Source of the DNA: a virus
Direction: 5' to 3' (one strand)
IMG/VR virus record: IMGVR_UViG_3300020572_000005
Coordinates: 50,199-114,198 of that record
Length of the DNA: 64,000 nt
Part shown: positions 1 to 64,000 of the stretch, in pieces
Layout: every line of letters begins with the position of its first letter
How positions within the stretch are numbered: the stretch's first letter is position 1
Program-made: the position numbers and the translations under genes
Notes under the pieces: model-generated
The model's input: the letters and a program-made list of their open reading frames with translations, nothing else
What the model was told of the DNA's origin: nothing
Databases searched by the model: none

Positions 1-3000
1 CAAGCTGGTATCGTTGCTGATCCAGACGGATATTATATTAAACCTGACTTCGTAAGACCAAACTTATCAACCTACTTCATACCCACCGGCACAGAAGGCC
101 AACTACTGTCTCCATTGGACAGTGTGGTTGGGCAGTATGATCCTAATGCATTCCGCAAGAGCTGGGTAGTCGGCGATGGCGGCCCTGTAGAGGCTGCATG
201 GTGGACCTCCAGTAGTTACCCATTTGCTGTGATGCGCCTGTTGGCACTAACACGCCCGGCAAAATTCTTTAGTTTGTTTGCGGACCGAGACCTTTACAAG
301 TACAGCACAGAATTTGAACAGTATCTGTACAATGGGCGATATCGCTTAGATGCCAATGGCGTTGAGGTGTATGGTGGCAACGTTGATATATCAACAGGTG
401 TTGTTACTCCTGTTAGCAAGGCCAGTTACATCAACTGGATTGTTGATTACAATCAACAGCTGGGTATTAACTCAACACAGGCATTGGAAGAAGCACTGGC
501 AAATCTTGACGTGCGACTGTGCTGGAGAACTGGAAGTTTCACAGATAAAGAATATCTTAAAATATACACAGAACGTTCTAGCCCTAACAGTTTGAATTCA
601 AGTTTGCTGTTGCCCGACGAAAGTTACGACTTGATGTTGTACAAAAACTCACCGTTTGCCAGTGTGGCATACAGTGCAGTGATCGTTCAACTGACCGATG
701 CAGGATATGCAGTATTTGGCTACAGCACAACTGATCCTTACTTTGACATTTATGCAAGCCGCACCAGCGGCGAGTTACAAACTATCAGCGCCGGCGGCAG
801 TACAGTGCGTGTTCCACGACAATACACAAACGATATTGTGCAAGTTCCATACGGATTTGTGTTTACCAACCAATCAAGTGTGGTTGATTTCTTGTTGAGT
901 TATGGACAATACTTGACCACGCAAGGTCTAGTGTTTGACACACGAGAAAACGGTTACACACTTGACTGGAAACAAATGGCCAGTGAGTTTCTTTATTGGG
1001 CAAACCAAGGCTGGGCTGTTGACAGTTTAATTAATTTAAATCCGGCAGCACTGCAATTGACTGCAGAAAGACCCGGAGCAGTGGTTGACAGCATCAGTGT
1101 TCAAAATCCAGAAAACATGTTGTTGGATCAAAACCGTACACCGTTTGATGCTAGAAATTTGGTAATTGAACGATTGGAAAACAGATTCACAATAAATGGC
1201 ACAAACAACCAGGCAATTTCTTATGTTAAATTACAATTTGTTAGCTATGAAGACATTGTAATACTCAACAACGTTAGTATTTTTGCAGACTTAATTTATA
1301 ATCCCCCAACCGGCGCACGACAGACTCGTGTTTATGTTAGTGCTATCACAACCACTGAGTGGAACGGAACATTAAATGCACAGGGCTTTGTGCTCAACCG
1401 AGACAATGTCAAAGAGTGGGCTCCGAATATCAAGTATGCTAAGGGCGAAATTGTTCTGTACAAAAACCTCTATTGGTCTGCACAAGATATTATTCAACCC
1501 AAGCGAGAATTTGCCTATTCTGACTGGGTCAAGAGCGATTATACCAAGATACAAAAAGGCCTTTTGCCCAACATCGCAAACAAAGCAGATCAGTTAGAGA
1601 ACAGTTATAACACACAAACTGCAAACCTAGAAGCTGACAACGATCTACTGAGCTTTGGATTAATTGGATTCCAACCAAGAGACTATATGGTTGCATTGAA
1701 TCTTGACGATACCAGTCAAGTCAACTTGTATCAACAATTCATTGGCACCAAAGGAACAATATTAAGTGCAGAAATATTCACCGGTGCTAATCTTGCCAAA
1801 GAAATTGCTGACTATCAAATTTACGAAAACTGGGCTGTACTACGCGGCACATATGGAGCAAACGCAAATCGCAGCTATGTTGAGTTGAGATTAAACGAAG
1901 CACTGTTACAAAGTGACCCAGCCACTGTGCAGATAATTGAGCCAGGCGAATCAAGTTTGGCAAATCAAACTGTGCTGTTAAATGACGTATGGCGCGAAAG
2001 TTATAAATTAACTTCTCCAGACTTTTTAACAACTACCACAACTCAGATCACTGACACAGCATTGCCAAGCGCAGGCTATGTCAACATCAACGACGTTGAT
2101 ATAACAGTATTCTCCTTGGATGATCCAAGCACTATTGCCGCAAACTTAGACACCATCGGTAACGGCACTAAAATATGGGTGGCCAAAACCAACAGCTACG
2201 ATTGGAATATATATCGTGCTACTCAAGTGCCAGGTAGAATTACTCGTGTGACCGACAACCTTGATGGCACTAGTTTAGTAGCATTTACTCAAGTACATAA
2301 ATTATCTCTAGGCGATATCCTAATTGTTCGATTCTTCAACGACGCCTTTAACGGCGTATATCGAGTACTGACTACCCCTACCCCAACCACGCTCACTGTG
2401 GCCTACACATTCCCAAATGGCAATCAAACTACCATAACTGGATCAGGGATAGGATTTTATCTTGACACCATGCGTGTCGCCCAGGCCAGTGACATTGGCA
2501 CATTGTCCTTTGCCAACGACTTGATTCCAGGTGCAATGGCCTGGGTTGATAACAACGGTTCTGGACTATGGGAAGTACTTGAAAAACAAAATGTTTTTGC
2601 CGCCGGCTATGCACTTGAGCCAAGCAATCTAGTGCTTGACAGTGGGTATGGCACAAGTATTGCCCAAGCATACGAAAATATTGCAGCATTGGTTGGCGCA
2701 CCATTGTACGATGGTGGTGTTGGTGCAATTTACCCATACCTGCGTGGCCAGGGTAATTTATATGAAGCAAGTCCATTAATGCAACTAGGAACTGCTGACA
2801 CAGTGGGATATGGCAGTGCATTGGCAATTGGTTACCAAGACTGGGCCATTGTGGGTGCCCCTCAAAGTTATAGTGGCGTCGGTTATGTAGCGATACTCTA
2901 CCGAGCACCTGCAAGTAATACATTCTTGCAAACGCAACTGTTGATTGCACCTGATTACCTAGCAAGTGCCGGCAGTTTTGGTTCGTCAGTGGCCATCAGC

Positions 3001-6000
3001 CGAGATGAACGTTGGGCGTATGTTGGCGCTCCTGCACAAGATGCAGTGTATGCATATGGTCGCGTTGATTTAGAAATTCAAGAAGTAACGTATATCGGCG
3101 ATAGCGTTACTACATCATTTAATTACAGCAATAATTTAGTGTTTGATCTAGCACACCCAGCACAGATCACTGTATTGCTTAATAACTCTATACAGCAGTA
3201 CGGAGTTGACTACGATCTAAGCGCGACCTCGGTAATATTTAACACTGCTCCGCTTCAAGATTTACCAATTGTGATAACACGAAATATGTTATCACAATTG
3301 GATGCCGAAACATATTATAATGTTGAACAAGACTCAACAGACGGTTCCGGTATACTTGCAACATTTACAGTTGAGAGAGTTCGCGGAGACTATGAAGTTA
3401 CAATTACCGGTCCAGGCGTATTCTACCAAATTGGAGACACACTTACCATTGACGCGGCCACCATTGGCGGAGGCACGTCGCCTGCAAATGATTTAGTCAT
3501 TACTATAACTGCTATTGAAGGCAGCGGAGCAATCACTGGATTTACATATTCTGGTTCAGGCGTTTCAAACACATCTGTATTTGATTTAAGTACAACGCTG
3601 TACACTGCTACAAATCTTAATTCTTTCAGTGTTCGTGTCAACGGCGTACTACAACGTCCTTATATTGATTATACATTTGCAGGAACTACATTAACTTTTG
3701 TTACATTACCAGCGGCTGGCACCAAAATTGAGGTTGAAACTGGTTCATATTTTGCATACGTTGAAACTATGACTGGTCCGGCAGGTTCTGGATTTGGAAC
3801 AAGTGTAGCAACAGCAACAGATGGACAGCAAATAGTAATTGGTGCGCCAACAGATGTAAACAATGCGTTGATCAATGGCAGCACATATGTGTACGATCGC
3901 AGTGTCGCAAGATATCAAGTTGGTGTTGGTGAAACAGCAGTGACAACTTTCGCACTGCCCGCTGGGTTCAACACTCCAGTATCTGTGACGCTCAATAATG
4001 CGTTCTTAACTGATGCTGATCAAATCTTGGGCGGACAATTTACAGTGTCTGGCAGTGATGTAATATTAGAAGATAATGTAACATTGGCAGTGGGCGACAT
4101 AATTGAAGTTGAAAGCAATATTTTCCAGTTGGTGCAGAAGATTACAATTAACAAGCCATTTGATCAAGCAAGTTTTGGCAGTTCGGTTGACCTGTGCTCA
4201 AATAATTGCAGTATCTATGTTGGTGCACCAACTGATGGCACAGTGTTACCAGGTGCTGGCAGTGTACAACGCAGTGTAAATCAATCTCGTGTGTACGGAG
4301 TAATATCATCTCTAATTCCAAATCCTGTGTTGACAGGTGGCGATACACTGCGTATTGACAACTATGAAATCGTAATTCCCAACAGCCCCAACAACACTGT
4401 AGCCGGGGTTGTTGACGCCATTAACACTGCCAACGAAGGTGTTGGCATTCCCAATGTACGAGCTTCTGCTCCGGGCGATTTATTCTTTGTAGGCGACGGG
4501 GTTGTAAAAACATATGACATTGGTGTAACTTACTCACAATACACCACTTACAATCCGTTGGTATATGTTGACACTGTAGTGCAAATTCTCAATGTTGACT
4601 ATACGTACAACAACAGCACTGGTATTATTAGTTTTATTACTGCTCCTGCTGAACAATCTAGCATACGTGTGGTGCAAGGAATATTGACACTGAATGTTAT
4701 AAATTTAGCGGCTGTGTTATCAAACACACGTTTGACTGTGTTGCCTGGTGTAGTTGGCACAGCGTTTGCTGACTTTGGATTTGTAGATTATGTTTACACA
4801 CAGACCATAACAAGTCCTGCACCCACCATTGATGCATATTTTGGCGATGAAGTGGTCATTGACACAACCGCAACAACCCTAGTAGTTGGTGCGCCAAGAG
4901 GCAACTTGTACCAACCAGTTACATTTGACAACAACACAACTTATTTTGACGACCGCAGTACAGTGTTCTCAACAGTGGTTGTGCAAAGTGGTGTAACATA
5001 CACATTTGATTATCTACCAAGCGCAACTGACTCTGCCACCAACCCGGGCCAGTTTGTATTTGGCCAGCAAATGTACGACGACAGCATTATTGAACTAGAC
5101 CAGTACGGCACTGCTATCAGTTATGTAACAGGCAGATTGTTGATTGGATCACCTGGAAGTGATTTTGGAGACAGTAGCAATGCCAACTATGGCCGTGTTA
5201 GTGTGTTTGAAAATGCCGACAGAACCCCTGCCTGGACAGTGAAACACATACAACAACCAGTGGTTGATATTGCGTTGTTAAATTCTGTTTATCTGTATGA
5301 CAAGCTAGAATCTACTATTACGTCGTATTTGGATTTTATTGATCCGTTGCAAGGCAAAATTCTTGGTGTTGCAAGAGAAAACATTGATTACATTGGCGCA
5401 GTGGATCCTGCCAATTACAACATTGGACCTATTCGCAACGTTGGCAATCCCTGGGCCGCTGCAAGAATTGGAGAAATTTGGTGGGACACTAATTCAGTGC
5501 GCTTTATTGATCCCAACCAAGATGATATTGTGTATGCAAGTCGCCGATGGAGTCAAATATTCCCTGGCAGTAGCGTGGACATTTATCAATGGATTGAAAG
5601 TGATGTAACGCCTGCCAACTACGCAGGACCAGGTACTCCACTGAGTGTGTTAAGTTACACAGCCCGCTCTGAACTCAACACTGATAATATTTTTGCAACT
5701 CGTTATTATTTCTGGGTGCGTAATATCTCCACAGTGGTGACCACAGCAAACAAAAAGTTAAGCATAAATGCCATTGCCAATTACATAGCAAATCCACGTG
5801 CCAGTGGAATCGCCTACCTGGCACCGCTGAATGCAAGCACTGTTGCAATTTATAATGTGATTGGTTTAATCAGTGCCCAAGATACAATTTTGCACGTTGA
5901 GTATGATCGTATCAAGAACGATGACAATGTACACCAAGAATATGAGTTGATTGCAGATGGTGTTGCTGACAGTTTCTTAAGTGCTAGCCTTTATTTAAAA

Positions 6001-9000
6001 TTACAAGATAGTTTGAGTGGCATCAACGCCATTGGTTCACAGGTGCCTGATCCCAGTTTAAGTCCTGCAGAACGTTACGGTGTTGAGTTTAGACCTCGAC
6101 AAAGCATGTTTGTTGATCGATTTGCAGCATTGAAAAATTATTTTGGATATGCCAATCGAATACTGGCAAATTATCCAATATCTGAAACAAAAAGTTTCAC
6201 ACTGCTGAACAGCAAAGACCCTGAGCCAACTACAATTCAGGTCTACTATGCTGGAACATTCAACACAGGTAACACTTACACAATTTCCTATGTGGGCACC
6301 ACTGATTTTACTGCAATCGGTGCAGCCAGTAACACAATTGGGGTTTCGTTTGTGGCCACCGGTTCAGGCGAAGGCTCGGGCACTGCTACATTTGTCAATT
6401 GGAACTTGCGTGTTGCTGACTTGACAGAATTAGGTTATCAAAATTTATCAATTGTTCCTATTGGTTACCGATACTTGGTAACCGCAGACTCCAGTAACTT
6501 TGGTTTCTGGACCATATATGATGTTACTGCTGGACCGCTTGTTGGATCTAAAGAACTCAGACTTGTTCGTGTGCAAAATTATGATACCAGCCGCTATTGG
6601 AGTTATATCAACTGGTATACGCCGGGTTACAACAGCACACTAAATCCTGTTGCAACTGTTAAAAATTATGCAGAACTCGCCGAGATAACATTCAACACTG
6701 CCCCAGTTGGTGCAAGTGTCAAGGTAACAAATGCGCCTGCGGGTAAATTTGAAATTTATCAGCGTACACTGACAAGTTGGGACCGTGTGGGACTTGAAGA
6801 CGGAACCATTGAGCTCAGTGCAGAATTATGGAACTACGCACTTGGCAACTTTGGATTTGACGTTGAAGTGTTTGATGCACAGTATTTTGACCAAGAACCA
6901 GTGATTGAAACACGTAAGATTGTTCAGGCAATTAATCAACAACTGTTTATCGACGAATTGGCAATCAATCGCAACCGTTCGTTGATATTGATGTTTGAGT
7001 TTATCATGAGTGAGTTTTCTGCTCCTGCTTGGTTATTAAAAACCAGCCTGATTGATGTTAACCACCGAATTCGTTCACTGATTCCGTATCAAGCATATCG
7101 TCAAGACAATCAAGACTTTGTGTTAAATTACATTCAAGAAGTCAAGCCGTACCACACACAAATTCGTGAGTTTAATTTGCAGTACATCGGAGATGATGAG
7201 TATCCAGGCGCAGTAACTGACTTTGACAATCCTGCGTTCTTTGATGAGACCTTGACTGTGCCTCAATTCATTGCACCGGTACTGTTGCCATACACACAGT
7301 CAACAGCAAATAGCCCAACCAATCCTGATGCAGATACTGCATCAAACGCTGAGATATGGACAGAAACTCCTTGGACAAACTGGTATAATAACTACACGTT
7401 AACAGTTCAATCAGTTGTTATCACCAACACTGGTTCGGGGTATACTGTTGCGCCAACAATTACCGTCACTGGCGATGCCACTACGCCTGCAGAAATGACT
7501 GCTGTTGTTAACAGTGCAGGACAGGTAGTAAGCATTGACATTGTGAATTATGGCAGCGGATATATTACCACCCCAATCATAACTTTTGTAGGCGGCAACG
7601 GATCAGGTGCCGCAGCCGCAGTTGTCATGGGCAACGACTTGGTTCGTCAGATAAAAACCACAATGAAATATGATAGATATCAGTATGTGTCTACCATTCA
7701 AGAATGGCAACCAAATGTAAATTATGACGATGGCACACAAGTTAGATATGTGGACCGTGTGTGGCAAGCAAACAGTCCAGACAGCACAGGTGTACAAACT
7801 GCTACATTTGATCCTCTAGACTGGATACTGGTAAATGCTGGCACATTGTCCGGCGTTGACCGTACTATGGGTTTCTACACTCCTACTGTTAATCAACCCG
7901 GATTGAGTTTGCCATTGCTGATTGACGGAGTTGAATATCCAGGCGTTCAGGTATTTGGTGTTGGTTACGATCAATATCCCGGATTTGACGTGGCACCGTA
8001 TGACTCAACACCGTTTGACAACTTGACATATGGTCCAGAAGGTCGTCCAACATTTGATCAGACCATACTGGATACTATTTTTGAAAGTCCCTACACAGAT
8101 CCTTACCTGGGAACACGGCCCACCAGTATCAACATTGAAGGCGGTGAATACATTGATGTGTTCAGCAGTTATGCGCCAGAAGAACTGGTGCCTGGCAGTG
8201 AATTTGATACTCTTGATATACGTGTTTACACCACACCTGGGGCTGATTGGGCACGTGATGGGCACGGCTTCCGCGCAGAAGTGCGCAAGTTTACTGTTAC
8301 GTCTAGCGGCCAAACTTTAAGTTTTGCCGACATTGCTCCTGTCCCTGCAACAATGTTAGTTGTAAATCAAACAACAGGACTTGACTTGATCATTGGCACA
8401 GATTACACAGCAAACTGGGCAGAACAAACTATCACGTTGGATTCCGGTGTGGTAGTTGGCAGCGAAATAGTAATCACAATGTATTCAATTGGTGGCGGCA
8501 ATCAACTGTTCAAACAGTCATTTAATGGCGCAGAAGTTGGTAGTTCAGTTGTTGTACCAGTGAAATACTCGTTGATTACTCAATTTGTAATTTTTGCCAA
8601 TGGTGTGTTGACCACAGACTATACATTTGTGCCTTACAGCACCACCAGCACCGAAGTGGTGTTTACCACACCGTACACCATCAACGATTACTTGATGATC
8701 AGTGCCATTGGACCAACAACAATTGACGACACCGAAATTGACTACAGTTGGTCCGTGCCTGTCACACAGTATATTACAGGGGTGTCAGGTGTGTTAGAGT
8801 ACGACTTGACCAACAGCATGGAGTACACTAACCCAGACAATTTAGTTGTTACTTTTAACGGTATCCGTGCTAGAACGTCTGCAGGCATTGAATACCTGGC
8901 TGATGGCACAACAGACTACCTGTTACCAACACGACTGGGTTTTTCACAATCACTTATTGCAGACAACGAAGTTCGCGTGTATGTAAATAATATTCCGCAA

Positions 9001-10257
9001 GTGTTGGGCGTAGACTTCACAGTTGAGCCTTATGATCCTATCACTCCACGTGCAGTGATGTTTACTACACCATTGACATTGGGTGAAAAGATTTTAATTT
9101 GTGTCACAACAAACACACAAGTGTCAGTTGTTGGCACCCAATTATTATTCAATACATATACTGGAATGATACCATCCAATGGAGATATCATTGCAGTAAC
9201 AAGTTGGAATGATACTCGTCAACAAGACATACTAACACAAGTTTACGTTGGTCCAGTAACTGGATCTGCATTATTTGCGGAGCCCTACGACACTACTGAT
9301 TATGATGTTGGACTTGTAACTGACGCAGCCGGATCTTATGACTATTCAGCAGTGCAAAGTGTCACACGCAATGATTTATATCTGAATAGAACAATTCTCA
9401 ATCCTGATCGCCTGTGGGTGACACTGAATGGTCTTCAGATATTTGTCAACGATGGATTTACCATTGTCAACAACACAATAGTATTGGCCAATGGCTATGT
9501 TATGTCCGCCACAGACGTTGTGATGATCACTGAGTTTACCAACAGCGTTGCGCCCGAAGCTATGGCATTCCGTATATTCCAAGACATGCGTGGGGTCCAG
9601 GCCACGTACCGTATCACACCTGCTACAACAACGTATCTGGTCCAACCACTCAGCACCACCGACGACGTCATATATGTACACAATGCGGCTGCACTGAATC
9701 AACCAAATTTGGCAGCAAATATATGGGGATTACTGACTATCAATGGTGAACGTATCATGTACCGTAACCGTGACACTGCGGCCAACACAGTGAGTGGACT
9801 GCGACGCGGCACTGCTGGTACAGGCGTTGCTAGTCATGCAGTTGACACGGATGTGTATAATATCAGTCGTGGCAACTTGTTGCCACCTCAGTTCCAAGAT
9901 TACCTTGTAAGTAATCTTGACAACGACATTTTGTTGTATCCAATACTGGGCAACGGAACAAATACTGTATTTGTGGCCGAGCATGTAGATGTGTCTAATT
10001 TGGATGACAGTACCACCATAGAAGAAGCAGTGGAAGTTTACGTGGGCGGTATACGACAATACGGCGGATATGCTGTGATAGATCCAGGCCCAATGTGTAC
10101 AGTAGAATTTGATACAGCGCCACCAGAAGGTGTACAAGTTACTATTTTGGTACGCAGAGGCGTATCTTGGTATGCACCTGGAATCAATACACCAAGTAAT
10201 GGTGTGGCATTGCAAGATACTGAAACACAGGCCGCAAGGTTTTTACGTGGTGAATAA
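1..10257 (+). CDS. Giant tail/fibre structural protein, 5' end outside the window
   Basis: The frame is open from base 1, so the TTG at 115 is not the real start; at least 3418 residues are visible. I infer a very long virion protein (tail, baseplate or fibre) because it is beta-rich, Thr/Val/Asn-rich and built of repeated modules. Residues about 930-1745 carry FG-GAP-like motifs (VGAPQ, YVGAPAQDAVY, VIGAPTD, YVGAPTD, VVGAPRG, IGSPGSDFG), suggesting an integrin-type beta-propeller. Between them are short sandwich modules of the pattern VNGVLQ..DYT..GTTLTF..P..TKIEV. A TTDFTAIG...GSGEGSGTA module lies near 2090-2130 and two GSGY(T/I)..P.I modules near 2480-2540. Two W-x-PN-x2-Y-x2-G-x2-V-x-Y motifs (near residues 470 and 2565) recall carbohydrate-binding CBM5/12 modules. 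It is followed by further small virion-type genes in the same direction. Exact role is unknown. Confidence 0.85.
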   Translation, partial: QAGIVADPDGYYIKPDFVRPNLSTYFIPTGTEGQLLSPLDSVVGQYDPNAFRKSWVVGDGGPVEAAWWTSSSYPFAVMRLLALTRPAKFFSLFADRDLYKYSTEFEQYLYNGRYRLDANGVEVYGGNVDISTGVVTPVSKASYINWIVDYNQQLGINSTQALEEALANLDVRLCWRTGSFTDKEYLKIYTERSSPNSLNSSLLLPDESYDLMLYKNSPFASVAYSAVIVQLTDAGYAVFGYSTTDPYFDIYASRTSGELQTISAGGSTVRVPRQYTNDIVQVPYGFVFTNQSSVVDFLLSYGQYLTTQGLVFDTRENGYTLDWKQMASEFLYWANQGWAVDSLINLNPAALQLTAERPGAVVDSISVQNPENMLLDQNRTPFDARNLVIERLENRFTINGTNNQAISYVKLQFVSYEDIVILNNVSIFADLIYNPPTGARQTRVYVSAITTTEWNGTLNAQGFVLNRDNVKEWAPNIKYAKGEIVLYKNLYWSAQDIIQPKREFAYSDWVKSDYTKIQKGLLPNIANKADQLENSYNTQTANLEADNDLLSFGLIGFQPRDYMVALNLDDTSQVNLYQQFIGTKGTILSAEIFTGANLAKEIADYQIYENWAVLRGTYGANANRSYVELRLNEALLQSDPATVQIIEPGESSLANQTVLLNDVWRESYKLTSPDFLTTTTTQITDTALPSAGYVNINDVDITVFSLDDPSTIAANLDTIGNGTKIWVAKTNSYDWNIYRATQVPGRITRVTDNLDGTSLVAFTQVHKLSLGDILIVRFFNDAFNGVYRVLTTPTPTTLTVAYTFPNGNQTTITGSGIGFYLDTMRVAQASDIGTLSFANDLIPGAMAWVDNNGSGLWEVLEKQNVFAAGYALEPSNLVLDSGYGTSIAQAYENIAALVGAPLYDGGVGAIYPYLRGQGNLYEASPLMQLGTADTVGYGSALAIGYQDWAIVGAPQSYSGVGYVAILYRAPASNTFLQTQLLIAPDYLASAGSFGSSVAISRDERWAYVGAPAQDAVYAYGRVDLEIQEVTYIGDSVTTSFNYSNNLVFDLAHPAQITVLLNNSIQQYGVDYDLSATSVIFNTAPLQDLPIVITRNMLSQLDAETYYNVEQDSTDGSGILATFTVERVRGDYEVTITGPGVFYQIGDTLTIDAATIGGGTSPANDLVITITAIEGSGAITGFTYSGSGVSNTSVFDLSTTLYTATNLNSFSVRVNGVLQRPYIDYTFAGTTLTFVTLPAAGTKIEVETGSYFAYVETMTGPAGSGFGTSVATATDGQQIVIGAPTDVNNALINGSTYVYDRSVARYQVGVGETAVTTFALPAGFNTPVSVTLNNAFLTDADQILGGQFTVSGSDVILEDNVTLAVGDIIEVESNIFQLVQKITINKPFDQASFGSSVDLCSNNCSIYVGAPTDGTVLPGAGSVQRSVNQSRVYGVISSLIPNPVLTGGDTLRIDNYEIVIPNSPNNTVAGVVDAINTANEGVGIPNVRASAPGDLFFVGDGVVKTYDIGVTYSQYTTYNPLVYVDTVVQILNVDYTYNNSTGIISFITAPAEQSSIRVVQGILTLNVINLAAVLSNTRLTVLPGVVGTAFADFGFVDYVYTQTITSPAPTIDAYFGDEVVIDTTATTLVVGAPRGNLYQPVTFDNNTTYFDDRSTVFSTVVVQSGVTYTFDYLPSATDSATNPGQFVFGQQMYDDSIIELDQYGTAISYVTGRLLIGSPGSDFGDSSNANYGRVSVFENADRTPAWTVKHIQQPVVDIALLNSVYLYDKLESTITSYLDFIDPLQGKILGVARENIDYIGAVDPANYNIGPIRNVGNPWAAARIGEIWWDTNSVRFIDPNQDDIVYASRRWSQIFPGSSVDIYQWIESDVTPANYAGPGTPLSVLSYTARSELNTDNIFATRYYFWVRNISTVVTTANKKLSINAIANYIANPRASGIAYLAPLNASTVAIYNVIGLISAQDTILHVEYDRIKNDDNVHQEYELIADGVADSFLSASLYLKLQDSLSGINAIGSQVPDPSLSPAERYGVEFRPRQSMFVDRFAALKNYFGYANRILANYPISETKSFTLLNSKDPEPTTIQVYYAGTFNTGNTYTISYVGTTDFTAIGAASNTIGVSFVATGSGEGSGTATFVNWNLRVADLTELGYQNLSIVPIGYRYLVTADSSNFGFWTIYDVTAGPLVGSKELRLVRVQNYDTSRYWSYINWYTPGYNSTLNPVATVKNYAELAEITFNTAPVGASVKVTNAPAGKFEIYQRTLTSWDRVGLEDGTIELSAELWNYALGNFGFDVEVFDAQYFDQEPVIETRKIVQAINQQLFIDELAINRNRSLILMFEFIMSEFSAPAWLLKTSLIDVNHRIRSLIPYQAYRQDNQDFVLNYIQEVKPYHTQIREFNLQYIGDDEYPGAVTDFDNPAFFDETLTVPQFIAPVLLPYTQSTANSPTNPDADTASNAEIWTETPWTNWYNNYTLTVQSVVITNTGSGYTVAPTITVTGDATTPAEMTAVVNSAGQVVSIDIVNYGSGYITTPIITFVGGNGSGAAAAVVMGNDLVRQIKTTMKYDRYQYVSTIQEWQPNVNYDDGTQVRYVDRVWQANSPDSTGVQTATFDPLDWILVNAGTLSGVDRTMGFYTPTVNQPGLSLPLLIDGVEYPGVQVFGVGYDQYPGFDVAPYDSTPFDNLTYGPEGRPTFDQTILDTIFESPYTDPYLGTRPTSINIEGGEYIDVFSSYAPEELVPGSEFDTLDIRVYTTPGADWARDGHGFRAEVRKFTVTSSGQTLSFADIAPVPATMLVVNQTTGLDLIIGTDYTANWAEQTITLDSGVVVGSEIVITMYSIGGGNQLFKQSFNGAEVGSSVVVPVKYSLITQFVIFANGVLTTDYTFVPYSTTSTEVVFTTPYTINDYLMISAIGPTTIDDTEIDYSWSVPVTQYITGVSGVLEYDLTNSMEYTNPDNLVVTFNGIRARTSAGIEYLADGTTDYLLPTRLGFSQSLIADNEVRVYVNNIPQVLGVDFTVEPYDPITPRAVMFTTPLTLGEKILICVTTNTQVSVVGTQLLFNTYTGMIPSNGDIIAVTSWNDTRQQDILTQVYVGPVTGSALFAEPYDTTDYDVGLVTDAAGSYDYSAVQSVTRNDLYLNRTILNPDRLWVTLNGLQIFVNDGFTIVNNTIVLANGYVMSATDVVMITEFTNSVAPEAMAFRIFQDMRGVQATYRITPATTTYLVQPLSTTDDVIYVHNAAALNQPNLAANIWGLLTINGERIMYRNRDTAANTVSGLRRGTAGTGVASHAVDTDVYNISRGNLLPPQFQDYLVSNLDNDILLYPILGNGTNTVFVAEHVDVSNLDDSTTIEEAVEVYVGGIRQYGGYAVIDPGPMCTVEFDTAPPEGVQVTILVRRGVSWYAPGINTPSNGVALQDTETQAARFLRGE

Positions 10258-10273
10258 TCAAGGTAAATAAAGC

Positions 10274-10411
10274 ATGAATCAAAGTACACAACCTCAACAG
10301 CCAGTGGCACCGGCTAAGAAACCCAATGAAACAGGATCGATTTCTGTTGAAGGGCATATTCGTATTTTTGACCCAAAAACCAAGGAAGTCATAGTGGAGA
10401 AGCGAGCATGA
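10274..10411 (+). CDS. 45-residue protein resembling the N-terminus of the next virion protein
   Basis: This short gene starts at ATG 10274 and ends in TGA overlapping the next ATG (ATGA at 10408-10411). After a Pro/Gln-rich head its tail, EGHIRIFDPKTKEVIVEKR, matches the N-terminus of the following protein (EGFVKIHDPVTGKVLVDKK) at most positions. It may be a split or duplicated copy of that N-terminal strand pair, or a small virion component sharing the fold. The tight coupling argues that it is translated. Function unknown. Confidence 0.65.
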   Translation: MNQSTQPQQPVAPAKKPNETGSISVEGHIRIFDPKTKEVIVEKRA

Positions 10412-11028
10412 TAATTCAGCCCGGCCTGGCCAAAATTGAAGGATTTGTAAAAATCCATGACCCTGTTACCGGCAAAGTATTGGTAGACAAAAAGAACGCA
10501 ATTCATTACGAAAATATATCCTATGCCATGGCTCAAACGCTGAGCAATCGCACTAGTGCTCAGGGCGGCGGCTGGATATATTCCATGGCGTTTGGCAACG
10601 GTGGATCCAGTGTAGACCCCACAGGTATTATCACCTATTTGCCCCCTAACACAACAGGACAAAATGCCACATTGTATAATGAAACTTATGCCAAAGTGGT
10701 AGATGATAATTCTGCAGCCAACACTGACAGTGCCAATAACAAAATGACAGTGTTGCACACATCTGGTAAAGTTTACACAGATATTTTAGTAACATGCCTG
10801 TTGGACTACGGCGAACCACCCGGTCAACAAGCATTTGATAACAGTACAAACTTCAACGGTGAGTACGTGTTTGACGAACTAGGACTTAAAACATGGAACG
10901 GAGCGGCAGATAATTTGCGTCTTATCACCCATGTAATATTTCATCCGGTACAAAAGAGTTTGAACAGACAGATACAGATTGATTATACAATTCGTATCCA
11001 GACGCTGACAAACCTTAGTGCGGCATAA
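10408..11028 (+). CDS. Virion structural protein, about 206 aa
   Basis: The start overlaps the preceding stop by 4 nt. The N-terminus contains EGFVKIHDPVTGKVLVDKKN followed by AIHYENIS, a pattern I associate with conserved tail-region proteins of T4-like marine phages. The middle is Gly/Asn-rich (FGNGGSSVDPTG) and the C-terminus is beta-rich (QIQIDYTIRIQTLTNL). There is no signal peptide or membrane segment. It lies between the giant tail gene and a fibre-like gene, so a tail or baseplate accessory role is inferred. The enzyme-like possibility has no support. Confidence 0.7.
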   Translation: MIIQPGLAKIEGFVKIHDPVTGKVLVDKKNAIHYENISYAMAQTLSNRTSAQGGGWIYSMAFGNGGSSVDPTGIITYLPPNTTGQNATLYNETYAKVVDDNSAANTDSANNKMTVLHTSGKVYTDILVTCLLDYGEPPGQQAFDNSTNFNGEYVFDELGLKTWNGAADNLRLITHVIFHPVQKSLNRQIQIDYTIRIQTLTNLSAA

Positions 11029-11048
11029 ATATAGATATATAATTGCAT

Positions 11049-11056
11049 TATAAATA
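11049..11056 (+). promoter_or_regulatory. T4-type late promoter TATAAATA
   Basis: An exact TATAAATA, the T4 late-promoter consensus, sits 22 nt before the ATG at 11079. A purine-rich ribosome site (ACGGAG) lies between. The position in front of a tail gene fits late transcription. Confidence 0.6.
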
Positions 11057-11078
11057 CAATTAACGGAGTAAGATACAA

Positions 11079-12362
11079 ATGGCATATACAATCAATCTAA
11101 CTGACGGTACCTTATTTGCTACTATTGCAGATGGTACCATTAACACTTCTAGTAACATGGTACTAGTTGGTAAAAATTACGCAGGTTACGGTGAATTTTT
11201 AGACGAGAACTTTATCCACTTGTTGGAAAATGCGTCTAACACAACTGCCCCAACTGCGCCGTTGACTGGTCAACTTTGGTGGGACAAAGCCAATGGATTG
11301 ATGAAAGTATACAATGGTTCTGCGTTCAAAGTTGTTTCGGCCGCAACTGCATCATCCACTGCACCAACTGGCAACGTGCAAGGTGATCTGTGGTACGACA
11401 CAGTAAATGCACAGTTAAAAGTATGGACAGGCACAGCCTGGTTGTTGGTTGGTCCGCAGTTTACAGCAGGCACAGGCACAACAGGTGCTATTGTTGGCAC
11501 AATCACTGACAATACTTCTGTTAGTCACGTGGTAATTGAATTGTATGTGAACAACAGCATTGTGGGAATTGTCAGTAAAGATGCCGCATTTACTCCACAA
11601 GTACCTCTTACAGGATTTACAACAGTACGCCCGGGTATTACATTAAGCACACTGGTAGGAGCGCAGGTTCCGTTGTTCCAAGGCACAGCAACAGATTCAC
11701 AATTGCTCGACGGTATTGACTCAACTGGTTTCTTGCTAAGAAATCAAAATCAAACTACAACAGGCACGTTCGGTGTGTTAAACAACACTGGACTCACAGT
11801 TGGTGTAAATCAAGATTTCCGTATTGGTGTCACTGGAACAGCGGCAACAATTTATAATCAAACTACCAATGGTAACATTGCATTTAATGTCAACATTGCA
11901 GGTACACCAACACAGGTAATGTTGATCAATGGTGCAACTGGTATTGTGTCAGGTGCAAACGGCATCTATGCCAACTACGCCGACGTTGCTGAACGCTTTG
12001 CTGCTGATGAAGTGTTGACAGCAGGAACAGTGGTTGAACTAGGCGGCTCCAACGAAATTACCAGAGTTACCGACGAATTAAGCGAAAGTGTGTTCGGAGT
12101 CATAAGTACACGAGCAGCCTATTTAATGAATGCCGTTGCTGGAACTGACGAAACTCACCCCCCTGTTGCGATGACAGGTCGCGTTCCGGTTAACACCATC
12201 GGTGTTGTACGCAAAGGAGATAGGCTAGTATCTGCAGGCAATGGACTTGCTCGAGCTGCCCAACCAGGCGAAGCTACAGCGTTTAATGTTATTGGCAGAT
12301 CCTTAGACAACAAAGCATCCACTGAGCAAGGCACAGTAGAAGCAATTGTTAAGATTAATTAA
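11079..12362 (+). CDS. Tail fibre-like protein with C-terminal peptidase-G2/IMC-like domain
   Basis: This 427-residue protein begins after a late promoter and a good ribosome site. Residues about 60-130 contain repeated GQLWWD..N..MKVYNG and GDLWYDT.N..LKVWTG motifs, common in T4-like marine phage fibre proteins. The C-terminal third (from YADVAERFAADEVLTAGTVV) matches the pattern of fibre C-terminal domains with YAD(L/V)AE followed by a PGTVV strand. In known relatives this region is an intramolecular chaperone or autoprocessing domain (Peptidase_G2/IMC type); I assign that by motif only. It probably forms part of the receptor-binding or neck fibres. The next gene follows 11 nt later. Confidence 0.7.
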   Translation: MAYTINLTDGTLFATIADGTINTSSNMVLVGKNYAGYGEFLDENFIHLLENASNTTAPTAPLTGQLWWDKANGLMKVYNGSAFKVVSAATASSTAPTGNVQGDLWYDTVNAQLKVWTGTAWLLVGPQFTAGTGTTGAIVGTITDNTSVSHVVIELYVNNSIVGIVSKDAAFTPQVPLTGFTTVRPGITLSTLVGAQVPLFQGTATDSQLLDGIDSTGFLLRNQNQTTTGTFGVLNNTGLTVGVNQDFRIGVTGTAATIYNQTTNGNIAFNVNIAGTPTQVMLINGATGIVSGANGIYANYADVAERFAADEVLTAGTVVELGGSNEITRVTDELSESVFGVISTRAAYLMNAVAGTDETHPPVAMTGRVPVNTIGVVRKGDRLVSAGNGLARAAQPGEATAFNVIGRSLDNKASTEQGTVEAIVKIN

Positions 12363-12373
12363 TAGGATAAAAA

Positions 12374-13369
12374 ATGACATATACCGCAGGAAGTCTAATA
12401 GTAGCCACAGACTACAACGGATTCGTTAGCACCAACGGAGCAAACGTAAACGGAATTTGGTCCACTGGCGCTGCCACAGCCGGATACGGCGAAACAGCAC
12501 TGAGCACAGTGAGCACTGGAGCCACTATTTCGGCCACTGAGTGGTCCACATTGAATAGTAAAGTTTCAGCAATGGCCAGCCATCAAGGCACTACCATCAC
12601 CAGCAGAACAAACCCTGTTGTTGGTGACACCATTGCAATTTTAGCCAACATGAACACTGACATCACAAACATTACTTCTGCACGTGGTAATGCCGCTGCT
12701 AGTGGCGCACAAACAACTACATTCTCTGGTACTACCAGCAAAACATCTAACACAGGTTCTGGATCTACTGCTTGGACAATTACTTTTACTCACACTATAA
12801 CCTGGGCCAGTGCCAATGCTGCTCGTTATTTCTTCAACGCTGGCGGCCGTATCAAGTGGGAAACAAGCAAGACTTCAACAGGTAACTTGGCTGATGCTGA
12901 ATGGAATGACTTGGCCAACACACTGGTTGGTGACATCTATATCACAGCCGGCAGTGTACTAAGCCCGCAAACAATTGCTGCCACCAGTTATACCGGCACT
13001 ACAAAGGTAGGCGGAACTGGTACACCGGTTACATTAACTACCTCAACTGGCTGGTATAATTTACTAACATCGGACACACTAATTTATAAACAATTTGCAG
13101 ATACTGCTCCGTACACAGGACAGTTTATTGCAGTAAATGCCAAAACAGCAGGTTCTGGAACACAACTAGTATTGACCACAACCTGGGTTGATCCAGGCGG
13201 TTCTGGCACAGGTTCCAGCGACGTGATTACAGGCGGAACTGCAACTACATCACCATTCTCAGCATTTGGCACAGCACCTGCCACAGTGGTCACACTGTTT
13301 GTTCCAAGCTCAACTTACTTGACCAGCGCCGCTTGGGGAACACCAACTATTGCAGCCGCAGTTGCTTGA
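12374..13369 (+). CDS. Tail-associated Thr/Ser/Ala-rich protein
   Basis: A 331-residue protein, low in charged residues and rich in Thr, Ser, Ala and Gly, typical of beta-structured phage fibre or tail components. The N-terminal MTYTAGSLIVATDYNGFV is followed by an alternating strand pattern, and the central part has a serine/threonine run (TTSKTSNTGSGSTAW). There is no signal peptide. It follows the fibre-like gene by 11 nt, ends the virion block, and is followed by an intrinsic terminator. I recognise the type, not a named family. Confidence 0.65.
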   Translation: MTYTAGSLIVATDYNGFVSTNGANVNGIWSTGAATAGYGETALSTVSTGATISATEWSTLNSKVSAMASHQGTTITSRTNPVVGDTIAILANMNTDITNITSARGNAAASGAQTTTFSGTTSKTSNTGSGSTAWTITFTHTITWASANAARYFFNAGGRIKWETSKTSTGNLADAEWNDLANTLVGDIYITAGSVLSPQTIAATSYTGTTKVGGTGTPVTLTTSTGWYNLLTSDTLIYKQFADTAPYTGQFIAVNAKTAGSGTQLVLTTTWVDPGGSGTGSSDVITGGTATTSPFSAFGTAPATVVTLFVPSSTYLTSAAWGTPTIAAAVA

Positions 13370-13390
13370 TTGAACTGTAGCGGTTTACCA

Positions 13391-13413
13391 AAAGGGCCTC
13401 CGGGCCCTTTACT
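13391..13413 (+). terminator. Intrinsic terminator closing the virion block
   Basis: A perfect 8-bp stem AAAGGGCC/GGCCCTTT with loop TCCG is followed by ACTTTTAT. It lies 21 nt after the stop at 13369. Confidence 0.85.
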
Positions 13414-13436
13414 TTTATCTACATTTCCTGTATAAT
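13408..13436 (+). promoter_or_regulatory. Sigma70-like promoter TTTACT-17-TATAAT
   Basis: The -35 TTTACT (four of six) overlaps the 3' edge of the terminator stem and the -10 is a perfect TATAAT at 13431. The predicted start falls about at the ATG at 13444, which would give a leaderless or nearly leaderless transcript for the long modification operon. Confidence 0.5.
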
Positions 13437-13443
13437 AAACAAT

Positions 13444-13752
13444 ATGAATACTGAACAATTGATTGCACACGGTCGTGCCCGTTTTGATCACGTGGCCGCC
13501 CGACGACTGCTAAAAGAAAAATATCAAGCCCGAATGTTATTTGCTTATGCTGGTGGTATGTGGTGTGCCGGCCCGGAATTACATAATATGATATTCACTA
13601 GTGGCCGCATAGGTGAAATTGTACTGCCAGACTTGTACGAAAACCCAGTTAAAATTGATTCAAAAGAATTAATGACATTGAGTCAACAACGTTGGCAAGA
13701 ACAGATGAATGCCTGGTTGATCGAATACGAAGAACTTAACAAACAAAGATGA
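13444..13752 (+). CDS. Conserved phage-type hypothetical protein, 102 aa
   Basis: First gene of the operon after the terminator. The protein is soluble and mixed alpha/beta, with a GGMWCAGPELHNMIF segment near residue 38-52 and a helical C-terminus (LSQQRWQEQMNAWLIEYEEL). There is no recognised catalytic motif. Its stop overlaps the next start by 4 nt (ATGA at 13749-13752), so it is translationally coupled to the glycosyltransferase-like gene downstream. Function unknown. Confidence 0.65.
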   Translation: MNTEQLIAHGRARFDHVAARRLLKEKYQARMLFAYAGGMWCAGPELHNMIFTSGRIGEIVLPDLYENPVKIDSKELMTLSQQRWQEQMNAWLIEYEELNKQR

Positions 13753-14546
13753 CCACTGGCGCACTAATATTTGCATTTAACAACGAGCAAACTGATTATC
13801 TTTCTATGGCAGCATGGTCTGCCAAAAACATACACAGGCATCTTGGAATCCCTGTGGCTGTTGTAACTGATTATGAAAACCCGCTAGGCGACTTTGATTA
13901 TGTTATAAACGCCCAAGCACAAAGTGGTGGTCAACGTTATTTTTCAGATTATGATACCAATGTAACCTGGCACAATACCAATCGCATGGATGCGTACACA
14001 TTAAGCCCCTGGAATCAAACACTTGTGTTAGACGCTGACTATGTTGTAGCAAGCAATCATCTGTCTAGTATATTAAAAAGCCGTCAAGATTTCATGTGCT
14101 ATCGCTGGGCTCGGGATGTAACAGGACTGCAAACTTTTGAAGATTTAAACTACTTTGGCAATCATCGCATGCCCATGTGGTGGGCCACTGTAATGATGTT
14201 CCGTCGTAGTGCCAGCACAGAATTGTTATTTGACACAATGCAAATGGTACGAGACAACTGGACACACTACAGGAACTTGTACAAGAATCCCGTTTCAACC
14301 TATAGAAATGATCACGCACTTAGCATTGCGTTAAATACTTTAAATGGACACACATTGTGTGTTGATGAGATTCCAGGGACACTAGCAAGTCTTACCCCAG
14401 AACATCGCTTGACTCAACTTGATGCGGATTCTTACAGAGTAGACTTTTTGACACCCGACAAAAAAGCACGATGGATTACACTAACACAAGATTTCCATGC
14501 CATGGGCAAACAACAACTAGGAGCCATCGTTGCCAATAGTCTCTGA
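13749..14546 (+). CDS. Putative GT-A-fold glycosyltransferase (DxD type)
   Basis: This 265-residue protein starts with a beta strand (GALIFAFNNE) and a helix of the kind seen in nucleotide-sugar transferases. It has the motif LVLDADYVVA near residue 95, in which D-A-D fits a metal-binding DxD. The order (strand, helix, NRMDAYTLSPWNQTLVLDAD) resembles GT8-like or phage-encoded GT-A enzymes. Upstream and downstream genes overlap it (4 nt and 17 nt). The product is likely cytoplasmic. The sugar donor and acceptor cannot be inferred. It could alternatively be an inactive relative used as a structural protein. Confidence 0.6.
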   Translation: MTTGALIFAFNNEQTDYLSMAAWSAKNIHRHLGIPVAVVTDYENPLGDFDYVINAQAQSGGQRYFSDYDTNVTWHNTNRMDAYTLSPWNQTLVLDADYVVASNHLSSILKSRQDFMCYRWARDVTGLQTFEDLNYFGNHRMPMWWATVMMFRRSASTELLFDTMQMVRDNWTHYRNLYKNPVSTYRNDHALSIALNTLNGHTLCVDEIPGTLASLTPEHRLTQLDADSYRVDFLTPDKKARWITLTQDFHAMGKQQLGAIVANSL

Positions 14547-15270
14547 ACGTGGATATCTTATTCCTGCTGTTAACACAGACACAGTAGATTATGTTGCTTG
14601 CGCCGAGCAGTTGGCTGATAGTATACGAGTATGGCATCCAGATGCCAACATAACAATACTGACAAAAGAAATGTTGCCATATGGCGACTTAGGCGGCTAT
14701 GCCAATGACTGGCAGGTGTTTCGTGCCAGTCCATATAGACAAACAATCAAACTAGAAGCAGACATGATTGCTGCCAGCCCTGTTGACCACTGGTGGACTC
14801 TGTTTGAGCATCGTGATGTTGTGATCAGTCAAGGTTGTAGAGACTTTTATGATCAACCTGGTACCAGTAGATATTATCGTCGACTGTTTGACGAAAACAA
14901 TTTGCCAGATGTATACAACGCAATAACTTATTGGCGTTTAAGTAAAACAGCACAGGATTTTTTTAATCTAGTAGAGAAAATTTTTTCAAACTGGAGTTCC
15001 TACAAGACTTTGTTGAAGTTTCCAGAAGAAGTTCCCAGTACAGATGTGGTGTATGCTATGGCCGCACAGATCATTGGTCCAGAACTGGTCACACTGCCCC
15101 CGGGTCTTGGTCCAACCATAGTGCATATGAAACAACATATAATCAGCACCCACACTGATGATTGGACCGAAGAACTAGTGTGGGAAAATACCGATCCGGG
15201 TGTGCGGATCAACACAGTAGCACAATGGGGACTTGTGCATTATCATAATAAAGATTGGAGATTGCTTTGA
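14530..15270 (+). CDS. Paralogous glycosyltransferase-like protein
   Basis: The best start is TTG at 14530, overlapping the previous gene by 17 nt; the conserved RGYLIPAVNTDTVDYVACA begins a few codons later, so no downstream ATG can serve. The architecture parallels the preceding protein: ILTKEMLPYGD, then SPYRQTIKLEADMIAASPVD, where E-A-D replaces D-A-D. A C-terminal HMKQHI/HYHNKDW region supplies histidines. The two genes look like diverged tandem copies. Loss of the first Asp could change metal binding; activity is uncertain. Confidence 0.55.
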   Translation: MPIVSERGYLIPAVNTDTVDYVACAEQLADSIRVWHPDANITILTKEMLPYGDLGGYANDWQVFRASPYRQTIKLEADMIAASPVDHWWTLFEHRDVVISQGCRDFYDQPGTSRYYRRLFDENNLPDVYNAITYWRLSKTAQDFFNLVEKIFSNWSSYKTLLKFPEEVPSTDVVYAMAAQIIGPELVTLPPGLGPTIVHMKQHIISTHTDDWTEELVWENTDPGVRINTVAQWGLVHYHNKDWRLL

Positions 15271-15569
15271 GTAAAGAAGAAGATAAATTTAAAAAAAGTA
15301 AACGTCTATTAAAAGATGAAAATGCAGTGGCCCGACAAGTTAAGATTGCTAAAGCACACGGCATGACCGACAAAGATCTAGCAGTAAAAGAACCACACCG
15401 ATTGGCCAAGCATCATGTGATGGATTGTGGTAATCCACAATGTCCATTGTGCGGTAATCCTCGCAGAACACACAAAGACACACTGACAGCACAGGAAAAA
15501 AGACTTTTCCAAGATGTTGACAAAACAACAGACCGACACTCAAACGGTATTCCGCCTGCAGATGAATGA
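15267..15569 (+). CDS. Conserved phage protein with CGNPxCPLCGNPRR zinc-knuckle-like motif
   Basis: I choose TTG 15267 because GGAG at 15257-15260 is well spaced and the start overlaps the preceding TGA (TTGA). An earlier in-frame TTG at 15255 has no such site. The 100-residue product is highly charged (KEEDKFKKSKRLLKDENAVA) and carries DCGNPQCPLCGNPRRTHKD near residues 53-69, three cysteines in a C-x4-C-x2-C arrangement with neighbouring histidines that could bind zinc. The acidic C-terminus ends at GIPPADE. A nucleic-acid or protein adaptor role is possible. Not recognised beyond this. Confidence 0.65.
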   Translation: MSKEEDKFKKSKRLLKDENAVARQVKIAKAHGMTDKDLAVKEPHRLAKHHVMDCGNPQCPLCGNPRRTHKDTLTAQEKRLFQDVDKTTDRHSNGIPPADE

Positions 15570-15909
15570 AACAACTGAAAATTTTTGGCTGGCACTAGCA
15601 GAGCCTGCACCGGAACCTGTGCCTATCTTTTTTAGGTTATACTACAATGAGCGTGGTGAGCCAGTATCTTACAGCATGGAAGATTTGCCAGGTAATTATA
15701 TAGAGATTGATGCAGAAACATACCACCGCAGTTCTTTTAATGTTCGAGTTGTTGACGGCAAATTAGTGCCGGTTGTGTACAAAAGACCCGTTAGCAAGTT
15801 AAAACCCAGCACAGCAGGAACCGCGTGTGCGCCTAACAATGTTTCTGTTGTTGTTGCAGAAGATCGCCCACATACTAAATGGAGTTTAAAATCAAATGAA
15901 TCAAATTGA
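15562..15909 (+). CDS. Conserved hypothetical protein, NFWLALAEP/SMEDLPGNYIEID type
   Basis: ATG 15562 overlaps the previous stop by 8 nt (ATGAATGA) and fits better than an upstream in-frame start at 15514. The 115-residue protein begins NETTENFWLALAEP and has a central FRLYYNERGEPVSYSMEDLP block, a pattern found in small phage and bacterial hypothetical proteins. The C-terminal half is basic and of low complexity. It overlaps the following gene by 14 nt. No catalytic motif is visible. Confidence 0.6.
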   Translation: MNETTENFWLALAEPAPEPVPIFFRLYYNERGEPVSYSMEDLPGNYIEIDAETYHRSSFNVRVVDGKLVPVVYKRPVSKLKPSTAGTACAPNNVSVVVAEDRPHTKWSLKSNESN

Positions 15910-16822
15910 TGTAGCAGACCTAGACTGCATCTACTTAACCTACGACGAACCACAGAAGGAAGAATTCTGGGTAAAGATTCGCAACATGGTGCCTTGGGCA
16001 AAACGTGTTGACGGAGTCAAAGGGTCAGATGCCGCACACAAAGCTGCCGCAGCCGCAAGTGACACAGAGCGTTTTATCTTAATTGATGGCGACAACATGC
16101 CGTACCCAGAGTTCTTTAATCAAACCCTAACGTTCCCTACCGCTGACTATGAACGTGCAGTATTCCGTTGGAGAGCATGTAACAACATCAACGGACTCAT
16201 GTATGGCAATGGAGGTATGAGTTCTTGGACACGCACATTTGTCAACGAAATGAAAACACACGAGAACACAGATGGCACAGCCGCTACCGAAGTAGAGTTT
16301 TGTTTTGATCCTTTATACTGGGCCATGCATGATTGCTACAGCACAACCTATCCCAATGGTTCAGCGTTTCATGCTTGGCGAGCCGGCTTCCGTGAAGGTG
16401 TTAAGATGTGCTTGAACAAGGGTGTGCGTCCCACTGTGGCAGAGTTCAAGAACCGTGTGCACCAACGCAACCTAGACAACTTGACTGTGTGGCACAACGT
16501 AGGTCGTGATGCTGAACATGGAGTTTGGGCCATTGCTGGCGCAAGAATGGGCACATACATGACCATGCTGACCAACTGGGACTACAAACAAGTACAATGG
16601 TTTGATTCGTTAAATGAGTTGTGGGAAACAGTCAAAGATACCGAGCCTGAACTACTGTTGGGCCGTGTAGCCGAAGAACTAAGCACACAGTTAGACTTGC
16701 CAATGGTGTGGTATGAAGAAGAAGCCAGCAAGTTCTTTAAACATCATTATCGTAGCGGCTGGCATAACCAAGGTGTTATGATTCGCGAAATTGATGTAAT
16801 TAGAAAGCAAGAAGGCTGGTAA
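15896..16822 (+). CDS. Putative glycosyltransferase-like protein (DGDN motif)
   Basis: A 308-residue protein with FILIDGDNMPYPEFF near residues 61-75; D-G-D fits the DxD motif of GT-A enzymes and follows a helix (DAAHKAAAAASDTERF). Further conserved blocks are INGLMYGNGGMSSW and FHAWRAGFREGVKM. The C-terminal quarter of the 943-residue protein at 35986-38817 has the same order of blocks (VNGRVAAYQAA, a strand, INGLTYG-like VNGLTYGHQAM, WTAWRTAFREVLKL), so the two are paralogous. It starts 14 nt inside the preceding gene and ends in TAATG overlap with the next. Cytoplasmic; acceptor unknown. Confidence 0.6.
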   Translation: MNQIDVADLDCIYLTYDEPQKEEFWVKIRNMVPWAKRVDGVKGSDAAHKAAAAASDTERFILIDGDNMPYPEFFNQTLTFPTADYERAVFRWRACNNINGLMYGNGGMSSWTRTFVNEMKTHENTDGTAATEVEFCFDPLYWAMHDCYSTTYPNGSAFHAWRAGFREGVKMCLNKGVRPTVAEFKNRVHQRNLDNLTVWHNVGRDAEHGVWAIAGARMGTYMTMLTNWDYKQVQWFDSLNELWETVKDTEPELLLGRVAEELSTQLDLPMVWYEEEASKFFKHHYRSGWHNQGVMIREIDVIRKQEGW

Positions 16823-17397
16823 TGCAAAAACGATTGCTTTTAGATGGGTGTAGTTTTACCTATGGACTTAATTTGCTACACAATCAAAAATTAGAGCAGC
16901 ACTTTGTTGAATCAGGATACGAAGTAGTTAATTTGTCACGCCCAGGTAAAAGCAATTCGGCTATTTCGTTAGACCTGTACAACAATATGGATTCTTGCGA
17001 CTTATTAGTAGTAGGATGGACCTTTAGTTCTCGGTGGCATTTAAAATACCACAATCTTGACATTGATTTACTAGCCACTAGAGAACATGTAGAATTGCCC
17101 TACACGGTAGACAGTAGATTAATAGAACAAAGTTATCAAGAGTTGCATCGGTCTTTCTACAGTTTATTTGATGCAACACATTGGAATCAACAAAGTGATA
17201 TGCTAATAGACAATACAGCGGCACTGGCAGCACATCGCGGCAAACAAGCAGTATTTTTCAGCTGGGAATCTAGAAAAGTTGCATGTGATATGCATTACCC
17301 GCATGTGCCATCCTCGCATCGACTGCCTTGTGGACACTTAAATGCAGACGGCACAACCAATCTATATAATACGTTAACACATCTAATAGAACAATGA
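16822..17397 (+). CDS. SGNH/GDSL-like hydrolase
   Basis: The N-terminus LLLDGCSFTYG matches SGNH block I, with Ser in GCSFT as candidate nucleophile; GKSNSA matches the Gly block, and HLNADG near the C-terminus may supply the catalytic His. The length (191 residues) fits a minimal SGNH fold. Such enzymes act as esterases or O-acetyl hydrolases on glycans. The start overlaps the previous stop by 1 nt and the end overlaps the next radical SAM gene by 4 nt. The expected block III Asn is not obvious, so catalysis is inferred. Confidence 0.6.
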   Translation: MQKRLLLDGCSFTYGLNLLHNQKLEQHFVESGYEVVNLSRPGKSNSAISLDLYNNMDSCDLLVVGWTFSSRWHLKYHNLDIDLLATREHVELPYTVDSRLIEQSYQELHRSFYSLFDATHWNQQSDMLIDNTAALAAHRGKQAVFFSWESRKVACDMHYPHVPSSHRLPCGHLNADGTTNLYNTLTHLIEQ

Positions 17398-18779
17398 GCA
17401 CCGGCGATCAAAGTAAATTTATGAGTCTGGCAGAGCAGATGAAAGAGGATCTTGGTCCTGCATTGTGCCTGGCCAAGTGGAAGCAAGTAAGTCTACATCT
17501 ACCCACCGGGCTTAATAATTCGTGTTACCATCCGCCATTACATCCAATCTCTGCCAACGATTTACAACGCCCAGGCGGCATACATAATACTGAGCATAAA
17601 AAACAACAACGCATGATGATGATTCGCGGCGAAAAGCCCACTGAGTGTCAGTACTGTTGGAACATGGAAAATCTAGGCAAACTTTCAGACAGACATTACC
17701 GGTCGGGCGAGGCCTGGGCCGCAGTGGACTTTGAAAAAATTAAAAACAGCGTAGGCAATGAAGATGATGTTGTTCCTTCCTATGTAGAAGTTAATTTTAA
17801 TCATGCATGTAATCTAAAGTGTAGTTATTGCAGTCCACAGTTTAGCAGTAGTTGGGGCGAAGAAATAGACCGATATGGTGCGTTCCCTACTAGCAAGCCG
17901 CACAATGCTCCGGAACATTTTGTAGGCAATCGTAAACCTATTCCTGTAAGAGAAGACAATCCTTATGTGGATGCATTTTGGGAATGGTGGCCCGCCCTGT
18001 ACCCACAGTTAGAACATTTCCGTATGACCGGTGGCGAACCGCTAATGGATCGAAACACTTATCGAGTGTTTGATTATGTATTAGAGCATCCTAGTCCCAA
18101 ACTACACTTAAATGTAACGTCAAACTTTAGTGTAGAAGATCAACTGTTTAAAAAGTACATGTCCTATGTAAAGCGGTTGTGTACACCCAACATCGAACAC
18201 TTCATGCAATATGTTAGTTTGGACTCTGGCATAGCACCACAAGCAGAATATATACGTCACGGATTAGATTATGATCGCATGTCCAAGAACGTTGTGGAGT
18301 TCCTACAAGACATTCCTTATCGCAACAGTTTGACATTTATTGTTACAATGAATAACTTAACAGTAACAGGACTACAACCTTTGTTAGAATGGATATTAAA
18401 CCTACGCAAACTATATTCTAACACATATCAACGTGTGTGGTTTGATACTCCTGTGCTACGTGAACCTGCTTGGCAAAGTTTACAAATACTTCCAGAAAGT
18501 TATGCACAACAATTAGAACGTGCTAGAGATTACATGCTGGCTAACATGATTACAGAAGCTAACCCTTTACACGGATTTAAAGATTACGAAGTGCAACGTA
18601 TTGAACGTGATATTGCGTGGATGCGTGAAGGACAACACAAAGATAACTTGGTAGCAAAAGCAGATTTTTATCGTTTCTTTAACGAGCACGATCGCCGACG
18701 CGGCACCGACTTTTTAACAGCTTTTCCTGAAATGCGATCATGGTGGGCAGAATGTGAGTACCATGCTCGGCAATCGTAA
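17394..18779 (+). CDS. Radical SAM protein A, N-terminal twitch type
   Basis: The core motif is C139-x3-C143-x2-C146 (NHACNLKCSYCSPQFSS), with TGGEPLM at 212-218, which binds SAM in this superfamily. Ahead of it, C25 (LCLAKW), C44 (SCYHPP), C85 and C88 (ECQYCW) form the cysteine set of the N-terminal twitch-like radical SAM family, likely holding a second cluster. The protein (461 residues) would generate a 5'-deoxyadenosyl radical; the substrate is unknown. It overlaps the SGNH gene by 4 nt and the next glycosyltransferase-like gene by about 26 nt. It is the first of eight radical SAM genes in 15 kb. Confidence 0.8.
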   Translation: MSTGDQSKFMSLAEQMKEDLGPALCLAKWKQVSLHLPTGLNNSCYHPPLHPISANDLQRPGGIHNTEHKKQQRMMMIRGEKPTECQYCWNMENLGKLSDRHYRSGEAWAAVDFEKIKNSVGNEDDVVPSYVEVNFNHACNLKCSYCSPQFSSSWGEEIDRYGAFPTSKPHNAPEHFVGNRKPIPVREDNPYVDAFWEWWPALYPQLEHFRMTGGEPLMDRNTYRVFDYVLEHPSPKLHLNVTSNFSVEDQLFKKYMSYVKRLCTPNIEHFMQYVSLDSGIAPQAEYIRHGLDYDRMSKNVVEFLQDIPYRNSLTFIVTMNNLTVTGLQPLLEWILNLRKLYSNTYQRVWFDTPVLREPAWQSLQILPESYAQQLERARDYMLANMITEANPLHGFKDYEVQRIERDIAWMREGQHKDNLVAKADFYRFFNEHDRRRGTDFLTAFPEMRSWWAECEYHARQS

Positions 18780-19902
18780 ATTTATTATTGACACCATGAG
18801 CGAGGTTTACAGTATGATGAAACCTTACTCAGATGACGAGTTGTGGGATCTAGGCGCTCATGAAATTCAACCCAACTCAATCTATCTGTTAGGCCGCAAG
18901 CAAATGGTAGAACACACAGATCGTGTTAGAGAAATGGCTGCTGACCCAACTATAACTGTGATATTTGGTAACAGTGCCGAAGGATCTAAAACGATTGTAG
19001 ATCAATTGCGTGTGTTAAAAATAGAAGACTTAGTGCTGTCAGGGAAGATATTGCTGTTGAGTGGCGGCGAAATTGAACCTCAATATCCATATTTGTTGCA
19101 TGAACATTTTATCACACACATACTAGATTATAAAGAAAACATTCAAGCACAACAACGCACTGATGAAATTTTTAACAAAAAAATTAAACCTTATAAATTT
19201 TTATTTTTAAACGGGCGGGTACGTTCTCATAGAAAATATCTGCTTGAAAGATTGCGTCAACTGGGCATTTTAGACAGTGCAATCTGGACCATGTTAGATG
19301 GCCGAATTCCAACTAATCAATATTTTAGTCTACATGAAAACGGCATAGATGTAATTGGCCAAAATACTGCGATTAAACAGTTGCCTTCAGAATACGAATT
19401 TAAATTTTTTAAGAATAAATCTATTGTGTTGGATTACCCACATAAATTTGCCAAAAATGAATTGTTTGATACTCACTGGGGTGAAATTTATTTAGAACCT
19501 GCTCCGTACATTGACACTTATTTTAGTTTGGTAACTGAAACTGTGTTTGAATATCCTTATAGTTTTAGAACAGAAAAAATTGCCAAACCATTGGCAATGG
19601 GCCATCCGTGGATCTGTGCTGCCAGTGTGGGATTTTATCGAGACATGCACAAATTGGGATTTCAAACATTTGGACATGTGATAGATGAAAGTTTTGATAC
19701 AATCGACAATCATCAAGATCGAATGGAAAGAATAGCAATGATAGTCAAAGATTTATGTCAACAAGATCTTGCAAGTTTTCTAAATGAATGCTATAATGTA
19801 TGTAAATACAATCAACAACACCTTGCAGAATTGCGCACACAGTGTCGCAAAGAGTTTCCTGACCGTTTCCAACAATTTATCAATGAACGATTTAGATTTT
19901 AA
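18754..19902 (+). CDS. Glycosyltransferase-like protein, TEK...GF(K/Q)TF...DESYD family (1)
   Basis: The C-terminal third (FRTEKIAKPLAMGHPWI..., then LGFQTFGHVIDESFD, then NQQHL) is shared with three other proteins in this window (33701-34888, 34872-35987, 55248-56567). The EK..KP...G.P sequence resembles the nucleotide-sugar-binding C-terminus of fucosyltransferase-like GT-B enzymes. Residues about 140-165 contain KPYKFLFLNGRVRSHRKYLL, a strand plus arginine-rich turn. The start is uncertain: GTG 18754, ATG 18763 or ATG 18796 are possible and none has a strong ribosome site. It sits between two radical SAM genes. The acceptor is unknown. Confidence 0.5.
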   Translation: MSTMLGNRKFIIDTMSEVYSMMKPYSDDELWDLGAHEIQPNSIYLLGRKQMVEHTDRVREMAADPTITVIFGNSAEGSKTIVDQLRVLKIEDLVLSGKILLLSGGEIEPQYPYLLHEHFITHILDYKENIQAQQRTDEIFNKKIKPYKFLFLNGRVRSHRKYLLERLRQLGILDSAIWTMLDGRIPTNQYFSLHENGIDVIGQNTAIKQLPSEYEFKFFKNKSIVLDYPHKFAKNELFDTHWGEIYLEPAPYIDTYFSLVTETVFEYPYSFRTEKIAKPLAMGHPWICAASVGFYRDMHKLGFQTFGHVIDESFDTIDNHQDRMERIAMIVKDLCQQDLASFLNECYNVCKYNQQHLAELRTQCRKEFPDRFQQFINERFRF

Positions 19903-21241
19903 ACATGAAATTTTAGACACCAAGAGTGCAAGTTTTTGTGCGGCCAAATGGTACAATGCTACCATATGGTTGGGAAGTGGACAAACTACCAGTTGCCACC
20001 ATCCACCGGCACACTCAATTGATCTGGATGCGTTGGCCGCCAATCCTTCTGCGCTACACAACACCGCAAAGAAAAAAGATGATCGGCGACTGATGTTAGC
20101 GGGCAAACGTCCCACAGGTTGTGAATACTGCTGGAAGATTGAAGACATGGGCAAAGATTCCGTATCTGACCGTGTGTACAAAAGTAAAATTTACCCTATA
20201 GAGGCCTTAAATGATGCATACCAAACCCCCCACACAGAAGATGTCAATCTTCGCACACTTGAAATTGCGTTCGACCGCACTTGCCAATTTGCTTGTTCTT
20301 ATTGTAACCCTGCTTTCAGTAGCACATGGGTTAATGACATTAAAAAGCACGGACCTTATGTCGGTCTGGTGTCAGATGGGCGTAATCACTTTACTCATGC
20401 TCATGCTAGCAGTCAACTATACCGATTTGGTGAAACAAATCCCTACGTTGAAGCGTTCTTTAAATGGTGGGAAACTGACCTACACCGAACGCTCCAAGAA
20501 CTGAGAATAACCGGTGGCGAGCCGCTGATGAGTGCTGAGACATGGAAACTGATTGATTGGTTTAAAAACAATCCAGGCAGATCAACCACTCGGTTAGCAA
20601 TCAATTCTAATCTTGGCGCAGATGTTGATGTAGATAGACTTATTGAAAGCACACGTGGCCTGGATGTAGAAATTTACACATCTATGGAGGCTGTTGGTGC
20701 TCACGCAGAATACATTCGAGATGGACTAGATTATCACGCTTGGGAAAATAATGTAACTAAACTGTTAGACAGTCACGTAGGTGCAGTACACGTAATGGCC
20801 ACTATTAATGCATTGTGCTTGACAACATTGCCAATGCTTCTGCATTATGTAGTACAACTTAAATCAAAGTATGGTCGTAAACGTGTTAACTTTACATTAA
20901 ATATACTGAGATTTCCTAGTTTTCAAAGTCCACTGGTACTGCCCCGGGCATTGCTTACACGTCATATGCTTGACTTATCTAATTTCTTAAAGCGTTGGAA
21001 AACGGTTCCAGACATACTGCACGAACACGAAATTAATCACCTACAGCGATTAATTGATTATTTAGATGTAGTAAAAACTCCGCATTCAGACGCATTTGAC
21101 ATGCCTAAGTTACACAATGACTTTAAGCAGTTTTACACACAGTATGACCAACGCCGCGGAAAAAGTTTTAAAGATACATTTAAAGACAGTTATCCAATAG
21201 ACGTAACATTATCAACATGGTATGACTCAATACAAATATAA
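19883..21241 (+). CDS. Radical SAM protein B, N-terminal twitch type
   Basis: ATG 19883 is preferred over an earlier in-frame ATG at 19784, which would overlap the previous gene by about 120 nt. The 452-residue product has C134-x3-C138-x2-C141 (TCQFACSYCNPAFSS) and ITGGEPLM. Its N-terminal cysteines C19 (FCAAKW), C38 (SCHHPP), C80 and C83 (CEYCW) match protein A closely, including the SDR block that follows. A and B are probably duplicates. It overlaps the next gene by 20 nt. The substrate is unknown. Confidence 0.8.
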   Translation: MNDLDFKHEILDTKSASFCAAKWYNATIWLGSGQTTSCHHPPAHSIDLDALAANPSALHNTAKKKDDRRLMLAGKRPTGCEYCWKIEDMGKDSVSDRVYKSKIYPIEALNDAYQTPHTEDVNLRTLEIAFDRTCQFACSYCNPAFSSTWVNDIKKHGPYVGLVSDGRNHFTHAHASSQLYRFGETNPYVEAFFKWWETDLHRTLQELRITGGEPLMSAETWKLIDWFKNNPGRSTTRLAINSNLGADVDVDRLIESTRGLDVEIYTSMEAVGAHAEYIRDGLDYHAWENNVTKLLDSHVGAVHVMATINALCLTTLPMLLHYVVQLKSKYGRKRVNFTLNILRFPSFQSPLVLPRALLTRHMLDLSNFLKRWKTVPDILHEHEINHLQRLIDYLDVVKTPHSDAFDMPKLHNDFKQFYTQYDQRRGKSFKDTFKDSYPIDVTLSTWYDSIQI

Positions 21242-22505
21242 TTCAACAGACCTGGTACGTCCAACAGAACTTTCGGAACGTGAAGAATTTTTATTAAAAG
21301 ATTCCAAAACATTCTGCATCTACCCTTGGATACACTTACACGCATATCCCACAGGCGAAGCATATCCTTGCTGTCATGCTGAAATGGGTGTGGGCCAAAT
21401 TGGCAACTGCAGATCAAACACACTGGCAGAAATATGGAACAGTCCAGAACAAAAACAACTCAGAGTTGACATGCTGTCAGAAACCCCCAACCCGGCCTGT
21501 GGTCGTTGCTACGAACAGGAAGAGTCGGGATTTTTCAGTGGCCGCAAAAGTGCCAACAAGCACCACGGGCATCATATCAATCGAGTAGGTAATACCAATG
21601 CTGCCGGGCAGGTTGATCAATTTGAAATGACCTATTGGGATCTGCGATTTAGTAATCTTTGCAATTTAAGTTGCCGTAGTTGTGGGCATATCTTTAGTAG
21701 CAGTTGGTATAAAGATCAATCCGAGTTGGCCGGGCCTGCTTGGGCCAGTCAAAACAAACCTCTTAACTATGCTGGTCGTTATGCCACTGACTTGTGGGAA
21801 CAACTGATCGAGCATATTGATCACGTGGAGCAGATTTACTTTGCCGGCGGCGAGCCCCTGATGATGGAAGAGCACTACCTGATTCTAGAAGAACTAGAAC
21901 GTCGTGGTCGCTTTGATGTTAGACTAATATACAATACTAACTTTACACAAACACGACTTAAAGACCGTACAGTATTTGATTACTGGCGCAAGTTTGACAG
22001 TGTAGCAGTTGGGGCAAGCCTTGATGCGTCTGGTCCACGCGGTGAGTACATACGCAAAGGCACAGACTGGGCTGTGGTAGAATCAAATCGCAGACAAATG
22101 ATGGAAATATGCCCCAGAGTAGACTTTTACATCAGTCCCACACTTAGTATTATGAACGCATTACATCTTCCAGACTTTCATAGAGACTGGGTAGAGAAAG
22201 GTATGTTAACGCCTCAAGACCTTAATGTAAACATACTGCAAGACCCTGCATATTTAAGAATTGATATTGCGCCCAGCGAATACAAACAACGAATACAGTC
22301 TAAATATGAACAGCATTTAGAATGGTTACGACCGTTGGATCAACTGAATCGTGCCACTGTGGGATTTGAAAGCGCCATTACATTTATGAACAGCACTGAC
22401 AACACACAGCTACTTGACACTTTTTGGCGTAAGACGCACGAGCTTGACAGCATTAGACGAGAACATGTACTTGATGTGTTACCAGAATTAAGAGCAATTA
22501 AATGA
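21222..22505 (+). CDS. Radical SAM protein C, CxxPW twitch subtype
   Basis: This 427-residue protein represents a second subfamily. Its N-terminal cluster is FCIYPWIHLHAYPTGEAYPCC (C32, C50, C51) plus CGRC (C93, C96), followed by the SAM motif C147-x3-C151-x2-C154 (LCNLSCRSCG) and AGGEPLM. The pattern C-x3-W..L...P.G...PCC is a hallmark of twitch-domain radical SAM proteins. The N-terminal half also carries the LAEIWNSPEQKQLR segment typical of SPASM-like auxiliary domains. The stop overlaps the following gene by 4 nt. It could modify a peptide or a sugar; context favours the modification island but does not settle it. Confidence 0.8.
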   Translation: MTQYKYNSTDLVRPTELSEREEFLLKDSKTFCIYPWIHLHAYPTGEAYPCCHAEMGVGQIGNCRSNTLAEIWNSPEQKQLRVDMLSETPNPACGRCYEQEESGFFSGRKSANKHHGHHINRVGNTNAAGQVDQFEMTYWDLRFSNLCNLSCRSCGHIFSSSWYKDQSELAGPAWASQNKPLNYAGRYATDLWEQLIEHIDHVEQIYFAGGEPLMMEEHYLILEELERRGRFDVRLIYNTNFTQTRLKDRTVFDYWRKFDSVAVGASLDASGPRGEYIRKGTDWAVVESNRRQMMEICPRVDFYISPTLSIMNALHLPDFHRDWVEKGMLTPQDLNVNILQDPAYLRIDIAPSEYKQRIQSKYEQHLEWLRPLDQLNRATVGFESAITFMNSTDNTQLLDTFWRKTHELDSIRREHVLDVLPELRAIK

Positions 22506-23896
22506 GTACATGGAACGAATTTTACAATCAGATACGTGATCCGTTGTGGCCCGATTGTGAAAATGAATACGAGTTTAAATCTCTTCCAGAAAACATACAA
22601 AAAGAGTGCATTGAAATTTTTGGATATGCGCCAGGCTCTTTTAAAAATAAATCTAAATTACTTAATAAGAAATTTCCTATTGTAACTGATACCGCATGTC
22701 AACTTAAATGGACGTGGAGTACTATATTTCTATCCACTGGCAAAACTGCCAGTTGTCACAGAACAAACCATCATAAATTTAACACAGATACGTTTGAATT
22801 TCACAATACACCGAGCAAATTAGATGATCGTACTAACATGCTCAACGGGGAATGGCCCAACATTGGATGTGACTATTGTAAAAACATCGAAAAAGCAGGC
22901 GGACAAAGTGATAGGATTACCAACTTGGATTTTCCTGGGATTCATGCGCCACCAGAATTAGACCAAGACCCAACAGCAATTCATGTCACTCCGAGAATAC
23001 TTGAAGTTTATTTTGATAATACATGCAATTTAAAATGTCTTTATTGTGGCCCACATTTCAGTAGCTTGTGGGATGCAGAAAATATTAAATTTGGAGATGC
23101 TGCATTTCTTAAAGATGCAAACTTGGAACACAACAAGAAAAAGTTATTTGAATGGTTAAAAATCAACGGTCACAATCTTTCAGTATTTAATATACTAGGC
23201 GGTGAACCACTTTATCAAGAAGAATTAGAACAATGCTTGACATTATTTGAACAACATCCATCGCCTGAATTAAAAATACAAATTTTTACCAATTTAAATA
23301 TTAAACTGTCACGTTTGCAAAAAATTATTGATCGCATTAAACAATTAATTGATAATAACTGTATTAGAGAATTTGAAATTACTGCCAGTCTTGACTGCTG
23401 GGGACCGCAACAAGAGTATGTTAGGTATCCGTTAGATCTTCAGGAATGGGAAAAAAACTTTGAATACTTACTAAGTAACTCCTGGATAAATTTAATTGTA
23501 AGTTCCACTGTTACTCCTCTAACTATTAAAACACTTCCAGATTTATTGATAAAAATTGCCCAATGGAATAAAGTCAGAACAGTATATCATTATCAAAATT
23601 CAGTCAACGACCCAGGCTATATGTTTATTGATATATTTGGAGATATATTTAAAGATGATTTTGATCAAATAATTAAATTAAAACCAGCAAACACACCGGA
23701 AGAAATATCTAGTAGAGATTACCTAATAGGCATAGCAAAACAAAGTCAGTCGGTTGCTCCTGACGTTTTTAAAATTGGTCAATTGTTTAATTTTTTAAAT
23801 AAAATGGATCTACGAAGAAATACCAGTTGGAAGTTTACATTTCCTTGGTTAATTGATGAATTTAAAAAATATGACCTACACACAGAAAGCAATTGA
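22502..23896 (+). CDS. Radical SAM protein D, KW-type twitch
   Basis: A 464-residue protein with C175-x3-C179-x2-C182 (TCNLKCLYCGPHFSS) and ILGGEPLY. The auxiliary cysteines C66 (ACQLKW), C85 (SCHRT), C123 and C126 (CDYC) match proteins A, B and G. It is closest to G (shared KW(T/A)WST, SCHRT and RILEVYF/TILEVYF). An N-terminal extension of about 60 residues ahead of the first cysteine is unique to D. Base composition is noticeably A/T-richer than its neighbours in the second half. It overlaps C by 4 nt and abuts the SGNH gene without a gap. The substrate is unknown. Confidence 0.8.
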   Translation: MSTWNEFYNQIRDPLWPDCENEYEFKSLPENIQKECIEIFGYAPGSFKNKSKLLNKKFPIVTDTACQLKWTWSTIFLSTGKTASCHRTNHHKFNTDTFEFHNTPSKLDDRTNMLNGEWPNIGCDYCKNIEKAGGQSDRITNLDFPGIHAPPELDQDPTAIHVTPRILEVYFDNTCNLKCLYCGPHFSSLWDAENIKFGDAAFLKDANLEHNKKKLFEWLKINGHNLSVFNILGGEPLYQEELEQCLTLFEQHPSPELKIQIFTNLNIKLSRLQKIIDRIKQLIDNNCIREFEITASLDCWGPQQEYVRYPLDLQEWEKNFEYLLSNSWINLIVSSTVTPLTIKTLPDLLIKIAQWNKVRTVYHYQNSVNDPGYMFIDIFGDIFKDDFDQIIKLKPANTPEEISSRDYLIGIAKQSQSVAPDVFKIGQLFNFLNKMDLRRNTSWKFTFPWLIDEFKKYDLHTESN

Positions 23897-24478
23897 ATGA
23901 AGGGACTAGCATTAGGATGTAGTCACACTGCAGGAGTAGGAGTATCGGCAACAGAATGTTATGTTTCTTTGTTGTCGACGCATTATAACTGCGAGATTAT
24001 TAATACTGCTGTGCCAGGCGGAAATGCAGAAAACTGTTTAAAACACCTAGTAGCACAGTTACGTGCAAGAACTCCAGATTTTGTAATAGCACAATGGCCA
24101 AATCCCATTAGACGAACACTTTGGATTAATAACAAACCTCAGTGTGAAACTATACAAAGTTCTAGTACTACGTTTCATTTGTTGTTAAAGTCAGGAATTG
24201 ACAATTTTATTCAGCCTTGGTTGCAGTGTATTATTACTGCAGATACTTTATGTAAGTTTGCCAGAATTAAAATTGTGCATATTATGCTAGAAGATTTAGA
24301 TTCTAAATATGTTGATGTTCTACATAACAATGATATAACATTACATAGAGATTTAAAAAAACCTGGGCAAACATGGTTATTTGATTCAGCCGGGTCAGAC
24401 AACCTACATCACTCACCACGTTGTCACGCCCAATGGGCAGAACGATTAATTGGACTATTAAATGAACATACCACATGA
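23897..24478 (+). CDS. SGNH-like hydrolase (2)
   Basis: The N-terminus LALGCSHTAG matches SGNH block I with Ser in GCSHT, VPGGNAEN fits the Gly/Asn block, and the C-terminal HHSPRCHAQWAERL supplies candidate His residues in a D/N-x2-HHSP arrangement. The 193-residue product has no signal peptide. It is one of three SGNH-type proteins here (with 16822-17397 and 62393-63154). A role in removing or adding acyl groups on the modified glycan is inferred from context. It begins immediately after radical SAM gene D and overlaps E by 17 nt. Confidence 0.6.
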   Translation: MKGLALGCSHTAGVGVSATECYVSLLSTHYNCEIINTAVPGGNAENCLKHLVAQLRARTPDFVIAQWPNPIRRTLWINNKPQCETIQSSSTTFHLLLKSGIDNFIQPWLQCIITADTLCKFARIKIVHIMLEDLDSKYVDVLHNNDITLHRDLKKPGQTWLFDSAGSDNLHHSPRCHAQWAERLIGLLNEHTT

Positions 24479-25682
24479 CACTTTTTGCGTGTTGCCTTGG
24501 ATCTCACTGGAGGCCAGTCCTGTTGGGACTGTACGTCCTTGCTGTCTGGCCATGGACGAAATCACTGACAGCAACGGAGACAAATATAAACTAGCAACAA
24601 CTGGATTGGGCGAAATACAAAATAGCCGAGCAATGAAAACTCTGCGAGAAGACTTTCTTGCTGGTAAAAAACCGCAGAACTGCCGTCGTTGCTGGAATGA
24701 AGAACGTGCCGGTCGTACCAGCAAACGTATGCACACACTGGACAGACTCAAGCACATGATCGATCGTGATGTTGATTGGACCCAGGATGCAATGCCATTG
24801 ATGTTCCTGGATCTTAAACTAGGCAACATTTGTAATTTAAAATGTCGTATTTGCGGCTCGTGGAGTAGTAGTCAGTTTGCCGCAGAAGAAATCAAATACA
24901 ATCGTGCTGAAGATACTCGTGGTAGCTTTGCGTATCAGATGCTTCGAGACGGCGCCTGGCCCAGAGAAAGTGTAGAGTTTTGGACGGACCTGGACCAACA
25001 CTTGGACAACATACGCTACATTGAGTTCACCGGTGGCGAGCCTTTTATGATTCAAGAGCATTTTCAACTGCTACAAAAATTAGTAGACACTGGCCGTGCA
25101 GCACAAGTTGAAATACACTACAACACCAATGGTACACAGTATCCAGAAGAAGGCGAAGCCATCTGGAAACACTTCAAGAATGTTGAAATTGCCATCAGCA
25201 TCGACGATGTAGCAGAACGGTTTGAATACCAGCGTACCAATGCTGTGTGGTACGAAGTGGTTGAGAATGTAGAGCGTTTTCGCCAACTACGCAGTCGTAA
25301 CAGTAACATCACATTACAGGCCTGTTGCACTATCAACGTGTTCAATGTGTACTATCTTGAAACTGTGGCCAATTGGTTAATACAACAGGGATTTGATTTT
25401 ATCTACTGGAACATGATGCACGATGCCTATTACTTTAGTATTAGTACATTGCCAGAATCAGCCAAAGCAGAAATCACTACAAAACTAACCTCTGCAACTG
25501 TTCCGCCTAAGATACTTAAAGAGTTTGTCAGTGCGGCCGAGTTTATGAATCGTGGCAACAGTCTAGATGGACATTTGTTACGTATGAATCTACGTGACCT
25601 TGACCATAAGAGAAAGCAAAACTTAGCACAAGTGGCACCAGAGTTTGCGGCATTGATCGACTATGACTACAACAAAACCTGA
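24462..25682 (+). CDS. Radical SAM protein E, CxxPW twitch subtype
   Basis: A 406-residue protein of the same subtype as C: FCVLPWISLEASPVGTVRPC (C9, C27, C28), then NCRRCW (C74, C77), then the SAM motif C124-x3-C128-x2-C131 (ICNLKCRICGSWSSS) and TGGEPFM. The C-terminal half has the usual partial-barrel strand pattern (EIHYNTNGTQ, NVEIAISIDD). It overlaps the SGNH gene by 17 nt and F by 20 nt. No peptide-binding RRE-like domain is evident by eye. The substrate is unknown. Confidence 0.8.
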   Translation: MNIPHDTFCVLPWISLEASPVGTVRPCCLAMDEITDSNGDKYKLATTGLGEIQNSRAMKTLREDFLAGKKPQNCRRCWNEERAGRTSKRMHTLDRLKHMIDRDVDWTQDAMPLMFLDLKLGNICNLKCRICGSWSSSQFAAEEIKYNRAEDTRGSFAYQMLRDGAWPRESVEFWTDLDQHLDNIRYIEFTGGEPFMIQEHFQLLQKLVDTGRAAQVEIHYNTNGTQYPEEGEAIWKHFKNVEIAISIDDVAERFEYQRTNAVWYEVVENVERFRQLRSRNSNITLQACCTINVFNVYYLETVANWLIQQGFDFIYWNMMHDAYYFSISTLPESAKAEITTKLTSATVPPKILKEFVSAAEFMNRGNSLDGHLLRMNLRDLDHKRKQNLAQVAPEFAALIDYDYNKT

Positions 25683-26961
25683 CATACTGTGCATGGCGCC
25701 ATGGACACACACGTATCTAAGTCCACAAACAGAACGGCGTATGTGTTGTGCGTCGAGAGAACCTGCGCAGAGTTTTGAACAGTACATCGACACCGGTGCT
25801 GGAACAGGACGTTACACTCCTATTACTTTGGATCAACACTGGAACGGTGAGCACATGCGATCAGTGCGACGTCGCATGATGTCTGGCGAAACATTGCCCG
25901 AATGCGATGTATGCAATAGCAAATTGCTAAACACCGACGTTTATCGTAGTTATTTTTGGCATTTGTTCCGACACAAGTATGACGATGTTGTTGCTTCAAC
26001 AGATGACACCGGGTATACCACAATGAAACCTGTAAGCTGGGACTATCGTTTTAGTAATCTTTGTAACTTTAAATGCAGAACCTGTGGTGATATGCTATCC
26101 AGTGCCTGGGAAACAGAACAAAAAACACATGACATGATCAACTGGCACAATCCTAAAAACAATTGGATGCGATCAGATGTACGTCAAGAAATAACTAAGT
26201 TTCAGGATAAACAAATTGAGGCAGAATTTGCCGACGCAGTTGAACAACATCGTGTAGAAGAAGTATACTGGGTAGGCGGCGAACCATTGATGTATGAACA
26301 GCACTGGCGCTACATGAAAAGAATAGTAGAACTTGGAGATGGAGAAAGAGTATATGCTAGGTACAACACCAATCTTAGTCGCATTGAGTATCGTGGCATT
26401 AATTTATATCGTGATATTTTATCTAATATACGCGACTGGCAGATTTGCGCTTCCTTGGACGGAACAGAAGATATCGGAGAATACATACGTACAGGTTTGG
26501 AGTATGTATCCTTTTTAAATAATTTTGAGCAAGGACTAGCTTATCAAAAGAACCGAAGACAAATGCGTCTAGACTTTACACTAACACTGCCCGGAATGTT
26601 TGAGATTATCAAAATGGAAAAGTTAGCGCAAAAGTATAATGTAGAGTTGCTGGCCAAAGTGATATTCAGTTTCGGTCCTGATATTGTTATGAGTCCATTA
26701 TCATTGCCACGTGATTTACTAGAACCCTGGATTGACGAGTTATTGCCGCAATGTCACACACAAGTAATGCGAAACATGCTTGCTCAATTGCGCACTCGCC
26801 CTACGTTTGCTGAACAATGGCCAGATCAATATGCCGCAGGCATTGCAAAAGGCAAAGCTCGTGTGTTAAAATTAGAACAGATACGTACACAACCAGTCAC
26901 AATGACAGACATACTGAGCACCCGGCCTGATGTATTAACGTGGTGGATGAATATACAATGA
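25663..26961 (+). CDS. Radical SAM protein F, CxxPW twitch subtype
   Basis: The 432-residue product has LCMAPWTHTYLSP with C10, C28 and C29, then CDVC (C81, C84), the SAM motif C134-x3-C138-x2-C141 (LCNFKCRTCGDMLSS) and VGGEPLM. It shares RFSNLCN with C, so C and F are likely duplicates that diverged. The stop overlaps the next start (ATGA at 26958-26961). Its position beside the conserved 26958-28001 gene recurs as a coupled unit. Function beyond radical chemistry is not known. Confidence 0.8.
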   Translation: MTTTKPDILCMAPWTHTYLSPQTERRMCCASREPAQSFEQYIDTGAGTGRYTPITLDQHWNGEHMRSVRRRMMSGETLPECDVCNSKLLNTDVYRSYFWHLFRHKYDDVVASTDDTGYTTMKPVSWDYRFSNLCNFKCRTCGDMLSSAWETEQKTHDMINWHNPKNNWMRSDVRQEITKFQDKQIEAEFADAVEQHRVEEVYWVGGEPLMYEQHWRYMKRIVELGDGERVYARYNTNLSRIEYRGINLYRDILSNIRDWQICASLDGTEDIGEYIRTGLEYVSFLNNFEQGLAYQKNRRQMRLDFTLTLPGMFEIIKMEKLAQKYNVELLAKVIFSFGPDIVMSPLSLPRDLLEPWIDELLPQCHTQVMRNMLAQLRTRPTFAEQWPDQYAAGIAKGKARVLKLEQIRTQPVTMTDILSTRPDVLTWWMNIQ

Positions 26962-28001
26962 TAGATCAAATTGAAATTACTTTAAAAGGCAATGACAACA
27001 GCACTACGACAGTGTGGATTGATGTTGCAGATAACAGCTTGAGTCACAAATGGCTTGCCGCATTAAATACCCTAATCCGTAACAATTATCATTTGGAAAA
27101 GAATTACTGTTTTTTTGGATTTGTGCAAAGTCAACGCAACGCAGAATACTTAACCGAACAAATGAACAGTAGTATTGCTGCCATTAATGCTGCCAACATT
27201 GGATATCATATTGACGATTATTTTTCAACTGCTAATACTATTGCGCCCGATGTAAAGTTAATACATGATAAGTTAAACTATCTACATCGTTACTTTGAAG
27301 ATTTGCAAGGTATATCGGGTGCAATGAGTCCTTTTTATACCAAAGCAGATCCCGTGACACGATGGCATATAAGACAATTAAATTTGTTATGTCATGAATA
27401 CGAAAGTCTTGTTCTCAGTATGCGCAAAGTACTTTATACACCTGAATGGCAACGACCTAGTCAACTCATGTGTTGGTTACACGCACCGCGATTTGTGTTA
27501 GATGAACAAGATTATGAACTGTTTGGAGTTGAAACAATCAATAGGCCACTGGGTGGAGTTTTTGTAGGCGTAAATAAAGCTGTAGGCAAACACCATTGGG
27601 AAGTGTTCAATGATGAAGGACGAGACAGCCGTGTAGGAGAGTTAATAACTACAACGCTAAAACCACAAACAGAAGCCGCCGGCGACTTTGACATTGAATG
27701 GGCCAACAATCCTGGCACATTTCCGTGGCAGCAAAAAACCTTGACAGATTTTAGAGTATGGTTAACAAACAACGGGTTTGATCCAGAAGATAAAAGTCTA
27801 ACCATTGGACATCCGCAGGTGGCACAGGTAGATTTAATCCGTAGTTTTGGAACAGATAACTATGTAGATATATGGAACACCTTAGGAAGTCATCTTAACG
27901 TGCATAAAATACGCACCAGTGATGCAACAGCTACATACAGTTATAATTGGACAGATGCAGATTATGCAGATCAACAAATTAAAATAATACAAGGGACATG
28001 A
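26958..28001 (+). CDS. Conserved hypothetical protein coupled to radical SAM genes, 347 aa
   Basis: ATG 26958 overlaps the preceding TGA by 4 nt and is preferred to 26940. The protein begins IDQIEITLKGNDNSTTTVWID and contains a helical, histidine- and tyrosine-rich middle (KLNYLHRYFEDLQGI, WHIRQLNLLCHEYESL), then LGGVFVGVNKAVGKHHWEVF. Possible metal ligands (several His, Asp and Glu) are visible but no known motif. Its location between radical SAM F and a carbamoyltransferase suggests a role in the same modification process. I do not recognise the family. Confidence 0.6.
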   Translation: MIDQIEITLKGNDNSTTTVWIDVADNSLSHKWLAALNTLIRNNYHLEKNYCFFGFVQSQRNAEYLTEQMNSSIAAINAANIGYHIDDYFSTANTIAPDVKLIHDKLNYLHRYFEDLQGISGAMSPFYTKADPVTRWHIRQLNLLCHEYESLVLSMRKVLYTPEWQRPSQLMCWLHAPRFVLDEQDYELFGVETINRPLGGVFVGVNKAVGKHHWEVFNDEGRDSRVGELITTTLKPQTEAAGDFDIEWANNPGTFPWQQKTLTDFRVWLTNNGFDPEDKSLTIGHPQVAQVDLIRSFGTDNYVDIWNTLGSHLNVHKIRTSDATATYSYNWTDADYADQQIKIIQGT

Positions 28002-28002
28002 T

Positions 28003-28104
28003 ATGAACTGGATTAAAAATTTATACAATCGTATTCGTTTAGAAATACGCTATCGTAAAAAACTAAAAGAACTACGTAAACGAGATCCTTTTATCTACAA
28101 ATGA
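28003..28104 (+). CDS. 33-residue basic peptide before the carbamoyltransferase
   Basis: The ATG at 28003 follows the previous stop by 1 nt and the TGA overlaps the carbamoyltransferase ATG (ATGA at 28101). The product begins MNWIKNLYNRIRLEIRYRKK and ends KRDPFIYK: one strongly basic amphipathic helix. I recall comparable small basic ORFs in marine phages, but cannot check this here. It could bind nucleic acid or a membrane, or be a partner or substrate of neighbouring enzymes. Function unknown. Confidence 0.6.
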   Translation: MNWIKNLYNRIRLEIRYRKKLKELRKRDPFIYK

Positions 28105-29612
28105 AGTTGAAAACATATTTGGGTGTCAGTGCCGGGTTTCACGATGCCGCTGTGAGTGTAATTCAGTCTGACGGCAGTGTACTTTTTGCCGGGCATGCAG
28201 AACGCTACAGCAAAAACAAAAACGATGCACATCTAAATGATTCGATCATTGCAGAAGCAATGTCATACGCAACTCCGGATGTGATTGCATACTATGAACG
28301 TCCGTGGGTCAAAAAACTACAACAACTATATTCGGGACAATATGAGGAAGCCTTTGATTTTGGGAATTTTACTTTGGATCAGTATTTGCATAAACATCTA
28401 TCTGATACTGTTCATCGGCAGCAACTACTACGATGCCCTAGAAAATATATGTCCCATCATCATAGTCACGCCGCCGCAGGATTCCAATCCAGCCCCTATA
28501 ACAGGGCCACAGTGGTTGTAATTGATGCCATTGGTGAATTAGACACCGTAACTATCTGGGGAGCAGAATATGATCGATCAGGCATGGCAACGTATAAAAA
28601 ACTTTGGACACAGCGTTACCCACATTCAATTGGATTGTTCTACTCTGCGGCTACTGGCAGCGTTGGCCTACGCCCACTAGACGAAGAATATATCTTGATG
28701 GGTATGGCCGCATATGGCAATGCTAGTCACGCTGTTAAAATGCAAGCATTGGTAGAAGATGTAGACACCATACGCTTTTGTGAAAATCTACACACAGGAA
28801 TAGACAGTCAATACCTGCAAGATTTAACTGAGTTTGATATTGCCGCAGGTGCACAAGCCATTGCGGAACAATTGATCAACAGCGTGATGCGCAGAGCCAG
28901 AGACTTTGGCTGGAGCAACAACTTGGTCTACATGGGCGGTGTTGCTCTCAACTGTAGTGCTAACCGCAACCTAGGAGAATACTTTGATAATATTTGGATT
29001 ATGCCTTGTCCTGGTGACGCTGGCAGTAGTTTGGGCGCGGCAGCACTTGCATACGGAAAACAGATACATTGGAAAAACGCCTATTTGGGTTGTGTTATTC
29101 CGGGTGCTTATCCTGTTGCTGATATTGTATCTTGCTTACTAAGCGATAAAATTGTTGGTGTTGCTAGTGGTCGTGCTGAGTTTGGCCCTAGGGCTCTCGG
29201 CAATAGGAGTTTATTAGCAGACCCGCGTGGTGCAGACATAAAGGATCGTGTAAATGATATTAAAAGACGACAGCAATTCAGACCATTTGCGCCGGTTATT
29301 TTGGAGGAGCATGTTGATATGTATTTTGATATGCCTCATGGCTTCCATAACAGTAGGTATATGCAAGTCATCGCTCGCTGTAGGCATCCTCACATATTTC
29401 CTGCTATCGTTCATAGGGACGGCACTAGTAGGGTACAGACTGTTCCTAAGGATGGCTCCGGAATAAGACAACTGCTAGAAGAATGGTACAAGGCAACAGG
29501 TTGTCCTATGTTGCTTAACACAAGTCTTAACATACGTGGCGAACCCATGGTAAATGATCGTGCAGACGCAGATAGATTTGAACAATTATACGGAGTAAAA
29601 GTCTGCTCATGA
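28101..29612 (+). CDS. Carbamoyltransferase, NodU/CmcH family
   Basis: A 503-residue protein with both halves of the family. The N-terminal Kae1/TsaD-like part has YLGVSAGFHDAAVSVI near residues 6-21 and the metal-binding HHHSHAAAGF at about 115-124. The C-terminal part contains EFGPRALGNRSLLADPR, RPFAPVI and LLNTSLNIRGEPMV. These enzymes transfer a carbamoyl group from carbamoyl phosphate, through carbamoyl-adenylate, to a sugar or antibiotic hydroxyl. Length is slightly short compared with usual members (about 550-600). It lies in the operon between a 33-residue peptide and radical SAM G, overlapping both by 4 nt. A glycan hydroxyl is the likely acceptor. Confidence 0.9.
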   Translation: MKLKTYLGVSAGFHDAAVSVIQSDGSVLFAGHAERYSKNKNDAHLNDSIIAEAMSYATPDVIAYYERPWVKKLQQLYSGQYEEAFDFGNFTLDQYLHKHLSDTVHRQQLLRCPRKYMSHHHSHAAAGFQSSPYNRATVVVIDAIGELDTVTIWGAEYDRSGMATYKKLWTQRYPHSIGLFYSAATGSVGLRPLDEEYILMGMAAYGNASHAVKMQALVEDVDTIRFCENLHTGIDSQYLQDLTEFDIAAGAQAIAEQLINSVMRRARDFGWSNNLVYMGGVALNCSANRNLGEYFDNIWIMPCPGDAGSSLGAAALAYGKQIHWKNAYLGCVIPGAYPVADIVSCLLSDKIVGVASGRAEFGPRALGNRSLLADPRGADIKDRVNDIKRRQQFRPFAPVILEEHVDMYFDMPHGFHNSRYMQVIARCRHPHIFPAIVHRDGTSRVQTVPKDGSGIRQLLEEWYKATGCPMLLNTSLNIRGEPMVNDRADADRFEQLYGVKVCS

Positions 29613-30874
29613 CTGATAAACAAGTATTTCCAATCAAAACAGACACAGGATGCTTGCTCAAGTGGGCCTGGAGCACTGTGTACTTAAATCAAGGCACAAG
29701 TGCTAGTTGTCACCGTACAGACCAACAACCCATACCTCCAGACAACTTTGAAAGTTTTCATAATCTGCCAAACAAAATAGAAGCCAGGCAAATGATGTTG
29801 CGTGGCGAATGGCCACAGGGTGGTTGTCAGTACTGCGAAAAGATTGAAACAGCTGGCGGCATGAGCGACAGACAATATCAATTACATGCTCGTCATGACC
29901 TGGATCGTACTCCGCACGAGTTGTTTAAAGATCCAACTACGTTGGAAGTTGTACCTACCATATTAGAAGTATATTTCAACAATGTATGCAACATGGCCTG
30001 CTTGTATTGCGGCAGTCACTTTAGTACAAAATGGGAAGAAGAGAACCGACGATTTGGTGTGTTTACACAAGGCAATGTAAACTTTGGGCACAACACACAA
30101 TCTAATCCCAACTATGAGCGCATGCTGGCAGACTTTTGGCGCTACCTGGAAGAGAAAGATCGTTACAAACACATACGCTACTATCAAATACTGGGTGGCG
30201 AGCCTTTCTTCCAGGATGAGTTTGACATCAGCATGGACTTCTGGGAAAGTCATCCCAATCCAGAACTTACATTTAACATTATTACCAACCTAAAGGTACC
30301 ACCTAAAAAGTTCCAAGCCTACATTGATCGCTTTGGCAAGATGGTTGAGTCTGGCGCACTAAAACGATTGCAAATCACAGGTAGTATAGATGCCTGGGGA
30401 CCACAAGAAGAATATGTGCGGTGGGGATTAGACTTGGCCGAGTGGACAGAAAACTGGGAATATCTACTAGACAAAGACTGGGTTGTGATGTGCGTGAACA
30501 GTGCAGTGTCGGCATTGACAATTAAAACAGCACCTGAGCTAGTGGAAAAGATAAACGAGTGGAACGATCGTCGCAATCCGTGGAATCCTATTAGCTACAG
30601 TTTCATGAGTGTGATGACCCCGCCTGAAATGGTTCCAGACATATTTGGACCAGGCGTGTTTGAACAGGACTTTGCACGTTTACTGGCCGCAATGCGAGAA
30701 CGCAATCCCAGCGAAGTCAGTGCTAAAGAACACATGCGTGGCATTATGAAACAGATTGTAGCAGGACCTCGCAACGCAGAACGTATTGCTGATTTGAAAG
30801 TTTATCTGACTGAAATAGATCGACGTCGTGTCACTGATTGGAAACTGTTGTTTCCGTGGCTGATAGAACTATAA
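29609..30874 (+). CDS. Radical SAM protein G, KW-type twitch
   Basis: This 421-residue protein has C127-x3-C131-x2-C134 (VCNMACLYCGSHFS) and ILGGEPFF. Auxiliary cysteines are C15 (GCLLKW), C34 (SCHRT), C73 and C76 (CQYC), matching A, B and D; the closest match is D. It starts within the carbamoyltransferase stop (4-nt overlap) and ends 73 nt inside the convergent gene on the other strand. It is the last gene of the forward operon. Confidence 0.8.
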   Translation: MTDKQVFPIKTDTGCLLKWAWSTVYLNQGTSASCHRTDQQPIPPDNFESFHNLPNKIEARQMMLRGEWPQGGCQYCEKIETAGGMSDRQYQLHARHDLDRTPHELFKDPTTLEVVPTILEVYFNNVCNMACLYCGSHFSTKWEEENRRFGVFTQGNVNFGHNTQSNPNYERMLADFWRYLEEKDRYKHIRYYQILGGEPFFQDEFDISMDFWESHPNPELTFNIITNLKVPPKKFQAYIDRFGKMVESGALKRLQITGSIDAWGPQEEYVRWGLDLAEWTENWEYLLDKDWVVMCVNSAVSALTIKTAPELVEKINEWNDRRNPWNPISYSFMSVMTPPEMVPDIFGPGVFEQDFARLLAAMRERNPSEVSAKEHMRGIMKQIVAGPRNAERIADLKVYLTEIDRRRVTDWKLLFPWLIEL

Positions 30875-31668
30875 TAGTCTAGGTTGCTGGGTGCGGACCG
30901 TTGGTTGTCCATCTGTTCAAGATCTAATGCTGCCAACACATCCTTACTAGTGGTTGGTTCACGCAATGCTCGGCCTTGTACATGAATCAAGTCCTGTGCT
31001 TGATTATAATGCCAACCCGGATCAATTAGTTCTAACCTATTATTTAATAATACGCCAATACTGGTAAAAACACACTTAGGTGGAATTAACAAATTTTTAA
31101 CGTTGTCAAATTGTTCCAAGGATATTGCGTTTATTAATGATGTCAGCCCAATAGGTCGATCCTGGAAGCACAGTTCAAATGCTCCGCCGCATAGATATAC
31201 ATTTTCAACGTCAGGATACTGTGAATTGAGCAAATATACCACCTGGTCCAGAGTCCAGGCCGCAAACATTTTCTGATCCTGTCTGAGAGGCATAGTTAAC
31301 ACAGCCGGATTAGTGACTGGTGTATCATGAAGTATAAATTGATTTACAACAGGTCCATGATGGTTGTCAGAGATTATCTGTGCATGTTCTTGTGCCAACC
31401 AGGCTGAACCTGTGTAGGCTGGAACAGCAGGATTGAGATCGGGATTGAACACCTGTCTACTGTTGTGCCAAATTGGCGATTCTATTGGCGTTGCTGATGT
31501 TCCGTGCAATTCGTATTCTGTGTAAGATGCAACCACTATGCACTTTACAAAATCTTGTTGAATAAACTCGGCTAAGTGTTTAAACATTTGATGCGGCCGA
31601 TGGCCAACTGGATCTAGCCATGCATCAATGACAATAACCGCACTTGGAGTTCGAAACTTACTGGACAT
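30802..31668 (-). CDS. Hypothetical protein, 288 aa, convergent with radical SAM G
   Basis: The protein begins with a beta strand (SAVIVIDAWLDPVGHRPHQMF), has a CIVVASYTEYEL strand-turn and a VYLCGGAFELCF block, an order that loosely resembles isochorismatase-like or hydrolase alpha/beta folds, but no catalytic triad is clear. Its last 24 codons lie opposite the 3' end of radical SAM G. It overlaps the downstream start of the radical SAM H stop region by 11 nt, so it is translated as the last gene of a five-gene reverse operon. I assign no function. Confidence 0.55.
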   Translation of the reverse strand: MSSKFRTPSAVIVIDAWLDPVGHRPHQMFKHLAEFIQQDFVKCIVVASYTEYELHGTSATPIESPIWHNSRQVFNPDLNPAVPAYTGSAWLAQEHAQIISDNHHGPVVNQFILHDTPVTNPAVLTMPLRQDQKMFAAWTLDQVVYLLNSQYPDVENVYLCGGAFELCFQDRPIGLTSLINAISLEQFDNVKNLLIPPKCVFTSIGVLLNNRLELIDPGWHYNQAQDLIHVQGRALREPTTSKDVLAALDLEQMDNQRSAPSNLDYYSSISHGNNSFQSVTRRRSISVR

Positions 31669-32689
31669 GACACAGTTCTACTAAACTGGGATTAAACTGT
31701 ATGCGTCCTGCATATTCCGAATATGCTGTGCCTAAAAAGTACATGGCTGCTGAATGATCTGTATGAGAGATGTTGCCAATCACATCATGTTCAGCATAAT
31801 TGACCCATGTGCCCCAATCTTCTAAGCGGTTAATCACTCCGCTAAATCCCATATCAACACATAGTCGACAGAAGTTCTGCATGTCTTGATAGTTGTCTTG
31901 CTGTAGCACAAACTTTAACAGTACTTCTGCACCTGTACGTTCTACAGTGCCCTGCAACCAAGTTAAGTTGGTAATCAACTGTGACCACTGTCCTCCTAGA
32001 CGCACACGTTCATATACTGGAGCAGAGCCTGCATCTATGCTGATAAAATACTGTGTAATGTGATCAAGTATAGGAGAATCATCCAGTTGTTTTTTCAATA
32101 ACAAGCCATTGGTGAACAACCGAATAGTTTGATTGGGGCCTGGACAAAATTCTCGTATCAATGGTCGCATAATAGCACTGGCCAACGGATCGCCGTTGCC
32201 ACTCATTACAATGTGGCAAGGTTCTTTAAATTCTTCTAACAAACGACGTATGTGTTGTACCTGTGCTAGTTTGCGATCATACTCGTCGCCAGAGTTGATC
32301 ATTATTGCCGCAGGCCTGCAACTTGGGCAACGTAGATTACAACTTTCGTCAACGTTGATGCTGACCACGTGTGTTGTATCTATTTTGCTAGAGTGTACCA
32401 CACCACATCGATCAACAGCACAATGTGTATAAGCACCAGAATCAATGTCGGCTTGTAATGCCAATGCTGACTTGCTGTTCCATACACTGGCCAATGAATC
32501 AAAGTCTGAAATTTGTCCTACACTGATTGGCAACCATGCTTCGCATCCACATACAAAACAATCACCTTTCCAGTCTATAACCAATTGGCGACTGGGTGCA
32601 TTGCAGTGATTGTCAATTGTTAATTTTAAATCTGCATTGCGCGGTATTGAATTGTAGGAGTGCCGGTTAGCAATTGGAATGACAAACAT
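31658..32689 (-). CDS. Radical SAM protein H with cysteine-rich N-terminal domain
   Basis: ATG 32689 shares a base with the upstream stop (TAATG), so I prefer it to an earlier in-frame start at 32740. The 343-residue product has SAM motif C117-x3-C121-x2-C124 (SCNLRCPSCRPA). Upstream are C29, C44, C47, C49, C90 and C95, which could hold one auxiliary cluster in a SPASM/twitch-like domain. The usual GGEP is replaced by SGNGDPLA. The middle contains IRLFTNGLLL. It is coupled to an amidinotransferase. It is the most divergent of the eight and the only one on this strand. Confidence 0.75.
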   Translation of the reverse strand: MFVIPIANRHSYNSIPRNADLKLTIDNHCNAPSRQLVIDWKGDCFVCGCEAWLPISVGQISDFDSLASVWNSKSALALQADIDSGAYTHCAVDRCGVVHSSKIDTTHVVSINVDESCNLRCPSCRPAAIMINSGDEYDRKLAQVQHIRRLLEEFKEPCHIVMSGNGDPLASAIMRPLIREFCPGPNQTIRLFTNGLLLKKQLDDSPILDHITQYFISIDAGSAPVYERVRLGGQWSQLITNLTWLQGTVERTGAEVLLKFVLQQDNYQDMQNFCRLCVDMGFSGVINRLEDWGTWVNYAEHDVIGNISHTDHSAAMYFLGTAYSEYAGRIQFNPSLVELCHVQ

Positions 32690-33708
32690 TATAGATATGT
32701 TTCTAAGCCGCCTCGGCGTGTCAAGTCCTGTGTACAGCAACTGATGCCACCATCCCAGAAGTAACTATGACGCAGTTCACTAATAATTGGATTGATACGA
32801 TGCCGTTTACAGAAATCAAACACATCTCTGTTGTACGCACTGAAGATAACATTTTCTTCGTCCAGCACTAAACAATTGACATCAAACACTGTTTCGGCAA
32901 CAAAGCCGGTCCATTTGTTCAAGTATGTGTCAACAAACTTTGTAAACTCCTGTGTGGGGGTTTGTCCTTGCACATACCATGCTCCAGGGCTTTGTTCGTA
33001 CTTGAACTTGCCTATTTCCATGGCTGCCCAGATACTGCTATCCCAAATCTTTAGCACTTCCCATCCTGGAAAGTCCTTGGCAAGATCTAAGTTGACATCG
33101 TGCTTGCTAGACAAAATAACACCGGGCTTGAGAATAGCAAACACAGCATCGCCGTGGCCGTCTGTTACTGCTTCGTGTATACGATACTCTGGGCCCAAGC
33201 AGTTGTCCACAATCCAACGTGTTTGTTCTGGCTTTAGATAATCACTGTTGTCAAAGAATACGTCACGCCCTACACGCACAATACAACTAGCACTTGCTTG
33301 GTTAAGAATGCAGTCAGCATCCCACCGACCGTTATGTGGACTGATCACTTGGTCTGCATATTCTGCACAAATGTCGTCCAGTTCTTCCATTGGTAACACA
33401 CGCAGTAACTTTTGTCCCAGACTAATTTGCCAATCACGTGGAGTCAACGGAGGCAAAGGTGCACCACCGTTTTCTGTTTGCCACCACACAAATTGATCCT
33501 TGGGTGGTAAGTTGGGACGACGTACACGAGCACCATAGGTTTCGATGGTCTTTTGCAGGTTGTTTAAATCTTCCTCAGTCTCGGCTAGAATTTGTTGTAG
33601 TTGATTGCGCACCTGCGGATTGTCAATAAAGTCAAAATAATCTGGACTGTAAGCACGACCCACAATAACTTCTTCTAAGGGTTGCCAACTGGTGTAGGAA
33701 TTAATCAT
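32689..33708 (-). CDS. Amidinotransferase-like protein
   Basis: This 339-residue protein matches the amidinotransferase fold: N-terminal SWQPLEEVIVGRAY, VTDGHGDAVF near residues 181-190 with H185 as the likely catalytic His, and RHSYFWDGGISCCT near 313-326 with C325 in the position of the catalytic Cys. In known members these residues, with Asp, move an amidino group from arginine to an amine (glycine or inosamine). The usual HC before Thr is CC here. Closely related enzymes are hydrolases, so transfer rather than hydrolysis is inferred. It overlaps radical SAM H by 1 nt and the upstream gene by 8 nt. Confidence 0.75.
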   Translation of the reverse strand: MINSYTSWQPLEEVIVGRAYSPDYFDFIDNPQVRNQLQQILAETEEDLNNLQKTIETYGARVRRPNLPPKDQFVWWQTENGGAPLPPLTPRDWQISLGQKLLRVLPMEELDDICAEYADQVISPHNGRWDADCILNQASASCIVRVGRDVFFDNSDYLKPEQTRWIVDNCLGPEYRIHEAVTDGHGDAVFAILKPGVILSSKHDVNLDLAKDFPGWEVLKIWDSSIWAAMEIGKFKYEQSPGAWYVQGQTPTQEFTKFVDTYLNKWTGFVAETVFDVNCLVLDEENVIFSAYNRDVFDFCKRHRINPIISELRHSYFWDGGISCCTQDLTRRGGLETYL

Positions 33709-34888
33709 TGTGTATTCTTTCTAATAGAGTATTTAATCTGTGGGCTTTTGAGCTACAAAATAACTGTTGGTTGTGTTCAACATCTGATCGGCAAGATTCA
33801 AACCAGGTGTGCAAGTCTTGCGACTTTAGTTGTGCAATTGTTTTACGCACAGCAATCCAACGTTCAGTATTATCTTGTATTGTATCGTAACTGTTGTCTA
33901 CGACATGATCAAATGTACGATAACCTAGGTCTCGCAATGCAGACAAGGATCCAGGGCATCCTACTACAACAAAAGGTTGTCCGTGTTTGATTGCTTTGAA
34001 TGTTTTTTCAGTTAAAAACGCACCACCTGATCCGTCTGCATCAAAGTGTGTTTCTAATACTATATTACAGTAACTATCTGTAAAATGATTGGTTTCTATT
34101 AGGTGATGATCGTTGTGTTGTTCGTGTGTGAGTGCATCGCATGTGTATGGACCGTTGCTTAAAAACTGTTTGATGTCTTCTCGAATTTCAAGAGTATCAA
34201 CCTCAATGGGATTGTCAGTTTCGGCTTCATCTGTCACAATGTCAGTTCCGTAACTCCAGTAACTGTTGTCTAGTAATCCCTCACGGTGTAGGTCTGTCAT
34301 CACAGTGGCCCTCCACCATTTGTGTGTTCTGCTTAGTACTGTAAAGTCACGCAATCGTCGATTGGTGTGTACAGGTGTTGGGGGTATTTGTTGATTGCGA
34401 TGCCAGTATAGAAGTTCGTGATCTGGAAAATACACAAAGCCTGGAATGCCATTGGCTGCTGTATTGCCACTGACAAACCGGTAGCAGTTGGGTGGCAGCA
34501 AATGATTTTGACACAGTTCGTCTAGTCGATCTTTGATACGGAATGGATTGTCACCTTCGTGATAGTAAAACAGCACAGTTAGTTCTTCTCGACGCAACTG
34601 ACGTCGTACCACCTCAGTCATTAAAGCAAAGTAATCAACATCAAAGTTAAAAAAGCCTAGTCCTACTGTGTAGTAAGCACCACTTGTAAGATTGCTAAGA
34701 TCAGATAACTTATACTTGATGCCGTGTGTGTTGAAATGTTCGTACAACTCAGCAGGAACTGTATTGGGCCAATGCTGTACAAATTCACGCCATTCTGCAG
34801 TGTAAGGTTGTGCCTGCCACCGTGCTAGTGCAGGATATGCTTTGTTACGAACTACGCGGTCAGCAACAAAGTTATTTGCGTAGTCCAT
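33701..34888 (-). CDS. Glycosyltransferase-like protein, DESYD family (2)
   Basis: A 395-residue protein whose C-terminal 110 residues (FLTEKTFKAIKHGQPFVVVG, LGYRTFDHVVDNSYD, HNQQLF) align with the two family members at 18754-19902 and 34872-35987. The N-terminal part is distinct (YYTVGLGFFNFDVDYFAL, LFYYHEGDNPF) and may set specificity. EK..K...G.PFVV resembles the donor-binding strand of GT10-like enzymes. The start overlaps the upstream gene by 17 nt. The sugar and acceptor are unknown. Confidence 0.5.
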   Translation of the reverse strand: MDYANNFVADRVVRNKAYPALARWQAQPYTAEWREFVQHWPNTVPAELYEHFNTHGIKYKLSDLSNLTSGAYYTVGLGFFNFDVDYFALMTEVVRRQLRREELTVLFYYHEGDNPFRIKDRLDELCQNHLLPPNCYRFVSGNTAANGIPGFVYFPDHELLYWHRNQQIPPTPVHTNRRLRDFTVLSRTHKWWRATVMTDLHREGLLDNSYWSYGTDIVTDEAETDNPIEVDTLEIREDIKQFLSNGPYTCDALTHEQHNDHHLIETNHFTDSYCNIVLETHFDADGSGGAFLTEKTFKAIKHGQPFVVVGCPGSLSALRDLGYRTFDHVVDNSYDTIQDNTERWIAVRKTIAQLKSQDLHTWFESCRSDVEHNQQLFCSSKAHRLNTLLERIHND

Positions 34889-35987
34889 GGAGCATGCTAG
34901 TTAGTTCTGGCCATAATACGTTTGTCAGGCCACCCCTGTAAAAATGGCGGAAGTTGTGTTCCACGAGAGGTAAACACGCACGATGTATTGATTGGCGCTC
35001 TCTTGCACTTTGATTGTCTAGATCTTTTAGTAATCGAGCGACCTTTTCCACACGTAGCACGTCGTCGGTTTCGGCATCATAGCTTTCATCAAATATGTCA
35101 TCAAAAGTTTTAAATCCGTAACTGCGCATATACTCTAAGCTGTGGGCAGGTGCAACCAATACAAATGGCATTTCTAATGCAATAGCTTTAAATGTTTTTT
35201 CTGTTATGTGTGTTCTGCGTCCAAAGTATACAGTTTCGGTAGGAACATATACCAAACTGTCTTGTGCTTCTGCATAGTTACCTAGCCAGCAACTGGTCAT
35301 CTGTTGTGATTCTTCTCCTGCAAACAATCTTGGCAAGGCAGCATGTTCAAACACTTGCGAAATATCTGGATATGTGTTACAATACTTGTTGGCCACAACA
35401 CTTATATCAACATTTTCGTATTGGCATACTCGTGGCACACTGATATGATTGTGTTCTAAACCTTGTTTGAATACATTATACAAAAACAACACACGATGAT
35501 CACGCTTGCCACCTACAATACGATTGGGACTCATAAAAGTCCGTGTGGGCGCACGATCTCTTGCTCGAGGAATTAAGAATGACTTGTCATAACCGCGGAA
35601 CCAGTCTTGACAGGCCCAGCCGTGGTAAAAATAATAGTGACTTTTCCATCCGTATGTTTCACATAGACGTTCAACATACTCGCCATGTTCACTTACAACA
35701 ACATGACCAAATTGGGTTGGCTTTACTTGATTATGTTGATGCCACCACAAATCTATATTCCGTCTTGCTACATCATCAAACAATGGCCGATATTCTTCCG
35801 TCCAGCACGGCTCTTGATCGTGCATCCACACGTAGTCAGTTTCTATGATGTCATCACTGCCCAAGTTAAATAAAGCATCCGGGTCGGTTTGGCCCGGCGG
35901 ATCACAAAAAAACAATCTCGTACCTGGTAGATTTTTTTCTATCCAAGGCCAAAAAGTATTATTATAAATCTCGTCTATTCTTATCAT
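34872..35987 (-). CDS. Glycosyltransferase-like protein, DESYD family (3)
   Basis: This 371-residue protein starts at ATG 35987, which shares two bases with the divergent ATG at 35986. It has HDQEPCW near residue 55, a motif also present in 55248-56567 (HDQEPL), and the shared C-terminal block ITEKTFKAIALEMPFVLVAP, GFKTFDDIFDESYD. It is the first gene of the reverse operon ending with 30802-31668. No ribosome site precedes the start. A nucleotide-sugar transferase is the most likely role; it may instead be non-enzymatic. Confidence 0.5.
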   Translation of the reverse strand: MIRIDEIYNNTFWPWIEKNLPGTRLFFCDPPGQTDPDALFNLGSDDIIETDYVWMHDQEPCWTEEYRPLFDDVARRNIDLWWHQHNQVKPTQFGHVVVSEHGEYVERLCETYGWKSHYYFYHGWACQDWFRGYDKSFLIPRARDRAPTRTFMSPNRIVGGKRDHRVLFLYNVFKQGLEHNHISVPRVCQYENVDISVVANKYCNTYPDISQVFEHAALPRLFAGEESQQMTSCWLGNYAEAQDSLVYVPTETVYFGRRTHITEKTFKAIALEMPFVLVAPAHSLEYMRSYGFKTFDDIFDESYDAETDDVLRVEKVARLLKDLDNQSARERQSIHRACLPLVEHNFRHFYRGGLTNVLWPELTSMLHGLRK

Positions 35988-38817
35988 GTTTGATGTATTT
36001 TATTCTGGAAAAAAGCCCAATTTGTTTGCGCATGAGCAGGCAGTAGATACCATTGAACAAGCACAACAGCAGAGTCGTACACGGTTCTTTTGGTTTGTAA
36101 ATTACTTATCGGACTACTCTGGCTTTGATTTTCTTTGGGAGCCAGTGCCTTGGCAAGCACACCAGCGACATGCCTGGGCAAGTCAACACCAACCAGATTC
36201 GGGCACATATCTTGTGCCTACAGTAGGCTACACAGATACAAACTATCACACCGATGTAGTATTGCAAAGAATCAACAATGAAGATTCATGGAAAATACAC
36301 GAAGCAATAGATCAAGAGTCATGGGATTGGTCCTGGCATCCTGATCCGGCAGAGCCTCCTTACATCTACGTGTTTGGTAATCAGTGGAACTTTCCTGAAT
36401 ACAAGGCCAGTGTAGAGTATGTTGTACCTGGAGCGACTGAACGCAAGTACATGGATCTAAAAACAACTAGACTACCGCTGCCGCAGTTATTTGCACATAA
36501 TCTAGCAGTGAGCAAGTTTGATTATTCGTGGGAACCTAATCCGTTTGATCCTCCTTATGTGTATGTGTTTGGCAATCAGTGGAACCCTGGTGTACTAGAG
36601 CCCACGATAATTTATACAGTACCCGGAGCAACAGAACACAAGTATGTAGATGACATTGTGGCCACTGTAGCATCCAGTCCTGCAGACTTTGATGTGTTGC
36701 ACGATATTGCTGACTTTGATTATTCCTGGAGACCCAATCCTACAGATCCAGATTACATATATGTGTTCGGCAATGAATGGCACACAGCAGAGATCATGCC
36801 CACAGTGGAATATCAAGTGGGCAGTGCCACTGAACGCAAATATGTAGAATACCCTCGAGCTAAACTGCCACAGCACCGCAATAATAAATGGCACACAGTA
36901 GAAGATTGTGATTGGAATTATTCCTGGATACCAGATCCAGGTGATCCTCCTTACACGTATGTGTTTGGCAATCAGCATTGGTCTGCTGAAATTATGCCTA
37001 CTGTCACATACACAGTTCCTGGCGCAACTGAACGCAAGTACATGGATTATCCACGTGCTCAACTGTTAGAAACACACCTACACTGGGACACTATTACACA
37101 TCATGACTATGAGTTTGATCGATCTTGGCGACCCGATCCTGGTGAGCCGCCTATGATATATGTGTTTGGCAACCAACACTGGCCTGCAGAGAAAATGCCC
37201 GTGTTGCGTTACTGTTCCGAGCCTGCGGATCAAGACTTGCCCATCAAGTACATGGACTACCCTCGAGCCACACTACTGCCCAACAAAACAATGTGGGTGC
37301 TACCTGAGGGTGTGCGTGAAGAACACGTGGACTTCTCTTGGGTTCCTGATCCTGGTGAACCTGCCTACATCTATCAGTTTGCTACACAGTGGCAAAAAAC
37401 CGGCGGCCCACAGTATCATGTGCCTGGTGCAACTGAAATCAAGTACCTTGAGCATGTAGAAATCAAAATTGAAACTACCACAGTTCCTATTGTGGAGATT
37501 GATCACTTGGATGGTAGTGCAGGTAACATTCCCGATACCGTCAAACGCATACGTTACTTTGACAACTATAGGGATACACTTGTACGTTTAGCCAAAAGTC
37601 TAGTTGGTGAGCATGAGTTTGTATGGGTATGTAGCAGTATTTGTGACTACACTGACTTTGACTTTTCGTGGCACCCGGAAAAATGGCAAAGCACTATGCT
37701 ACATGTATTTGCCTCCAATGAACAAAAGTTTGGAGATACATTCTACATGCACGTTCCTACATTTGCGGCTCGTGCAGAGAAGAAAGCCCTGTTGGAATGG
37801 TACAGCGTAAACTATGTGCCACGGATTCGTGTTTCACGCAGACCCATGCCTGTGATACAGCACACAGAAGACAGTCATGTAGATGCAGTCAAGAACGCAA
37901 CATGGTCAGGTCCATTGGCCACATTTACCACAACTGATTGTGTGTCGGATAATGTAGTCACAGTTCCGCTGTGGCGCACTGAAACCAAAACTATTGTGCC
38001 ATTGAGTAAAGGTGCTGCCAGTGTGATTGTTCCGCGAGTGGCAGTAGGTGATATTCGTACACAGTTATATGATTACCCGTACATTAATAAAACACAACGC
38101 ATGGGCAAAGAACATCCGTTGGACATTGTGTTTATAAGCAATGGCGAAAAGTATGCTGGTTTTCATGAACAACAGTTATATCGATCAGTACAAAGAGACG
38201 GGCTTGACTGCAATCACATACATCATTCTACAGGCGTAAACGGTCGAGTGGCAGCATACCAAGCAGCCGCCAGGTCAAGCACAACACCTTGGTTCTTTGC
38301 TGTGTTTGCCAAGCTAGAAGTTGATCCCAAGTTTGACTGGACATGGCAACCTGATCGTATGCAACAGGCCAAGCACTACATCTTTCACGCATACAATCCT
38401 GTGAATGGATTGACATATGGTCACCAAGCTATGATTGCATACAATAAGAAAATGGTGTTGGAGAACGTTGGAGCAGGATTAGACTTTACACTGGATCAAC
38501 CGCATGAAGTTGTGCCCGTGCTCAGTGGTGTAGCTAATTATAATGAAACACCTTGGACAGCTTGGCGCACTGCATTCCGTGAAGTGCTTAAATTAAAGGC
38601 CAGTCTGCCAGATGTAGAAAGTGAATACCGACTCCGTATGTGGCTCAGTAATGCTGGCGAAGTTCCAAATGCAGAATGGAGTCAGTGGGGCGCCGAAGAT
38701 GCAGTAGAGTACTACGACGAAGTAGGCGGCGACTTTGCGGCTCTAAAGAAAAGTTACGAGTGGACTTGGTTGGCCAGTTATGCGTTTATGCGACGCAGTT
38801 TACAACCTGATCGCTGA
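35986..38817 (+). CDS. 943-residue tandem-repeat protein with glycosyltransferase-like C-terminus
   Basis: Six clear copies of a unit of about 55-75 residues lie between residues about 110 and 490. Each has (F/W)D(Y/W/R)SW.P.P.(D/E)PPY.YVFGNQ, then (T/V)...VPGATE.KY(M/V)D(YPRA). Two looser copies flank them (FDFLWEPVPWQ near 45; FDFSWHPEKWQ near 560), and a last copy FDWTWQPDRMQ lies in the C-terminal domain. Residues about 700-943 match the 308-residue protein at 15896-16822 in block order (VNGRVAAYQAA, VNGLTYG, WTAWRTAFREV). I infer a degenerate GT-A chain or a long scaffold, possibly a substrate of the island. There is no signal peptide. It is transcribed divergently from 34872-35987. Confidence 0.7.
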   Translation: MFDVFYSGKKPNLFAHEQAVDTIEQAQQQSRTRFFWFVNYLSDYSGFDFLWEPVPWQAHQRHAWASQHQPDSGTYLVPTVGYTDTNYHTDVVLQRINNEDSWKIHEAIDQESWDWSWHPDPAEPPYIYVFGNQWNFPEYKASVEYVVPGATERKYMDLKTTRLPLPQLFAHNLAVSKFDYSWEPNPFDPPYVYVFGNQWNPGVLEPTIIYTVPGATEHKYVDDIVATVASSPADFDVLHDIADFDYSWRPNPTDPDYIYVFGNEWHTAEIMPTVEYQVGSATERKYVEYPRAKLPQHRNNKWHTVEDCDWNYSWIPDPGDPPYTYVFGNQHWSAEIMPTVTYTVPGATERKYMDYPRAQLLETHLHWDTITHHDYEFDRSWRPDPGEPPMIYVFGNQHWPAEKMPVLRYCSEPADQDLPIKYMDYPRATLLPNKTMWVLPEGVREEHVDFSWVPDPGEPAYIYQFATQWQKTGGPQYHVPGATEIKYLEHVEIKIETTTVPIVEIDHLDGSAGNIPDTVKRIRYFDNYRDTLVRLAKSLVGEHEFVWVCSSICDYTDFDFSWHPEKWQSTMLHVFASNEQKFGDTFYMHVPTFAARAEKKALLEWYSVNYVPRIRVSRRPMPVIQHTEDSHVDAVKNATWSGPLATFTTTDCVSDNVVTVPLWRTETKTIVPLSKGAASVIVPRVAVGDIRTQLYDYPYINKTQRMGKEHPLDIVFISNGEKYAGFHEQQLYRSVQRDGLDCNHIHHSTGVNGRVAAYQAAARSSTTPWFFAVFAKLEVDPKFDWTWQPDRMQQAKHYIFHAYNPVNGLTYGHQAMIAYNKKMVLENVGAGLDFTLDQPHEVVPVLSGVANYNETPWTAWRTAFREVLKLKASLPDVESEYRLRMWLSNAGEVPNAEWSQWGAEDAVEYYDEVGGDFAALKKSYEWTWLASYAFMRRSLQPDR

Positions 38818-39892
38818 TGTATTCAACTTCTAAGTCTGTTAGTTCGGGATAGATAGGCAGACTTAGTACACGACGAGCAAGACTAGAACTTGCGGCCAAC
38901 ATGTCTGGGCCAGGATATGCTCTATACAACGGTAGTTCGTGCAATGGGTTTATATAATGTACTCGTGTATCAATCTTGCGCAGTGCAAGATTTGCTCGTA
39001 GCGTATCACGTCCATCAACATCTATAACAAACTTATGAACAGCATGATTGTGTGCATTGGTATCGTTAATCAAACACCGTATGTCTGTATGTTTAAAACG
39101 ATCACGCCAATGATCTGCAATCTTTTGTCTACGTGCTTGCCAATAATCAATATGTCGAGATTTAACCAACATGTGCGCACAGTCCAGTTCGCTCATACGA
39201 CTGTTGGTACCTGGATTTCGATGTGTAGGTTTACCATTGTCTCGCCATGCTCGGGCATATTCTGCTAGATCCAAATTGTCTGTAACAACGGCACCACCAT
39301 TGCCATAACAAGCCAAGTTTTTCATAGGATCAAAACTAATTGCCGCACCACCTTTGCCTATTCTTGTGCAGTCAGCCGATAACCAATGTTGTGCGGCATC
39401 TTCGATTATAAGAGTATCATGTTGTACCCATTGATGCCAGGCGCGAACATCACCGTGATGCGTAACTGCGGCACCGTACAATCCAACCATTACAATTGCC
39501 TGATAACTTAACCCTGTTGGTATTGAATTAGTGTTTAATAAACCCTGCGCATCTGTATCAATGATGTGTATATCCCAGCCTGCACGTACGAATGCATTGG
39601 CAGTGGCCACATAGGTCATTGCAGGGATCAACACAGTGGGAGGATGCGGCACAGGAGATTCCATGGCCCAGTAATTGGCTAAGATTTCAAGTGCATGTGT
39701 GCCTGAATGGCAAGTTACAGCATAACGCACATGATTCTTTCGAGCAAGCCATGCTTCAAACTCCACAGTGTTGTTGCCGTTCATGAGTTGACCACTGCGA
39801 AGAACTTCGTCAGTCACATCTAGAATTTCTGTGCGGAGATTGTTATACTGTTTTTTTAAACCAGTAAACGGGATTGTAAGTCCAGTATTCAT
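38786..39892 (-). CDS. DegT/DnrJ/EryC1/StrS-type PLP aminotransferase
   Basis: ATG 39892 overlaps the upstream stop by 4 nt and is preferred to 39955. In the 368-residue product, IPFTGLKKQY opens the fold, EDAAQH at 164-169 holds the PLP-nitrogen Asp, and SFDPMKNLACYGNGG places K191 as the PLP lysine; NSRMSELDCAHM follows as in family members. The enzyme would transaminate a keto nucleotide-sugar to an amino sugar. The 3' end overlaps the convergent repeat-protein gene by 32 nt. The neighbouring epimerase supports nucleotide-sugar synthesis. Confidence 0.9.
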   Translation of the reverse strand: MNTGLTIPFTGLKKQYNNLRTEILDVTDEVLRSGQLMNGNNTVEFEAWLARKNHVRYAVTCHSGTHALEILANYWAMESPVPHPPTVLIPAMTYVATANAFVRAGWDIHIIDTDAQGLLNTNSIPTGLSYQAIVMVGLYGAAVTHHGDVRAWHQWVQHDTLIIEDAAQHWLSADCTRIGKGGAAISFDPMKNLACYGNGGAVVTDNLDLAEYARAWRDNGKPTHRNPGTNSRMSELDCAHMLVKSRHIDYWQARRQKIADHWRDRFKHTDIRCLINDTNAHNHAVHKFVIDVDGRDTLRANLALRKIDTRVHYINPLHELPLYRAYPGPDMLAASSSLARRVLSLPIYPELTDLEVEYISDQVVNCVA

Positions 39893-40068
39893 GCATTCTT
39901 TGCCCAGGCAATATACCCACCATTGGCATTGCTCCACGGGCAATACTGTTCCCACAATACAGTTGCTTGCTCTGGATTCTCTTTCATCAAGAGGTCTAGA
40001 CTATGCCTGGTCTTGTATCCATCAAGACTCCAGTCATGATTTTTCAATGCAGTTTCTAAGTCATTCAT
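39889..40068 (-). CDS. Small conserved protein between epimerase and aminotransferase, 59 aa
   Basis: The best start is ATG 40068 (MNDLETALKNHDWSLDGYKT), 11 nt after the epimerase stop; a longer frame from 40119 would run into the epimerase. The C-terminus ends WSNANGGYIAWAKNA. The protein is compact and acidic-to-neutral. It overlaps the aminotransferase start by 4 nt. No function recognised. Confidence 0.6.
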   Translation of the reverse strand: MNDLETALKNHDWSLDGYKTRHSLDLLMKENPEQATVLWEQYCPWSNANGGYIAWAKNA

Positions 40069-40079
40069 TTTGTTTATCT

Positions 40080-41048
40080 TTAAAAAGTAGTTTGCCAGTA
40101 GGAAGATTCGCTCAGCCACTTGTAGTAATTTTGGAATCCCTCTTCTACATCTACTCGAGGATCATATCCAAGCACAGTCCTTGCCTTCGTGATATTTAAT
40201 GCACCTCGACTGGGAAAGTCCGCATCCTTGTCACGACATTCTATTGTTCCTTTGCCAACAATTTTAACAATCATTTCTGCGGCTTCTAACAAACTCACTG
40301 AATGTGATTTGGTGATGTTGTAGGTCATATTTTTACTCATGATACGAGTTGCGGCAGACACAATGCCGTCGGCCGCGTCATCTACATAGGTAAAGTCTAA
40401 CGTCTCCCCTGCCCCATTAACTCGGAGAACGCTGCCTCGCATTGCTGTGAGCATAAATTTTGCAACAACTCGGTCCTCCACATCCAAGGGGCCGTATACA
40501 GCACTAGGCCTAATAATAGCGTAATCAAAAGCGCCGCGACGATGGTAGTCTTTGACAATGTCTTCTCCTGTTAATTTTAAGATGCCGTATTGGCCAATGG
40601 GTCGGCAATTGTAGTCCTCTTCAACTTGATCTTCAAAGTCGCCATACACCATTGAACTTGAGATGTATACCACACGTTCTACATTGTGAGTTTTGGCACT
40701 CTCACAAATGTTAATCAACCCCTCCATCATAACTCTAGCACCCCAAGCTGGATTGGCATTTACAACCTTTTGTCGGGGGAAACTTGCCATGTGTATTACT
40801 ACTTCTGGCTTGTGCTCAGCCATAACAAAGTCCATGTCACTGGCATCGGTAATATCGTATGGATAAATTTTGGTGTCTGGCGCAAGTTTTTTCATACGCT
40901 CGTGCATTAAATAGTCAATTTCTGATTGTGGAATAATACCATAGTTGGTTTTTGTATCCACAATTACAACATTGTCTCCTCGAGCTTGTAAACGTTGTAC
41001 CACGTTGTGACCAATAAGACCCAGGCCGCCTGTTACTAATATCTTCAT
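40080..41048 (-). CDS. NAD-dependent nucleotide-sugar epimerase/dehydratase (SDR)
   Basis: ATG 41048 has a strong AAGGAAAG ribosome site; the in-frame start at 41090 does not. The 322-residue product has the Rossmann motif GGLGLIG at 7-13 and the catalytic Y154-x3-K158 with S132 (YISSSMVYGD). The overall pattern, including HMASFPR and RPSAVYGP, fits extended SDR enzymes acting on UDP- or CDP-sugars. It is followed by the aminotransferase, so a 4-keto or 4-epi sugar is a likely product. Exact substrate unknown. Confidence 0.9.
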   Translation of the reverse strand: MKILVTGGLGLIGHNVVQRLQARGDNVVIVDTKTNYGIIPQSEIDYLMHERMKKLAPDTKIYPYDITDASDMDFVMAEHKPEVVIHMASFPRQKVVNANPAWGARVMMEGLINICESAKTHNVERVVYISSSMVYGDFEDQVEEDYNCRPIGQYGILKLTGEDIVKDYHRRGAFDYAIIRPSAVYGPLDVEDRVVAKFMLTAMRGSVLRVNGAGETLDFTYVDDAADGIVSAATRIMSKNMTYNITKSHSVSLLEAAEMIVKIVGKGTIECRDKDADFPSRGALNITKARTVLGYDPRVDVEEGFQNYYKWLSESSYWQTTF

Positions 41049-41059
41049 TTCTTTCCTTA

Positions 41060-41410
41060 TTATATTAGATGTTGTGCAAGTACCATGCAACTAATCCAGA
41101 CCCAAATTGTATTAAACCCTACCAAAGTTGGCAATGCTTTTTTATTGCTAGCCCAAATAAGTGTTAGACTTGTTGCTAGTGTAAAGAAATACAACCACCA
41201 AATAGTAATGCCAAAGATCAAGCCAGGAACAATAATGGTAGCTTTTGCCGCCCAACTTAAAAACTCTACAGTATTATAGTCAGTCCAATATTCTTTTGTA
41301 AACCACATGCCATAACATTCTTTAATCTTGACAAATGTGATATGTTTGTAGCTGATTAATATCAATACTGCCCACACAACTGTGCCAGCTAACATTTGAT
41401 TCTCACTCAT
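41060..41410 (-). CDS. Small membrane protein, about three TM segments
   Basis: A 116-residue hydrophobic protein with apparent membrane helices near residues 7-20, 55-75 and 88-113 and a charged loop (KIKECYGMWFTKEYW). It lies 11 nt upstream of the epimerase in the operon and overlaps the next membrane gene by 8 nt. It may help anchor or flip modified lipids, but no family is recognised. Confidence 0.6.
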   Translation of the reverse strand: MSENQMLAGTVVWAVLILISYKHITFVKIKECYGMWFTKEYWTDYNTVEFLSWAAKATIIVPGLIFGITIWWLYFFTLATSLTLIWASNKKALPTLVGFNTIWVWISCMVLAQHLI

Positions 41411-41936
41411 ATATTTTTCCTATTATAATTGATCCAATGAACATTCCTATAGCATACTCTGCCCATAGTAGTAAACTATCCGTCATATTATCCCATTGTG
41501 CGTAGCTAATCCAGTAACCGGCCATAATACAAGCAGGCAATAAGCTAGACATTCCTGCAATCATAACAATGATGTTGATACGGGTTGCATGATCCCAAAA
41601 GTAATTTAATGCCATTCCAAGTCCAATGGCTATTATAAAATCTGTTGTTGATGGCACAAAATTTTTAGTGAGCTCTGTGGCCAACACAACCGGAAACTGA
41701 TAAAAATACAACCATCCGACTACAATCAAAATTGACACGTATAGAATTAAATGTATTAAATTTTTTATGTTGTTTCTAACAGCACAAATTACAACTGCCA
41801 TTGGAAATCCGACTTTGCTAGCAAATACCAACAGCAAGGTATTATTAACAAACCCCCAACAACATCCGATACCACACAATATACACAGCAATATCTTGGA
41901 AGTCAACGACAAGTCGTCAAGTACCGTGAATTTCAT
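41403..41936 (-). CDS. Polytopic membrane protein, about five TM segments
   Basis: ATG 41936 overlaps the upstream TGA (ATGA) and is chosen over 41966. The 177-residue product has hydrophobic stretches around residues 15-55, 60-85, 95-110, 120-140 and 150-170. Aromatic and Gly residues are frequent, as in small transporters or integral host-membrane phage proteins. It pairs with the three-helix protein downstream. Function unknown. Confidence 0.6.
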   Translation of the reverse strand: MKFTVLDDLSLTSKILLCILCGIGCCWGFVNNTLLLVFASKVGFPMAVVICAVRNNIKNLIHLILYVSILIVVGWLYFYQFPVVLATELTKNFVPSTTDFIIAIGLGMALNYFWDHATRINIIVMIAGMSSLLPACIMAGYWISYAQWDNMTDSLLLWAEYAIGMFIGSIIIGKIYE

Positions 41937-42268
41937 GTTTTCTTTAAACTCCATTTTAGTGTCCAAAAAGTTTCGTGTTGTTCGCTAAGTCTGGCCATGA
42001 TACGATACAGGTGTCCGTAACTAGACATATCTGCTTGGCGAGTCCAGTAAGGTTTCTCCACAGCATGTTCCATGATAAATTTACCAGCATCGCTTTGCTG
42101 CCATTTCCATATGGGATCGGCTACCATGATGTCAGGATCTTCTACATCACCCATGCGTATCTCATGAACACACACGTCACGAAACTTTACGGCCCGGTCA
42201 TTGATAATTTTGACCTGTTCAGGTTGCCAGTGTTTGTATTCGTCTGGATAAGTGCTTGTTATTGCCAT
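41933..42268 (-). CDS. Conserved phage hypothetical protein, WKWQQSDAGKF type
   Basis: A 111-residue soluble protein with MGDVEDPDIMVADPIWKWQQ and EKPYWTRQADMSSYG blocks that I recognise as a pattern in T4-like marine phage hypotheticals. It starts downstream of a sigma70-like promoter (42274-42302) and ends overlapping the membrane protein start by 4 nt. No catalytic motif. Confidence 0.65.
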   Translation of the reverse strand: MAITSTYPDEYKHWQPEQVKIINDRAVKFRDVCVHEIRMGDVEDPDIMVADPIWKWQQSDAGKFIMEHAVEKPYWTRQADMSSYGHLYRIMARLSEQHETFWTLKWSLKKT

Positions 42269-42273
42269 ACACT

Positions 42274-42302
42274 AGTATAGCATGAGGATTAGTTTTTAGC
42301 AA
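42274..42302 (-). promoter_or_regulatory. Sigma70-like promoter TTGCTA-17-TATACT
   Basis: On the minus strand TTGCTA (42302-42297) and TATACT (42279-42274) are 17 nt apart, just ahead of the gene starting at 42268. The short distance implies a very short leader. Confidence 0.4.
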
Positions 42303-42981
42303 CCAAGTCGGCTGCCATTGGAAAGATTGCTGTAATGGCTAGAGCGCAAGCTCTTGCAATTTCCATGTGCTCTTTTTGTGTGCCATTGGCCGCACGTAGT
42401 TCAATGTAATGAATCCATGAACGTAGTGTACCATTCATGTACATACGGCTAATGGTAAGGCCTTCTGGTAGAACAGCACGGGCCTGTTCTTTGGCAATGC
42501 CATTTTTAATTGCCCAAGAGTATTCTTGTTTGACACTAAACAGCACACGCCGCTGAGCACGTTCCCATTCAAATGCAATTAACCGTTGCTGTTCATCTGA
42601 CAGATCTAGTTCTACACTGTTCTGACGATTCCGTGTGTCTTGGAATCGTGCTTCACGCAGAACGAACGCTTCGTCGAGTTCTTGTGTAGGATCAGCATAA
42701 CGCTGAGAGAACTCTTGAAAACTAAAACTACGATGACGTAAGATCTGTCTTGCAATATCACGTGTGGTTGTAATTTCCATACAGGCCGAAACCATTTCCA
42801 GTGGGCTCCAATGTTGGTGTCGAACTAGATACTTGATTAGTCGTTCGCTTGTTTCTGTGTTTAACTGATTGGCAGGATTGCTGACACGGGCGCAATACGC
42901 AATTAGTTCTTGCGCATCTGCAACACCCTGGTCAGCAAACTCCGTAGTCGGCTGACTGTACGATACGAGTTGAATTTTCAT
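42289..42981 (-). CDS. thyX: Flavin-dependent thymidylate synthase ThyX
   Basis: The ThyX signature RHRSFSFQEFSQRY is present at residues 82-95 of 230, the usual length and position. The enzyme methylates dUMP to dTMP using methylene-tetrahydrofolate, FAD and NADPH, supplying phage DNA synthesis. Its start overlaps the upstream oxygenase stop by 4 nt. Phage-encoded ThyX is common in T4-like phages of many bacteria. Confidence 0.95.
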   Translation of the reverse strand: MKIQLVSYSQPTTEFADQGVADAQELIAYCARVSNPANQLNTETSERLIKYLVRHQHWSPLEMVSACMEITTTRDIARQILRHRSFSFQEFSQRYADPTQELDEAFVLREARFQDTRNRQNSVELDLSDEQQRLIAFEWERAQRRVLFSVKQEYSWAIKNGIAKEQARAVLPEGLTISRMYMNGTLRSWIHYIELRAANGTQKEHMEIARACALAITAIFPMAADLVAKN

Positions 42982-43667
42982 TTTTGTTTTGGTAAAGTTG
43001 TCCAGGAAACAATGGCTCTTTTGTATTTAAGTCCATTGGCCAGAAAGTTGTCACTGGTGTGAAATTTTTTGCGGCTTGCGGCAAATAATGATCCCTTGGT
43101 CCAAGGAAAAATCTTTTCAATACTGAACCATTGGAAATCTCCCATTGGGATATGTGAAAAATATTTTTGTCGGGTTTCTTCAGTGATGTGATACTTGCCA
43201 GGTTGTTTCAATGGATGTGCATCCATGTAGTCTTGCGGAATATTGTTTTCGCTTTCCTGTTCAAACACAATAGTATTGCTATCAAATGTATCCAATGGGA
43301 TAATGAAAGTCCATGCAGGATCTGAATCAACTGGATTTGCTCTTAAATTTGAATGATCGTAATCAGTGTGTATGTTGTAAGGATTTACTGAATTGAATAT
43401 GTGAATCTGTTGCATAAACAAATCAGCACCAAAGTGCTCGGCAAACTTTGGTGCTAAAATGTCATGAATTATTTTGTTATCTTGATTGTAGAAATCAAAA
43501 TTGTAATAATTAGCGTACAAATATTTTTCACCAGGTTTACCACGAGGATGATCGCCTTCGTGATAACTATCGACCGGATCAACTGTAGTCATAACAAATT
43601 TTTCAATTGTTTCAACTTCTTTGTCAGACAGAAAATTATCAATAACTCTGGTATCAATATTTCGCAT
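42978..43667 (-). CDS. 2-oxoglutarate/Fe(II)-dependent dioxygenase-like protein
   Basis: This 229-residue protein has IHTDYDHSNL (H-x-D iron ligands near residue 98-100) and a distal KKFHTSDNF with a later KYKRAIVSWTT that could bind 2-oxoglutarate. The layout matches prolyl-hydroxylase-like phage proteins. The substrate is unknown; hydroxylation of a virion protein or of host factors is possible. It starts only 5 nt after a late-promoter-like TATAAATA, implying a leaderless transcript, and overlaps thyX by 4 nt. Confidence 0.75.
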   Translation of the reverse strand: MRNIDTRVIDNFLSDKEVETIEKFVMTTVDPVDSYHEGDHPRGKPGEKYLYANYYNFDFYNQDNKIIHDILAPKFAEHFGADLFMQQIHIFNSVNPYNIHTDYDHSNLRANPVDSDPAWTFIIPLDTFDSNTIVFEQESENNIPQDYMDAHPLKQPGKYHITEETRQKYFSHIPMGDFQWFSIEKIFPWTKGSLFAASRKKFHTSDNFLANGLKYKRAIVSWTTLPKQK

Positions 43668-43672
43668 ACAAA

Positions 43673-43680
43673 TATTTATA
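43673..43680 (-). promoter_or_regulatory. Late promoter TATAAATA 5 nt before a start codon
   Basis: Minus-strand TATAAATA is followed by TTTGT and ATG at 43667. It overlaps the 3' end of the upstream gene. The same layout recurs at 60356-60371. Confidence 0.55.
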
Positions 43681-43978
43681 ACCCATTTAGAATTTTATTA
43701 GTTTCGGGTTGAACAAGATTGGCCACAGCACCAACATCTACCACAAAGTCTATGTCGCGAATTTCGTCATCTAATTCTGCAAGGGTACGAGTCAACATCA
43801 CCTCAATCTCATCCACACTCATACCTTGCTTTTGCAGTGTAGACAAGTTAAACGTCTTCTGACGACCGCCGTGAAATTTAAGAATTACTTTCTTGATACA
43901 TTCTAACGGTACATCAGTTTTGGATACGTCGGCAATAATGTGTTCCCAAGCAGTCAGGAAGTCTTTATTGTGTTCCAT
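43676..43978 (-). CDS. Conserved phage hypothetical protein, 100 aa
   Basis: ATG 43978 (MEHNKDFLTAWEHIIADV) is preferred because an upstream in-frame start at 44011 would extend further into the neighbouring gene. Helices, a FHGGRQKTFNLSTLQ turn and a C-terminal VVDVGAVANLVQPETNKIL segment are seen. The block resembles small proteins of T4-like marine phages. It overlaps the upstream gene by 14 nt. No function assigned. Confidence 0.6.
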   Translation of the reverse strand: MEHNKDFLTAWEHIIADVSKTDVPLECIKKVILKFHGGRQKTFNLSTLQKQGMSVDEIEVMLTRTLAELDDEIRDIDFVVDVGAVANLVQPETNKILNGL

Positions 43979-44714
43979 CGGCAACAGCAGTCTTAACTTT
44001 GTTAGGGCCACGTGTGCGTTTTGCAGGCACAGCCGGCTCGGTTGCTACTGGTTTGCTTTTGCTTGGGCGACTAACTGTGGGATCCATGCGTTCAGCATCT
44101 TTCTTCATACGTGCCGCTTCTGCGATCATTGACTTGGCATTTGCTTCCATTACCTGTGCTTGTGACAACATGTTGGCAGCAATGTCGCGATCAGTCAACG
44201 CACCACCTTCACCGGCTCGCAGTACTGGAGGAGCAACATAACCAGGTGCTGACTTGGCAGCCTGTCCGGCTTTGTATTCTGCTTCTGCTTTGCGTTTGAC
44301 TTCTGGCGCTACCATTCCGCGGCTGGCATCATTTTGTGCCATACGCTTGATGGCTTCTTCGCCTTGCTTCATTTCATTCAACATCTTGTTGAGTTCATCT
44401 AGGCGAATTCTTGCATCGCCGGAAGGTGTAACAATGATGTCACTAGAACGTACCTTCTTGATCATGCGCTCTTGGTGCAGAGTTTCCAAGATAGGACGAC
44501 CATCTGGGAAGTAACTGCGATGTAGCGCATCGGCAAATTCTTCTGCTGATTGACCAATTGTACTTTCCAATACCTTTTGCACAGAATCTTGCCAGTGTGC
44601 CTGTAGCGTTTCGGGATAGACAACTAGACTCATGTGATCTTCTCCGGGTACCTGACGGAACAAAATGCAGACCTTACGGTCACCGTGTTTACCAACGTGT
44701 TTCATAAATGCCAT
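43965..44714 (-). CDS. Conserved phage protein with long charged helix, 249 aa
   Basis: The N-terminus (KHVGKHGDRKVCILFRQVPG) is a small beta-rich domain; residues about 115-215 are Ala/Lys/Glu/Met-rich with a strong helical or coiled-coil pattern (MLNEMKQGEEAIKRMAQ, AEAEYKAGQAAK, AARMKKDAERM). The C-terminal tail is basic and Pro/Lys-rich (KRTRGPNKVK). It lies in a run of small genes conserved among T4-like phages. It may be a structural, scaffold or nucleoid-associated protein. Confidence 0.6.
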   Translation of the reverse strand: MAFMKHVGKHGDRKVCILFRQVPGEDHMSLVVYPETLQAHWQDSVQKVLESTIGQSAEEFADALHRSYFPDGRPILETLHQERMIKKVRSSDIIVTPSGDARIRLDELNKMLNEMKQGEEAIKRMAQNDASRGMVAPEVKRKAEAEYKAGQAAKSAPGYVAPPVLRAGEGGALTDRDIAANMLSQAQVMEANAKSMIAEAARMKKDAERMDPTVSRPSKSKPVATEPAVPAKRTRGPNKVKTAVADGTQ

Positions 44715-44716
44715 TG

Positions 44717-44920
44717 TTACTCTCCTTGTGTGTTACTGGCCGCAGATTCTTCCTGGGCCTTGGCTTGTGCTACTACTGCTTCAAGGAAACTGGTTAGTTT
44801 GTTGTAAACTTCTCCAATCTCCTTCATTTCTGCGGCACGGAAGGCACCGCGTGTGCTTGCTAAGTCAACGATATCTTTTAACAGATTTAAATCGGCGATA
44901 GTAATTTCTTTGTTTTCCAT
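44717..44920 (-). CDS. Small conserved phage protein, 67 aa
   Basis: The protein begins MENKEITIADLNLLKDIVDL and has a second helix (RGAFRAAEMKEIGEVYNKLT). A Glu/Gln/Ala tail ends the product. The pattern IADLN...RGAF....E....Y.KLT is one I associate with short T4-like cyanophage proteins. It sits 2 nt before the 43965-44714 gene and its ATG follows a TTAAATA-TCTAT sequence. Function unknown. Confidence 0.65.
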   Translation of the reverse strand: MENKEITIADLNLLKDIVDLASTRGAFRAAEMKEIGEVYNKLTSFLEAVVAQAKAQEESAASNTQGE

Positions 44921-44925
44921 ATAGA

Positions 44926-44932
44926 TATTTAA
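44926..44932 (-). promoter_or_regulatory. Late-promoter-like TTAAATA before a start codon
   Basis: Minus-strand TTAAATA is followed by TCTAT and ATG at 44920, the same spacing seen at 43673 and 60356. It deviates from TATAAATA, so it is weaker evidence. Confidence 0.35.
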
Positions 44933-45018
44933 TAAAAAAATGTGCAGTGCAAAAGTTTTTTACTGTGGATTACACTCAAAACTGGTCACTTAGGACAAAT
45001 TGATCATCCTAAACTAGA

Positions 45019-45252
45019 TTAAAATTCTACCAATTGCTTTACATCTTTTGTTGGAACCCACATGACATTGTGAATGTCTTGTTTGACTTTTACCGGAAGA
45101 TCAGCATGCACCAACACACGTTTTTCCTGTTCTCTTACTACAGTACCGATAAATGGCACTCCAGCAAAACGTCCAAATACTCTGGATCCAAGATCAAACT
45201 TTGACCCTGGAGCATCTTTGTTTTTGTTGGCAAAGTATTCGGCGTAGCCCAT
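45019..45252 (-). CDS. Small hypothetical phage protein, 77 aa
   Basis: The product is MGYAEYFANKNKDAPGSKF followed by a beta-rich core (SRVFGRFAGVPFIGTVVREQ). It resembles a small SH3-like barrel by strand pattern. Its start shares a base with the upstream stop (TAATG). About 100 nt without a gene follow it; I see nothing there except AT-rich sequence and a possible TTGCAC-like element. Confidence 0.6.
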   Translation of the reverse strand: MGYAEYFANKNKDAPGSKFDLGSRVFGRFAGVPFIGTVVREQEKRVLVHADLPVKVKQDIHNVMWVPTKDVKQLVEF

Positions 45253-45479
45253 TATTCAAAATGCTCTTTTAATGTTTTTACACTTTCACTAATTGTGCAT
45301 TTAACAATGCCTTGTTGGAATGTGGTCATGGCACAATGCATAGGTGTTGCATCTACAACTTGAATGCATTCTTCAATTAACAATTCTGCAAATTTTTCCA
45401 ATGGAATATACACATCGTCGGGTAAGTTGTCTATTTTTAATCCTGCCTGCAATGCAAGATCGTGTAGTTTTTGTTTCAT
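45252..45479 (-). CDS. Small hypothetical phage protein, 75 aa
   Basis: Helical N-terminus (MKQKLHDLALQAGLKID) followed by EKFAELLIEECIQVVDATPM, a pattern of KFAEL(I/L)..EC seen in small conserved phage proteins. It is coupled by TAATG overlaps on both sides. No function recognised. Confidence 0.6.
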   Translation of the reverse strand: MKQKLHDLALQAGLKIDNLPDDVYIPLEKFAELLIEECIQVVDATPMHCAMTTFQQGIVKCTISESVKTLKEHFE

Positions 45480-45799
45480 TATTTAACTCCAAATTCTTGT
45501 TCCAGGTCTCCATCATTATAAAAGAAACCTTGTCCTTGATCGTATTTGTTCTGTGCCAGTTGTTCAAATGTTTCTCCGTCGTAAAATTTCTCAATGACCA
45601 TACGCCATCGTTCTTCAGGATAATCAATTAGTTCAAATTCGTCAACTCGGCCGTAGCCGTCATAGGTGCCACGTACACGATCGCCGTTCTTAAACAGCAC
45701 AACAACACCCGAAGCAAATGCCCAAGGTGTGTTTCTTACTGCAACCTCTGCCATTACAGGCTTGTCTGATTTGGCACAACGCCAACTGAAGAATCCCAT
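45479..45799 (-). CDS. Conserved phage protein, MGFFSWRCAKSDKP type
   Basis: ATG 45799 gives a 106-residue protein beginning MGFFSWRCAKSDKPVMAEVA; the upstream in-frame ATG at 45961 lies inside the neighbouring gene. The N-terminal motif GFFSW(K/R)C is common among T4-like phage proteins. A KNGDRVRGTYDGYGRVD beta hairpin follows. It lies 4 nt after the VWA-protein stop. Function unknown. Confidence 0.7.
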   Translation of the reverse strand: MGFFSWRCAKSDKPVMAEVAVRNTPWAFASGVVVLFKNGDRVRGTYDGYGRVDEFELIDYPEERWRMVIEKFYDGETFEQLAQNKYDQGQGFFYNDGDLEQEFGVK

Positions 45800-45803
45800 T
45801 TTA

Positions 45804-47111
45804 TTATGCCTCTTCATCTTCACCATAGTAGGCATATTGACCGAATGGTGGAACAATAGATCTGGTACCATGCAAGATGAACACAGTTTCTGTATAGTTC
45901 TCGTCGCCCCAGCTACCATATGGGTATCCGTCTGTGAACATGACCAGTCGCTTGGGCTCAATCTCGTTGTGTTTTAAATACTGGTACACACAATCGAAAT
46001 CTGTGCCGCCGCCACCTGCTGGCTCGTAGTCGCAGATAGTGTCCAAATTGTCTGAATCGTATTGCACAGGATTGTAAGTTTCTGTATCAAAACTAACCAC
46101 ATGGATTTTATACGCAGGGAACGATTCCATAATGCCTTGGATCTCACTTAAGAAGTCCTTTAACATGGCCTCGCCAATAGAACCCGATGTGTCGATTGCC
46201 ACTGCAATATCGATCATGGGCTCCAGCTTCATACCAGGCATAATAGCATCCATGTCCCAACCTTTACGGCCGGTTCGCATCCAGGTGTAGTCACTCTTAA
46301 TAGTGCTTTCTAACTGCATACGGAGCAGTTCGCGCCAGTTCATTTTGGGCTCAGTCAAGTCCTTTAAGATACGACGAACACCTGCGGGCAAGTTACCTGC
46401 GCCATCTGCGTCTGCGGCCACAGCCGACAACATAGCTTCTTTAATCTCGTCTTTAATTTGCTGACGATCCTCGGCACTTAACTTGGGACGACCCTTGCCT
46501 TTTTTGTCGCCTTCTTCGCCTTCCTCACCAGAGCCGCCACTGTCGTCATCACCCTCACCATCCAAGTGCTCGTCAATCATCTGTTCCATCAATTTGCCAA
46601 TGTCGATTTTGTCTGCTTTTTCATACAAGATATCGTACACTTCCTCGGCACATAGGCCTTCATACTTTTTGTCGTACAAGCAAGGAACACTGGTAATGAA
46701 CTCGCCGACACCGTGCTTCTTCAAGTCCCCGTTCACACAATAGTCGTCTGCAATATTCCACAACATGGGATCCCGCTCACCTCTGCGTCCAAAGTGGTCA
46801 TACACACAATGCAACACCTCGTGCCCAAACAGGAACTCTACTTCTTTGGGCTTCAGCAGTTTAATAAACTTGCAATTATAATAAAAATTACGGCCATCTG
46901 TTGCGGCAGTAGGGCACCATTCGTCTGCGTTGACAAGCTTCAACCGAGTTGCCAAGTTACCAAAGAAACTGGCCTTAAGCAACAGGCCCACACGGGCAGT
47001 GGTCAAAATTTCTCGTACTTCTCGATCCAGTTTAGGATCCATTTTACCTACGAGATCTTTAAACTTGTCGTTTTCTTTAGAATCTGCGGTAGTACCTTTT
47101 TTGGCGCTCAT
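45804..47111 (-). CDS. VWA-like protein with HExxH metallopeptidase domain
   Basis: This 435-residue protein has an N-terminal putative metallopeptidase domain with H97-E98-V-L-H101 (FGHEVLHCVYDH) and a C-terminal von Willebrand A domain with the MIDAS motif D307-T-S-G-S311. An acidic linker (GDDDSGGSGEEGEEGDKKGK) lies between. This matches DUF2201-type VWA proteins, which usually pair with MoxR AAA+ ATPases as here (47536-48621). Such pairs probably remodel or mature protein complexes. It has its own near-consensus promoter (47139-47167). The role in phage is unknown. Confidence 0.85.
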   Translation of the reverse strand: MSAKKGTTADSKENDKFKDLVGKMDPKLDREVREILTTARVGLLLKASFFGNLATRLKLVNADEWCPTAATDGRNFYYNCKFIKLLKPKEVEFLFGHEVLHCVYDHFGRRGERDPMLWNIADDYCVNGDLKKHGVGEFITSVPCLYDKKYEGLCAEEVYDILYEKADKIDIGKLMEQMIDEHLDGEGDDDSGGSGEEGEEGDKKGKGRPKLSAEDRQQIKDEIKEAMLSAVAADADGAGNLPAGVRRILKDLTEPKMNWRELLRMQLESTIKSDYTWMRTGRKGWDMDAIMPGMKLEPMIDIAVAIDTSGSIGEAMLKDFLSEIQGIMESFPAYKIHVVSFDTETYNPVQYDSDNLDTICDYEPAGGGGTDFDCVYQYLKHNEIEPKRLVMFTDGYPYGSWGDENYTETVFILHGTRSIVPPFGQYAYYGEDEEA

Positions 47112-47138
47112 AACATTCCTTTTGTTGCTTATGTATGT

Positions 47139-47167
47139 ATTATAGCAGAATATGCATTATTCGTCAA
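47139..47167 (-). promoter_or_regulatory. Sigma70-type promoter TTGACG-17-TATAAT
   Basis: Minus-strand -35 TTGACG (47167-47162) and -10 TATAAT (47144-47139) are exactly 17 nt apart, ahead of the VWA gene at 47111. A ribosome site AAAAGGAA lies just before the ATG. Confidence 0.75.
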
Positions 47168-47169
47168 GC

Positions 47170-47502
47170 TCAAACAGTGTTAGGATGACTCAACATAAAC
47201 CAATTTAGTTCTTTGTCTGTGGCCACATAGATTCTATAATCATTGTACCGAGCACTGTATGCCCACAAAGGATTGACGTCATCCGGCTCAAACAGCAGGG
47301 GATTGGCACTACCGCTTTTGATCATGGCAACACGGGTTTCAACATCTTGGCTCCATCCGAATGTCTTATTAAACCATTTCCGACCATGATCAAAATCTAA
47401 CACACCTGTGCCTTTCCAGTGTGCCTTTGAGAATTCAATCATGTACTGAAAATATTCTTTTTGACTGTACCGCTTGTCGAGTCTAGTAATTTTGTATTTC
47501 AT
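47170..47502 (-). CDS. Small hypothetical phage protein, 110 aa
   Basis: The protein has an aromatic, charged core (SQKEYFQYMIEFSKAHW, DFDHGRKWFNKTFGW) and ends NWFMLSHPNTV. It lies between the VWA gene and the MoxR gene, separated from the latter by a 22-nt hairpin. It may be a third component of the MoxR/VWA pair, which is speculation. No motif recognised. Confidence 0.6.
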   Translation of the reverse strand: MKYKITRLDKRYSQKEYFQYMIEFSKAHWKGTGVLDFDHGRKWFNKTFGWSQDVETRVAMIKSGSANPLLFEPDDVNPLWAYSARYNDYRIYVATDKELNWFMLSHPNTV

Positions 47503-47508
47503 AATAAA

Positions 47509-47530
47509 GAAGCGGTATCTCTACCGCTTC
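47509..47530 (-). terminator. Terminator-like hairpin after the MoxR gene
   Basis: On the minus strand GAAGCGGTA-GAGA-TACCGCTTC is a perfect 9-bp stem followed by TTTATTATG, which includes the next start codon. It lies after the MoxR stop at 47536. Confidence 0.6.
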
Positions 47531-47535
47531 CTTGT

Positions 47536-48621
47536 TTACGCTCTAGCCTGCAAAATGTACTTGCCGTACTTTTGGTGGAACTCGTCAAAGTTCTTTAGCT
47601 TGGTAGGTTGGAATGGCAAGTCGTATGTGGTAAGAGCAATACGAGCACCCATAACAACTAGTTCTGTCTCAAAGTTCTTCATCATGTAGCCAAGAAAGTT
47701 GTCGGACATGTTATGGAACTCTTTATCTGGCACTTTACGAGCCACTGCATCTTTGAGCTCGTAGCACATGGAGATAACCAAACTGTACATGGCACTGACT
47801 TCTTTAACAGACAGGTCGGTTACCTTGCCGCTTAAGATATCCTCGGGCTTGGGCAGTTTAGAACTAATCTTACGATGAGCCATAAACTTAACAGCAAGGC
47901 CTTCGCCAATTGTACCAGCAATTAAGTTGGTCAAAGTATCGTTGTCTGTGTCCTCGTCATCCAACAACTGGCTCACAAAGGTCCATGAGCGTGGAGTAGC
48001 AAAGGCACGGCTGGCACTCTTAGCGTCAAAGTCGTACAGGTCCTGTTTGGCAAAACTCAAATAACCCACAACATCTTTGTGGATGTTGTGTTGAACAGCC
48101 CAGGCCTGGTAACTGGCAAAGTCCACCTTCATCTCTTGGTGGATGAAACGATTGGCAAGCGGAGTAGGCATACGATAGGTAACGCCTTTGTCGCTTTCTC
48201 TGTTGCCGGCGGCCACCATAACAACATTGTCCGGCAGTTTATACTTGCCTACACGACGATTCAAAATAAGTTGGTAAGCGGCTGCCTGTACGTTGCCTGC
48301 GGCACTGTTCATCTCGTCCAAGAACAGCACTACAATAGGATACTGGCTGGCAGTTTCCTCGTCGGGCAGGTCGATGGGCGGTGCCCAGTCCATCTTGCCA
48401 ATTTCTTTATTGTAAAAAGGAATGCCTCGAATGTCTGTGGGCTCCATCTGTCCCAGTCGGCAGTCGTACATAATGCCACCTAGCTCGTTTGCAAGTTCCT
48501 CTACCAGTTCGGATTTACCGATACCGGGAGGACCCCAAAGGAACAGCGGGCGTTTAACTTTAAATGCTTTTAACAAACTCTTGCGAGCCTGCGTAGAGGT
48601 AACGGTACGGGTATCTGACAT
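47536..48621 (-). CDS. MoxR-type AAA+ ATPase
   Basis: The 361-residue product has Walker A GPPGIGKS at 30-37 and Walker B IVVLFLDEMN at about 97-106, with the insertion VTYRMPTPLANRF typical of MoxR family proteins. These ATPases act with VWA-domain partners such as the gene at 45804-47111. ATP-driven remodelling of a protein complex is the known theme. It has an optimal promoter (48648-48676) and AAGGAAG ribosome site. The target is unknown. Confidence 0.9.
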   Translation of the reverse strand: MSDTRTVTSTQARKSLLKAFKVKRPLFLWGPPGIGKSELVEELANELGGIMYDCRLGQMEPTDIRGIPFYNKEIGKMDWAPPIDLPDEETASQYPIVVLFLDEMNSAAGNVQAAAYQLILNRRVGKYKLPDNVVMVAAGNRESDKGVTYRMPTPLANRFIHQEMKVDFASYQAWAVQHNIHKDVVGYLSFAKQDLYDFDAKSASRAFATPRSWTFVSQLLDDEDTDNDTLTNLIAGTIGEGLAVKFMAHRKISSKLPKPEDILSGKVTDLSVKEVSAMYSLVISMCYELKDAVARKVPDKEFHNMSDNFLGYMMKNFETELVVMGARIALTTYDLPFQPTKLKNFDEFHQKYGKYILQARA

Positions 48622-48647
48622 AGTGCTTCCTTGTTGCTAATGTATGT

Positions 48648-48676
48648 ATTATACTGTTAAACTGTTTTTCCGTCAA
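48648..48676 (-). promoter_or_regulatory. Sigma70-type promoter TTGACG-17-TATAAT
   Basis: TTGACG (48676-48671) and TATAAT (48653-48648) are 17 nt apart on the minus strand, directly upstream of the MoxR gene. Confidence 0.75.
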
Positions 48677-49046
48677 CCAGCCTGCGGATGCGTACACCCA
48701 TGTCTTCTTCTGTGTCGCCTTTGCCTGTGAGCATGTAGGCAGTGTACTCTACCATGTCTGCTTCTTTAAACTCCAAAGCAATGCCCAAGTTCTTAAACAC
48801 AAGGTTAACTTGTTTAAGAGTTTCTTCCACTGTTTTTTGCACAATGTCTACATGGCTGGAGTCTACCTCGTCATCATCGTAGCCCATCTCGTCTGTCAGC
48901 ACTTTGTGGAAGGACATTTCGTCATCCATAATGCAGAACTTACCAAACGCCTTGTTTAGCGTTTCGTCGCCAAAGTCTTCAATGTGTTCACCAATGTCGT
49001 TAGTGTCGATATCGCTAAGGCGTTCTTGTTTTGTGTATGTATGCAT
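48657..49046 (-). CDS. Hypothetical acidic protein, 129 aa
   Basis: The start MHTYTKQERLSDIDTND has an AAAAGGAGCC ribosome site. The product is strongly acidic (DDEMSFHKVLTDEMGYDDDE), soluble, and mostly helical. It lies between the metallophosphoesterase and MoxR genes, has its own promoter (49076-49104), and its 3' end contains the MoxR promoter. Acidic composition could suit a mimic of DNA or an adaptor, but nothing is recognised. Confidence 0.55.
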   Translation of the reverse strand: MHTYTKQERLSDIDTNDIGEHIEDFGDETLNKAFGKFCIMDDEMSFHKVLTDEMGYDDDEVDSSHVDIVQKTVEETLKQVNLVFKNLGIALEFKEADMVEYTAYMLTGKGDTEEDMGVRIRRLVDGKTV

Positions 49047-49075
49047 AGTTGGCTCCTTTTAGTTACTATACAAGT

Positions 49076-49104
49076 ATTATAGCAAAATGGGAATTATGGG
49101 TCAA
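49076..49104 (-). promoter_or_regulatory. Sigma70-type promoter TTGACC-17-TATAAT
   Basis: TTGACC (49104-49099) and TATAAT (49081-49076) are 17 nt apart on the minus strand, before the gene at 49046. Confidence 0.75.
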
Positions 49105-49134
49105 CCAGGCTAAAAGTGTCTATTTTTTAAGCAG

Positions 49135-49166
49135 AATGTAGTGTTGTTTTTACGCAACACTACATT
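49135..49166 (-). terminator. 12-bp hairpin over the metallophosphoesterase stop
   Basis: AATGTAGTGTTG and CAACACTACATT form a perfect 12-bp stem with an 8-nt loop. The gene's stop codon (49160) lies inside the stem. No run of U follows on the minus strand, so this may stabilise the mRNA end rather than terminate. Confidence 0.5.
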
Positions 49167-49762
49167 GTGGGTCCGTTGCCGTTTTTAAAGCCTACCGCAC
49201 CGCCTTCTGCTTCTATGCGTTTGATAACGTCTTCAAACAAGATAGGGGCAAAGTCGGTCTGTTCCACGCAGACACAATGGTAACGAGGATCGATGTCATC
49301 ACTATACAATACAGTACCAGTTTTAGCATCAACTCCGCGAGCTTTCTTCACACGACTGGCGTGCAAGTGTCCGTGAATGTTGGTACCAAAACGACCTAAC
49401 GATGCTTCGTGCACCGGGATATGACTCAAGATCATTCCGTTCATCACATGGTATGCACGTAATTCTCGGAAGTATTCGCGGTATTCAACATCAGGAAAGA
49501 TGTCATGGTTGCCGCGGATCAACACCTTGTCGCCATTCAATCTAGCCAATGTTTTTAAACTCTTGCGGTTAATAACAACATCGCCTAAATGGTACACCTT
49601 GTCGTTTGGCCGAACACGATCGTTCCAACGCTTTACCATTTCCTCATCCATTTCATCTGGATCAGTCCATGGCCGAATCTTTGTGATCCCGTCTGCTTCT
49701 GTGAATCGGCACACGCCGGCATGACCAAAGTGTGTGTCGCTGGTTAAAAATACTGCTGGCAT
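49160..49762 (-). CDS. Calcineurin-like metallophosphoesterase
   Basis: The 200-residue product has the family signature in order: FLTSDTHFGHAG (D9, H11), HLGDVVINRK, IRGNHDIFP, SHIPVHE and NIHGHLHASRV. These bind two metal ions and hydrolyse phosphoesters. Length and motif set match the small phage and bacterial metallophosphoesterases; the substrate is unknown. It has an AAAGGAG ribosome site and a near-consensus promoter (49788-49816). Confidence 0.9.
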   Translation of the reverse strand: MPAVFLTSDTHFGHAGVCRFTEADGITKIRPWTDPDEMDEEMVKRWNDRVRPNDKVYHLGDVVINRKSLKTLARLNGDKVLIRGNHDIFPDVEYREYFRELRAYHVMNGMILSHIPVHEASLGRFGTNIHGHLHASRVKKARGVDAKTGTVLYSDDIDPRYHCVCVEQTDFAPILFEDVIKRIEAEGGAVGFKNGNGPTM

Positions 49763-49787
49763 TGTGTGCTCCTTTCTTTAATGTAAT

Positions 49788-49816
49788 ATTATAACATTTT
49801 GGGTATATTTGGTCAA
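49788..49816 (-). promoter_or_regulatory. Sigma70-type promoter TTGACC-17-TATAAT
   Basis: TTGACC (49816-49811) and TATAAT (49793-49788) are 17 nt apart, just before the metallophosphoesterase; the -35 lies in the end of the upstream gene. Confidence 0.75.
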
Positions 49817-50298
49817 TCAGCAGAAAGTATTACTTCTTGCCAGGTGTGATCACCCATGTACTTGACCTGCATTATGTACTGATAATCTTCTGGAGTACCG
49901 GTGCTCCAGTCCTTGGGACCATTGAGCACCAACAGATTTTTTTCATGCCGTCGGTGCCACACTAACCAATAGCAGTTGCCCATGACAATTTGAAAATGGT
50001 ACTCTGCGGCATACACAGCGTCGGTTACATCGAGCCGTCGTTTGATCGCTTGTGCTTGTTTTTCTAGTACTGAGACCAGTTCCATGATACGATCATACTC
50101 TTGCTGAGCATACATCCTAGCATGATTGATCATTACATCCTTTTGCTTTTCAACTGGGATTAGATCAAACTTGGGTCCACCGGATTCAGTGGCATAGGGA
50201 GTTACATTACGGTTAAAAAAATGAACCAGTGTGTTGCCGGTTGAAACATCAAAACTGTTTCTTCCTTTGGCGGAGTTTGTGTGATCTGAGTCATCCAT
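49813..50298 (-). CDS. DUF2452-like protein
   Basis: ATG 50298 (MDDSDHTNSAKGRNSF) is preferred to 50310 by the conserved start. The 161-residue product has GGPKFDLIPVEKQKDV followed by a coiled region (MYAQQEYDRIMELVSVLEKQ) and NCYWLVWHR, the pattern of DUF2452 domain proteins found in bacteria and phages. No function is known for the family. It ends the gene group before the tRNA array. Confidence 0.7.
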   Translation of the reverse strand: MDDSDHTNSAKGRNSFDVSTGNTLVHFFNRNVTPYATESGGPKFDLIPVEKQKDVMINHARMYAQQEYDRIMELVSVLEKQAQAIKRRLDVTDAVYAAEYHFQIVMGNCYWLVWHRRHEKNLLVLNGPKDWSTGTPEDYQYIMQVKYMGDHTWQEVILSAD

Positions 50299-50303
50299 GC
50301 ACG

Positions 50304-50510
50304 TCAGCACTCGATGTCAATGTGTCGACCCTTGTCAAGGTCTAGTCGGAGATTTCTGCTCACACGTTCTGCTATGATTTGATCAAGTCTTCGTTCTTCA
50401 ATTTTTTTACTGTAATCTTGTTCTCGTTGTTTGTCCATACGAGTCTGATCTAGTCGATACTGTTCTAGATTGTACTTTATAACGTTTTGTTCGGCTCTTG
50501 ATATTTGCAT
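50304..50510 (-). CDS. Small charged helical protein, 68 aa
   Basis: ATG 50510 (MQISRAEQNVIKYNLEQYRL) is preferred to 50525, which overlaps the neighbour. The whole product is charged and helical (EQDYSKKIEERRLDQIIAER), suggesting a coiled-coil or nucleic-acid-binding helix. It lies 5 nt ahead of the DUF2452 gene. Confidence 0.5.
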   Translation of the reverse strand: MQISRAEQNVIKYNLEQYRLDQTRMDKQREQDYSKKIEERRLDQIIAERVSRNLRLDLDKGRHIDIEC

Positions 50511-50515
50511 TTTGA

Positions 50516-50863
50516 TTAATCCCAATACATTTGGTTATTTTTTTGAAAATAATAATCTTTTACTAAATCCGTCATGTCGCTGTGATCAACTCTGTACTGT
50601 TGATGATTAACTGATATTCTTACATAACTTGCTGGGGCACTTTCGGGCCTGGGCGTTGTGGTTTTGTAATGAATAAACCAATGCTGATTAGGTGTCGTAA
50701 AAGAACAACCATTGTTGTCAAGCCAATTATCTAGTAGATATTCAAACTGTTCTGCAGACATTGCATACGTGTGTGCATGTGCATCTGTGACACGTATGGT
50801 GATGTCAACTGACTGCTTGTCTTTAAACAGGTATATTTTTAACGATTTTTTAAATGCAAGCAT
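50516..50863 (-). CDS. Hypothetical protein, 115 aa
   Basis: A soluble protein starting MLAFKKSLKIYLFKDKQSVD with alternating strands and a WLDNNGCSFTTPNQHWFIHY block. It is the first gene after the tRNA cluster on this strand; 16 nt separate it from the tRNA-Gly 3' end. No family recognised. Confidence 0.5.
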   Translation of the reverse strand: MLAFKKSLKIYLFKDKQSVDITIRVTDAHAHTYAMSAEQFEYLLDNWLDNNGCSFTTPNQHWFIHYKTTTPRPESAPASYVRISVNHQQYRVDHSDMTDLVKDYYFQKNNQMYWD

Positions 50864-50879
50864 GTAACAATATTTTAAA

Positions 50880-50953
50880 TGGAGCGGAGTGAGAGAATCG
50901 AACTCTCGACCGAAGATTGGAAATCTGCTGTTTTGCCATTAAACTAACCCCGC
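50880..50953 (-). tRNA. tRNA-Gly (UCC)
   Basis: A cloverleaf with acceptor GCGGGGT/ACTCCGC (one wobble pair), anticodon loop TTTCCAA and T-loop TTCGATT is readable on the minus strand. The 3' CCA is encoded. Confidence 0.9.
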
Positions 50954-50962
50954 ATACTAACT

Positions 50963-51037
50963 TGGTACCTGGACACGGTTTCGAACCGCGGACCCTCTCC
51001 GTGTAAAGGAGACGCTCTACCCCTGAGCTATCCAGGC
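50963..51037 (-). tRNA. tRNA-Val (UAC)
   Basis: Acceptor GCCTGGA/TCCAGGT with a G-U end pair, anticodon stem TCTCC/GGAGA around loop TTTACAC, T-loop TTCGAAA and encoded ACCA. Confidence 0.9.
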
Positions 51038-51050
51038 TTCTATTCTACTT

Positions 51051-51124
51051 TGGTCTCGGTAGCAGGAATCGAACCTACGCTCGAACGTCCCAAACGTTCA
51101 GTGATACCATTTCACCATACCGAG
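51051..51124 (-). tRNA. tRNA-Pro (UGG)
   Basis: C1-G72 acceptor CTCGGTA/TACCGAG, as usual for bacterial tRNA-Pro, anticodon loop TTTGGGA inside GAACG/CGTTC, and encoded CCA. Confidence 0.9.
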
Positions 51125-51130
51125 AAAAAC

Positions 51131-51283
51131 TTAACTGGGAATTATATGAGGCAAATACGGAACTGCTCTAGGACCGTGCAGTTGTTGCAACAACTTACGA
51201 GCCTCTTCTGCAGAGTCAGCACCCACACGAGCCTTAAACTCTCGACCATCTGGTCCTCTAACTGTTGCTTCGTATAATTTCAT
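51131..51283 (-). CDS. 50-residue protein inside the tRNA array
   Basis: This short gene runs between tRNA-Thr and tRNA-Pro. It starts MKLYEATVRGPDGREFKARV and ends LPHIIPS. The N-terminal half looks like a beta hairpin and the middle an amphipathic helix (ADSAEEARKLLQQL). It would be cotranscribed with the tRNAs. The upstream sequence lacks a strong ribosome site, so confidence is moderate. Confidence 0.6.
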   Translation of the reverse strand: MKLYEATVRGPDGREFKARVGADSAEEARKLLQQLHGPRAVPYLPHIIPS

Positions 51284-51298
51284 TTTGTAACTTTAAAA

Positions 51299-51373
51299 TG
51301 GTGCCCAATGTCTGATTCGAACAGACGACCTACCGCTTACAAGGCGGTTGCTCTACCCCTGAGCCAATCGGGC
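51299..51373 (-). tRNA. tRNA-Thr (UGU)
   Basis: Acceptor GCCCGAT/ATTGGGC, anticodon stem ACCGC/GCGGT around CTTGTAA, T-loop TTCGAAT, encoded ACCA. Confidence 0.9.
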
Positions 51374-51380
51374 GTGTTTC

Positions 51381-51388
51381 TATTTATA
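51381..51388 (-). promoter_or_regulatory. TATAAATA between tRNA-Leu and tRNA-Thr
   Basis: An exact minus-strand TATAAATA lies in the 18-nt spacer, 7 nt ahead of the tRNA-Thr 5' end. It could restart late transcription of the tRNA array. Confidence 0.45.
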
Positions 51389-51391
51389 GAC

Positions 51392-51477
51392 TGGTGCGAG
51401 TGGCCGGAATCGAACCGGCACGCCATTACAGCGGCAGATTTTAAGTCTGCTGTGGCTACCGATTACACCACACTCGC
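51392..51477 (-). tRNA. tRNA-Leu (UAA)
   Basis: A class II tRNA with acceptor GCGAGTG/CACTCGC, anticodon stem GCAGA/TCTGC around CTTAAAA, a long variable arm, and encoded CCA. Confidence 0.9.
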
Positions 51478-51494
51478 ATTTCTAACTTGTATAT

Positions 51495-51523
51495 ATTATA
51501 CAATAAATCGAGTTAATTGTCAA
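51495..51523 (-). promoter_or_regulatory. Perfect sigma70 promoter TTGACA-17-TATAAT for the tRNA array
   Basis: TTGACA (51523-51518) and TATAAT (51500-51495) match the consensus fully with a 17-nt spacer, starting transcription into tRNA-Leu and the following tRNAs. Confidence 0.85.
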
Positions 51524-51533
51524 CCAGAAGAGA

Positions 51534-52040
51534 TTAACTGTTTAGGACTTTGGCAACCGAATTCATCACTGCGGCAATACGTCCAATATCACGAAGCTGT
51601 TCTACTGTGTAGCCTTCTTGCTTGAGTGTTTCGTAATGTGCCTTAACACAGAAGTGGCACCGGCCAACAATACTTGCGGCCAAACTAAATGCTTCAAAGT
51701 TTGATTTGGTAGTTCCACCATGTGATGCAATAGCGTTCATGCGTAACTGTGCTGGCAGTCCTTTTAGAGCAGGATCATCAGCCATTTCAATGTAAGGATA
51801 CCACACATTGTTCTGTGCCATGATGCTGGCAGCAGTCATTGCTGACTCTGCGTGTACCGGAGCATCTGCTAAAATTACTGATAGGATCTTTCCGTTACCA
51901 GTTGCGGCCAATGCGGCCACGGCACAACCCATAGCCACATCTGCATCTAATGTACTACGCAAAAGTACTGCATCAAGATTTAACTTGGTGTCCTTTGCGT
52001 AGTCTGGCAATGCACCTTTGACGGCGTCGATGAAACTCAT
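51534..52040 (-). CDS. ahpD: AhpD-like alkylhydroperoxidase (carboxymuconolactone decarboxylase fold)
   Basis: The catalytic motif C128-HF-C131-x3-H135 (RCHFCVKAHYE) is present in a 168-residue protein, close to the usual 170-180. In known bacteria AhpD reduces the peroxiredoxin AhpC. Here it is the last gene of an ahpC-aldolase-BI1-ahpD operon, with the start sharing a base with the BI-1 stop (TAATG). Host-derived acquisition is likely. It would detoxify peroxides during infection. Confidence 0.85.
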   Translation of the reverse strand: MSFIDAVKGALPDYAKDTKLNLDAVLLRSTLDADVAMGCAVAALAATGNGKILSVILADAPVHAESAMTAASIMAQNNVWYPYIEMADDPALKGLPAQLRMNAIASHGGTTKSNFEAFSLAASIVGRCHFCVKAHYETLKQEGYTVEQLRDIGRIAAVMNSVAKVLNS

Positions 52041-52729
52041 TATTTTCTATCTCCAAACAGTTGTAACAGATTGATAAACAAGTTGATAAAGTCCATGTAC
52101 AAAGTCAATGCTCCGCGAATTTCTGCCGAGTCACTGGTTTCTACTGACAGTTCTTCACGAATCTTCTGTGTGTCGTAAGCAGTTAATCCCAGAAAGATAA
52201 TGATAGCCAGTGCGGAGATCACCATCTGCATCACGGTGCTGCCAATAAAGATGTTAACAATACTGGCAATCACGATGGCAATTAAGCCAACAAACATGAA
52301 CTTGCCCATGCTGTCTAGACTTTGTTTGGTAAAGTAGCCATAGCCACTCATTACTGCAAACAAGATGCCTGCACCCATAAATGCTGACACAATACTACCC
52401 ATAGTGAACACAGCAAAGATCATGGAAAAACTCAAGCCCATTAAGGCCGCAAATCCATGCAAGCATAACTGTGCTACGCCTTTGCTGGGATTATTACCTA
52501 GCACATAGCTGACACCAAAGATGGCCGCAAGTGGTGAAAAGATCACAATCCATTTTATCCAACCTGTAAAAAAGAATGCCAGTAACTCTGGACTAGATCC
52601 CACAAAGTAACTCACAAACATTGATACAATCACAGCAAGACTCATGTGTCCATACACACGGCCCATTGCTGAATTAATTTCGCTGGCAGAACGATATGCA
52701 ATTCCACCTGTATAACTTGTTCCAAACAT
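52040..52729 (-). CDS. Bax inhibitor-1/YccA-YbhL family membrane protein
   Basis: A 229-residue protein with about seven hydrophobic segments and the C-terminal signature LTLYMDFINLFINLLQLFGDRK, typical of bacterial BI-1 proteins. The GLTAYDTQKI segment, including the Asp of the proposed pH sensor, is present. These are inner-membrane channels or regulators, in some cases linked to FtsH. It has a clear ribosome site (AAGGAGAAAATC). It is coupled to ahpD by 1 nt and lies 10 nt after the aldolase gene. Confidence 0.85.
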   Translation of the reverse strand: MFGTSYTGGIAYRSASEINSAMGRVYGHMSLAVIVSMFVSYFVGSSPELLAFFFTGWIKWIVIFSPLAAIFGVSYVLGNNPSKGVAQLCLHGFAALMGLSFSMIFAVFTMGSIVSAFMGAGILFAVMSGYGYFTKQSLDSMGKFMFVGLIAIVIASIVNIFIGSTVMQMVISALAIIIFLGLTAYDTQKIREELSVETSDSAEIRGALTLYMDFINLFINLLQLFGDRK

Positions 52730-52739
52730 GATTTTCTCC

Positions 52740-53363
52740 TTAAAATTTACCTGATGCCAATACGATTTGACAAATATGTTCTAATCGTTCAATGTGTTCA
52801 AATGCCCGCCACGGGCTTGTATCAATGGCCACAACTCCGTGACCTTTGATGCCTACGATGTCAAAACCAATTGTGCCATCTTTTCTTAGCCAGAGATTTT
52901 CATGACAACGGTCTGCAAGCTCTTGACTGATAGGAGGTACATCTCCTACGTTCTTGGCCACTCGAGTATATCTACTTAGTTCTGGAAAGTCATCAACTAT
53001 AGTGCTCAAGTCAATGCCGGCGTGCATAGCAGCCACACAGTATGTAGGATGTAAATGAACCACTACTCTAACATCAGTGCTGTGCTGACCCATTGCTCGT
53101 TGTAGGCCAAAATGTAGAGGAATTTCTCCGCTGGGCTTGAGATTGGCACTGATATCAGAGTAAGGCTCTTCTTTCCATGCCAAACTGCTTACAATCTTGA
53201 TCTTCTTGAACTGGTCAGGTTGCATGGTCTGCTTACGAACGCCACTGGGTGTGATATAAAAGTGATCACGGTCGTGATGACGAATGCTCACATTGCCATC
53301 ACGACTGGTAATCCAGTTGCGTCTATATGCTTCAACCAGTGTGTCGCATATAGTTTCTAACAT
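52740..53363 (-). CDS. Class II aldolase/adducin-like protein
   Basis: The 207-residue product has the domain order of class II aldolases: GNVSIRHHD, ITPSGVRKQTM, VVHLHPTYC with two zinc-binding His, and GIKGHGVVA with another. The expected acidic catalytic residue is present as E near the sugar-phosphate site but is not assigned with confidence. Such enzymes cleave fuculose-phosphate or methylthioribulose-type substrates; here the substrate is unknown. The start shares a base with the ahpC stop (TAATG). Confidence 0.75.
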   Translation of the reverse strand: MLETICDTLVEAYRRNWITSRDGNVSIRHHDRDHFYITPSGVRKQTMQPDQFKKIKIVSSLAWKEEPYSDISANLKPSGEIPLHFGLQRAMGQHSTDVRVVVHLHPTYCVAAMHAGIDLSTIVDDFPELSRYTRVAKNVGDVPPISQELADRCHENLWLRKDGTIGFDIVGIKGHGVVAIDTSPWRAFEHIERLEHICQIVLASGKF

Positions 53364-53902
53364 TACAGTGTCTCGCCACCAACTGTACGGTTACAAGCAC
53401 AAAGCTCGCCAGTTTGTAGTGCATCCAATACACGAAGTGTTTCTTCTGGGCTACGACCAACGTTCAAGTTGTTGACAGTAACGTGTTGGATAACGTTCTC
53501 TGGGTCAACAATGAATGTGGCACGAAGTGCGGCGCCTGCTGGAGCATAGAACACGCCCAACTGTTCAATCAAACTCAACTCACCACGCTGTGTGTCAGCA
53601 TACTGGTGATGGGTGATCTTCTTTAGATCTGCGTGTGCTGTTTGCCATGCTACTTTGCAGAACTCATTGTCTGTGCTACCAGTGAGCAGGACTGCATCAC
53701 GGTCAGCAAAGTCTTGTGTTAGTTTGTCGTAGGCTACGATTTCTGTAGGGCAAACGAATGTAAAGTCTTTTGGATAGTAAACGATTACTTTCCACTTGCC
53801 TTCAAAACTTGTTTCAGTGATGGTATAGAAAGCGTCTTCTGGTTGTCCGGGCTTAACGCCTGTGACTGCAAATGGGGCTAATTTGTCGCCAACTGTTTTC
53901 AT
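53363..53902 (-). CDS. ahpC: Peroxiredoxin AhpC
   Basis: A 179-residue 2-Cys peroxiredoxin with peroxidatic C51 in FTFVCPTE and resolving C168 and C170 (ELCACNRT), the C-terminal CxC form that in known bacteria is reduced by AhpD. It heads the peroxide-defence operon and has an AAAGGAG ribosome site. An inverted repeat and a weak TACAAT -10 lie in the upstream 180 nt. The gene was probably acquired from a bacterial host. It would protect the infected cell from peroxides. Confidence 0.95.
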   Translation of the reverse strand: MKTVGDKLAPFAVTGVKPGQPEDAFYTITETSFEGKWKVIVYYPKDFTFVCPTEIVAYDKLTQDFADRDAVLLTGSTDNEFCKVAWQTAHADLKKITHHQYADTQRGELSLIEQLGVFYAPAGAALRATFIVDPENVIQHVTVNNLNVGRSPEETLRVLDALQTGELCACNRTVGGETL

Positions 53903-53932
53903 AATATCTCCTTTGTGTTGAATGAAAATGTT

Positions 53933-53950
53933 TGCAGAAGTTTTTCTGCA
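53933..53950 (-). promoter_or_regulatory. Hairpin in the ahpC leader
   Basis: A 7-bp stem TGCAGAA/TTCTGCA with a 4-nt loop lies about 30 nt before ahpC, downstream of a possible TACAAT -10 (53963-53958). It may affect expression. Confidence 0.35.
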
Positions 53951-54015
53951 TGTGTATATTGTACAGTTATTTACATGAGAAATCGACCATCTCTCATGGT
54001 TTCTACTGAATATAT

Positions 54016-54034
54016 TTCTATGGCAGCCATAGAA
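54016..54034. promoter_or_regulatory. Perfect 9-bp inverted repeat upstream of ahpC, possible operator
   Basis: TTCTATGGC and GCCATAGAA surround a single central base. The inner CTAT-N7-ATAG spacing equals the middle half-sites of OxyR operators, but outer half-sites are weak. It is about 70 nt upstream of the likely ahpC transcription start. An operator role is inferred. Confidence 0.35.
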
Positions 54035-54040
54035 AAAATC

Positions 54041-54068
54041 AATAAAGAAAACCCGCTAAAGCGGGTTT
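54041..54068 (-). terminator. Intrinsic terminator of the porin gene
   Basis: Minus-strand stem AAACCCGC/GCGGGTTT with loop TTTA is followed by TCTTTATT. It is 20 nt after the porin stop. Confidence 0.85.
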
Positions 54069-54088
54069 GAAATCTACGTTGTGTTAAA

Positions 54089-55114
54089 TCAGAAACTATG
54101 TGACAATCCAATGTAACTAGCTGTACCTATGTTTGCAGTATCGGCTGCACCAGCGGCAGTTACAGCTTGCTTGGTATCTGATAAAAACGCTTCAAGTTTA
54201 GTACGCTTGCTGAAAGAATACACTGCGCGAACGCCTGTAACACCCTTCTTAGTGTTGGCAGCACCATTGGCACCAATGTTTACATTGTTAGACAACTTAG
54301 ACAAAGACACATCTAACTTGGCATTAACTGGAACTTTAATGCCGTACTCAGTTGACTTATGAGCTGCCATAGAAGTCAAATTGTCTTTTTGATTCATTTG
54401 GTTAACTGCAACTTCTGCAAATCCAAAATTGTAAGCGGCGTTGATAGTTTGCAACTTTTCAGCATTGAGACCAGTGATATTAGCAACTTGAGCTTTTAAT
54501 CCTCCTGCTGAATAGTTAACACCAATGACGTTCACATCATTCATCAACGTTGCTGTGGTTGTAGTGGCAAAACCATTGCCAGGGACCACTACATATTTGT
54601 TATGTCTGCCCTTGGCGTTTAATAAAAATACCTCTGCACCAGCAATCTTAGGCGAAGTGTATTGCACTTGTGCAGAATTGCGACCATAATTCAAGCCAGA
54701 ATGGGTACCTTTAGACCAGTCTTGCATATAATGGCCGGCACCGTTTGTGCTGACCAACTGAGTAGAGAAACGACCTAATTTAACATTGCCGAACTTGCTA
54801 TCCACAAAAATATTAGACTGTTCCCACAATTGAGTGTTGGCGTCACCAGTTGATGAATTAGCATATGACCCTTGTGCACCAGTTTCGGAACTAAAACGAT
54901 TTTGTAAAAAAATACCAACTTTGGTACCACCGCCTAAGTCTTCAGCGGCACTAAAGTTTAAATAATTACGGTCACCTTTGGCAGCGCCAACGGTAGTAAC
55001 TCCGGCAGCAGACCTTGCTACACCATATTGAACCTGACCAGAAATTGTCACGGTTGATTGTGCAAGGACAGCAGTAGATACAGTCAATGCTAAGATTGCG
55101 AAGATTTTCTTCAT
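54089..55114 (-). CDS. Gram-negative general porin, Burkholderiales type
   Basis: The 341-residue product starts with a signal peptide (MKKIFAILALTVSTAVLA, cleavage before QS) and the mature N-terminus STVTISGQVQYGVA. It is rich in alternating beta strands and ends with aromatic Phe (YIGLSHSF), the outer-membrane sorting signal. Motifs GNVKLGRFSTQL and TKLEAFLSDTKQ match the trimeric porins of Comamonadaceae and relatives. It would form a diffusion pore in the host outer membrane. A phage-borne porin is unusual. It has its own terminator and a repeat-flanked promoter region upstream. Confidence 0.9.
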   Translation of the reverse strand: MKKIFAILALTVSTAVLAQSTVTISGQVQYGVARSAAGVTTVGAAKGDRNYLNFSAAEDLGGGTKVGIFLQNRFSSETGAQGSYANSSTGDANTQLWEQSNIFVDSKFGNVKLGRFSTQLVSTNGAGHYMQDWSKGTHSGLNYGRNSAQVQYTSPKIAGAEVFLLNAKGRHNKYVVVPGNGFATTTTATLMNDVNVIGVNYSAGGLKAQVANITGLNAEKLQTINAAYNFGFAEVAVNQMNQKDNLTSMAAHKSTEYGIKVPVNAKLDVSLSKLSNNVNIGANGAANTKKGVTGVRAVYSFSKRTKLEAFLSDTKQAVTAAGAADTANIGTASYIGLSHSF

Positions 55115-55140
55115 TAGTTTTTCCTTTAGATTAAATTAAA

Positions 55141-55176
55141 ATCAACAGATTGTCGACTTTATCAACAGACTGTCGA
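55141..55176. repeat. Direct 16-bp repeat upstream of the porin gene
   Basis: ATCAACAGATTGTCGA and ATCAACAGACTGTCGA (55161) differ by one base and repeat with a 20-bp period, placing both on the same face of DNA. They lie about 27-62 nt before the porin start, so regulator binding is likely. The remaining upstream 70 nt are AT-rich with nothing else seen. Confidence 0.6.
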
Positions 55177-55247
55177 TATAATATTTAGTCACGCAACATG
55201 ATCCCTGACTTTTTGTCAACGAAATCCATCAAAAATAGAGGTTCTGC

Positions 55248-56567
55248 TTATTGAGATCTTAACCACTGAATTAGTCGTCGATGTAAATTATAAAGTTTTT
55301 TACTAGATCCTGGATCTTGTTTTAATATTTTTTTTCGTATCGCTCTTCGAAATATGCCACGTGGTTTTTTGACGAGTCGAAATGCATCTATAAAATTTGT
55401 TTTTAATTCTTCAATTACCTGTTGTTGAAATGCATCGCTAAAAAAATGTTTTTTGTTAAAATCCGCTATGCGTCTAATTTCTAGTAAAAATTGATCAAAC
55501 TCCGGTGCGCCAAGAGAATTAATTTTATTCAGGCTGTTGATAATTTTTTCAAGTCTTAACAAACTATTTGTCTCTTGATCATAACTTTCGTCAATCCAAG
55601 GAGCAAATGTTCGAAATCCGTAACTTCTTAGATATTCTAAACTATGCGGGCCTGCTGCCAACACAAATGGATGTCCGCAGGCAATTGGTCTCAGTATCTT
55701 TTCTGTCAAGTGAATTCTTGAGTCGTCAAATATAGTTTCCAAAACTACACTTATTGCAGTTGAATTAAAATCATCATGATTGTACTGTGCGCTTTCGTTG
55801 CTGTCACTGTGATTGTCTTCAAACAGATCTAGTACAGTGCTGTCTTTGAGCGCAAAATTAATATTTTTAAATTTGTGGTCCCGGTAATGATACCCTTGAT
55901 CGCCTTCGGACCGTCTTGATATACTGATTTTACTTTGTTCATGCAATCCATGTTTGACCAACAACTCTATAAACTTTAATCTGTATTCTCTAGTGTTGCC
56001 CCAGGCACGATTGTATATTAGGAATTTTTTACAAACTTGAGATTGCGTTGTTAGCCGAGTATCTATCTCGGCAAATCTATACCAGTCACGAGCAATAATT
56101 GCATGGCACCAATAATAAACTGGTAAAAAATTATTTTGAGAATACTGTTCTAAGTCAACAGAATTTTTTTCAGAATGCAGTAAAATTGCCTGTTCATAAA
56201 GAGATCCACACAACAATGGTATTGACAATAAATTTTTATCAACCGCCGCTTGACTACTTATTTTGGCCACAGTGGGTTCGTTTAATGCAATGTGTAATGA
56301 CACAGGATCAATATTTGTATAAAAATTATAATGCAATGGCTCTTGGTCGTGTGCAACAACTGGAATGTTAATAAAATATGTTAGGCCGTCAACACCATTG
56401 GCGCCAAGAGCAGTCAATGCATCAAGATCAGTTAATGTATCAATATCAGTCAATGGTCTGAGGTCAGAAATATCTTTACTACCGTGAGGATAAAATCTGT
56501 AAAATGCTGTCGGAACAGGTATAATCGATTGCACCCAGTGGTACAAATTGTCTAAGGGAATGTTCAT
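55248..56567 (-). CDS. Glycosyltransferase-like protein, DESYD family (4)
   Basis: A 439-residue protein with HDQEPL near residue 74 and a C-terminal LTEKILRPIACGHPFVLAAG, then SYGFRTFAPWIDESYD block. It shares these with the proteins at 18754, 33701 and 34872, and with 34872 also the HDQEP motif. The basic C-terminus (KKPRGIFRRAIRKKILKQ) is unusual. It is about 18 kb from its relatives, beside the porin and tmRNA. A nucleotide-sugar transferase role is inferred. Confidence 0.5.
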   Translation of the reverse strand: MNIPLDNLYHWVQSIIPVPTAFYRFYPHGSKDISDLRPLTDIDTLTDLDALTALGANGVDGLTYFINIPVVAHDQEPLHYNFYTNIDPVSLHIALNEPTVAKISSQAAVDKNLLSIPLLCGSLYEQAILLHSEKNSVDLEQYSQNNFLPVYYWCHAIIARDWYRFAEIDTRLTTQSQVCKKFLIYNRAWGNTREYRLKFIELLVKHGLHEQSKISISRRSEGDQGYHYRDHKFKNINFALKDSTVLDLFEDNHSDSNESAQYNHDDFNSTAISVVLETIFDDSRIHLTEKILRPIACGHPFVLAAGPHSLEYLRSYGFRTFAPWIDESYDQETNSLLRLEKIINSLNKINSLGAPEFDQFLLEIRRIADFNKKHFFSDAFQQQVIEELKTNFIDAFRLVKKPRGIFRRAIRKKILKQDPGSSKKLYNLHRRLIQWLRSQ

Positions 56568-56586
56568 GCCATTGGATTTTGTCTTT

Positions 56587-56627
56587 GAATAAAAGGTAAT
56601 TTAATTCTGTTACGAGGATAAATTACC
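56587..56627 (-). terminator. Hairpin and U-tract after the tmRNA coding piece
   Basis: GGTAATTTA/TAAATTACC is a perfect 9-bp stem with a 15-nt loop, followed by TTTTATTC on the minus strand. It could equally be a pseudoknot element of the tmRNA. Confidence 0.5.
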
Positions 56628-56905
56628 AAAAACCCTAGGCAGTGTTTAGACTGCCAATGCTTCCTTGGCTGTACGAGCAGAGAACTTGACGTTCTTACCA
56701 GAAACAGTTACGGTTTTGTTTACGTTTGCATTTACGTTTTTTGCTTGATTAACGGTCATCGCCTACCGTGCTGTCCACTTGTTTACTTGTTGCCCTGTCG
56801 AATCTAGTGCTCCCCCACCTAAATATACTGAATACATTTAGGTGGAGGAGGGGGGATTCGCACCCCCGTCCAAGACACTTTTCTCTTTGCTTCATACAGC
56901 AATAA
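56588..56905 (-). ncRNA. ssrA: Circularly permuted tmRNA (ssrA)
   Basis: On the minus strand the 3' acceptor piece comes first. It has T-arm GGACGGGGGTGCGAATCCCCC (56871-56851), acceptor strand CTCCTCC (56850-56844) and A then CC. The 5' piece begins GGGGGAGCACTAGATTCGAC at 56816. The two acceptor strands pair over 7 bp with one G-U. About 26 nt of spacer between the pieces extends this pairing as a precursor hairpin (ACCTAAAT/ATTTAGGT). A tag frame (56744-56646) follows, starting GCA AAA AAC and ending EALAV-stop. tmRNA rescues stalled ribosomes and tags the peptide for proteolysis. The final A of CCA is not encoded. Confidence 0.8.
56646..56744 (-). other. tmRNA tag-peptide frame, 32 codons plus stop
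   Basis: The tag begins AKNVNANVNKTV and ends SARTAKEALAV, then TAA. An alternative resume codon (second GCA, 15 nt later) would give 27 residues. Most bacterial tags are 8-20 residues and end in ALAA, so this is long and has Val at the end. Confidence 0.55.
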
Positions 56906-56909
56906 CTCT

Positions 56910-56917
56910 TATTTATA
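56910..56917 (-). promoter_or_regulatory. TATAAATA upstream of the permuted tmRNA
   Basis: Exact minus-strand TATAAATA directly after the tRNA-fMet CCA and about 5-10 nt before the likely start of the tmRNA acceptor piece, suggesting late expression. Confidence 0.45.
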
Positions 56918-56919
56918 AT

Positions 56920-56994
56920 TGGTTGCGGGGGAAGGACTCGAACCTCCGGCTTCCAGGTTATGAGCCTGGCGGTCTACCACTGACGTACCCCGCG
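56920..56994 (-). tRNA. tRNA-fMet-like (CAU)
   Basis: CGCGGGG/CCCCGCA gives a C1-A72 mismatch, the hallmark of bacterial initiator tRNA, with A73 and encoded CCA. The anticodon stem CCAGG/CCTGG lacks the three consecutive G-C pairs of canonical initiators. Confidence 0.85.
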
Positions 56995-57000
56995 ATAAAT

Positions 57001-57090
57001 TGGCGGAAGCGGTGAGATTCGAACTCACGAGGGACGTTGATCCCTGCTGGGTTAGTAATCCAGTGCCATCGGCCACTCGGCCACGCTTCC
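57001..57090 (-). tRNA. tRNA-Ser with anticodon ACU
   Basis: Class II tRNA: acceptor GGAAGCG/CGCTTCC, discriminator G, long variable arm and encoded CCA. The anticodon loop reads TTACTAA (A34-C35-U36), where normal bacterial tRNA-Ser for AGU/AGC has GCU. The 31-39 pair is A-C. Confidence 0.85.
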
Positions 57091-57100
57091 TGCAGTTGTT

Positions 57101-57334
57101 TTATGGCAAAATTTCGCTAGATACCACACCAGGTTGTGTGGCCGCCCAGTTCGTATATTCAGTTGCTTTCTCAAGTGTGGGCCATGTTCTTTCCCATATT
57201 GTATCACCGTTTTCGAGAGTTGTAAATGTTGGGAACTCACCCACGCCGTTTGGCCATGCTAAAGATATAAGAACATCTCTTGCCTCATTTGTCAATGAGG
57301 TTCCTGCTTCCACAACTATTTTTGTTTTAATCAT
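57101..57334 (-). CDS. Small hypothetical protein among tRNA genes, 77 aa
   Basis: The protein (MIKTKIVVEAGTSLTNEARD..., ending PGVVSSEILP) has an AGGA ribosome site ahead of ATG. It alternates strands and helices, has Trp-rich turns (TIWERTWPTLEKA) and no known motif. It lies between YkuK-like and tRNA-Ser genes and is probably cotranscribed. Confidence 0.6.
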   Translation of the reverse strand: MIKTKIVVEAGTSLTNEARDVLISLAWPNGVGEFPTFTTLENGDTIWERTWPTLEKATEYTNWAATQPGVVSSEILP

Positions 57335-57363
57335 AATATTTTCCTATAAAAAATCAAAGTATG

Positions 57364-57864
57364 CTAGAATTTTTCATTAACTTTAGCACGATAACTAGCA
57401 GTTGATAACCCTTTAAATCGATCTGCCGCATAACTGGCAGCAAATGCATTGGGTTTAACTGATGGCGTCACATTACATGTTCCTTTAATGTAGCCAACAG
57501 CCTGTGATATCACACAGCTCGACCCGTATTTATCGTCAGGATTGATATCTAAGTGCACCTCAACATGACGATTTTCCAACACTTCGCCCAATTTCAAATA
57601 CAGTTCAGATACTTTGTAAACTTCATTCATCAGGCGCATGCTTGGACGCGATGTTTTTTGATCAAAGTCCCGTTCGCGGTGTACTTCTCCAAACAGTTTG
57701 CAACCGTTGTTGCCGTTGATATGCACCACAATGGCCACCACGTAGTCAGCATACCAAACACCGTTTACACGATGACGTTCTGAGTCACACCCAAGATAAA
57801 TCTTAGTCTCAGGAGTTTGTTCTTCAATGAACCTTTTTACTTTAACAAGATTTATCTTTTCCAT
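57364..57864 (-). CDS. YkuK-like RNase H-fold protein
   Basis: A 166-residue protein with IYLGCDSERH near residue 22-31, EVHLDINPDDKYGSS and a C-terminal KPNAFAASYAADRFK. The pattern of acidic residues fits the RNase H-like fold of the YkuK/DUF458 family. In phages such proteins may act on RNA or nucleic acids, but activity has not been established by sequence. It is 12 nt downstream of tRNA-Leu and shares its transcript. Confidence 0.75.
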   Translation of the reverse strand: MEKINLVKVKRFIEEQTPETKIYLGCDSERHRVNGVWYADYVVAIVVHINGNNGCKLFGEVHRERDFDQKTSRPSMRLMNEVYKVSELYLKLGEVLENRHVEVHLDINPDDKYGSSCVISQAVGYIKGTCNVTPSVKPNAFAASYAADRFKGLSTASYRAKVNEKF

Positions 57865-57876
57865 AATATTTTACCT

Positions 57877-57961
57877 TGGTGCGGATGGAGAGATTCGAAC
57901 TCTCACGATTTTACTCGCTGGAACCTAAATCCAGTGCGGCTACCAATTACGCCACATCCGC
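57877..57961 (-). tRNA. tRNA-Leu (UAG)
   Basis: Class II tRNA with acceptor GCGGATG/CATCCGC, anticodon stem CTGGA/TCCAG around TTTAGGT, long variable arm, encoded ACCA. Confidence 0.9.
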
Positions 57962-57972
57962 ATTGTTTTTAT

Positions 57973-58908
57973 TTATTGACCGAGTTTTGTTGCAAATGAT
58001 TCAAACATATGGTCCATGGTTTTGATATTTTGCAAATCTAATTTGTAGTCACCAGACTTGCTGACCAGATGTTTTTGAACCAAGTCAGGCATGGCCAGTT
58101 TGATTGCTTGATTCAGATCCTTGACAACTTGATCTCGCACTTCTCGGGGAGTGTCTTTTCTTATAAAGAAACTGTATCCTGCCACTAAGTTTTGGTAATC
58201 AGAGAATCCGGGACTTGTTAAATTAGGCAAATCTGGAAAGTCAGTTGACTTTTTGTTGTCAAACACAAACAGCGGTGTTAGTGTTCCGGCAGTGATGTGT
58301 TGATTAACATTGCCGTAGCTGATAACAGCAAAGTCAAGTTGATTGTTTAAAATATCTACAATCACCTGAGGTATACTTTTGTAGTTGACCAAAATTCCGT
58401 TGACTTTCATCTTGTCTATGGCTAATGATCCGTAAATGTGAAGAGGACTTCCTGTTATAGTGCTACCATATGTTAGTCCTTTTTGTTTGCCTAGTTCTGC
58501 CAGATCATTGAGATTCTTGATGTTTCTTTTGCTGTTGGTAACCAATACCCATTGTGGAGAATAGAAATGTGATACCGGTTCGAAATGCCGTTCGTAATCA
58601 AATCCTGTTGACGGTTTTGCACTGGCATAGGCAGTTGATGCGTAGAACAAAATTGTATGGCCATCGGCCGGGGCCGACAAGACATGTTGAGACGCTATGG
58701 CAGCGGCCCCACCTGGTTTGTTCATTACCACGACACCGGATTTCCAGATCCCGTCTAGTTTTTCTGCCACAGTTCTTGTGATAAGATCAAGTCCACCGCC
58801 TGCTCCTGTGGGAACAATTAGTTGTACAGGTTTCTCAGGAAACGCTGATACAGAGACACTAACACTCATAACAAGTGCGGTTAATAATGTTGATACAATT
58901 TTCTTCAC
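57973..58908 (-). CDS. Tripartite tricarboxylate transporter TctC/Bug-type binding protein
   Basis: A 311-residue periplasmic binding protein with signal peptide (cleavage after SVSVSA) and the family opening FPEKPVQLIVPTGAGGGLDL. KPGGAAAIASQHV and LTYGSTITGSPLHI also fit. TctC/Bug proteins capture carboxylates for uptake and are especially abundant in Burkholderiales. No permease genes (TctA/B) are in the window. The gene ends 11 nt before tRNA-Leu. Host acquisition is likely; transport could aid infected-cell nutrition. Confidence 0.9.
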   Translation of the reverse strand: MKKIVSTLLTALVMSVSVSVSAFPEKPVQLIVPTGAGGGLDLITRTVAEKLDGIWKSGVVVMNKPGGAAAIASQHVLSAPADGHTILFYASTAYASAKPSTGFDYERHFEPVSHFYSPQWVLVTNSKRNIKNLNDLAELGKQKGLTYGSTITGSPLHIYGSLAIDKMKVNGILVNYKSIPQVIVDILNNQLDFAVISYGNVNQHITAGTLTPLFVFDNKKSTDFPDLPNLTSPGFSDYQNLVAGYSFFIRKDTPREVRDQVVKDLNQAIKLAMPDLVQKHLVSKSGDYKLDLQNIKTMDHMFESFATKLGQ

Positions 58909-58929
58909 GGTTGCTTTCTTTAAAATTAA

Positions 58930-60063
58930 TCACGATCCAATGTCGTATTCCTTGCTCCAAATAAACGGCAAGTCATATAACATATTTTGCCGTTTAGTTC
59001 GAAATAGATTGTTATGCTTAAAATGATTTACTAGTGTTGTTTGGGTGTATAGATTATATACGCCTTTTAAGAAGTTTGCGGCCTCAGGTCGTCCAGATCT
59101 TAGATCTTCAACCAGAAATCTACTCTCCGGTGATGCTGTCTCGATGTCTTGCCAAGAACCGGTTAGATTTACATTTGAAATTCCTGCTAAACGTTCACTT
59201 AGCACTTTCTGCGATCGACTCACTCCATAGTTTAATTCCTGGTGTCGCCCGCAATCTAAACTCATTTGTTCAAATCCTTTGGTGGTTTTTTTATAATTGG
59301 CCTCGGCTAGCCCGCCATTGTGTAACTTTAGTTGATTTTGTTGAATGTACTTTTTAACATTGTTCTTGAACACATGACTTTGTTTAACAGCCAGCACTGT
59401 ATCTAAAAAGAACGCTTCGATATGTGGCCTATTAAACCCTTGATCTAAAACCATTGCCAGTTGTCTACTAAACCATCGACCGTTTCTATAAACAAGTCTG
59501 GGTTTTTCGTACCCTGTGATGCATTTGAAAGTGTGCCCGCTGTACTTTTGGTATACCGCATCTTCTGTTGTGGTAAATGGAAGATTAAAATATCTAACTA
59601 ACTCTGTTCTCTTGCTATTAAAAATCCAGTCTTCGCTGTTGACAAATGGATTGTGTTTGTTAGGTGCTCGGGCATCCAGCAACGTTATTTCGGTATGCGG
59701 ATCCCAGTGATTCTTTTTTACCCATTCATACGCACTGGTAGGGAACCATGCAAATTCTTCTGCGGCAGCAACAATTATCTCATCTAGGTGTATTTTATGT
59801 TTGGCAAACACATTGTAAATGGTTTGGCTGTCAAACCCACCACTGTAGTATAGCACTAATTTTTCGTATTTGTTCCTGAGCTCAAAGGCTCGATACGCCA
59901 TTAAATTATCAAATGAATCAGTTGATTCTGTAGTCCAGTCAACCTTATCGTATTGATCTTCGTTTAGATAGAACTTGACTGGATGACCAGTTTCAGTAGA
60001 GTTTATCCAAGCAAGATATACATTGTTATAAGGTTGGTTGTTTACAGTGTAAAAAGCGTTCAT
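58930..60063 (-). CDS. Asparagine-synthetase-like PP-loop ATPase
   Basis: The 377-residue product has YYSGGFDSQT (SGGxDS ATP loop at 74-79) and an adjacent IVAAAEEFAWFP block as in asparagine synthetase C-terminal domains. The N-terminal glutaminase domain is absent, so ammonia or another donor, or a different acyl-adenylate product, is expected. It starts ATGAACGCTTTTTAC just after a short AT-rich leader and is followed by tRNA-Asn upstream. Its product could be amide or acyl-adenylate. It may serve the same modification island. Confidence 0.75.
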   Translation of the reverse strand: MNAFYTVNNQPYNNVYLAWINSTETGHPVKFYLNEDQYDKVDWTTESTDSFDNLMAYRAFELRNKYEKLVLYYSGGFDSQTIYNVFAKHKIHLDEIIVAAAEEFAWFPTSAYEWVKKNHWDPHTEITLLDARAPNKHNPFVNSEDWIFNSKRTELVRYFNLPFTTTEDAVYQKYSGHTFKCITGYEKPRLVYRNGRWFSRQLAMVLDQGFNRPHIEAFFLDTVLAVKQSHVFKNNVKKYIQQNQLKLHNGGLAEANYKKTTKGFEQMSLDCGRHQELNYGVSRSQKVLSERLAGISNVNLTGSWQDIETASPESRFLVEDLRSGRPEAANFLKGVYNLYTQTTLVNHFKHNNLFRTKRQNMLYDLPFIWSKEYDIGS

Positions 60064-60079
60064 TTATTTTTAATTAAAT

Positions 60080-60155
60080 TGGCTCCCCAACGTGGGCTCG
60101 AACCACGGACCAACAGATTAACAGTCTGCTACTCTACCGACTGAGCTATTGGGGA
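60080..60155 (-). tRNA. tRNA-Asn (GUU)
   Basis: Acceptor TCCCCAA/TTGGGGA, loop TGTTAAT, discriminator G and encoded CCA. It lies between the asparagine-synthetase-like gene and a small protein gene. Confidence 0.9.
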
Positions 60156-60161
60156 ATACTC

Positions 60162-60317
60162 TTACTTGCGTTCTTTAGACGAGAATGATGCAGGTGTTGC
60201 CTGTGCGTCAATCATGGCTCTTTTAAATCCGTTGCGATCGTGTTGATCTTTAAACTTTAACAATGCCATCAATGTTTTTGTTCGTTTGCTGAGTTTAAAT
60301 GTAGATGTTGTTTTCAT
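60162..60317 (-). CDS. 51-residue basic protein, KLSKRTKTLMA...FKRAMIDAQ type
   Basis: The protein MKTTSTFKLSKRTKTLMALL ends FSSKERK, with GFKRAMIDAQ in the middle. This pattern matches small basic proteins common in T4-like phages. AAAGGAAACAA provides a ribosome site. It is divergent from the gene at 60369. Nucleic-acid binding is plausible. Confidence 0.7.
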   Translation of the reverse strand: MKTTSTFKLSKRTKTLMALLKFKDQHDRNGFKRAMIDAQATPASFSSKERK

Positions 60318-60355
60318 TTGTTTCCTTTGGGGTATTTATTTGGGTTAAATTGCGA

Positions 60356-60363
60356 TATAAATA
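60356..60363 (+). promoter_or_regulatory. Late promoter TATAAATA 5 nt before ATG
   Basis: An exact TATAAATA followed by TCTGT and ATG at 60369. The spacer is 4 of 5 identical to the minus-strand site at 43673, and the arrangement implies a leaderless transcript. Confidence 0.6.
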
Positions 60364-60368
60364 TCTGT

Positions 60369-60554
60369 ATGCAAACGCAAACACAAGATTTTATTTCAGT
60401 TAGTGGACATCTACAAGTGCATCTGTCACTCAGTGAGTATAACACATCTTATATTTTTGTCAATGATATTTTCAATGATCGGCTAATTATGCGTTACTTT
60501 GGTGATCATGAATCTGCAGTCAACTGGATCAAGACTCTTAAAGACCACTATTGA
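60369..60554 (+). CDS. 61-residue late protein on the opposite strand
   Basis: The only plus-strand gene in the right-hand region. It starts MQTQTQDFISVSGHLQVHLS and ends SAVNWIKTLKDHY. It has beta strands followed by a helix. It has no ribosome site because TATAAATA lies immediately upstream. It ends 8 nt before tRNA-His. No family recognised. Confidence 0.5.
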   Translation: MQTQTQDFISVSGHLQVHLSLSEYNTSYIFVNDIFNDRLIMRYFGDHESAVNWIKTLKDHY

Positions 60555-60562
60555 TCACATGC

Positions 60563-60638
60563 TGGGGAGAAGTATGGGAATTGAACCCATATTAACGGAA
60601 TCACAATCCGTGGTGTTGACCTTTACACTAACTACTCC
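60563..60638 (-). tRNA. tRNA-His (GUG)
   Basis: The extra G-1 pairs with C73, diagnostic for tRNA-His, and the loop is TTGTGAT. One acceptor mismatch (T4-T69) is present. CCA is encoded. Confidence 0.9.
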
Positions 60639-60642
60639 GTGT

Positions 60643-60717
60643 TGGTCTCGCTTGCAAGAATCGAACTCACATTCAAGAGGTAGAAGCTCTTTGTATTATC
60701 CATTATACTAAAGCGAG
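60643..60717 (-). tRNA. tRNA-Arg (UCU)
   Basis: Acceptor CTCGCTT/AAGCGAG, anticodon stem AAGAG/CTCTT around CTTCTAC, encoded ACCA. It lies 2-4 nt from its neighbours. Confidence 0.9.
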
Positions 60718-60719
60718 AA

Positions 60720-60797
60720 TGGCAGAGGGTACTGGATTCGAACCAGTGATCATGGAGTCAAAGTCCAATGCTTTAGGCCAAACTAAGCTAACCCCCA
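60720..60797 (-). tRNA. tRNA-Gln (UUG)
   Basis: Loop CTTTGAC within TTGGA/TCCAT, weak first acceptor pair (T-T) and G73 as expected for Gln, encoded CCA. Confidence 0.85.
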
Positions 60798-60808
60798 GTA
60801 ATAATTGT

Positions 60809-60882
60809 TGGAGCGGGATAGGAGAATCGAACTCCTGACTAAACCTTGGCAAGGTTTCGTTTGACCATTAAACTAATCCCGC
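60809..60882 (-). tRNA. tRNA-Gly (GCC)
   Basis: Acceptor GCGGGAT/ATCCCGC, stem AAACC/GGTTT around TTGCCAA, encoded TCCA. It is the second glycine tRNA here. Confidence 0.9.
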
Positions 60883-60885
60883 ATG

Positions 60886-60960
60886 TGGTGGTGATGAGTA
60901 GAGTCGAACTACCACCGGACTCCGTATGAAGGAGGCGCACTACCGTTATGCTACATCACC
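60886..60960 (-). tRNA. tRNA with CAU anticodon (elongator Met or Ile2)
   Basis: Acceptor GGTGATG/CATCACC, loop TTCATAC, encoded ACCA. CAU can serve Met, or Ile if lysidine-modified; the sequence does not decide this. Confidence 0.85.
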
Positions 60961-60962
60961 GA

Positions 60963-61697
60963 TCAGTCGAAGTAGTATTCGAGATCAGAGAGACCGACCA
61001 CGTTAGAATAATCTAAGCCGTGTATGTAAGACTCGCGACGCAAGTCATTTCCGGGCACCAAGTCTCGGCGAATGTGTGTCAGTTCCATACATCCAAAAAC
61101 GCCATCAGTGTCATAGCTCACGTGATTGTTGCCGTGTACGTGTACAATGGCATAGTGCTCTTGCCACCGCTCCACAGCCTGGTGCCATTGTTTGCTACGA
61201 TTGGCACAGTTGTGCCATTCCATTGCAACGCCTACAATGCGATCGCGATGTTGTACGATGCTTTCAATCAAACTGTATTCACCACCTTCGATGTCCATCT
61301 TGATGAACACCTGGTCTACGCCCATTCTGTCTAGGGCCCGAACAAAATTTTCTGGCCCAATAAACTCTGGCCAATGTTTTACGTTATCTTGAAAGAATTC
61401 ATCGTACATGGCTCGAATATCCAAGTGTCCACGAACCGGCGTATTGATGCTGATACGCATGGTATCTCTAGTGACACTGGCATCATACATCTGAATCGGA
61501 TCTGTAGGTTTGAGATTATGCCAGTCTTGATCAAATGTAAAATCGTCACCTAGTCCAAAACTTAACAGACCCTGTGCTTGGTCCACTGCTGAACGTGGCA
61601 AAATGTAGCCGCCGTCCATTTTTCCACCTAATCTAATTAGGTCAGGCACTGCAACAGGGCAGAGCCAATGTAGTTCTTGGGGTAGTTTAATTTTCAT
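60963..61697 (-). CDS. FkbM-family SAM-dependent methyltransferase-like protein
   Basis: The 244-residue product has RLGGKMDGGYILP and SFGLGDDFTFD near the start (SAM-site strands) and VFIKMDIEGGEYSLIESI near residue 133-150, the core FkbM motif. The family methylates oxygen atoms on sugars or small molecules. It lies 2 nt from the CAU tRNA and downstream of a structured region. A role in glycan methylation fits the island. The substrate is unknown. Confidence 0.85.
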   Translation of the reverse strand: MKIKLPQELHWLCPVAVPDLIRLGGKMDGGYILPRSAVDQAQGLLSFGLGDDFTFDQDWHNLKPTDPIQMYDASVTRDTMRISINTPVRGHLDIRAMYDEFFQDNVKHWPEFIGPENFVRALDRMGVDQVFIKMDIEGGEYSLIESIVQHRDRIVGVAMEWHNCANRSKQWHQAVERWQEHYAIVHVHGNNHVSYDTDGVFGCMELTHIRRDLVPGNDLRRESYIHGLDYSNVVGLSDLEYYFD

Positions 61698-61815
61698 AAT
61701 TTTATTTATTAACTGGTTTTACACACCATATAAAAGCACACTATATGCGCCCTGGTTGTTAAGCGCCACTAACAGCCTGCAACCACGCAGGGTAGCCGTG
61801 TAATGTGCTTTTATA
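61698..61815. other. Structured intergenic region downstream of tRNA-Lys
   Basis: Two perfect 16-bp inverted arms ACCATATAAAAGCACA (61725-61740) and its complement (61804-61819) enclose 63 nt. The inner part can fold as stems (TTGTTA/TAACAG and CCCTG/CAGGG). The right arm contains the CCA end of tRNA-Lys. It may be an RNA processing or terminator structure, or a small noncoding RNA. Confidence 0.5.
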
Positions 61816-61889
61816 TGGTAGGGGTGCAGGGGAACGATCCCTGTTTTACGGATTAAAAGTCCGTTACTTCACCTTAAAGTTTCACCCCC
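61816..61889 (-). tRNA. tRNA-Lys (UUU) with unusual T-loop
   Basis: Acceptor GGGGGTG/CACCCCT (G1-U72), anticodon stem CGGA/TCCG around CTTTTAA and encoded ACCA. The T-loop is ATCGTTC instead of TTCGANN, so the conserved T54-A58 pair is swapped. The first 21 nt overlap the 61869-62012 reading frame. Confidence 0.8.
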
Positions 61890-62012
61890 TAATGGGCTTT
61901 GTTTTTGTGCTCGACGCAGAGCCTTGTTGCTCTTACGATGCGAACCTGCTTTGCGGAACAGTGCAAGACGAACGAAGCAGTTACGTTCGCGCACGATCGA
62001 TTTACGTTTCAT
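61869..62012 (-). CDS. 47-residue basic phage protein overlapping tRNA-Lys
   Basis: The protein MKRKSIVRERNCFVRLALFR continues KAGSHRKSNKALRRAQKQ, a strongly basic sequence I associate with small proteins of T4- and other myoviruses (pattern MKRK..VRERN..V....F.KAG.H.KS.KA.RR.). AAAAGGAAA provides a ribosome site. The last 21 nt read into the tRNA-Lys 5' half, ending at TGA 61871-61869. Nucleic-acid binding is likely but unproven. Confidence 0.75.
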   Translation of the reverse strand: MKRKSIVRERNCFVRLALFRKAGSHRKSNKALRRAQKQSPLGGETLR

Positions 62013-62031
62013 ACAGTTTCCTTTTATAAAA

Positions 62032-62107
62032 TGGTGGAGGATAACGGATTCGAACCGTTTGCTCCTGGTTGCAAACCAGGTGTGTTAGCCAAGTATACCA
62101 ATCCCCC
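62032..62107 (-). tRNA. tRNA-Ala (UGC)
   Basis: Acceptor GGGGGAT/ATCCTCC includes G3-U70, the identity element for alanine, with loop TTTGCAA and encoded ACCA. Confidence 0.95.
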
Positions 62108-62392
62108 AATATGCTCTGCATCCCCCGGCGGTAATTATAGAGTATCAACATAGATTAATCCGGAATCTAACTCAACTAAGGTTAGCGATTCTATGCATCA
62201 CACACTCCTTCCACCCGCTTCCCGACAGGGACCGTTATCGCATTGCTAGCGGCCTTTTGGTAAGAAGACTACCACCCTTGAGTAACGAACTCACTTCTCT
62301 CGTACGGGTCATACTAGCCAGGCGTTACCCCGACGGGTTCTTCTCTCAAATAAGCATAAGCATAGTATTCTTTCATACCTTGACGAGAATCT
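62108..62392. ncRNA. Gene-free 285-nt region, possible structured RNA
   Basis: No frame here looks coding. GC content is higher than in neighbours and the sequence is rich in complementary blocks: CATAGA/TCTATG (outer) around CTAAC/GTTAG near 62149-62196, ACCC/GGGT around CGAC near 62326-62337, and GAACCCGTCGGGGTAACGCC on the minus strand. It sits between tRNA-Ala and an SGNH gene. A large noncoding RNA such as a GOLLD-type element near phage tRNAs is possible. I cannot identify it, and the strand is not determined. Confidence 0.4.
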
Positions 62393-63154
62393 TTACAACC
62401 TAGATTCTATCATAGGAGCAATAAAATCAGCAATCTGAATATGAGCTTTTTCTGTAGGATGATGTGATATTGGATTTAACAATCCAATATCAACTAAAAA
62501 CGCTACTCTATTGGAGTCTACAACCCAATTTGAATAATGATAGTTGTTATCAACATTTTTCATGTTATTTCTCAAACACAATTGTGACATTAAATCTCTA
62601 TCAGGTATATCAATCATATTGTCGATGGGTTGATGATACAGATGATGATTAAATGTATCAACCCATATATTTTTGACCCCCATTGACTTATAAAAAACAT
62701 TCCAAAAATTCATCTCAACTTCTAATTGTTGTACTTCGTGATTATGATCATATGAATGTTTAACCATAAACTCGCTAAATTTATTTGGCATATTATATTT
62801 GCAATGTAACACAGACATTGTGTCTAAATCAAAAAATACATTTCGAGCAGTTGATGTGATTGCATGCAATACAATAATTTTATCATATGTTTCTTGATCA
62901 CATTTGAAATCAATTTTACTAAAATATCTTTTAGCATAATTAAATTGAGCTTGATTACTGCTTCCACCATGTGCAAAATTTTTGTTATCTAATGCAAAAT
63001 TTTTAGACAAAACACCACGAAATGATTTTGTCCCACAAATGTCTGAATTCCATGCAATAGAATTATACACAGCAGTGGATTGCTCAATTTGATATCCTAC
63101 ACCAACTCCATAGGTCCAACTGCACCCAAACGTGATAAGCAAATTTTTATTCAT
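62393..63154 (-). CDS. SGNH-like hydrolase (3)
   Basis: The 253-residue product opens LLITFGCSWTYGVG (Ser in GCSWT), has HGGSSNQAQFNYAKR and the C-terminal SHHPTEKAHIQIAD, where a D/H pair could form the catalytic dyad. It belongs to the same superfamily as 16822-17397 and 23897-24478 but is longer and more A/T-rich. Only one start, ATG 63154, fits; it overlaps the upstream stop by 8 nt. Esterase activity on a glycan or lipid is inferred. Confidence 0.65.
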   Translation of the reverse strand: MNKNLLITFGCSWTYGVGVGYQIEQSTAVYNSIAWNSDICGTKSFRGVLSKNFALDNKNFAHGGSSNQAQFNYAKRYFSKIDFKCDQETYDKIIVLHAITSTARNVFFDLDTMSVLHCKYNMPNKFSEFMVKHSYDHNHEVQQLEVEMNFWNVFYKSMGVKNIWVDTFNHHLYHQPIDNMIDIPDRDLMSQLCLRNNMKNVDNNYHYSNWVVDSNRVAFLVDIGLLNPISHHPTEKAHIQIADFIAPMIESRL

Positions 63155-63803
63155 GTTTTTGTAGTACCATTCTTAATGTTCCCTCGGCCATGTTAGATCC
63201 AATATGAGTATCATCAAGTTCAAAACACAAAATCTCATCTCTAAAAATTTCAATTTGATCACGTATGTATGTTGATGCAGTATTTTTTATTTCTGTAGTC
63301 TCTGCACCTATCATATGACACACATTCATCATGATAAAAATTTTACCACCTGGTTTGGTCATTTGTAAGACTTGATTGATCCTGTTAGAAAATTGCGACA
63401 ATGGAATAAAATGCAAAGCATTCATACTCATGATATTTTCAAATTTTTCTGTATTTTCCTTGACAAACGCATCATCTACAAACCCAACCTGGTCAGCATA
63501 AAAATTTAATGATTTTGAATCAATGCCGATTATGTTTGGAATATATTTTTTATATATGTTCCACCCACATCCAATATCATAAATTTTAGAGCTTGATGCT
63601 AATTGTAAAATATAGTAAAAAGGAACCATTGAAAATATTCTTTTGCCACGATATTCGCGCGGCGTCATTCCCATAAAGCCCAAAGTTGGTATATTAGTTT
63701 CCCAAGTCAACAAATCAAAATCTTGTTTTACGTTACGTGCCAAATCAGTTGATTCAAAGCTTTTTCGAAAATTTTCTAAGTTATATGCGTTTAAATTGTT
63801 CAT
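63147..63803 (-). CDS. Class I SAM-dependent methyltransferase-like protein
   Basis: The 218-residue protein contains IYDIGCGWNIYKKYI near residue 88-102, IIGIDSK after the second strand, and MSMNALHFIPLSQF, in the order of class I methyltransferases. PGGKIFIMMN follows as strand 5. The base composition is A/T-rich like its downstream partner. Together with the FkbM-like protein it gives two methyltransferases near the tRNA genes. Substrate unknown. Confidence 0.75.
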   Translation of the reverse strand: MNNLNAYNLENFRKSFESTDLARNVKQDFDLLTWETNIPTLGFMGMTPREYRGKRIFSMVPFYYILQLASSSKIYDIGCGWNIYKKYIPNIIGIDSKSLNFYADQVGFVDDAFVKENTEKFENIMSMNALHFIPLSQFSNRINQVLQMTKPGGKIFIMMNVCHMIGAETTEIKNTASTYIRDQIEIFRDEILCFELDDTHIGSNMAEGTLRMVLQKHE

Positions 63804-63822
63804 ACATTATATATGATAGATA

Positions 63823-63907
63823 TGGTGGAGATGATAGGGATCGAACCTATTGTGACCGAAGTCGGAAGATTTACAGTCTCCTGCCATACCATTACGGCGG
63901 CATCTCC
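63823..63907 (-). tRNA. tRNA-Tyr (GUA)
   Basis: Acceptor GGAGATG/CATCTCC, loop CTGTAAA, a long variable arm as in bacterial class II tRNA-Tyr, encoded ACCA. Confidence 0.9.
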
Positions 63908-63912
63908 ATGTC

Positions 63913-63987
63913 TGGTACTCGATAGCGGAGTCGAACCGCTCTTGCCTGGATGAAAACCAGATGTCCTAACCGATAGACGAATCGAGC
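63913..63987 (-). tRNA. tRNA-Glu (UUC)
   Basis: Acceptor GCTCGAT/ATCGAGT (G1-U72), anticodon stem TCTGG/CCAGG around TTTTCAT, encoded ACCA. The last 13 nt of the window lie beyond it and hold nothing identifiable. Confidence 0.9.
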
Positions 63988-64000
63988 AAATAAGGGAGAG

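Follow-up and report, generated by a model that had tools for sequence, protein, structure and literature searches.

The NCBIfam family NF033640 (N_Twi_rSAM) comprises radical SAM (rSAM) proteins with a twitch domain at the N-terminus, and its name has no assigned function. In phages, rSAMs occur in DNA hypermodification, and we know of no virus shown to use such chemistry for the radical remodelling of sugars. An uncultured marine T4-like virus, TARA_ERS488813_N000010, carries 12 rSAM genes and an Fe-S A-type carrier; these rSAMs were read as Fe-S metabolism, and neither a module nor synteny nor a substrate class was reported (PMC5332604). In pelagimyophages the host-recognition cluster contains rSAM cassettes (PMC7029224). 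Among characterized enzymes, BtrN is a twitch rSAM whose substrate is an aminocyclitol (PMC9012708), and NeoN, an rSAM that epimerises aminoglycosides, donates hydrogen from Cys249 (PMC10991966).

We studied a window of 64,000 nucleotides from an uncultured virus, in which eight rSAM genes, named A to H, lie within 15 kb (17394-32689). An earlier note had described twitch-type rSAMs as known singly in phages and polysaccharide loci, and knew of no phage locus with eight. Both the 12 genes of the TARA virus (PMC5332604) and the pelagimyophage cassettes (PMC7029224) had already been reported; the conserved five-enzyme module presented below seems undescribed so far. The pelagimyophage cassettes are accessory, whereas the clade studied here has five rSAMs in its core, and five to eight distinct members of NF033640 share one syntenic viral module. 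As in the TARA virus, Fe-S carrier genes were present here too, in 11 of the 13 related phage records searched, which fits loaded rSAMs.

The locus resembles the BtrN, NeoN, HygY, StrB1 and TobZ systems, in which twitch rSAMs act on amino sugars or aminocyclitols, in combining twitch rSAMs with an amidinotransferase and an O-carbamoyltransferase as side enzymes. The twitch, however, is N-terminal here and C-terminal in BtrN, NeoN and HygY, and the likeness is one of enzyme types, not of demonstrated kinship; moreover, glycosyltransferase-like (GT-like) and fibre genes replace the antibiotic genes of aminoglycoside loci. In a bacterial O-antigen ABC-export (Wzm/Wzt) locus, L163, N_Twi rSAMs also occur in tandem, one of them fused to Wzt; in the phages, 12 related records contained no initiating transferase and no flippase.

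Eight radical SAM genes and their neighbours

All eight genes were intact ORFs with a complete CX3CX2C motif, as the earlier note had stated, and broken cores were seen in none of them. Motif inspection also bore out its reading of GGEP in seven proteins (A-G) and GNGDP in one (H), as well as the additional N-terminal cysteines: four in each of A-G, in the pattern C-x17/18-C(C)-...-C-x2-C, which judging from sequence would fit one auxiliary cluster, and six listed for H (C46, C61, C64, C66, C107 and C112). Against the NF033640 cut-off of 170 bits, A-G were full-length members (222-404 bits), in agreement with the twitch type proposed earlier, and H gave a partial match below the cut-off, 34 bits (34.3). 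The family search thus placed seven of the eight proteins in one family, but one with no known substrate, and the earlier reading is not refuted by it.

The positive strand encodes rSAM A (17394..18779; 308.6 bits), B (19883..21241; 292.6 bits; the ORF is open from 19784, the start at 19883 being more likely), C (21222..22505; 403.7 bits), D (22502..23896; 223 bits), E (24462..25682; 350 bits), F (25663..26961; 275 bits) and G (29609..30874; 222 bits), the last being the sister of D in the tree (42.5% identity). rSAM H (31658..32689, negative strand) appears from its domain matches to be the N-terminal SPASM outlier of the eight (PF13186, 3.8e-6; PF04055, 2.3e-7). SPASM matches were found in C (PF13186, 6.3e-12), E, F and H. 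The structure model of C was poor (pLDDT 63.5), and its Foldseek matches were mixed (QueE, BlsE, anSME and viperin) with no substrate class singled out; a PDB sequence search with a C/E profile gave no meaningful match. Weak viperin matches and the presence of rSAMs in phage DNA hypermodification would be the grounds for supposing that the enzymes make hypermodified DNA bases or nucleotide compounds, e.g., a viperin-like ddhCTP, against host nucleases or competing phages. This is highly improbable: the N-terminal twitch and the GT-like context speak against it, and no adjacent DNA-modification genes were seen. A viperin-like identity was rejected at 15-32 bits against a cut-off of 180.

An IMG/VR scan with rSAM C as query gave 49 freshwater-type (jumbo) and 41 marine-type loci long enough to tell the module content (marine loci >21 kb), to which the following counts refer. 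Directly upstream of the module, a giant virion or tail-fibre gene of about 4.8k aa (contig 45930-60455, positive strand) begins outside the window (L003:12430) and runs into it, its 3' part occupying 1..10257; its N-terminal 1557 aa matched phrog_10938 (virion structural protein, 6.8e-160) and phrog_677 (baseplate wedge tail fibre connector, 1.1e-14). A tail-fibre-like protein follows on the same strand (11079..12362; phrog_14394 and phrog_21412, tail fiber) with a weak C-terminal match to Peptidase_G2, an intramolecular chaperone (PF11962, E=0.004); the marine protein in this position has a similar N-terminus and a PF11962 match of E=1.7e-5. Next to it, the fibre-like g12374 (12374..13369, positive strand) is S/T-rich (32% S+T) and has no Cys; it adjoins the module in 40/41 marine loci.

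Three core GT-like proteins are then encoded on the positive strand: the first (13749..14546; LVLDADY motif) in 41/41 marine and 42/49 jumbo loci (flanks cut), the second (14530..15270; phrog_1903, unknown) in 41/41 and 42/49, and the third (15896..16822; LIDGDN motif; dN/dS 0.02-0.08) in 41/41 and 48/49. DxD-like motifs were present in the first and third and ExD in the second, whose marine orthologues also match the profile of the first, and none of them had a Pfam match. Three further GT-like proteins, GT1 (18754..19902, positive strand; 38/49 jumbo loci), GT2 (33701..34888, negative; 36/49) and GT3 (34872..35987, negative; 26/49), share a C-terminal TEK..F.TF..DES.D pattern; GT1 and GT2 had no family match and GT3 no convincing one. 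PDB sequence searches with the first and third core proteins and GT1 returned nothing convincing. Two accessory SGNH-like proteins on the positive strand (16822..17397, GCSFT motif; 23897..24478, GCSHT motif) also had no family match. The glycosyltransferase-like and SGNH labels of the earlier note are plausible by motif but have no Pfam or PHROG model behind them.

Its carbamoyltransferase and amidinotransferase calls were borne out by homology. The former, a NodU/TobZ-type O-carbamoyltransferase (28101..29612, positive strand; 41/41 marine, 47/49 jumbo loci), has both domains (Carbam_trans_N PF02543, 3.6e-31; Carbam_trans_C PF16861, 1.2e-48), a phrog_1601 match (9e-92) and a metal-site-like HHHSH motif at residue 119. 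The latter, of the arginine:glycine or inosamine-phosphate type (32689..33708, negative strand; 42/49 jumbo loci), matched 2jdx (1.5e-19), StrB1 1bwd (1.9e-14) and SxtG (3.1e-13) in a profile search of the PDB. Of the catalytic Asp-His-Cys triad, the equivalents of His303 and Cys407 (H185 and C324) were invariant in 14 sequences; the Asp254 column falls just beyond the local alignment, and the residue there would be Ser. Before the carbamoyltransferase lies u26940 (26940..28001, positive strand), a conserved protein of the freshwater-type module (49/49 jumbo loci) for which neither its sequence nor its AlphaFold model (pLDDT 72) gave a usable PDB match (best PDB E=0.027). The accessory u30802 (30802..31668, negative) had no family match. 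The claim that all genes overlap by 1-26 nt did not hold: D and the second SGNH-like gene abut, 99 nt separate the carbamoyltransferase from the gene before it, and G shares 73 nt with the convergent u30802. Farther along, the negative strand encodes a DegT/DnrJ sugar aminotransferase (38786..39955; PF01041, 2.8e-61) and an NAD sugar epimerase/dehydratase (40080..41090; PF01370, 1.1e-42). No clearly membrane-spanning protein was found between 10.4 and 41 kb of the window.

DegT aminotransferase, StrB1-type amidinotransferase, carbamoyltransferase and BtrN/NeoN-like rSAMs are a typical set for a small diffusible aminocyclitol or aminoglycoside-like compound. That the locus makes one is nevertheless very unlikely: neither a scyllo-inosose-type cyclase nor a resistance gene turned up in a non-exhaustive search, the amidinotransferase and DegT do not occur throughout the range of the module, and the core holds three GT-like genes and fibre genes instead.

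A conserved module in T4-like jumbo phages

The genes form a fixed module: tail fibre, S/T-rich fibre-like protein, three GT-like proteins, rSAMs A, B, C, E and F, and the carbamoyltransferase. Every jumbo locus (49/49) and every marine locus (41/41) contained all five rSAMs, which constitute the core; D (8/49 jumbo loci), G and H are accessory, and the number eight is a detail of this genome. Each core rSAM formed one clade spanning the freshwater and marine groups (SH-aLRT 97-100), and the identity matrices of the others correlated with that of C (r = 0.68-0.92). Median identity of each core enzyme among jumbo phages was 65-75%, and the paralogues were mutually 22-30% identical. All seven cluster cysteines, including the four N-terminal ones, were invariant in each of the five (82 loci); an extra non-cluster Cys was conserved at 0.99-1.00 in A, B, C and E and 0.84 in F, at sites not equivalent between enzymes. 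Since the orthologues are under strong purifying selection (dN/dS ~0.03-0.13) and CX3CX2C was kept in 452/454 rSAM ORFs of the first 80 related loci (the other two are short fragments), the eight genes are not a product of chance.

Matches per record vary from 1 to about 21, and in the tree D/G and the B-like extras look like later duplications, as would be expected if a single selfish or decaying gene had recently been amplified into eight copies without separate functions. For the five core genes this was refuted by their old divergence, purifying selection and intact motifs, and as an account of the locus it is negligible. The eight-gene locus is best explained as an enlarged version of the clade's conserved module.

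The module carriers are uncultured T4-like jumbo phages of freshwater and marine origin. The contig itself, 114 kb long, carries T4-type major head, portal and baseplate genes (phrog_138, phrog_213 and a baseplate wedge) and a major capsid protein 66% identical to those of PA5oct and Vibrio phage 2.275.O; its relatives measure 286-374 kb (jumbo threshold >200 kb). NF033640 was above cut-off in all 12 contigs of at least 83 kb picked by major capsid similarity, i.e., not selected on rSAM. Up to 16-17 NF033640 genes occur in a relative. Among isolate phages (50,697 records) there was no DNA match, and no relatives of A, u26940 or g12374; distant protein relatives only were found, for C at ~20-27% identity in Vibrio phages K566/K567 and marine virus AG-345-D19. 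In K566, four rSAMs are interspersed with GT-looking ORFs. Five matches in a genome collection were MAG contigs carrying the phage module, which we read as phage contigs binned with their hosts.

Outside phages NF033640 was rare, and two bacterial loci associated it with polysaccharide genes. L163 has four N_Twi rSAMs with Wzm, RmlC, RmlD, WbsX and a TylF-type methyltransferase, the first rSAM forming one protein of 854 aa with Wzt, the O-antigen exporter (ABC_tran + Wzt_C + SPASM + rSAM); L164 has one near an NAD epimerase and a GT2. Their rSAMs were nearest to E alone, with no A-F set, and so far the five-rSAM set has been found as a set in phages only.

A putative role in glycan tailoring

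Beside tail-fibre genes, five non-redundant N-terminal-twitch rSAMs are inherited together with three GT-like proteins and a carbamoyltransferase, and the link to glycan genes seen in the earlier note was strengthened by the clade-wide module and the cellular homologues in polysaccharide loci, including the Wzt fusion. The five radical enzymes probably remodel a sugar coating on virus or host. The note had suggested a glycan or a virion protein as substrate; we consider a glycan rather likely, a reading favoured by analogy with L163, L164, Vibrio phage K566 and the BtrN and NeoN precedents. Against it stand the GT-like and SGNH-like genes, for which no curated family gave a match, and the fact that many SPASM rSAMs act on peptides. 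The fuller statement, that the locus is a glycan-tailoring module of this phage clade, has in our judgement slightly less than an even chance.

In such a module the GT-like proteins would build or transfer a short glycan, and each rSAM is predicted to form a 5'-deoxyadenosyl radical and take H from a defined ring C-H. That site could be oxidised, the four-Cys auxiliary cluster serving as electron acceptor as in BtrN, or epimerised, a conserved thiol giving H back as in NeoN; the epimerase idea is weak because the extra conserved cysteines stand at different places in the five enzymes. The carbamoyltransferase would carbamoylate a hydroxyl, and guanidino and amino decorations may be added in this phage by its amidinotransferase, its DegT aminotransferase and its epimerase. 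The likeliest acceptor would be the phage's own tail-fibre apparatus (11079-13369), with g12374 as candidate, so that receptor binding would be altered or the fibres protected; host O-antigen would be the main alternative.

That the tail fibre is the final target has somewhat less than an even chance. In its favour are the position of tail-fibre genes just ahead of the module in both clades, the S/T-rich neighbour and the lack of a clear membrane protein between 10.4 and 41 kb; on the other side, the cellular neighbours indicate O-antigen, host export would be usable by phages, and a mobile cassette in a variable host-recognition region would also adjoin fibre genes (PMC7029224). The most far-reaching form, a viral lineage with its own multi-step radical sugar chemistry in which five rSAMs sequentially remodel a tail-fibre glycan made by neither host nor textbook pathways, is rather doubtful.

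Alternatively, the module might act during infection on the host's O-antigen or capsule, altering sugars of lipid-linked glycans so that competing phages no longer bind the cell. Such lock-out has been suggested for the LPS genes that marine T4-like phages carry (PMC5332604, PMC7029224), genes for DegT, epimerase and carbamoyltransferase are common in O-antigen loci, and cellular NF033640 genes lie in polysaccharide loci, one of them fused to Wzt. We find this unlikely: with variable host O-antigens as the target, a much less conserved core would be expected, and the module adjoins fibre genes in both clades. Tail fibres are also the likelier target because genes to initiate and flip a polysaccharide are missing: neither PF02397 (initiating sugar transferase) nor PF01943 (Wzx flippase) was found in 12 related records.

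The adjacent fibres could also be peptide substrates, the rSAMs directly modifying virion or other proteins through D-amino acids, C-C or thioether cross-links, or oxidised side chains; C, E, F and H have SPASM matches, and the well-characterised SPASM enzymes PqqE and SuiB use peptides (PMC9012708). This seems quite unlikely, since g12374 has no Cys, the neighbours are sugar-type enzymes and one cellular member is fused to a polysaccharide exporter. Small ORFs g13444, g15255 and g15514 were rejected as precursor peptides, having no Cys-rich, repeated or core-peptide-like pattern.

If the glycan reading is true, the phages would encode a pathway that tailors glycans by radical chemistry. Such a pathway would offer enzymes that oxidise or epimerise sugars site-selectively, and it might help to explain how the phages escape isolation or defence. 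Proteins of a family with no known substrate are in any case fixed here as one set of five in widespread freshwater and marine jumbo phages, and the module, a compact set of about ten genes, is a marker for this uncultured clade. Two more rSAM-like genes lie on the same contig outside the window (G000:24016-24540 and 26970-27500).

Radical SAM proteins of the window

Eight ORFs at 17394-32689 encode radical SAM (rSAM) proteins, A to H; as the earlier note had read them, all keep an intact CX3CX2C motif, with GGEP in seven and GNGDP in H. Searches of Pfam and NCBIfam placed A-G, over their full length, in NF033640 (N_Twi_rSAM, the N-terminal twitch rSAM family) with 222-404 bits (cut-off, 170 bits), whereas H reached only 34 bits and matched as an N-terminal SPASM rSAM. 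Each of A-G has four N-terminal cysteines in a pattern suggestive of one auxiliary cluster. Most pairs among these paralogues are just 22-30% identical (D and G, 42.5%), so they are old. A structural model of rSAM C was poor (pLDDT 63.5). The gene junctions had been described as overlaps of 1-26 nt throughout, but they include one abutment, one 99-nt gap and one 73-nt convergent overlap; B most likely starts at 19883. Likewise, the neighbors labeled glycosyltransferase-like (GT-like) and SGNH-like matched no curated family, so that these names stand as likenesses only.

Two further rSAM proteins of another type (phrog_21308, PHROG matches) are encoded on the negative strand of the same contig at 22858-24564 and 26583-27539 (6358-8064 and 10083-11039 of L002, a piece of this contig), beside a SbcC-like gene and a 507-aa unknown.

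A five-enzyme module in two groups of phage loci

A scan of IMG/VR yielded 192 relatives of protein C, the best 80 of which were retrieved; presence was counted on the freshwater-type loci longer than 21 kb (n=49). A, B, C, E, F and the conserved protein u26940 were found in 49/49, a NodU/TobZ-type carbamoyltransferase in 47, and the accessory rSAMs D, G and H in 8, 5 and 8-10, respectively. The u26940 product (26940-28001) presents strikingly invariant blocks (HLEKNYC, RWHIRQLNLLCHE and RPSQLMCWL); it had no known relative and no fold match, and went undetected in the marine loci. The second, marine group came to light in contigs assigned to MAGs of bacteria and archaea and in a second scan. 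All 41 marine loci longer than 21 kb carried, in order, the GT-like genes g13749, g14530 and g15896, then A, B, C, E, F and the carbamoyltransferase; the fiber-like g12374 was present in 40, and a tail-fiber protein resembling the 11079 product typically lay upstream. Contigs filed under MAGs of Pacearchaeota, Rickettsiales, Betaproteobacteria, Pelagibacter and Flavobacterium (L085-L089) held the module; they are apparently phage DNA that ended up in host bins.

The five core rSAMs were 41-59% identical between freshwater-type and marine loci and 60-77% within groups. In the tree each of them formed one clade spanning both groups (SH-aLRT 97-100), which indicates that the enzymes had already diverged when the groups separated and have stayed together ever since. 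Presence counts are biased, given that the loci were selected by C; to counter this, a sample of 12 contigs, each 83 kb or longer, was drawn by head-protein similarity instead. All 12 had NF033640 genes over the cut-off, some without the whole set because most are fragments. In a separate count, two jumbo-phage relatives, G005 and G009, had 16 and 17 NF033640 genes over the cut-off.

The rSAM genes of the module are under selection: dN/dS between close relatives was about 0.03-0.13, the seven cluster cysteines were invariant in every core enzyme (82 loci), and CX3CX2C was kept in 452 of 454 rSAM ORFs from the best 80 loci plus our own contig, both exceptions being truncated ORFs.

The novelty proposed in the earlier note holds in part. 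A T4-like virus with 12 rSAM genes was already reported (PMC5332604), and pelagimyophages have rSAM cassettes beside fiber and glycosyltransferase genes (PMC7029224). The open-access literature searched yielded no account of the five enzymes as a fixed module, nor of its spread over a jumbo-phage clade or its near absence from isolates.

Putative substrate and target

Few cells have NF033640: in a sample of 399 genomes from one bacterial phylum it occurred in 3, one of which was a MAG holding the phage module. Both cellular contexts, L163 and L164, are glycan loci. In L164 a single N_Twi rSAM lies close to genes for an NAD epimerase and a GT2 enzyme. L163, a dTDP-rhamnose/ABC-export O-antigen locus of a bacterial genome, has four in tandem with RmlC, RmlD, an ABC-2 permease, WbsX and a TylF-type methyltransferase. 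The first of the four is joined to the Wzt C-terminus in one 854-aa frame (L163 8579-11143, negative strand; ABC_tran, Wzt_C, SPASM and Radical_SAM), a fusion of which we found no description in open-access literature and which apparently merits separate study. In the phages, the rSAM genes stand beside those for GT-like proteins and the carbamoyltransferase; in many cases there is also an amidinotransferase with AGAT and StrB1 as relatives, and the window phage has DegT and NAD-epimerase genes. Precedents for rSAM chemistry on aminocyclitol or amino-sugar substrates are BtrN (PMC9012708) and NeoN (PMC10991966). From these cellular contexts, phage neighbors and precedents, a glycan is the best-inferred substrate of the module rSAMs, and a fairly probable one; that they modify protein directly seems quite improbable.

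The target may, tentatively, be the phage's own tail fibers. In both groups the module lies directly downstream of fiber genes, and its neighbor g12374 is 32% Ser+Thr. A simple hydropathy scan revealed no clearly membrane-spanning product between 10.4 and 41 kb, and neither an initiating sugar transferase nor a Wzx flippase was found in 12 related records. Action on the host O-antigen or host surface would agree with the glycan loci of the cellular homologues, with the Wzt-rSAM fusion and with LPS genes being known as common cargo of marine T4-like phages; the pathway is, however, more conserved than expected for one aimed at variable host O-antigens, and we consider this option unlikely.

The phage and its other genes

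The window corresponds to bases 50199-114198 of an IMG/VR record of 114,198 bases. This contig encodes a T4-type major head protein (phrog_138), a portal protein (phrog_213), a baseplate wedge of 1144 aa (phrog_10646) and, in its largest gene seen (14.5 kb; contig 45930-60455, extending into the window at 1-10257), a virion or tail-fiber protein of about 4.8k aa. The head protein was 66.5% identical to that of Vibrio phage 2.275.O, 66% to that of PA5oct and 76-99% to the head proteins detected in other records with the module. Judging from these structural genes and identities, the module is a marker of a clade of uncultured, T4-like jumbo phages. Among the relatives, the longest measured 286-374 kb, the contigs compared being linear and possibly fragments. 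A-type Fe-S carriers, already noted in other T4-like viruses (PMC5332604), occurred in 11 of 13 records of module-type phages.

This jumbo phage also encodes a permuted, two-piece tmRNA at window 56555-56994 on the negative strand (Rfam tmRNA_permuted, 129.9 bits, E 3.9e-25), overlapped by a beta_tmRNA match of 96.5 bits and with an unusually long tag, ANVNKTVTVSGKNVKFSARTAKEALAV, according to ARAGORN; it hints at a betaproteobacterial host. Close to the tRNA/tmRNA array, a Gram-negative porin (54089-55114, negative strand; PF13609, 1.7e-18) could change host outer-membrane permeability or receptor display. Domain matches at 45804-48621 (negative strand) correspond to a DUF2201 putative metallopeptidase/VWA protein and an adjoining MoxR-type AAA ATPase, a chaperone-like pair.

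Follow-up and report, generated by a model that had tools for sequence, protein, structure and literature searches.

A glycosyltransferase-related repeat protein in the glycan-type island of a freshwater-type jumbo phage

The last 64 kb of a freshwater-type jumbo-phage record of 114,198 bases (this 64-kb stretch, which was analysed throughout, is called the window below) holds a gene for a long repeat protein set among sugar-biosynthesis and radical SAM genes, which raises the question of what the protein is built from and what it does there. A first-pass annotation of the letters had placed a 943-residue protein at 35986-38817, and the ORF was found exactly there. Pfam (above cut-off), NCBIfam and PHROGs offered no family for the protein and no curated repeat family, the PDB searched by sequence, profile search included, gave no meaningful match, and no published description of such a repeat protein was found in a literature search. 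Our preferred reading, held at about even confidence, is that the product is a DxD-less scaffold derived from a glycosyltransferase (GT), on whose several binding sites phage glycans are assembled. The parts of the gene and its stand-alone paralogue are as follows.

35986..38817, plus strand: repeat protein gene; 943-aa ORF, conserved in relatives and under purifying selection
35986..36270, plus strand: N-terminal half GT-A-like module (aa 1-95); beta-alpha-beta, then FFWFVNYLSDYSGFDF; no DxD
36280..37476, plus strand: array of six 66-aa beta units (aa ∼99-497, types E-D-M-A-P-B; boundaries approximate)
37477..38097, plus strand: middle GT-A-like module and linker (module aa 498-625, linker to aa 704)
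38098..38814, plus strand: C-terminal GT-A domain (aa 705-943; structural match aa 710-855)
38305..38313, plus strand: codons for F774-A775-K776, which stand where aligned intact relatives have the DxD (DGD)
15896..16822, plus strand: stand-alone paralogue of the C-terminal domain; 308 aa, DGD intact

A first scan gave 23 loci with relatives of the repeat protein and a profile scan of IMG/VR then gave 531 confirmed candidates on contigs of up to 374 kb, these records being metagenomic, many of them fragmentary, and the loci not independent. GTDB genome contigs yielded 21 pattern matches, of which none was confirmed, and the cultured phage records searched, from which very close ones may have been withheld, yielded no match. 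Comparison with four relatives shows purifying selection, with dN/dS of 0.10-0.12 for the gene and 0.09-0.11 for the array taken alone.

Glycosyltransferase-like modules and the lost DxD

The C-terminal domain has a GT-A fold: aa 710-855 matched GT-A enzymes with Z of 9.6-12.0 (VIA), the fold over these residues being like that of the glycosyltransferases WrtF, SunS/ThuS, B4GALNT1 and K4CP, and two-domain structural alignments ran over aa 498-853. AlphaFold2 modelled the whole protein with a mean pLDDT of 88.9 and a pTM of 0.53, so the single domains are reliable and their mutual arrangement is not. The N-terminal and middle modules are homologous to each other (hhalign E 1e-13, for one single comparison; AlphaFold2 secondary structure), and both are degenerate relatives of the C-terminal GT-A domain. 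The early impression that both ends resemble glycosyltransferases thus holds.

The repeat protein differs from known GT-A glycosyltransferases in its inserted tandem array of beta units and in the loss of the DxD. In the C-terminal domain the motif is absent from the end of the fourth strand, where every repeat protein checked has FAK in place of DGD and retains the motifs NPxNGLxYG and AWRxxFRE; A775 and K776 are invariant in 47 family proteins and F774 is kept in at least 90%. The DxD position of the middle module reads CSS, [DE]xD was found in the middle-module segment of 0/47 family proteins, and neither the N-terminal nor the middle module has a conserved DxD. By contrast, the sequence kin of the protein bear DGD and lie beside glycosyltransferase genes. 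A tblastn search of plasmids with aa 711-937 gave matches in Streptomyces (E down to 4e-8) and Rhodobacter, to hypothetical proteins in which DGD or DAD is intact, and the gene of the S. rochei relative is flanked by predicted glycosyltransferases.

An intact version also exists within the phages. The product of ORF 15896-16822, which matches the S. rochei protein at 1.2e-22, is a probable active glycosyltransferase. Orthologues were present in 9/9 large phage records, their coordinates placing them 15-27 kb away from the repeat gene, and DGD is retained in all eight that were aligned. The orthologue in one record (G006) has an internal TGA.

These data bear on the best-surviving alternative, namely that the C-terminal domain still transfers sugar without a metal, whose part Lys776 has taken over, while the units serve to bind the acceptor glycan. 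GT-A enzymes that work without metal by means of basic residues exist (GT14), and both the invariance of K776 and the retention of the other conserved family motifs would fit such an enzyme. However, the DGD of the paralogues is gone, the N-terminal and middle modules lack a DxD as well, and the intact paralogue is there in each of the nine records; we consider this reading unlikely.

The same modules point to the origin of the units. The unit profile aligns to the N-terminal, middle and C-terminal modules just after the metal site (FDFSWxP), with pairwise E-values of 6.7e-6, 7.4e-7 and 2.3e-5, each for one single comparison, the N-terminal match covering aa 46-85. In HMM-HMM comparison, 0/200 column-shuffled controls reached the real unit-module scores. 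The units therefore probably arose through copying of part of a GT module; as the alignments cover no more than 19-40 columns, some doubt remains as to whether a short motif evolved convergently.

Fold, types and order of the units

Comparison of the protein with itself gave a best 30-residue ungapped BLOSUM62 diagonal of 129 and eleven diagonals of at least 79, whereas the maximum in 20 shuffles was only 26-54. With a unit HMM, six copies between aa ∼107 and 489 scored strongly, at 44-108 bits, and a seventh match at aa 553-576 was weak; close relatives have a further weak match near aa 781-800. Together with HMM-HMM comparison, this bears out an initial count of six strong copies and two or three looser ones: the units are beta, ∼66 aa long, and have three looser relatives besides the six. 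In 80 loci no units were found outside the GT-module architecture, bar two proteins truncated by contig ends.

A stretch of four units (aa 98-359) was modelled by AlphaFold2, with 71 array segments in the modelling, as all beta with a pLDDT of 96.7 and a pTM of 0.83. Foldseek found no match for this model in the PDB (best E 9.3), and VIA, with nine chains, gave nothing with a Z of 2 or more. The predicted array fold may be new, an absent PDB match being no proof of this. The invariant W, P, Y and K of the units alternate with variable residues along the strands, this alternation being what surface exposure was read from, and they are common to the GT modules; they thus look structural, as core packing, which makes it doubtful that the conserved Trp and Tyr positions form repeated binding surfaces, as had been proposed at first.

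What varies is the number and kind of units. Their number among relatives ranges from 0 to at least 24: the first set included one protein with none (L019) and otherwise 1 to 17, and a second scan added two with 23-24 (L181, of 2198 aa, and L189, which ends at a contig edge). Proteins with near-identical C-termini (93-95% alike) can carry 8 vs 10 or 3 vs 12 units. The units fall into distinct types whose recognisable order is conserved across proteins, as in JNCHHHLEDFCAB, KHLEDFCAB, KREDFCAB, IAB and, in the window, EDMAPB. Median best identity is 86% to units of other proteins vs 50% to sisters in the same protein. A homogenising tandem repeat was considered and rejected, as a sister in the same protein was the closest relative for only 19/398 units; recent tandem runs occur in three proteins (L017, L068 and L076). 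Positions that distinguish the types and have low within-type entropy are found for the most part in the loop that follows FGNQW, so that the framework is constant and the loop particular to the type.

Conserved types and loops weigh on a second alternative, in which the array would serve as a spacer or ruler and its length would determine how long the glycan chains become. Such a role is discussed for the coiled coil of WbdD in the O9a antigen system, which is an extended segment and contributes to the control of chain length (PMC3482155). The position of the array between the N-terminal module and the two C-terminal GT-A modules and its fast-changing unit number would suit a ruler, and as an extended segment in glycan assembly it may be analogous to the WbdD coiled coil, with no homology claimed. 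The array differs, however, in consisting of all-beta units of conserved types without a kinase or methyltransferase, and a pure spacer would need no ordered, conserved unit types with type-specific loops; a ruler is accordingly improbable in our judgement.

The surrounding glycan-type island

The neighbours of the repeat gene in the window are listed below, with the number of loci in which a homologue was found.

17394..30874, plus strand: seven radical SAM genes with other genes between (starts 17394, 19784, 21222, 22502, 24462, 25663 and 29609)
28101..29612, plus strand: O-carbamoyltransferase, NodU/TobZ type (Pfam N 3.6e-31, C 1.2e-48; 78/89 loci)
31658..32740, minus strand: radical SAM/SPASM protein (Pfam 2.3e-7, 3.8e-6)
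32689..33708, minus strand: amidinotransferase of the glycine / inosamine-phosphate amidinotransferase family (phmmer vs PDB E 7e-15; 65/89 loci)
33701..34888, minus strand: second GT-like protein, TEKTFK motif (83/89 loci)
34872..35987, minus strand: GT-like protein, TEKTFK motif, head-to-head with the repeat gene (84/89 loci)
38786..39955, minus strand: DegT/DnrJ/EryC1/StrS sugar aminotransferase (Pfam E 2.8e-61; 79/89 loci)
40080..41090, minus strand: NAD-dependent nucleotide-sugar epimerase/dehydratase (Pfam E 1.1e-42; 74/89 loci)

The genes conserved beside the repeat gene are thus of sugar-nucleotide and glycosyl-transfer types (65-84 of 89 loci), the products of the 34872 and 33701 genes being called GT-like from a motif reading only. 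The linkage to the first of these is close: its start codon and that of the repeat gene share two bases (CATG) in 74/85 loci. Given the backbone, repeat gene co-evolution gave partial correlations of 0.36 with the DegT gene and 0.51 with the epimerase gene; these were set aside, since physical linkage can explain them.

Could the product instead be a virion structural or receptor-binding protein with a variable repeat number? Adhesins commonly have variable repeats, and virion structural genes lie ∼23 kb from the repeat gene, the virion genes near the island being kin to those of RaK2/Atu_ph07/Munch-type jumbo phages. The modules, however, are GT-A-derived throughout, the gene is surrounded by sugar-biosynthesis genes and divergently overlaps a GT-like gene in most loci, and no PHROG structural match was found, which leaves a virion role improbable.

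The remaining proposal, which builds on a radical SAM substrate role suggested in the first-pass annotation and has the island's enzymes act on the units, crosslinking or otherwise modifying their aromatic residues, could draw on the many such genes nearby (eight in the window, 7-21 matches per record) and on the invariant W, Y and K of the units, but is very unlikely because unit number is uncorrelated with radical SAM number (Spearman 0.00, 23 records), a relative with a single unit (L080) has 16 radical SAM matches and the units are predicted, at the array pLDDT given above, as a compact beta fold, the conserved aromatics moreover recurring in the GT modules.

A possible scaffold for glycan assembly

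Loss of the DxD with the fold kept, the intact paralogue, glycan synteny and type-specific loops together suggest a scaffold that has several binding sites and is itself non-catalytic. A scaffold had been one of the earlier suggestions for this protein; it stands as the best remaining reading, amended to one that is GT-derived and DxD-less. It would have arisen when a GT-A-type glycosyltransferase was duplicated within the jumbo-phage lineage, one duplicate keeping its DxD as a stand-alone protein and the other losing it and growing into a long repeat protein, made of half a GT module, a run of 66-aa beta units that are copies of the stretch directly behind the metal site, and a further pair of GT-A-like modules. 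The long protein would act without canonical DxD catalysis: its GT modules might bind the glycan or the active glycosyltransferases of the island, and each unit type, via its own loop, might dock a particular partner enzyme or glycan segment. Candidates for a glycosyltransferase in stable complex with the protein are the products of the 34872, 33701 and 15896 genes. The glycan under construction would be unusual in carrying an aminated, amidinated and carbamoylated sugar, and could decorate the virion or the host surface.

Three observations argue against a scaffold. Unit copy number shifts fast, which would be odd if each unit had an essential partner; the lysine at the DxD position could permit metal-independent catalysis; and no neighbouring gene followed unit number after correction for 56 tests (best p 0.0017, in tests confounded by descent). 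A bolder version of the scaffold reading is a new class of modular repeat scaffold, in which a GT-derived beta unit copied up to at least 24 times would give the glycan-building and radical SAM enzymes an addressable assembly line, with a recognition loop per type and a fixed order. This version we regard as speculative and rather unlikely.

A partner protein without catalysis has a counterpart in chondroitin synthesis, where CHPF, which lacks a DxD, stabilises the active chondroitin polymerase/synthase partner (PMC12748766). Such non-catalytic GT partners may serve by analogy as a precedent for the scaffold reading: CHPF and CHPF2, non-catalytic chondroitin synthase partners, resemble the repeat protein in having DxD-less GT-A domains in glycan assembly, and differ from it in having no repeat array. 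Structural alignment with CHSY3-CHPF spans aa 498-853 of the repeat protein with an rmsd of 13.8, so that the likeness holds domain by domain only, and no sequence similarity to CHPF was found, a profile search of PDB sequences giving no related chain. Two proteins of uncultured Caudovirales phages, A0A6J5L5L5 and A0A6J5LK21, belong to the same family (Foldseek E 0 and 5e-83) and differ in length (1076 and 804 aa); both are uncharacterised, with no function on record.

If it is a scaffold, the repeat protein would show a catalytic fold converted into a repeat scaffold, along an evolutionary path that is traceable because its relatives include versions without repeats, with one unit and with 24 units as well as a paralogue that is intact; its array is confidently predicted as beta repeats for which no PDB match was found. 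Were the units to dock enzymes or glycans, the protein would be a phage-made, reorderable scaffold and a way into jumbo-phage decorations with amidinated, carbamoylated sugars. The moraphages, a freshwater jumbo-phage lineage with four core glycosyltransferase groups (PMC12619734), may or may not be linked to the phages described here. The window also carries a tmRNA candidate and 18 tRNAs at 50-64 kb.

Mosaic identity at the repeat locus

Genes upstream of the repeat protein are 85–97% identical between the window and L036, a related locus carrying this protein; identity then drops to 63% for the repeat protein, 64% for the DegT aminotransferase and 73% for the epimerase, and returns to 85–90% beyond this stretch. 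This mosaic pattern points to cassette exchange. In L001 and L002, two further related loci, dS is higher in the repeat array than in the flanking modules.

Enzymes of the glycan-type island

A single phage here combines the following enzymes, types also found in aminocyclitol and amino-sugar antibiotic pathways:

28101-29612, +, carbamoyltransferase
32689-33708, −, amidinotransferase, StrB1-like (E 2e-13 to 1bwd)
38786-41090, −, DegT aminotransferase and epimerase

Eight radical SAM genes lie within 17394-32740 of the window, and related phage records have 7–21 radical SAM matches each. Several of the window's genes (21222, 24462, 25663 and 31658) invert the usual arrangement, with the SPASM match ahead of the radical SAM domain. 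The island also contains two small proteins, putatively SGNH/GDSL hydrolase-like from a reading of their N termini:

16822-17397, +, LLLDGCSFTYG start
23897-24478, +, GLALGCSHTAG start

DGD-bearing homologues and a tmRNA call

On Streptomyces plasmids, a DGD-bearing homologue without family assignment in Pfam, NCBIfam or PHROGs lies immediately downstream of a glycosyltransferase gene (L099:6838-10827, L100:6841-8762), in L099 as part of a small glycosyltransferase operon. The orthologue of ORF 15896 in the related phage record G006 (G006:C1:39151-40032) contains one in-frame TGA. ARAGORN reports, in the window:

56555-56932, −, tmRNA (asterisk-marked)

Its tag is unusually long (ANVNKTVTVSGKNVKFSARTAKEALAV) and a tRNA-Met call overlaps the tmRNA; the prediction could represent a permuted tmRNA, or it could be spurious.

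Follow-up and report, generated by a model that had tools for sequence, protein, structure and literature searches.

Does a phage carry its own two-protein defence against peroxide, and do the genes lying between its two halves belong to it? The question is raised by four minus-strand open reading frames, ahpC, aldolase, BI-1 and ahpD, which we confirmed in that order at 53902-51534 of the window, that is, of the whole 64,000-nucleotide stretch analysed here (bases 50199-114198 of a 114,198-bp IMG/VR record). We consider it probable that they hold a phage-encoded AhpC/AhpD peroxidase operon, captured once and kept by selection, with cargo between its two genes; its activity, electron donor, early timing and benefit are those that we infer below.

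Layout of the locus and the proposed peroxidase

The first gene, ahpC (53363..53902, on the minus strand as are the other three), encodes a two-Cys peroxiredoxin of 179 aa (PF00578, E 9.7e-21). Its AhpC-TSA domain carries the peroxidatic cysteine, C51, in the VCPTE motif of DFTFVCPTE, with V50 to E54 invariant, and its tail, GELCACN(x)8, holds C168 and C170 in GELCAC. This is the C-terminal CxC of the AhpD-dependent type reported in the preliminary description, and the ELCxC of the tail is kept in 112/112 phage and 107/107 cellular sequences. The last gene, ahpD (51534..52040), encodes a Burkholderiales-type protein of 168 aa (PF02627, E 8.9e-12) containing the CxxCxxxH that had also been noted, here CHFCVKAH (C128, C131 and H135), together with E116, the catalytic Glu located 12 residues upstream of CxxC; motif and Glu are kept in phages and cells. 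Between ahpC and ahpD lie genes for a class II aldolase/adducin-family enzyme of 207 aa (52740..53363; PF00596, E 6.5e-28) and a BI-1/TMBIM (YccA/YetJ-like) membrane protein of 229 aa (52040..52729; PF01027, E 9.9e-54). TAATG overlaps join ahpC to aldolase and BI-1 to ahpD, and a 10-nt gap separates aldolase from BI-1, which has its own ribosome-binding site. The genes are thus joined by TAATG or a short gap, as stated earlier, and this layout supports the single predicted transcription unit, and single transcript, proposed for them.

In a comparison drawn from the best-scoring related loci, the catalytic residues of the four proteins are invariant across 110-112 phage sequences. All four genes are under strong purifying selection, with median dN/dS values of 0.079 (ahpC), 0.090 (aldolase), 0.068 (BI-1) and 0.067 (ahpD). 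The phage BI-1 has a Bax1-I domain (182.7 bits, over the cut-off of 34.1), like E. coli YccA and B. subtilis YetJ, the latter being its nearest solved protein, and shares their conserved C-terminal aspartates: D186 and D213 are invariant, align with YetJ and presumably form a di-aspartyl sensor as in that protein. Nevertheless, the sequence match to YccA/YetJ is weak, and the phage protein differs from them in being phage-borne, optional cargo. The aldolase has an Aldolase_II domain (98.3 bits, over the cut-off of 22.2) and invariant E80, H103, H105 and H175, which, as in the rest of the family, would be a zinc His triad and an acidic residue. A profile search of the PDB returned weak matches for it, and an AlphaFold model built from a shallow alignment reached a pLDDT of 36. 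Its assignment as methylthioribulose-1-P dehydratase (MtnB) found no support at 48.8 bits in TIGR03328, under the cut-off of 137.05; a place in the salvage of SAM by-products found none either, since besides the weak PDB matches no cut-off was reached, and the nucleosidase family checked in this connection gave short matches in 2/12 phages.

In the chemistry that we propose, C51 of AhpC would reduce H2O2, organic hydroperoxides or peroxynitrite and, once oxidised, be linked by a disulfide to the CxC of the tail; the CxxC of AhpD would then re-reduce AhpC. In Mycobacterium tuberculosis (Mtb), electrons pass from NADH through Lpd, DlaT, AhpD and AhpC to ROOH (PMC12028322). A complete AhpF/Lpd-type (Pyr_redox_2) reductase was not found in the ahpCD phages, which gave fragmentary matches only; for this reason, and by analogy with Mtb, phage AhpD is probably reduced via lipoyl dehydrogenase complexes of the host, most likely by a lipoylated 2-oxo-acid dehydrogenase E2 together with lipoamide dehydrogenase. 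The phage proteins would in this way draw on host NADH, and peroxide would be held down during infection. Peroxide defence is, in our opinion, a plausible reading of ahpCD and the best one. The pair could also mainly protect the replication chemistry of the phage (class I ribonucleotide reductase, thiol pools and radical-SAM enzymes) and not the life of the host, a possibility that deserves attention even if we would not bet on it: the window contains a radical-SAM gene array, and nrdB and glutaredoxin are found 2-7 kb upstream in 19-20/112 spans of relatives, but these spans are a minority and protection of the host fits the same data.

The ahpC-ahpD core and its variable slot

ahpC and ahpD lie on the same strand and in the same order in 112/112 distinct ahpC..ahpD spans. 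Counting the window, 113 spans were available, of which 60 lack both aldolase and BI-1, 44 contain aldolase, three contain BI-1 and six contain the two together; ahpC directly adjoins ahpD in 47/113, the junction most often being TAATG. Elsewhere the slot is occupied by genes for SGNH-like, TerC-like, SHMT, cytochrome c-like, homing-endonuclease-like or alternative oxidase proteins (slot genes without a Pfam scan were named by reading), and BI-1 and aldolase are also found in phages of 356 and 332 kb without ahpCD. The span counts, the replacements in the slot and the cargo of phages lacking ahpCD lead us to conclude that the conserved unit is ahpC plus ahpD, and that aldolase and BI-1 are optional cargo between them. 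What had been presented as one functional cassette of four genes, a view that these same observations weaken, is better seen as an operon of two genes around a variable slot. Looked for in other phages, as had been suggested, the pair proves widespread, and the full set is uncommon.

We find it unlikely that the four genes form a dedicated stress cassette, in which AhpCD would clear peroxide, BI-1 would guard either the membrane or quality control by FtsH/SecY, and a damaged metabolite would be detoxified or recycled by the aldolase. In its favour, the order of the genes and their close packing are seen in some of the six full spans, but the set is missing from the other 107; and although an alternative oxidase and a cytochrome c-like protein are among the other slot genes, homing-endonuclease-like, SGNH-like and SHMT genes occupy it as well, and aldolase and BI-1 do occur in 332-356 kb phages without the pair. 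The BI-1 cargo might act under stress, because Brucella suis tolerates H2O2 less well once BI-1 is deleted (PMC7876416).

Some individual loci add to the variety of this region. An alternative oxidase gene (PF01786, E 9.7e-76) lies between phage ahpC and ahpD at L153:2836-3447. Serine hydroxymethyltransferase is encoded in or beside the operon in three loci (L204:9833-10987), and S-adenosylhomocysteine hydrolase 3' of ahpD in eight (L157:10418-11719). At L043:8540-9535 the N-terminal part of aldolase is fused in frame to AhpD, apparently via a deletion, which is either real or an assembly error.

In front of ahpC, a ribosome-binding site, AAGGAG, was read directly at 53908..53913 (this and the following signals are on the minus strand), and a promoter is predicted at 53958..53986 (TCGATT-17-TACAAT; in relatives TTGATT/TTGACT-17-TACAAT/TATAAT). 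Sigma70-type sites departing from TTGACA/TATAAT at no more than two positions were found upstream of ahpC in 48/106 relatives, against 3 in shuffles. When the region was scanned by itself for consensus promoters, 14 sites were listed, little above the 8.9 in shuffles, and the ahpC site was not among them, so that the promoter prediction rests on conservation in relatives. Just 3' of the -10 box there is a leader hairpin (53933..53950, TGCAGAA-AAAC-TTCTGCA). Stems of at least 5 bp, 40 different ones, are present in 68/82 distinct leaders, against 26% of mononucleotide shuffles, and their position a few bases from the -10 box is kept among relatives while the stem sequence varies. Since structure is kept as sequence changes, this points to an RNA element, which might act as a 5' stabiliser; no hairpin of this type was seen at the other strong sigma70-type gene-front sites in this part of the window. 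A T4-type late promoter upstream of ahpC was rejected, showing no excess over shuffled sequences (43 vs 46 of 106).

We further propose, giving it slightly less than an even chance, that the TAATG junction of ahpC and ahpD may be a recurrent docking slot that receives diverse genes between its two co-translated antioxidant genes, the newcomers being expressed from a conserved early-type promoter with a hairpin leader. If true, the core peroxide-defence operon would also serve as a site at which respiratory and stress genes are exchanged as cargo.

Other signals and genes flank the operon. A terminator-like hairpin (54049..54068, minus strand) separates ahpC from a Gram-negative porin gene (Porin_4, 54089-55114, minus strand), which lies directly upstream; L157, a close relative, lacks it at this site. 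A perfect sigma70-type site (TTGACA-17-TATAAT, 51495..51523, minus strand) stands before the downstream tRNA cluster, and eighteen tRNA genes besides tmRNA lie on one strand between 50880 and 63987.

Family assignment, phage origin and ancestry

The nearest solved structures to the phage proteins are Mtb AhpC (2bmx, 5.8e-42) and Mtb AhpD (1gu9, 2.2e-24, a full-length match). The core domain of AhpD scores over its cut-offs (PF02627, 45.3 vs 23 bits; TIGR00778, 30.4 vs 27.8). In NCBIfam, AhpC reaches 110.6 of the 272 bits set for the equivalog TIGR03137 and is not filed there, and AhpD reaches 120.5 of the 191.95 bits set for the subfamily TIGR00777 (E 6.7e-35); because these scores are under the cut-offs, the specificity of both proteins could have drifted. 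It is nonetheless very improbable that the AhpD-like protein acts on some other substrate, as a member of the carboxymuconolactone decarboxylase superfamily, and that AhpC uses host thioredoxin or glutaredoxin: the subfamily score would allow it, but the match to Mtb AhpD covers the full length, CxxCxxxH and the upstream Glu are invariant, and AhpD is paired with AhpC in every span compared. The AhpC/AhpD peroxidase that we favour resembles the Mtb system (2bmx/7bz6 and 1gu9/1knc) in its CxC-tailed AhpC and its full-length AhpD with CxxCxxxH and upstream Glu. It differs in that phage AhpD has CHFC, as in Burkholderiales, where Mtb has CSHC, in its place in a Burkholderiales-type clade, and in that Lpd and DlaT of its own were not found in the phage.

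The 114-kb contig is a T4-like jumbo phage, freshwater-type, probably of Burkholderiales bacteria. The phage region assumed in the preliminary description is borne out by the same record, which has a gene for T4-like Gp23, the major capsid protein (E=9.5e-99), as well as baseplate, recombination-type and T4-like structural genes, named by reading. Gp23 was found in 11/13 records tested and Terminase_6N in 10/13, those of 300-357 kb among them. Every one of the four genes is found again in at least about 600 confirmed IMG/VR viral contig stretches, and the codon comparison that had been suggested places all four within 1.3 sd of the contig's other genes, that is, phage-like. Because hundreds of related virus fragments carry ahpC-ahpD, the pair belongs to these viruses of old, kept there by selection, and is not an accident of assembly. 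The notion that host DNA was joined to phage by assembly error, for which the cellular ancestry of the genes might speak, has practically no probability left, since the genes recur on independent phage contigs, several of them of 300-374 kb with Gp23 and mostly with terminase, and have phage codon usage.

The best cellular relatives of phage AhpD are almost all from Burkholderiales (47-57% identity), and ahpC lies upstream in 77/80 cellular AhpD loci. In the AhpD tree the phages form one group within Burkholderiales-type AhpD, apart from the Mtb-type clade. The one cellular row inside the phage clade, L405, comes from a Bacteroidota MAG. This contig of 5.9 kb has phage-type ahpC/ahpD together with seven tRNA genes, and it is probably a phage fragment placed in the wrong bin. 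Since phage AhpD, with L405, forms a single clade in Burkholderiales-type AhpD, the tree points to one old capture from there. The chromosomal ahpC-ahpD of Burkholderiales shares order, motif and clade with the phage pair, and identity between the ahpC genes is about 62-68% (higher for one phage piece that is probably mis-binned). On the other hand, the Burkholderiales genes are mostly 60-150 nt apart whereas those of phages are TAATG-coupled or split by cargo, and the phage genes have low-GC codon usage. In our reading, ahpC-ahpD was captured once, as a pair, from a Burkholderiales-type bacterium and compressed into its TAATG-coupled form. It came under the control of a sigma70-type promoter, probably an early one, accompanied by a 5' hairpin, and purifying selection has retained it; aldolase and BI-1 were inserted between the two genes, being co-transcribed and not needed for the peroxidase.

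The phage also has a permuted tmRNA, unusual for a phage (56646-56969, minus strand), which matches Rfam beta_tmRNA (Betaproteobacteria) and tmRNA_permuted; this betaproteobacterial type indicates the same host group, Burkholderiales, as the ancestry of AhpD. Full-length AhpD was found at E<=1e-20 in 27/300 sampled Burkholderiales genomes, so the phage may supply a capability that many hosts lack.

Earlier reports, prevalence and other genes of the window

It is mostly single ROS genes that have been attributed to phages, whereas the operon described here encodes a complete two-protein peroxidase circuit. Phage-mediated ROS defence has been published, with oxidative-stress genes in >10% of the freshwater phage genomes studied (PMC6802176); the main text of that report names ferritin, SOD, glutathione peroxidase, thioredoxin and glutaredoxin, with neither ahpC nor AhpD among the genes named. 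ahpC has been described in putative Microcystis viruses and an oxidative-stress role proposed for it (PMC12542629); these have another host, and AhpD is not mentioned in the passages considered here. Two overviews of jumbo phages make no mention of peroxidases or BI-1, and we found no report of a phage AhpC-AhpD pair in the main texts of open-licence literature. Phage ROS defence and viral ahpC are already published; what appears to be new is the complete phage AhpC-AhpD pair, together with how widely it occurs and its variable-cargo slot. The circuit must plug into the central metabolism of the host and has been retained in a lineage of T4-like jumbo phages that is itself widespread, and a defined operon makes phage peroxide defence of infected cells directly testable.

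The pair is common yet not universal in these phages. Among 13 contigs of 62-374 kb picked by capsid gene alone, both genes are on the 374-kb one and neither ahpC nor ahpD was found on the other 12, which include contigs of 303 and 223 kb whose capsid is of the same clade; most of these contigs are partial, so the true share may differ. In cultured-phage databases AhpD was not found at all, and matches to AhpC, BI-1 and aldolase were weak, many of them in short unannotated records.

Finally, other genes of the window were noted. An array of radical-SAM-like proteins (17394-32740), accompanied by a NodU-type carbamoyltransferase, looks like a modification or biosynthetic cluster, and the one member scanned is a twitch-domain rSAM protein. 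A 943-aa protein (35986-38817, plus strand) has repeats of the type SWRPDPGEPPYIYVFGNQW. The minus strand also encodes a flavin-dependent thymidylate synthase, ThyX (42289-42981), and a receptor of the tripartite tricarboxylate transporter, TctC (57973-58908).
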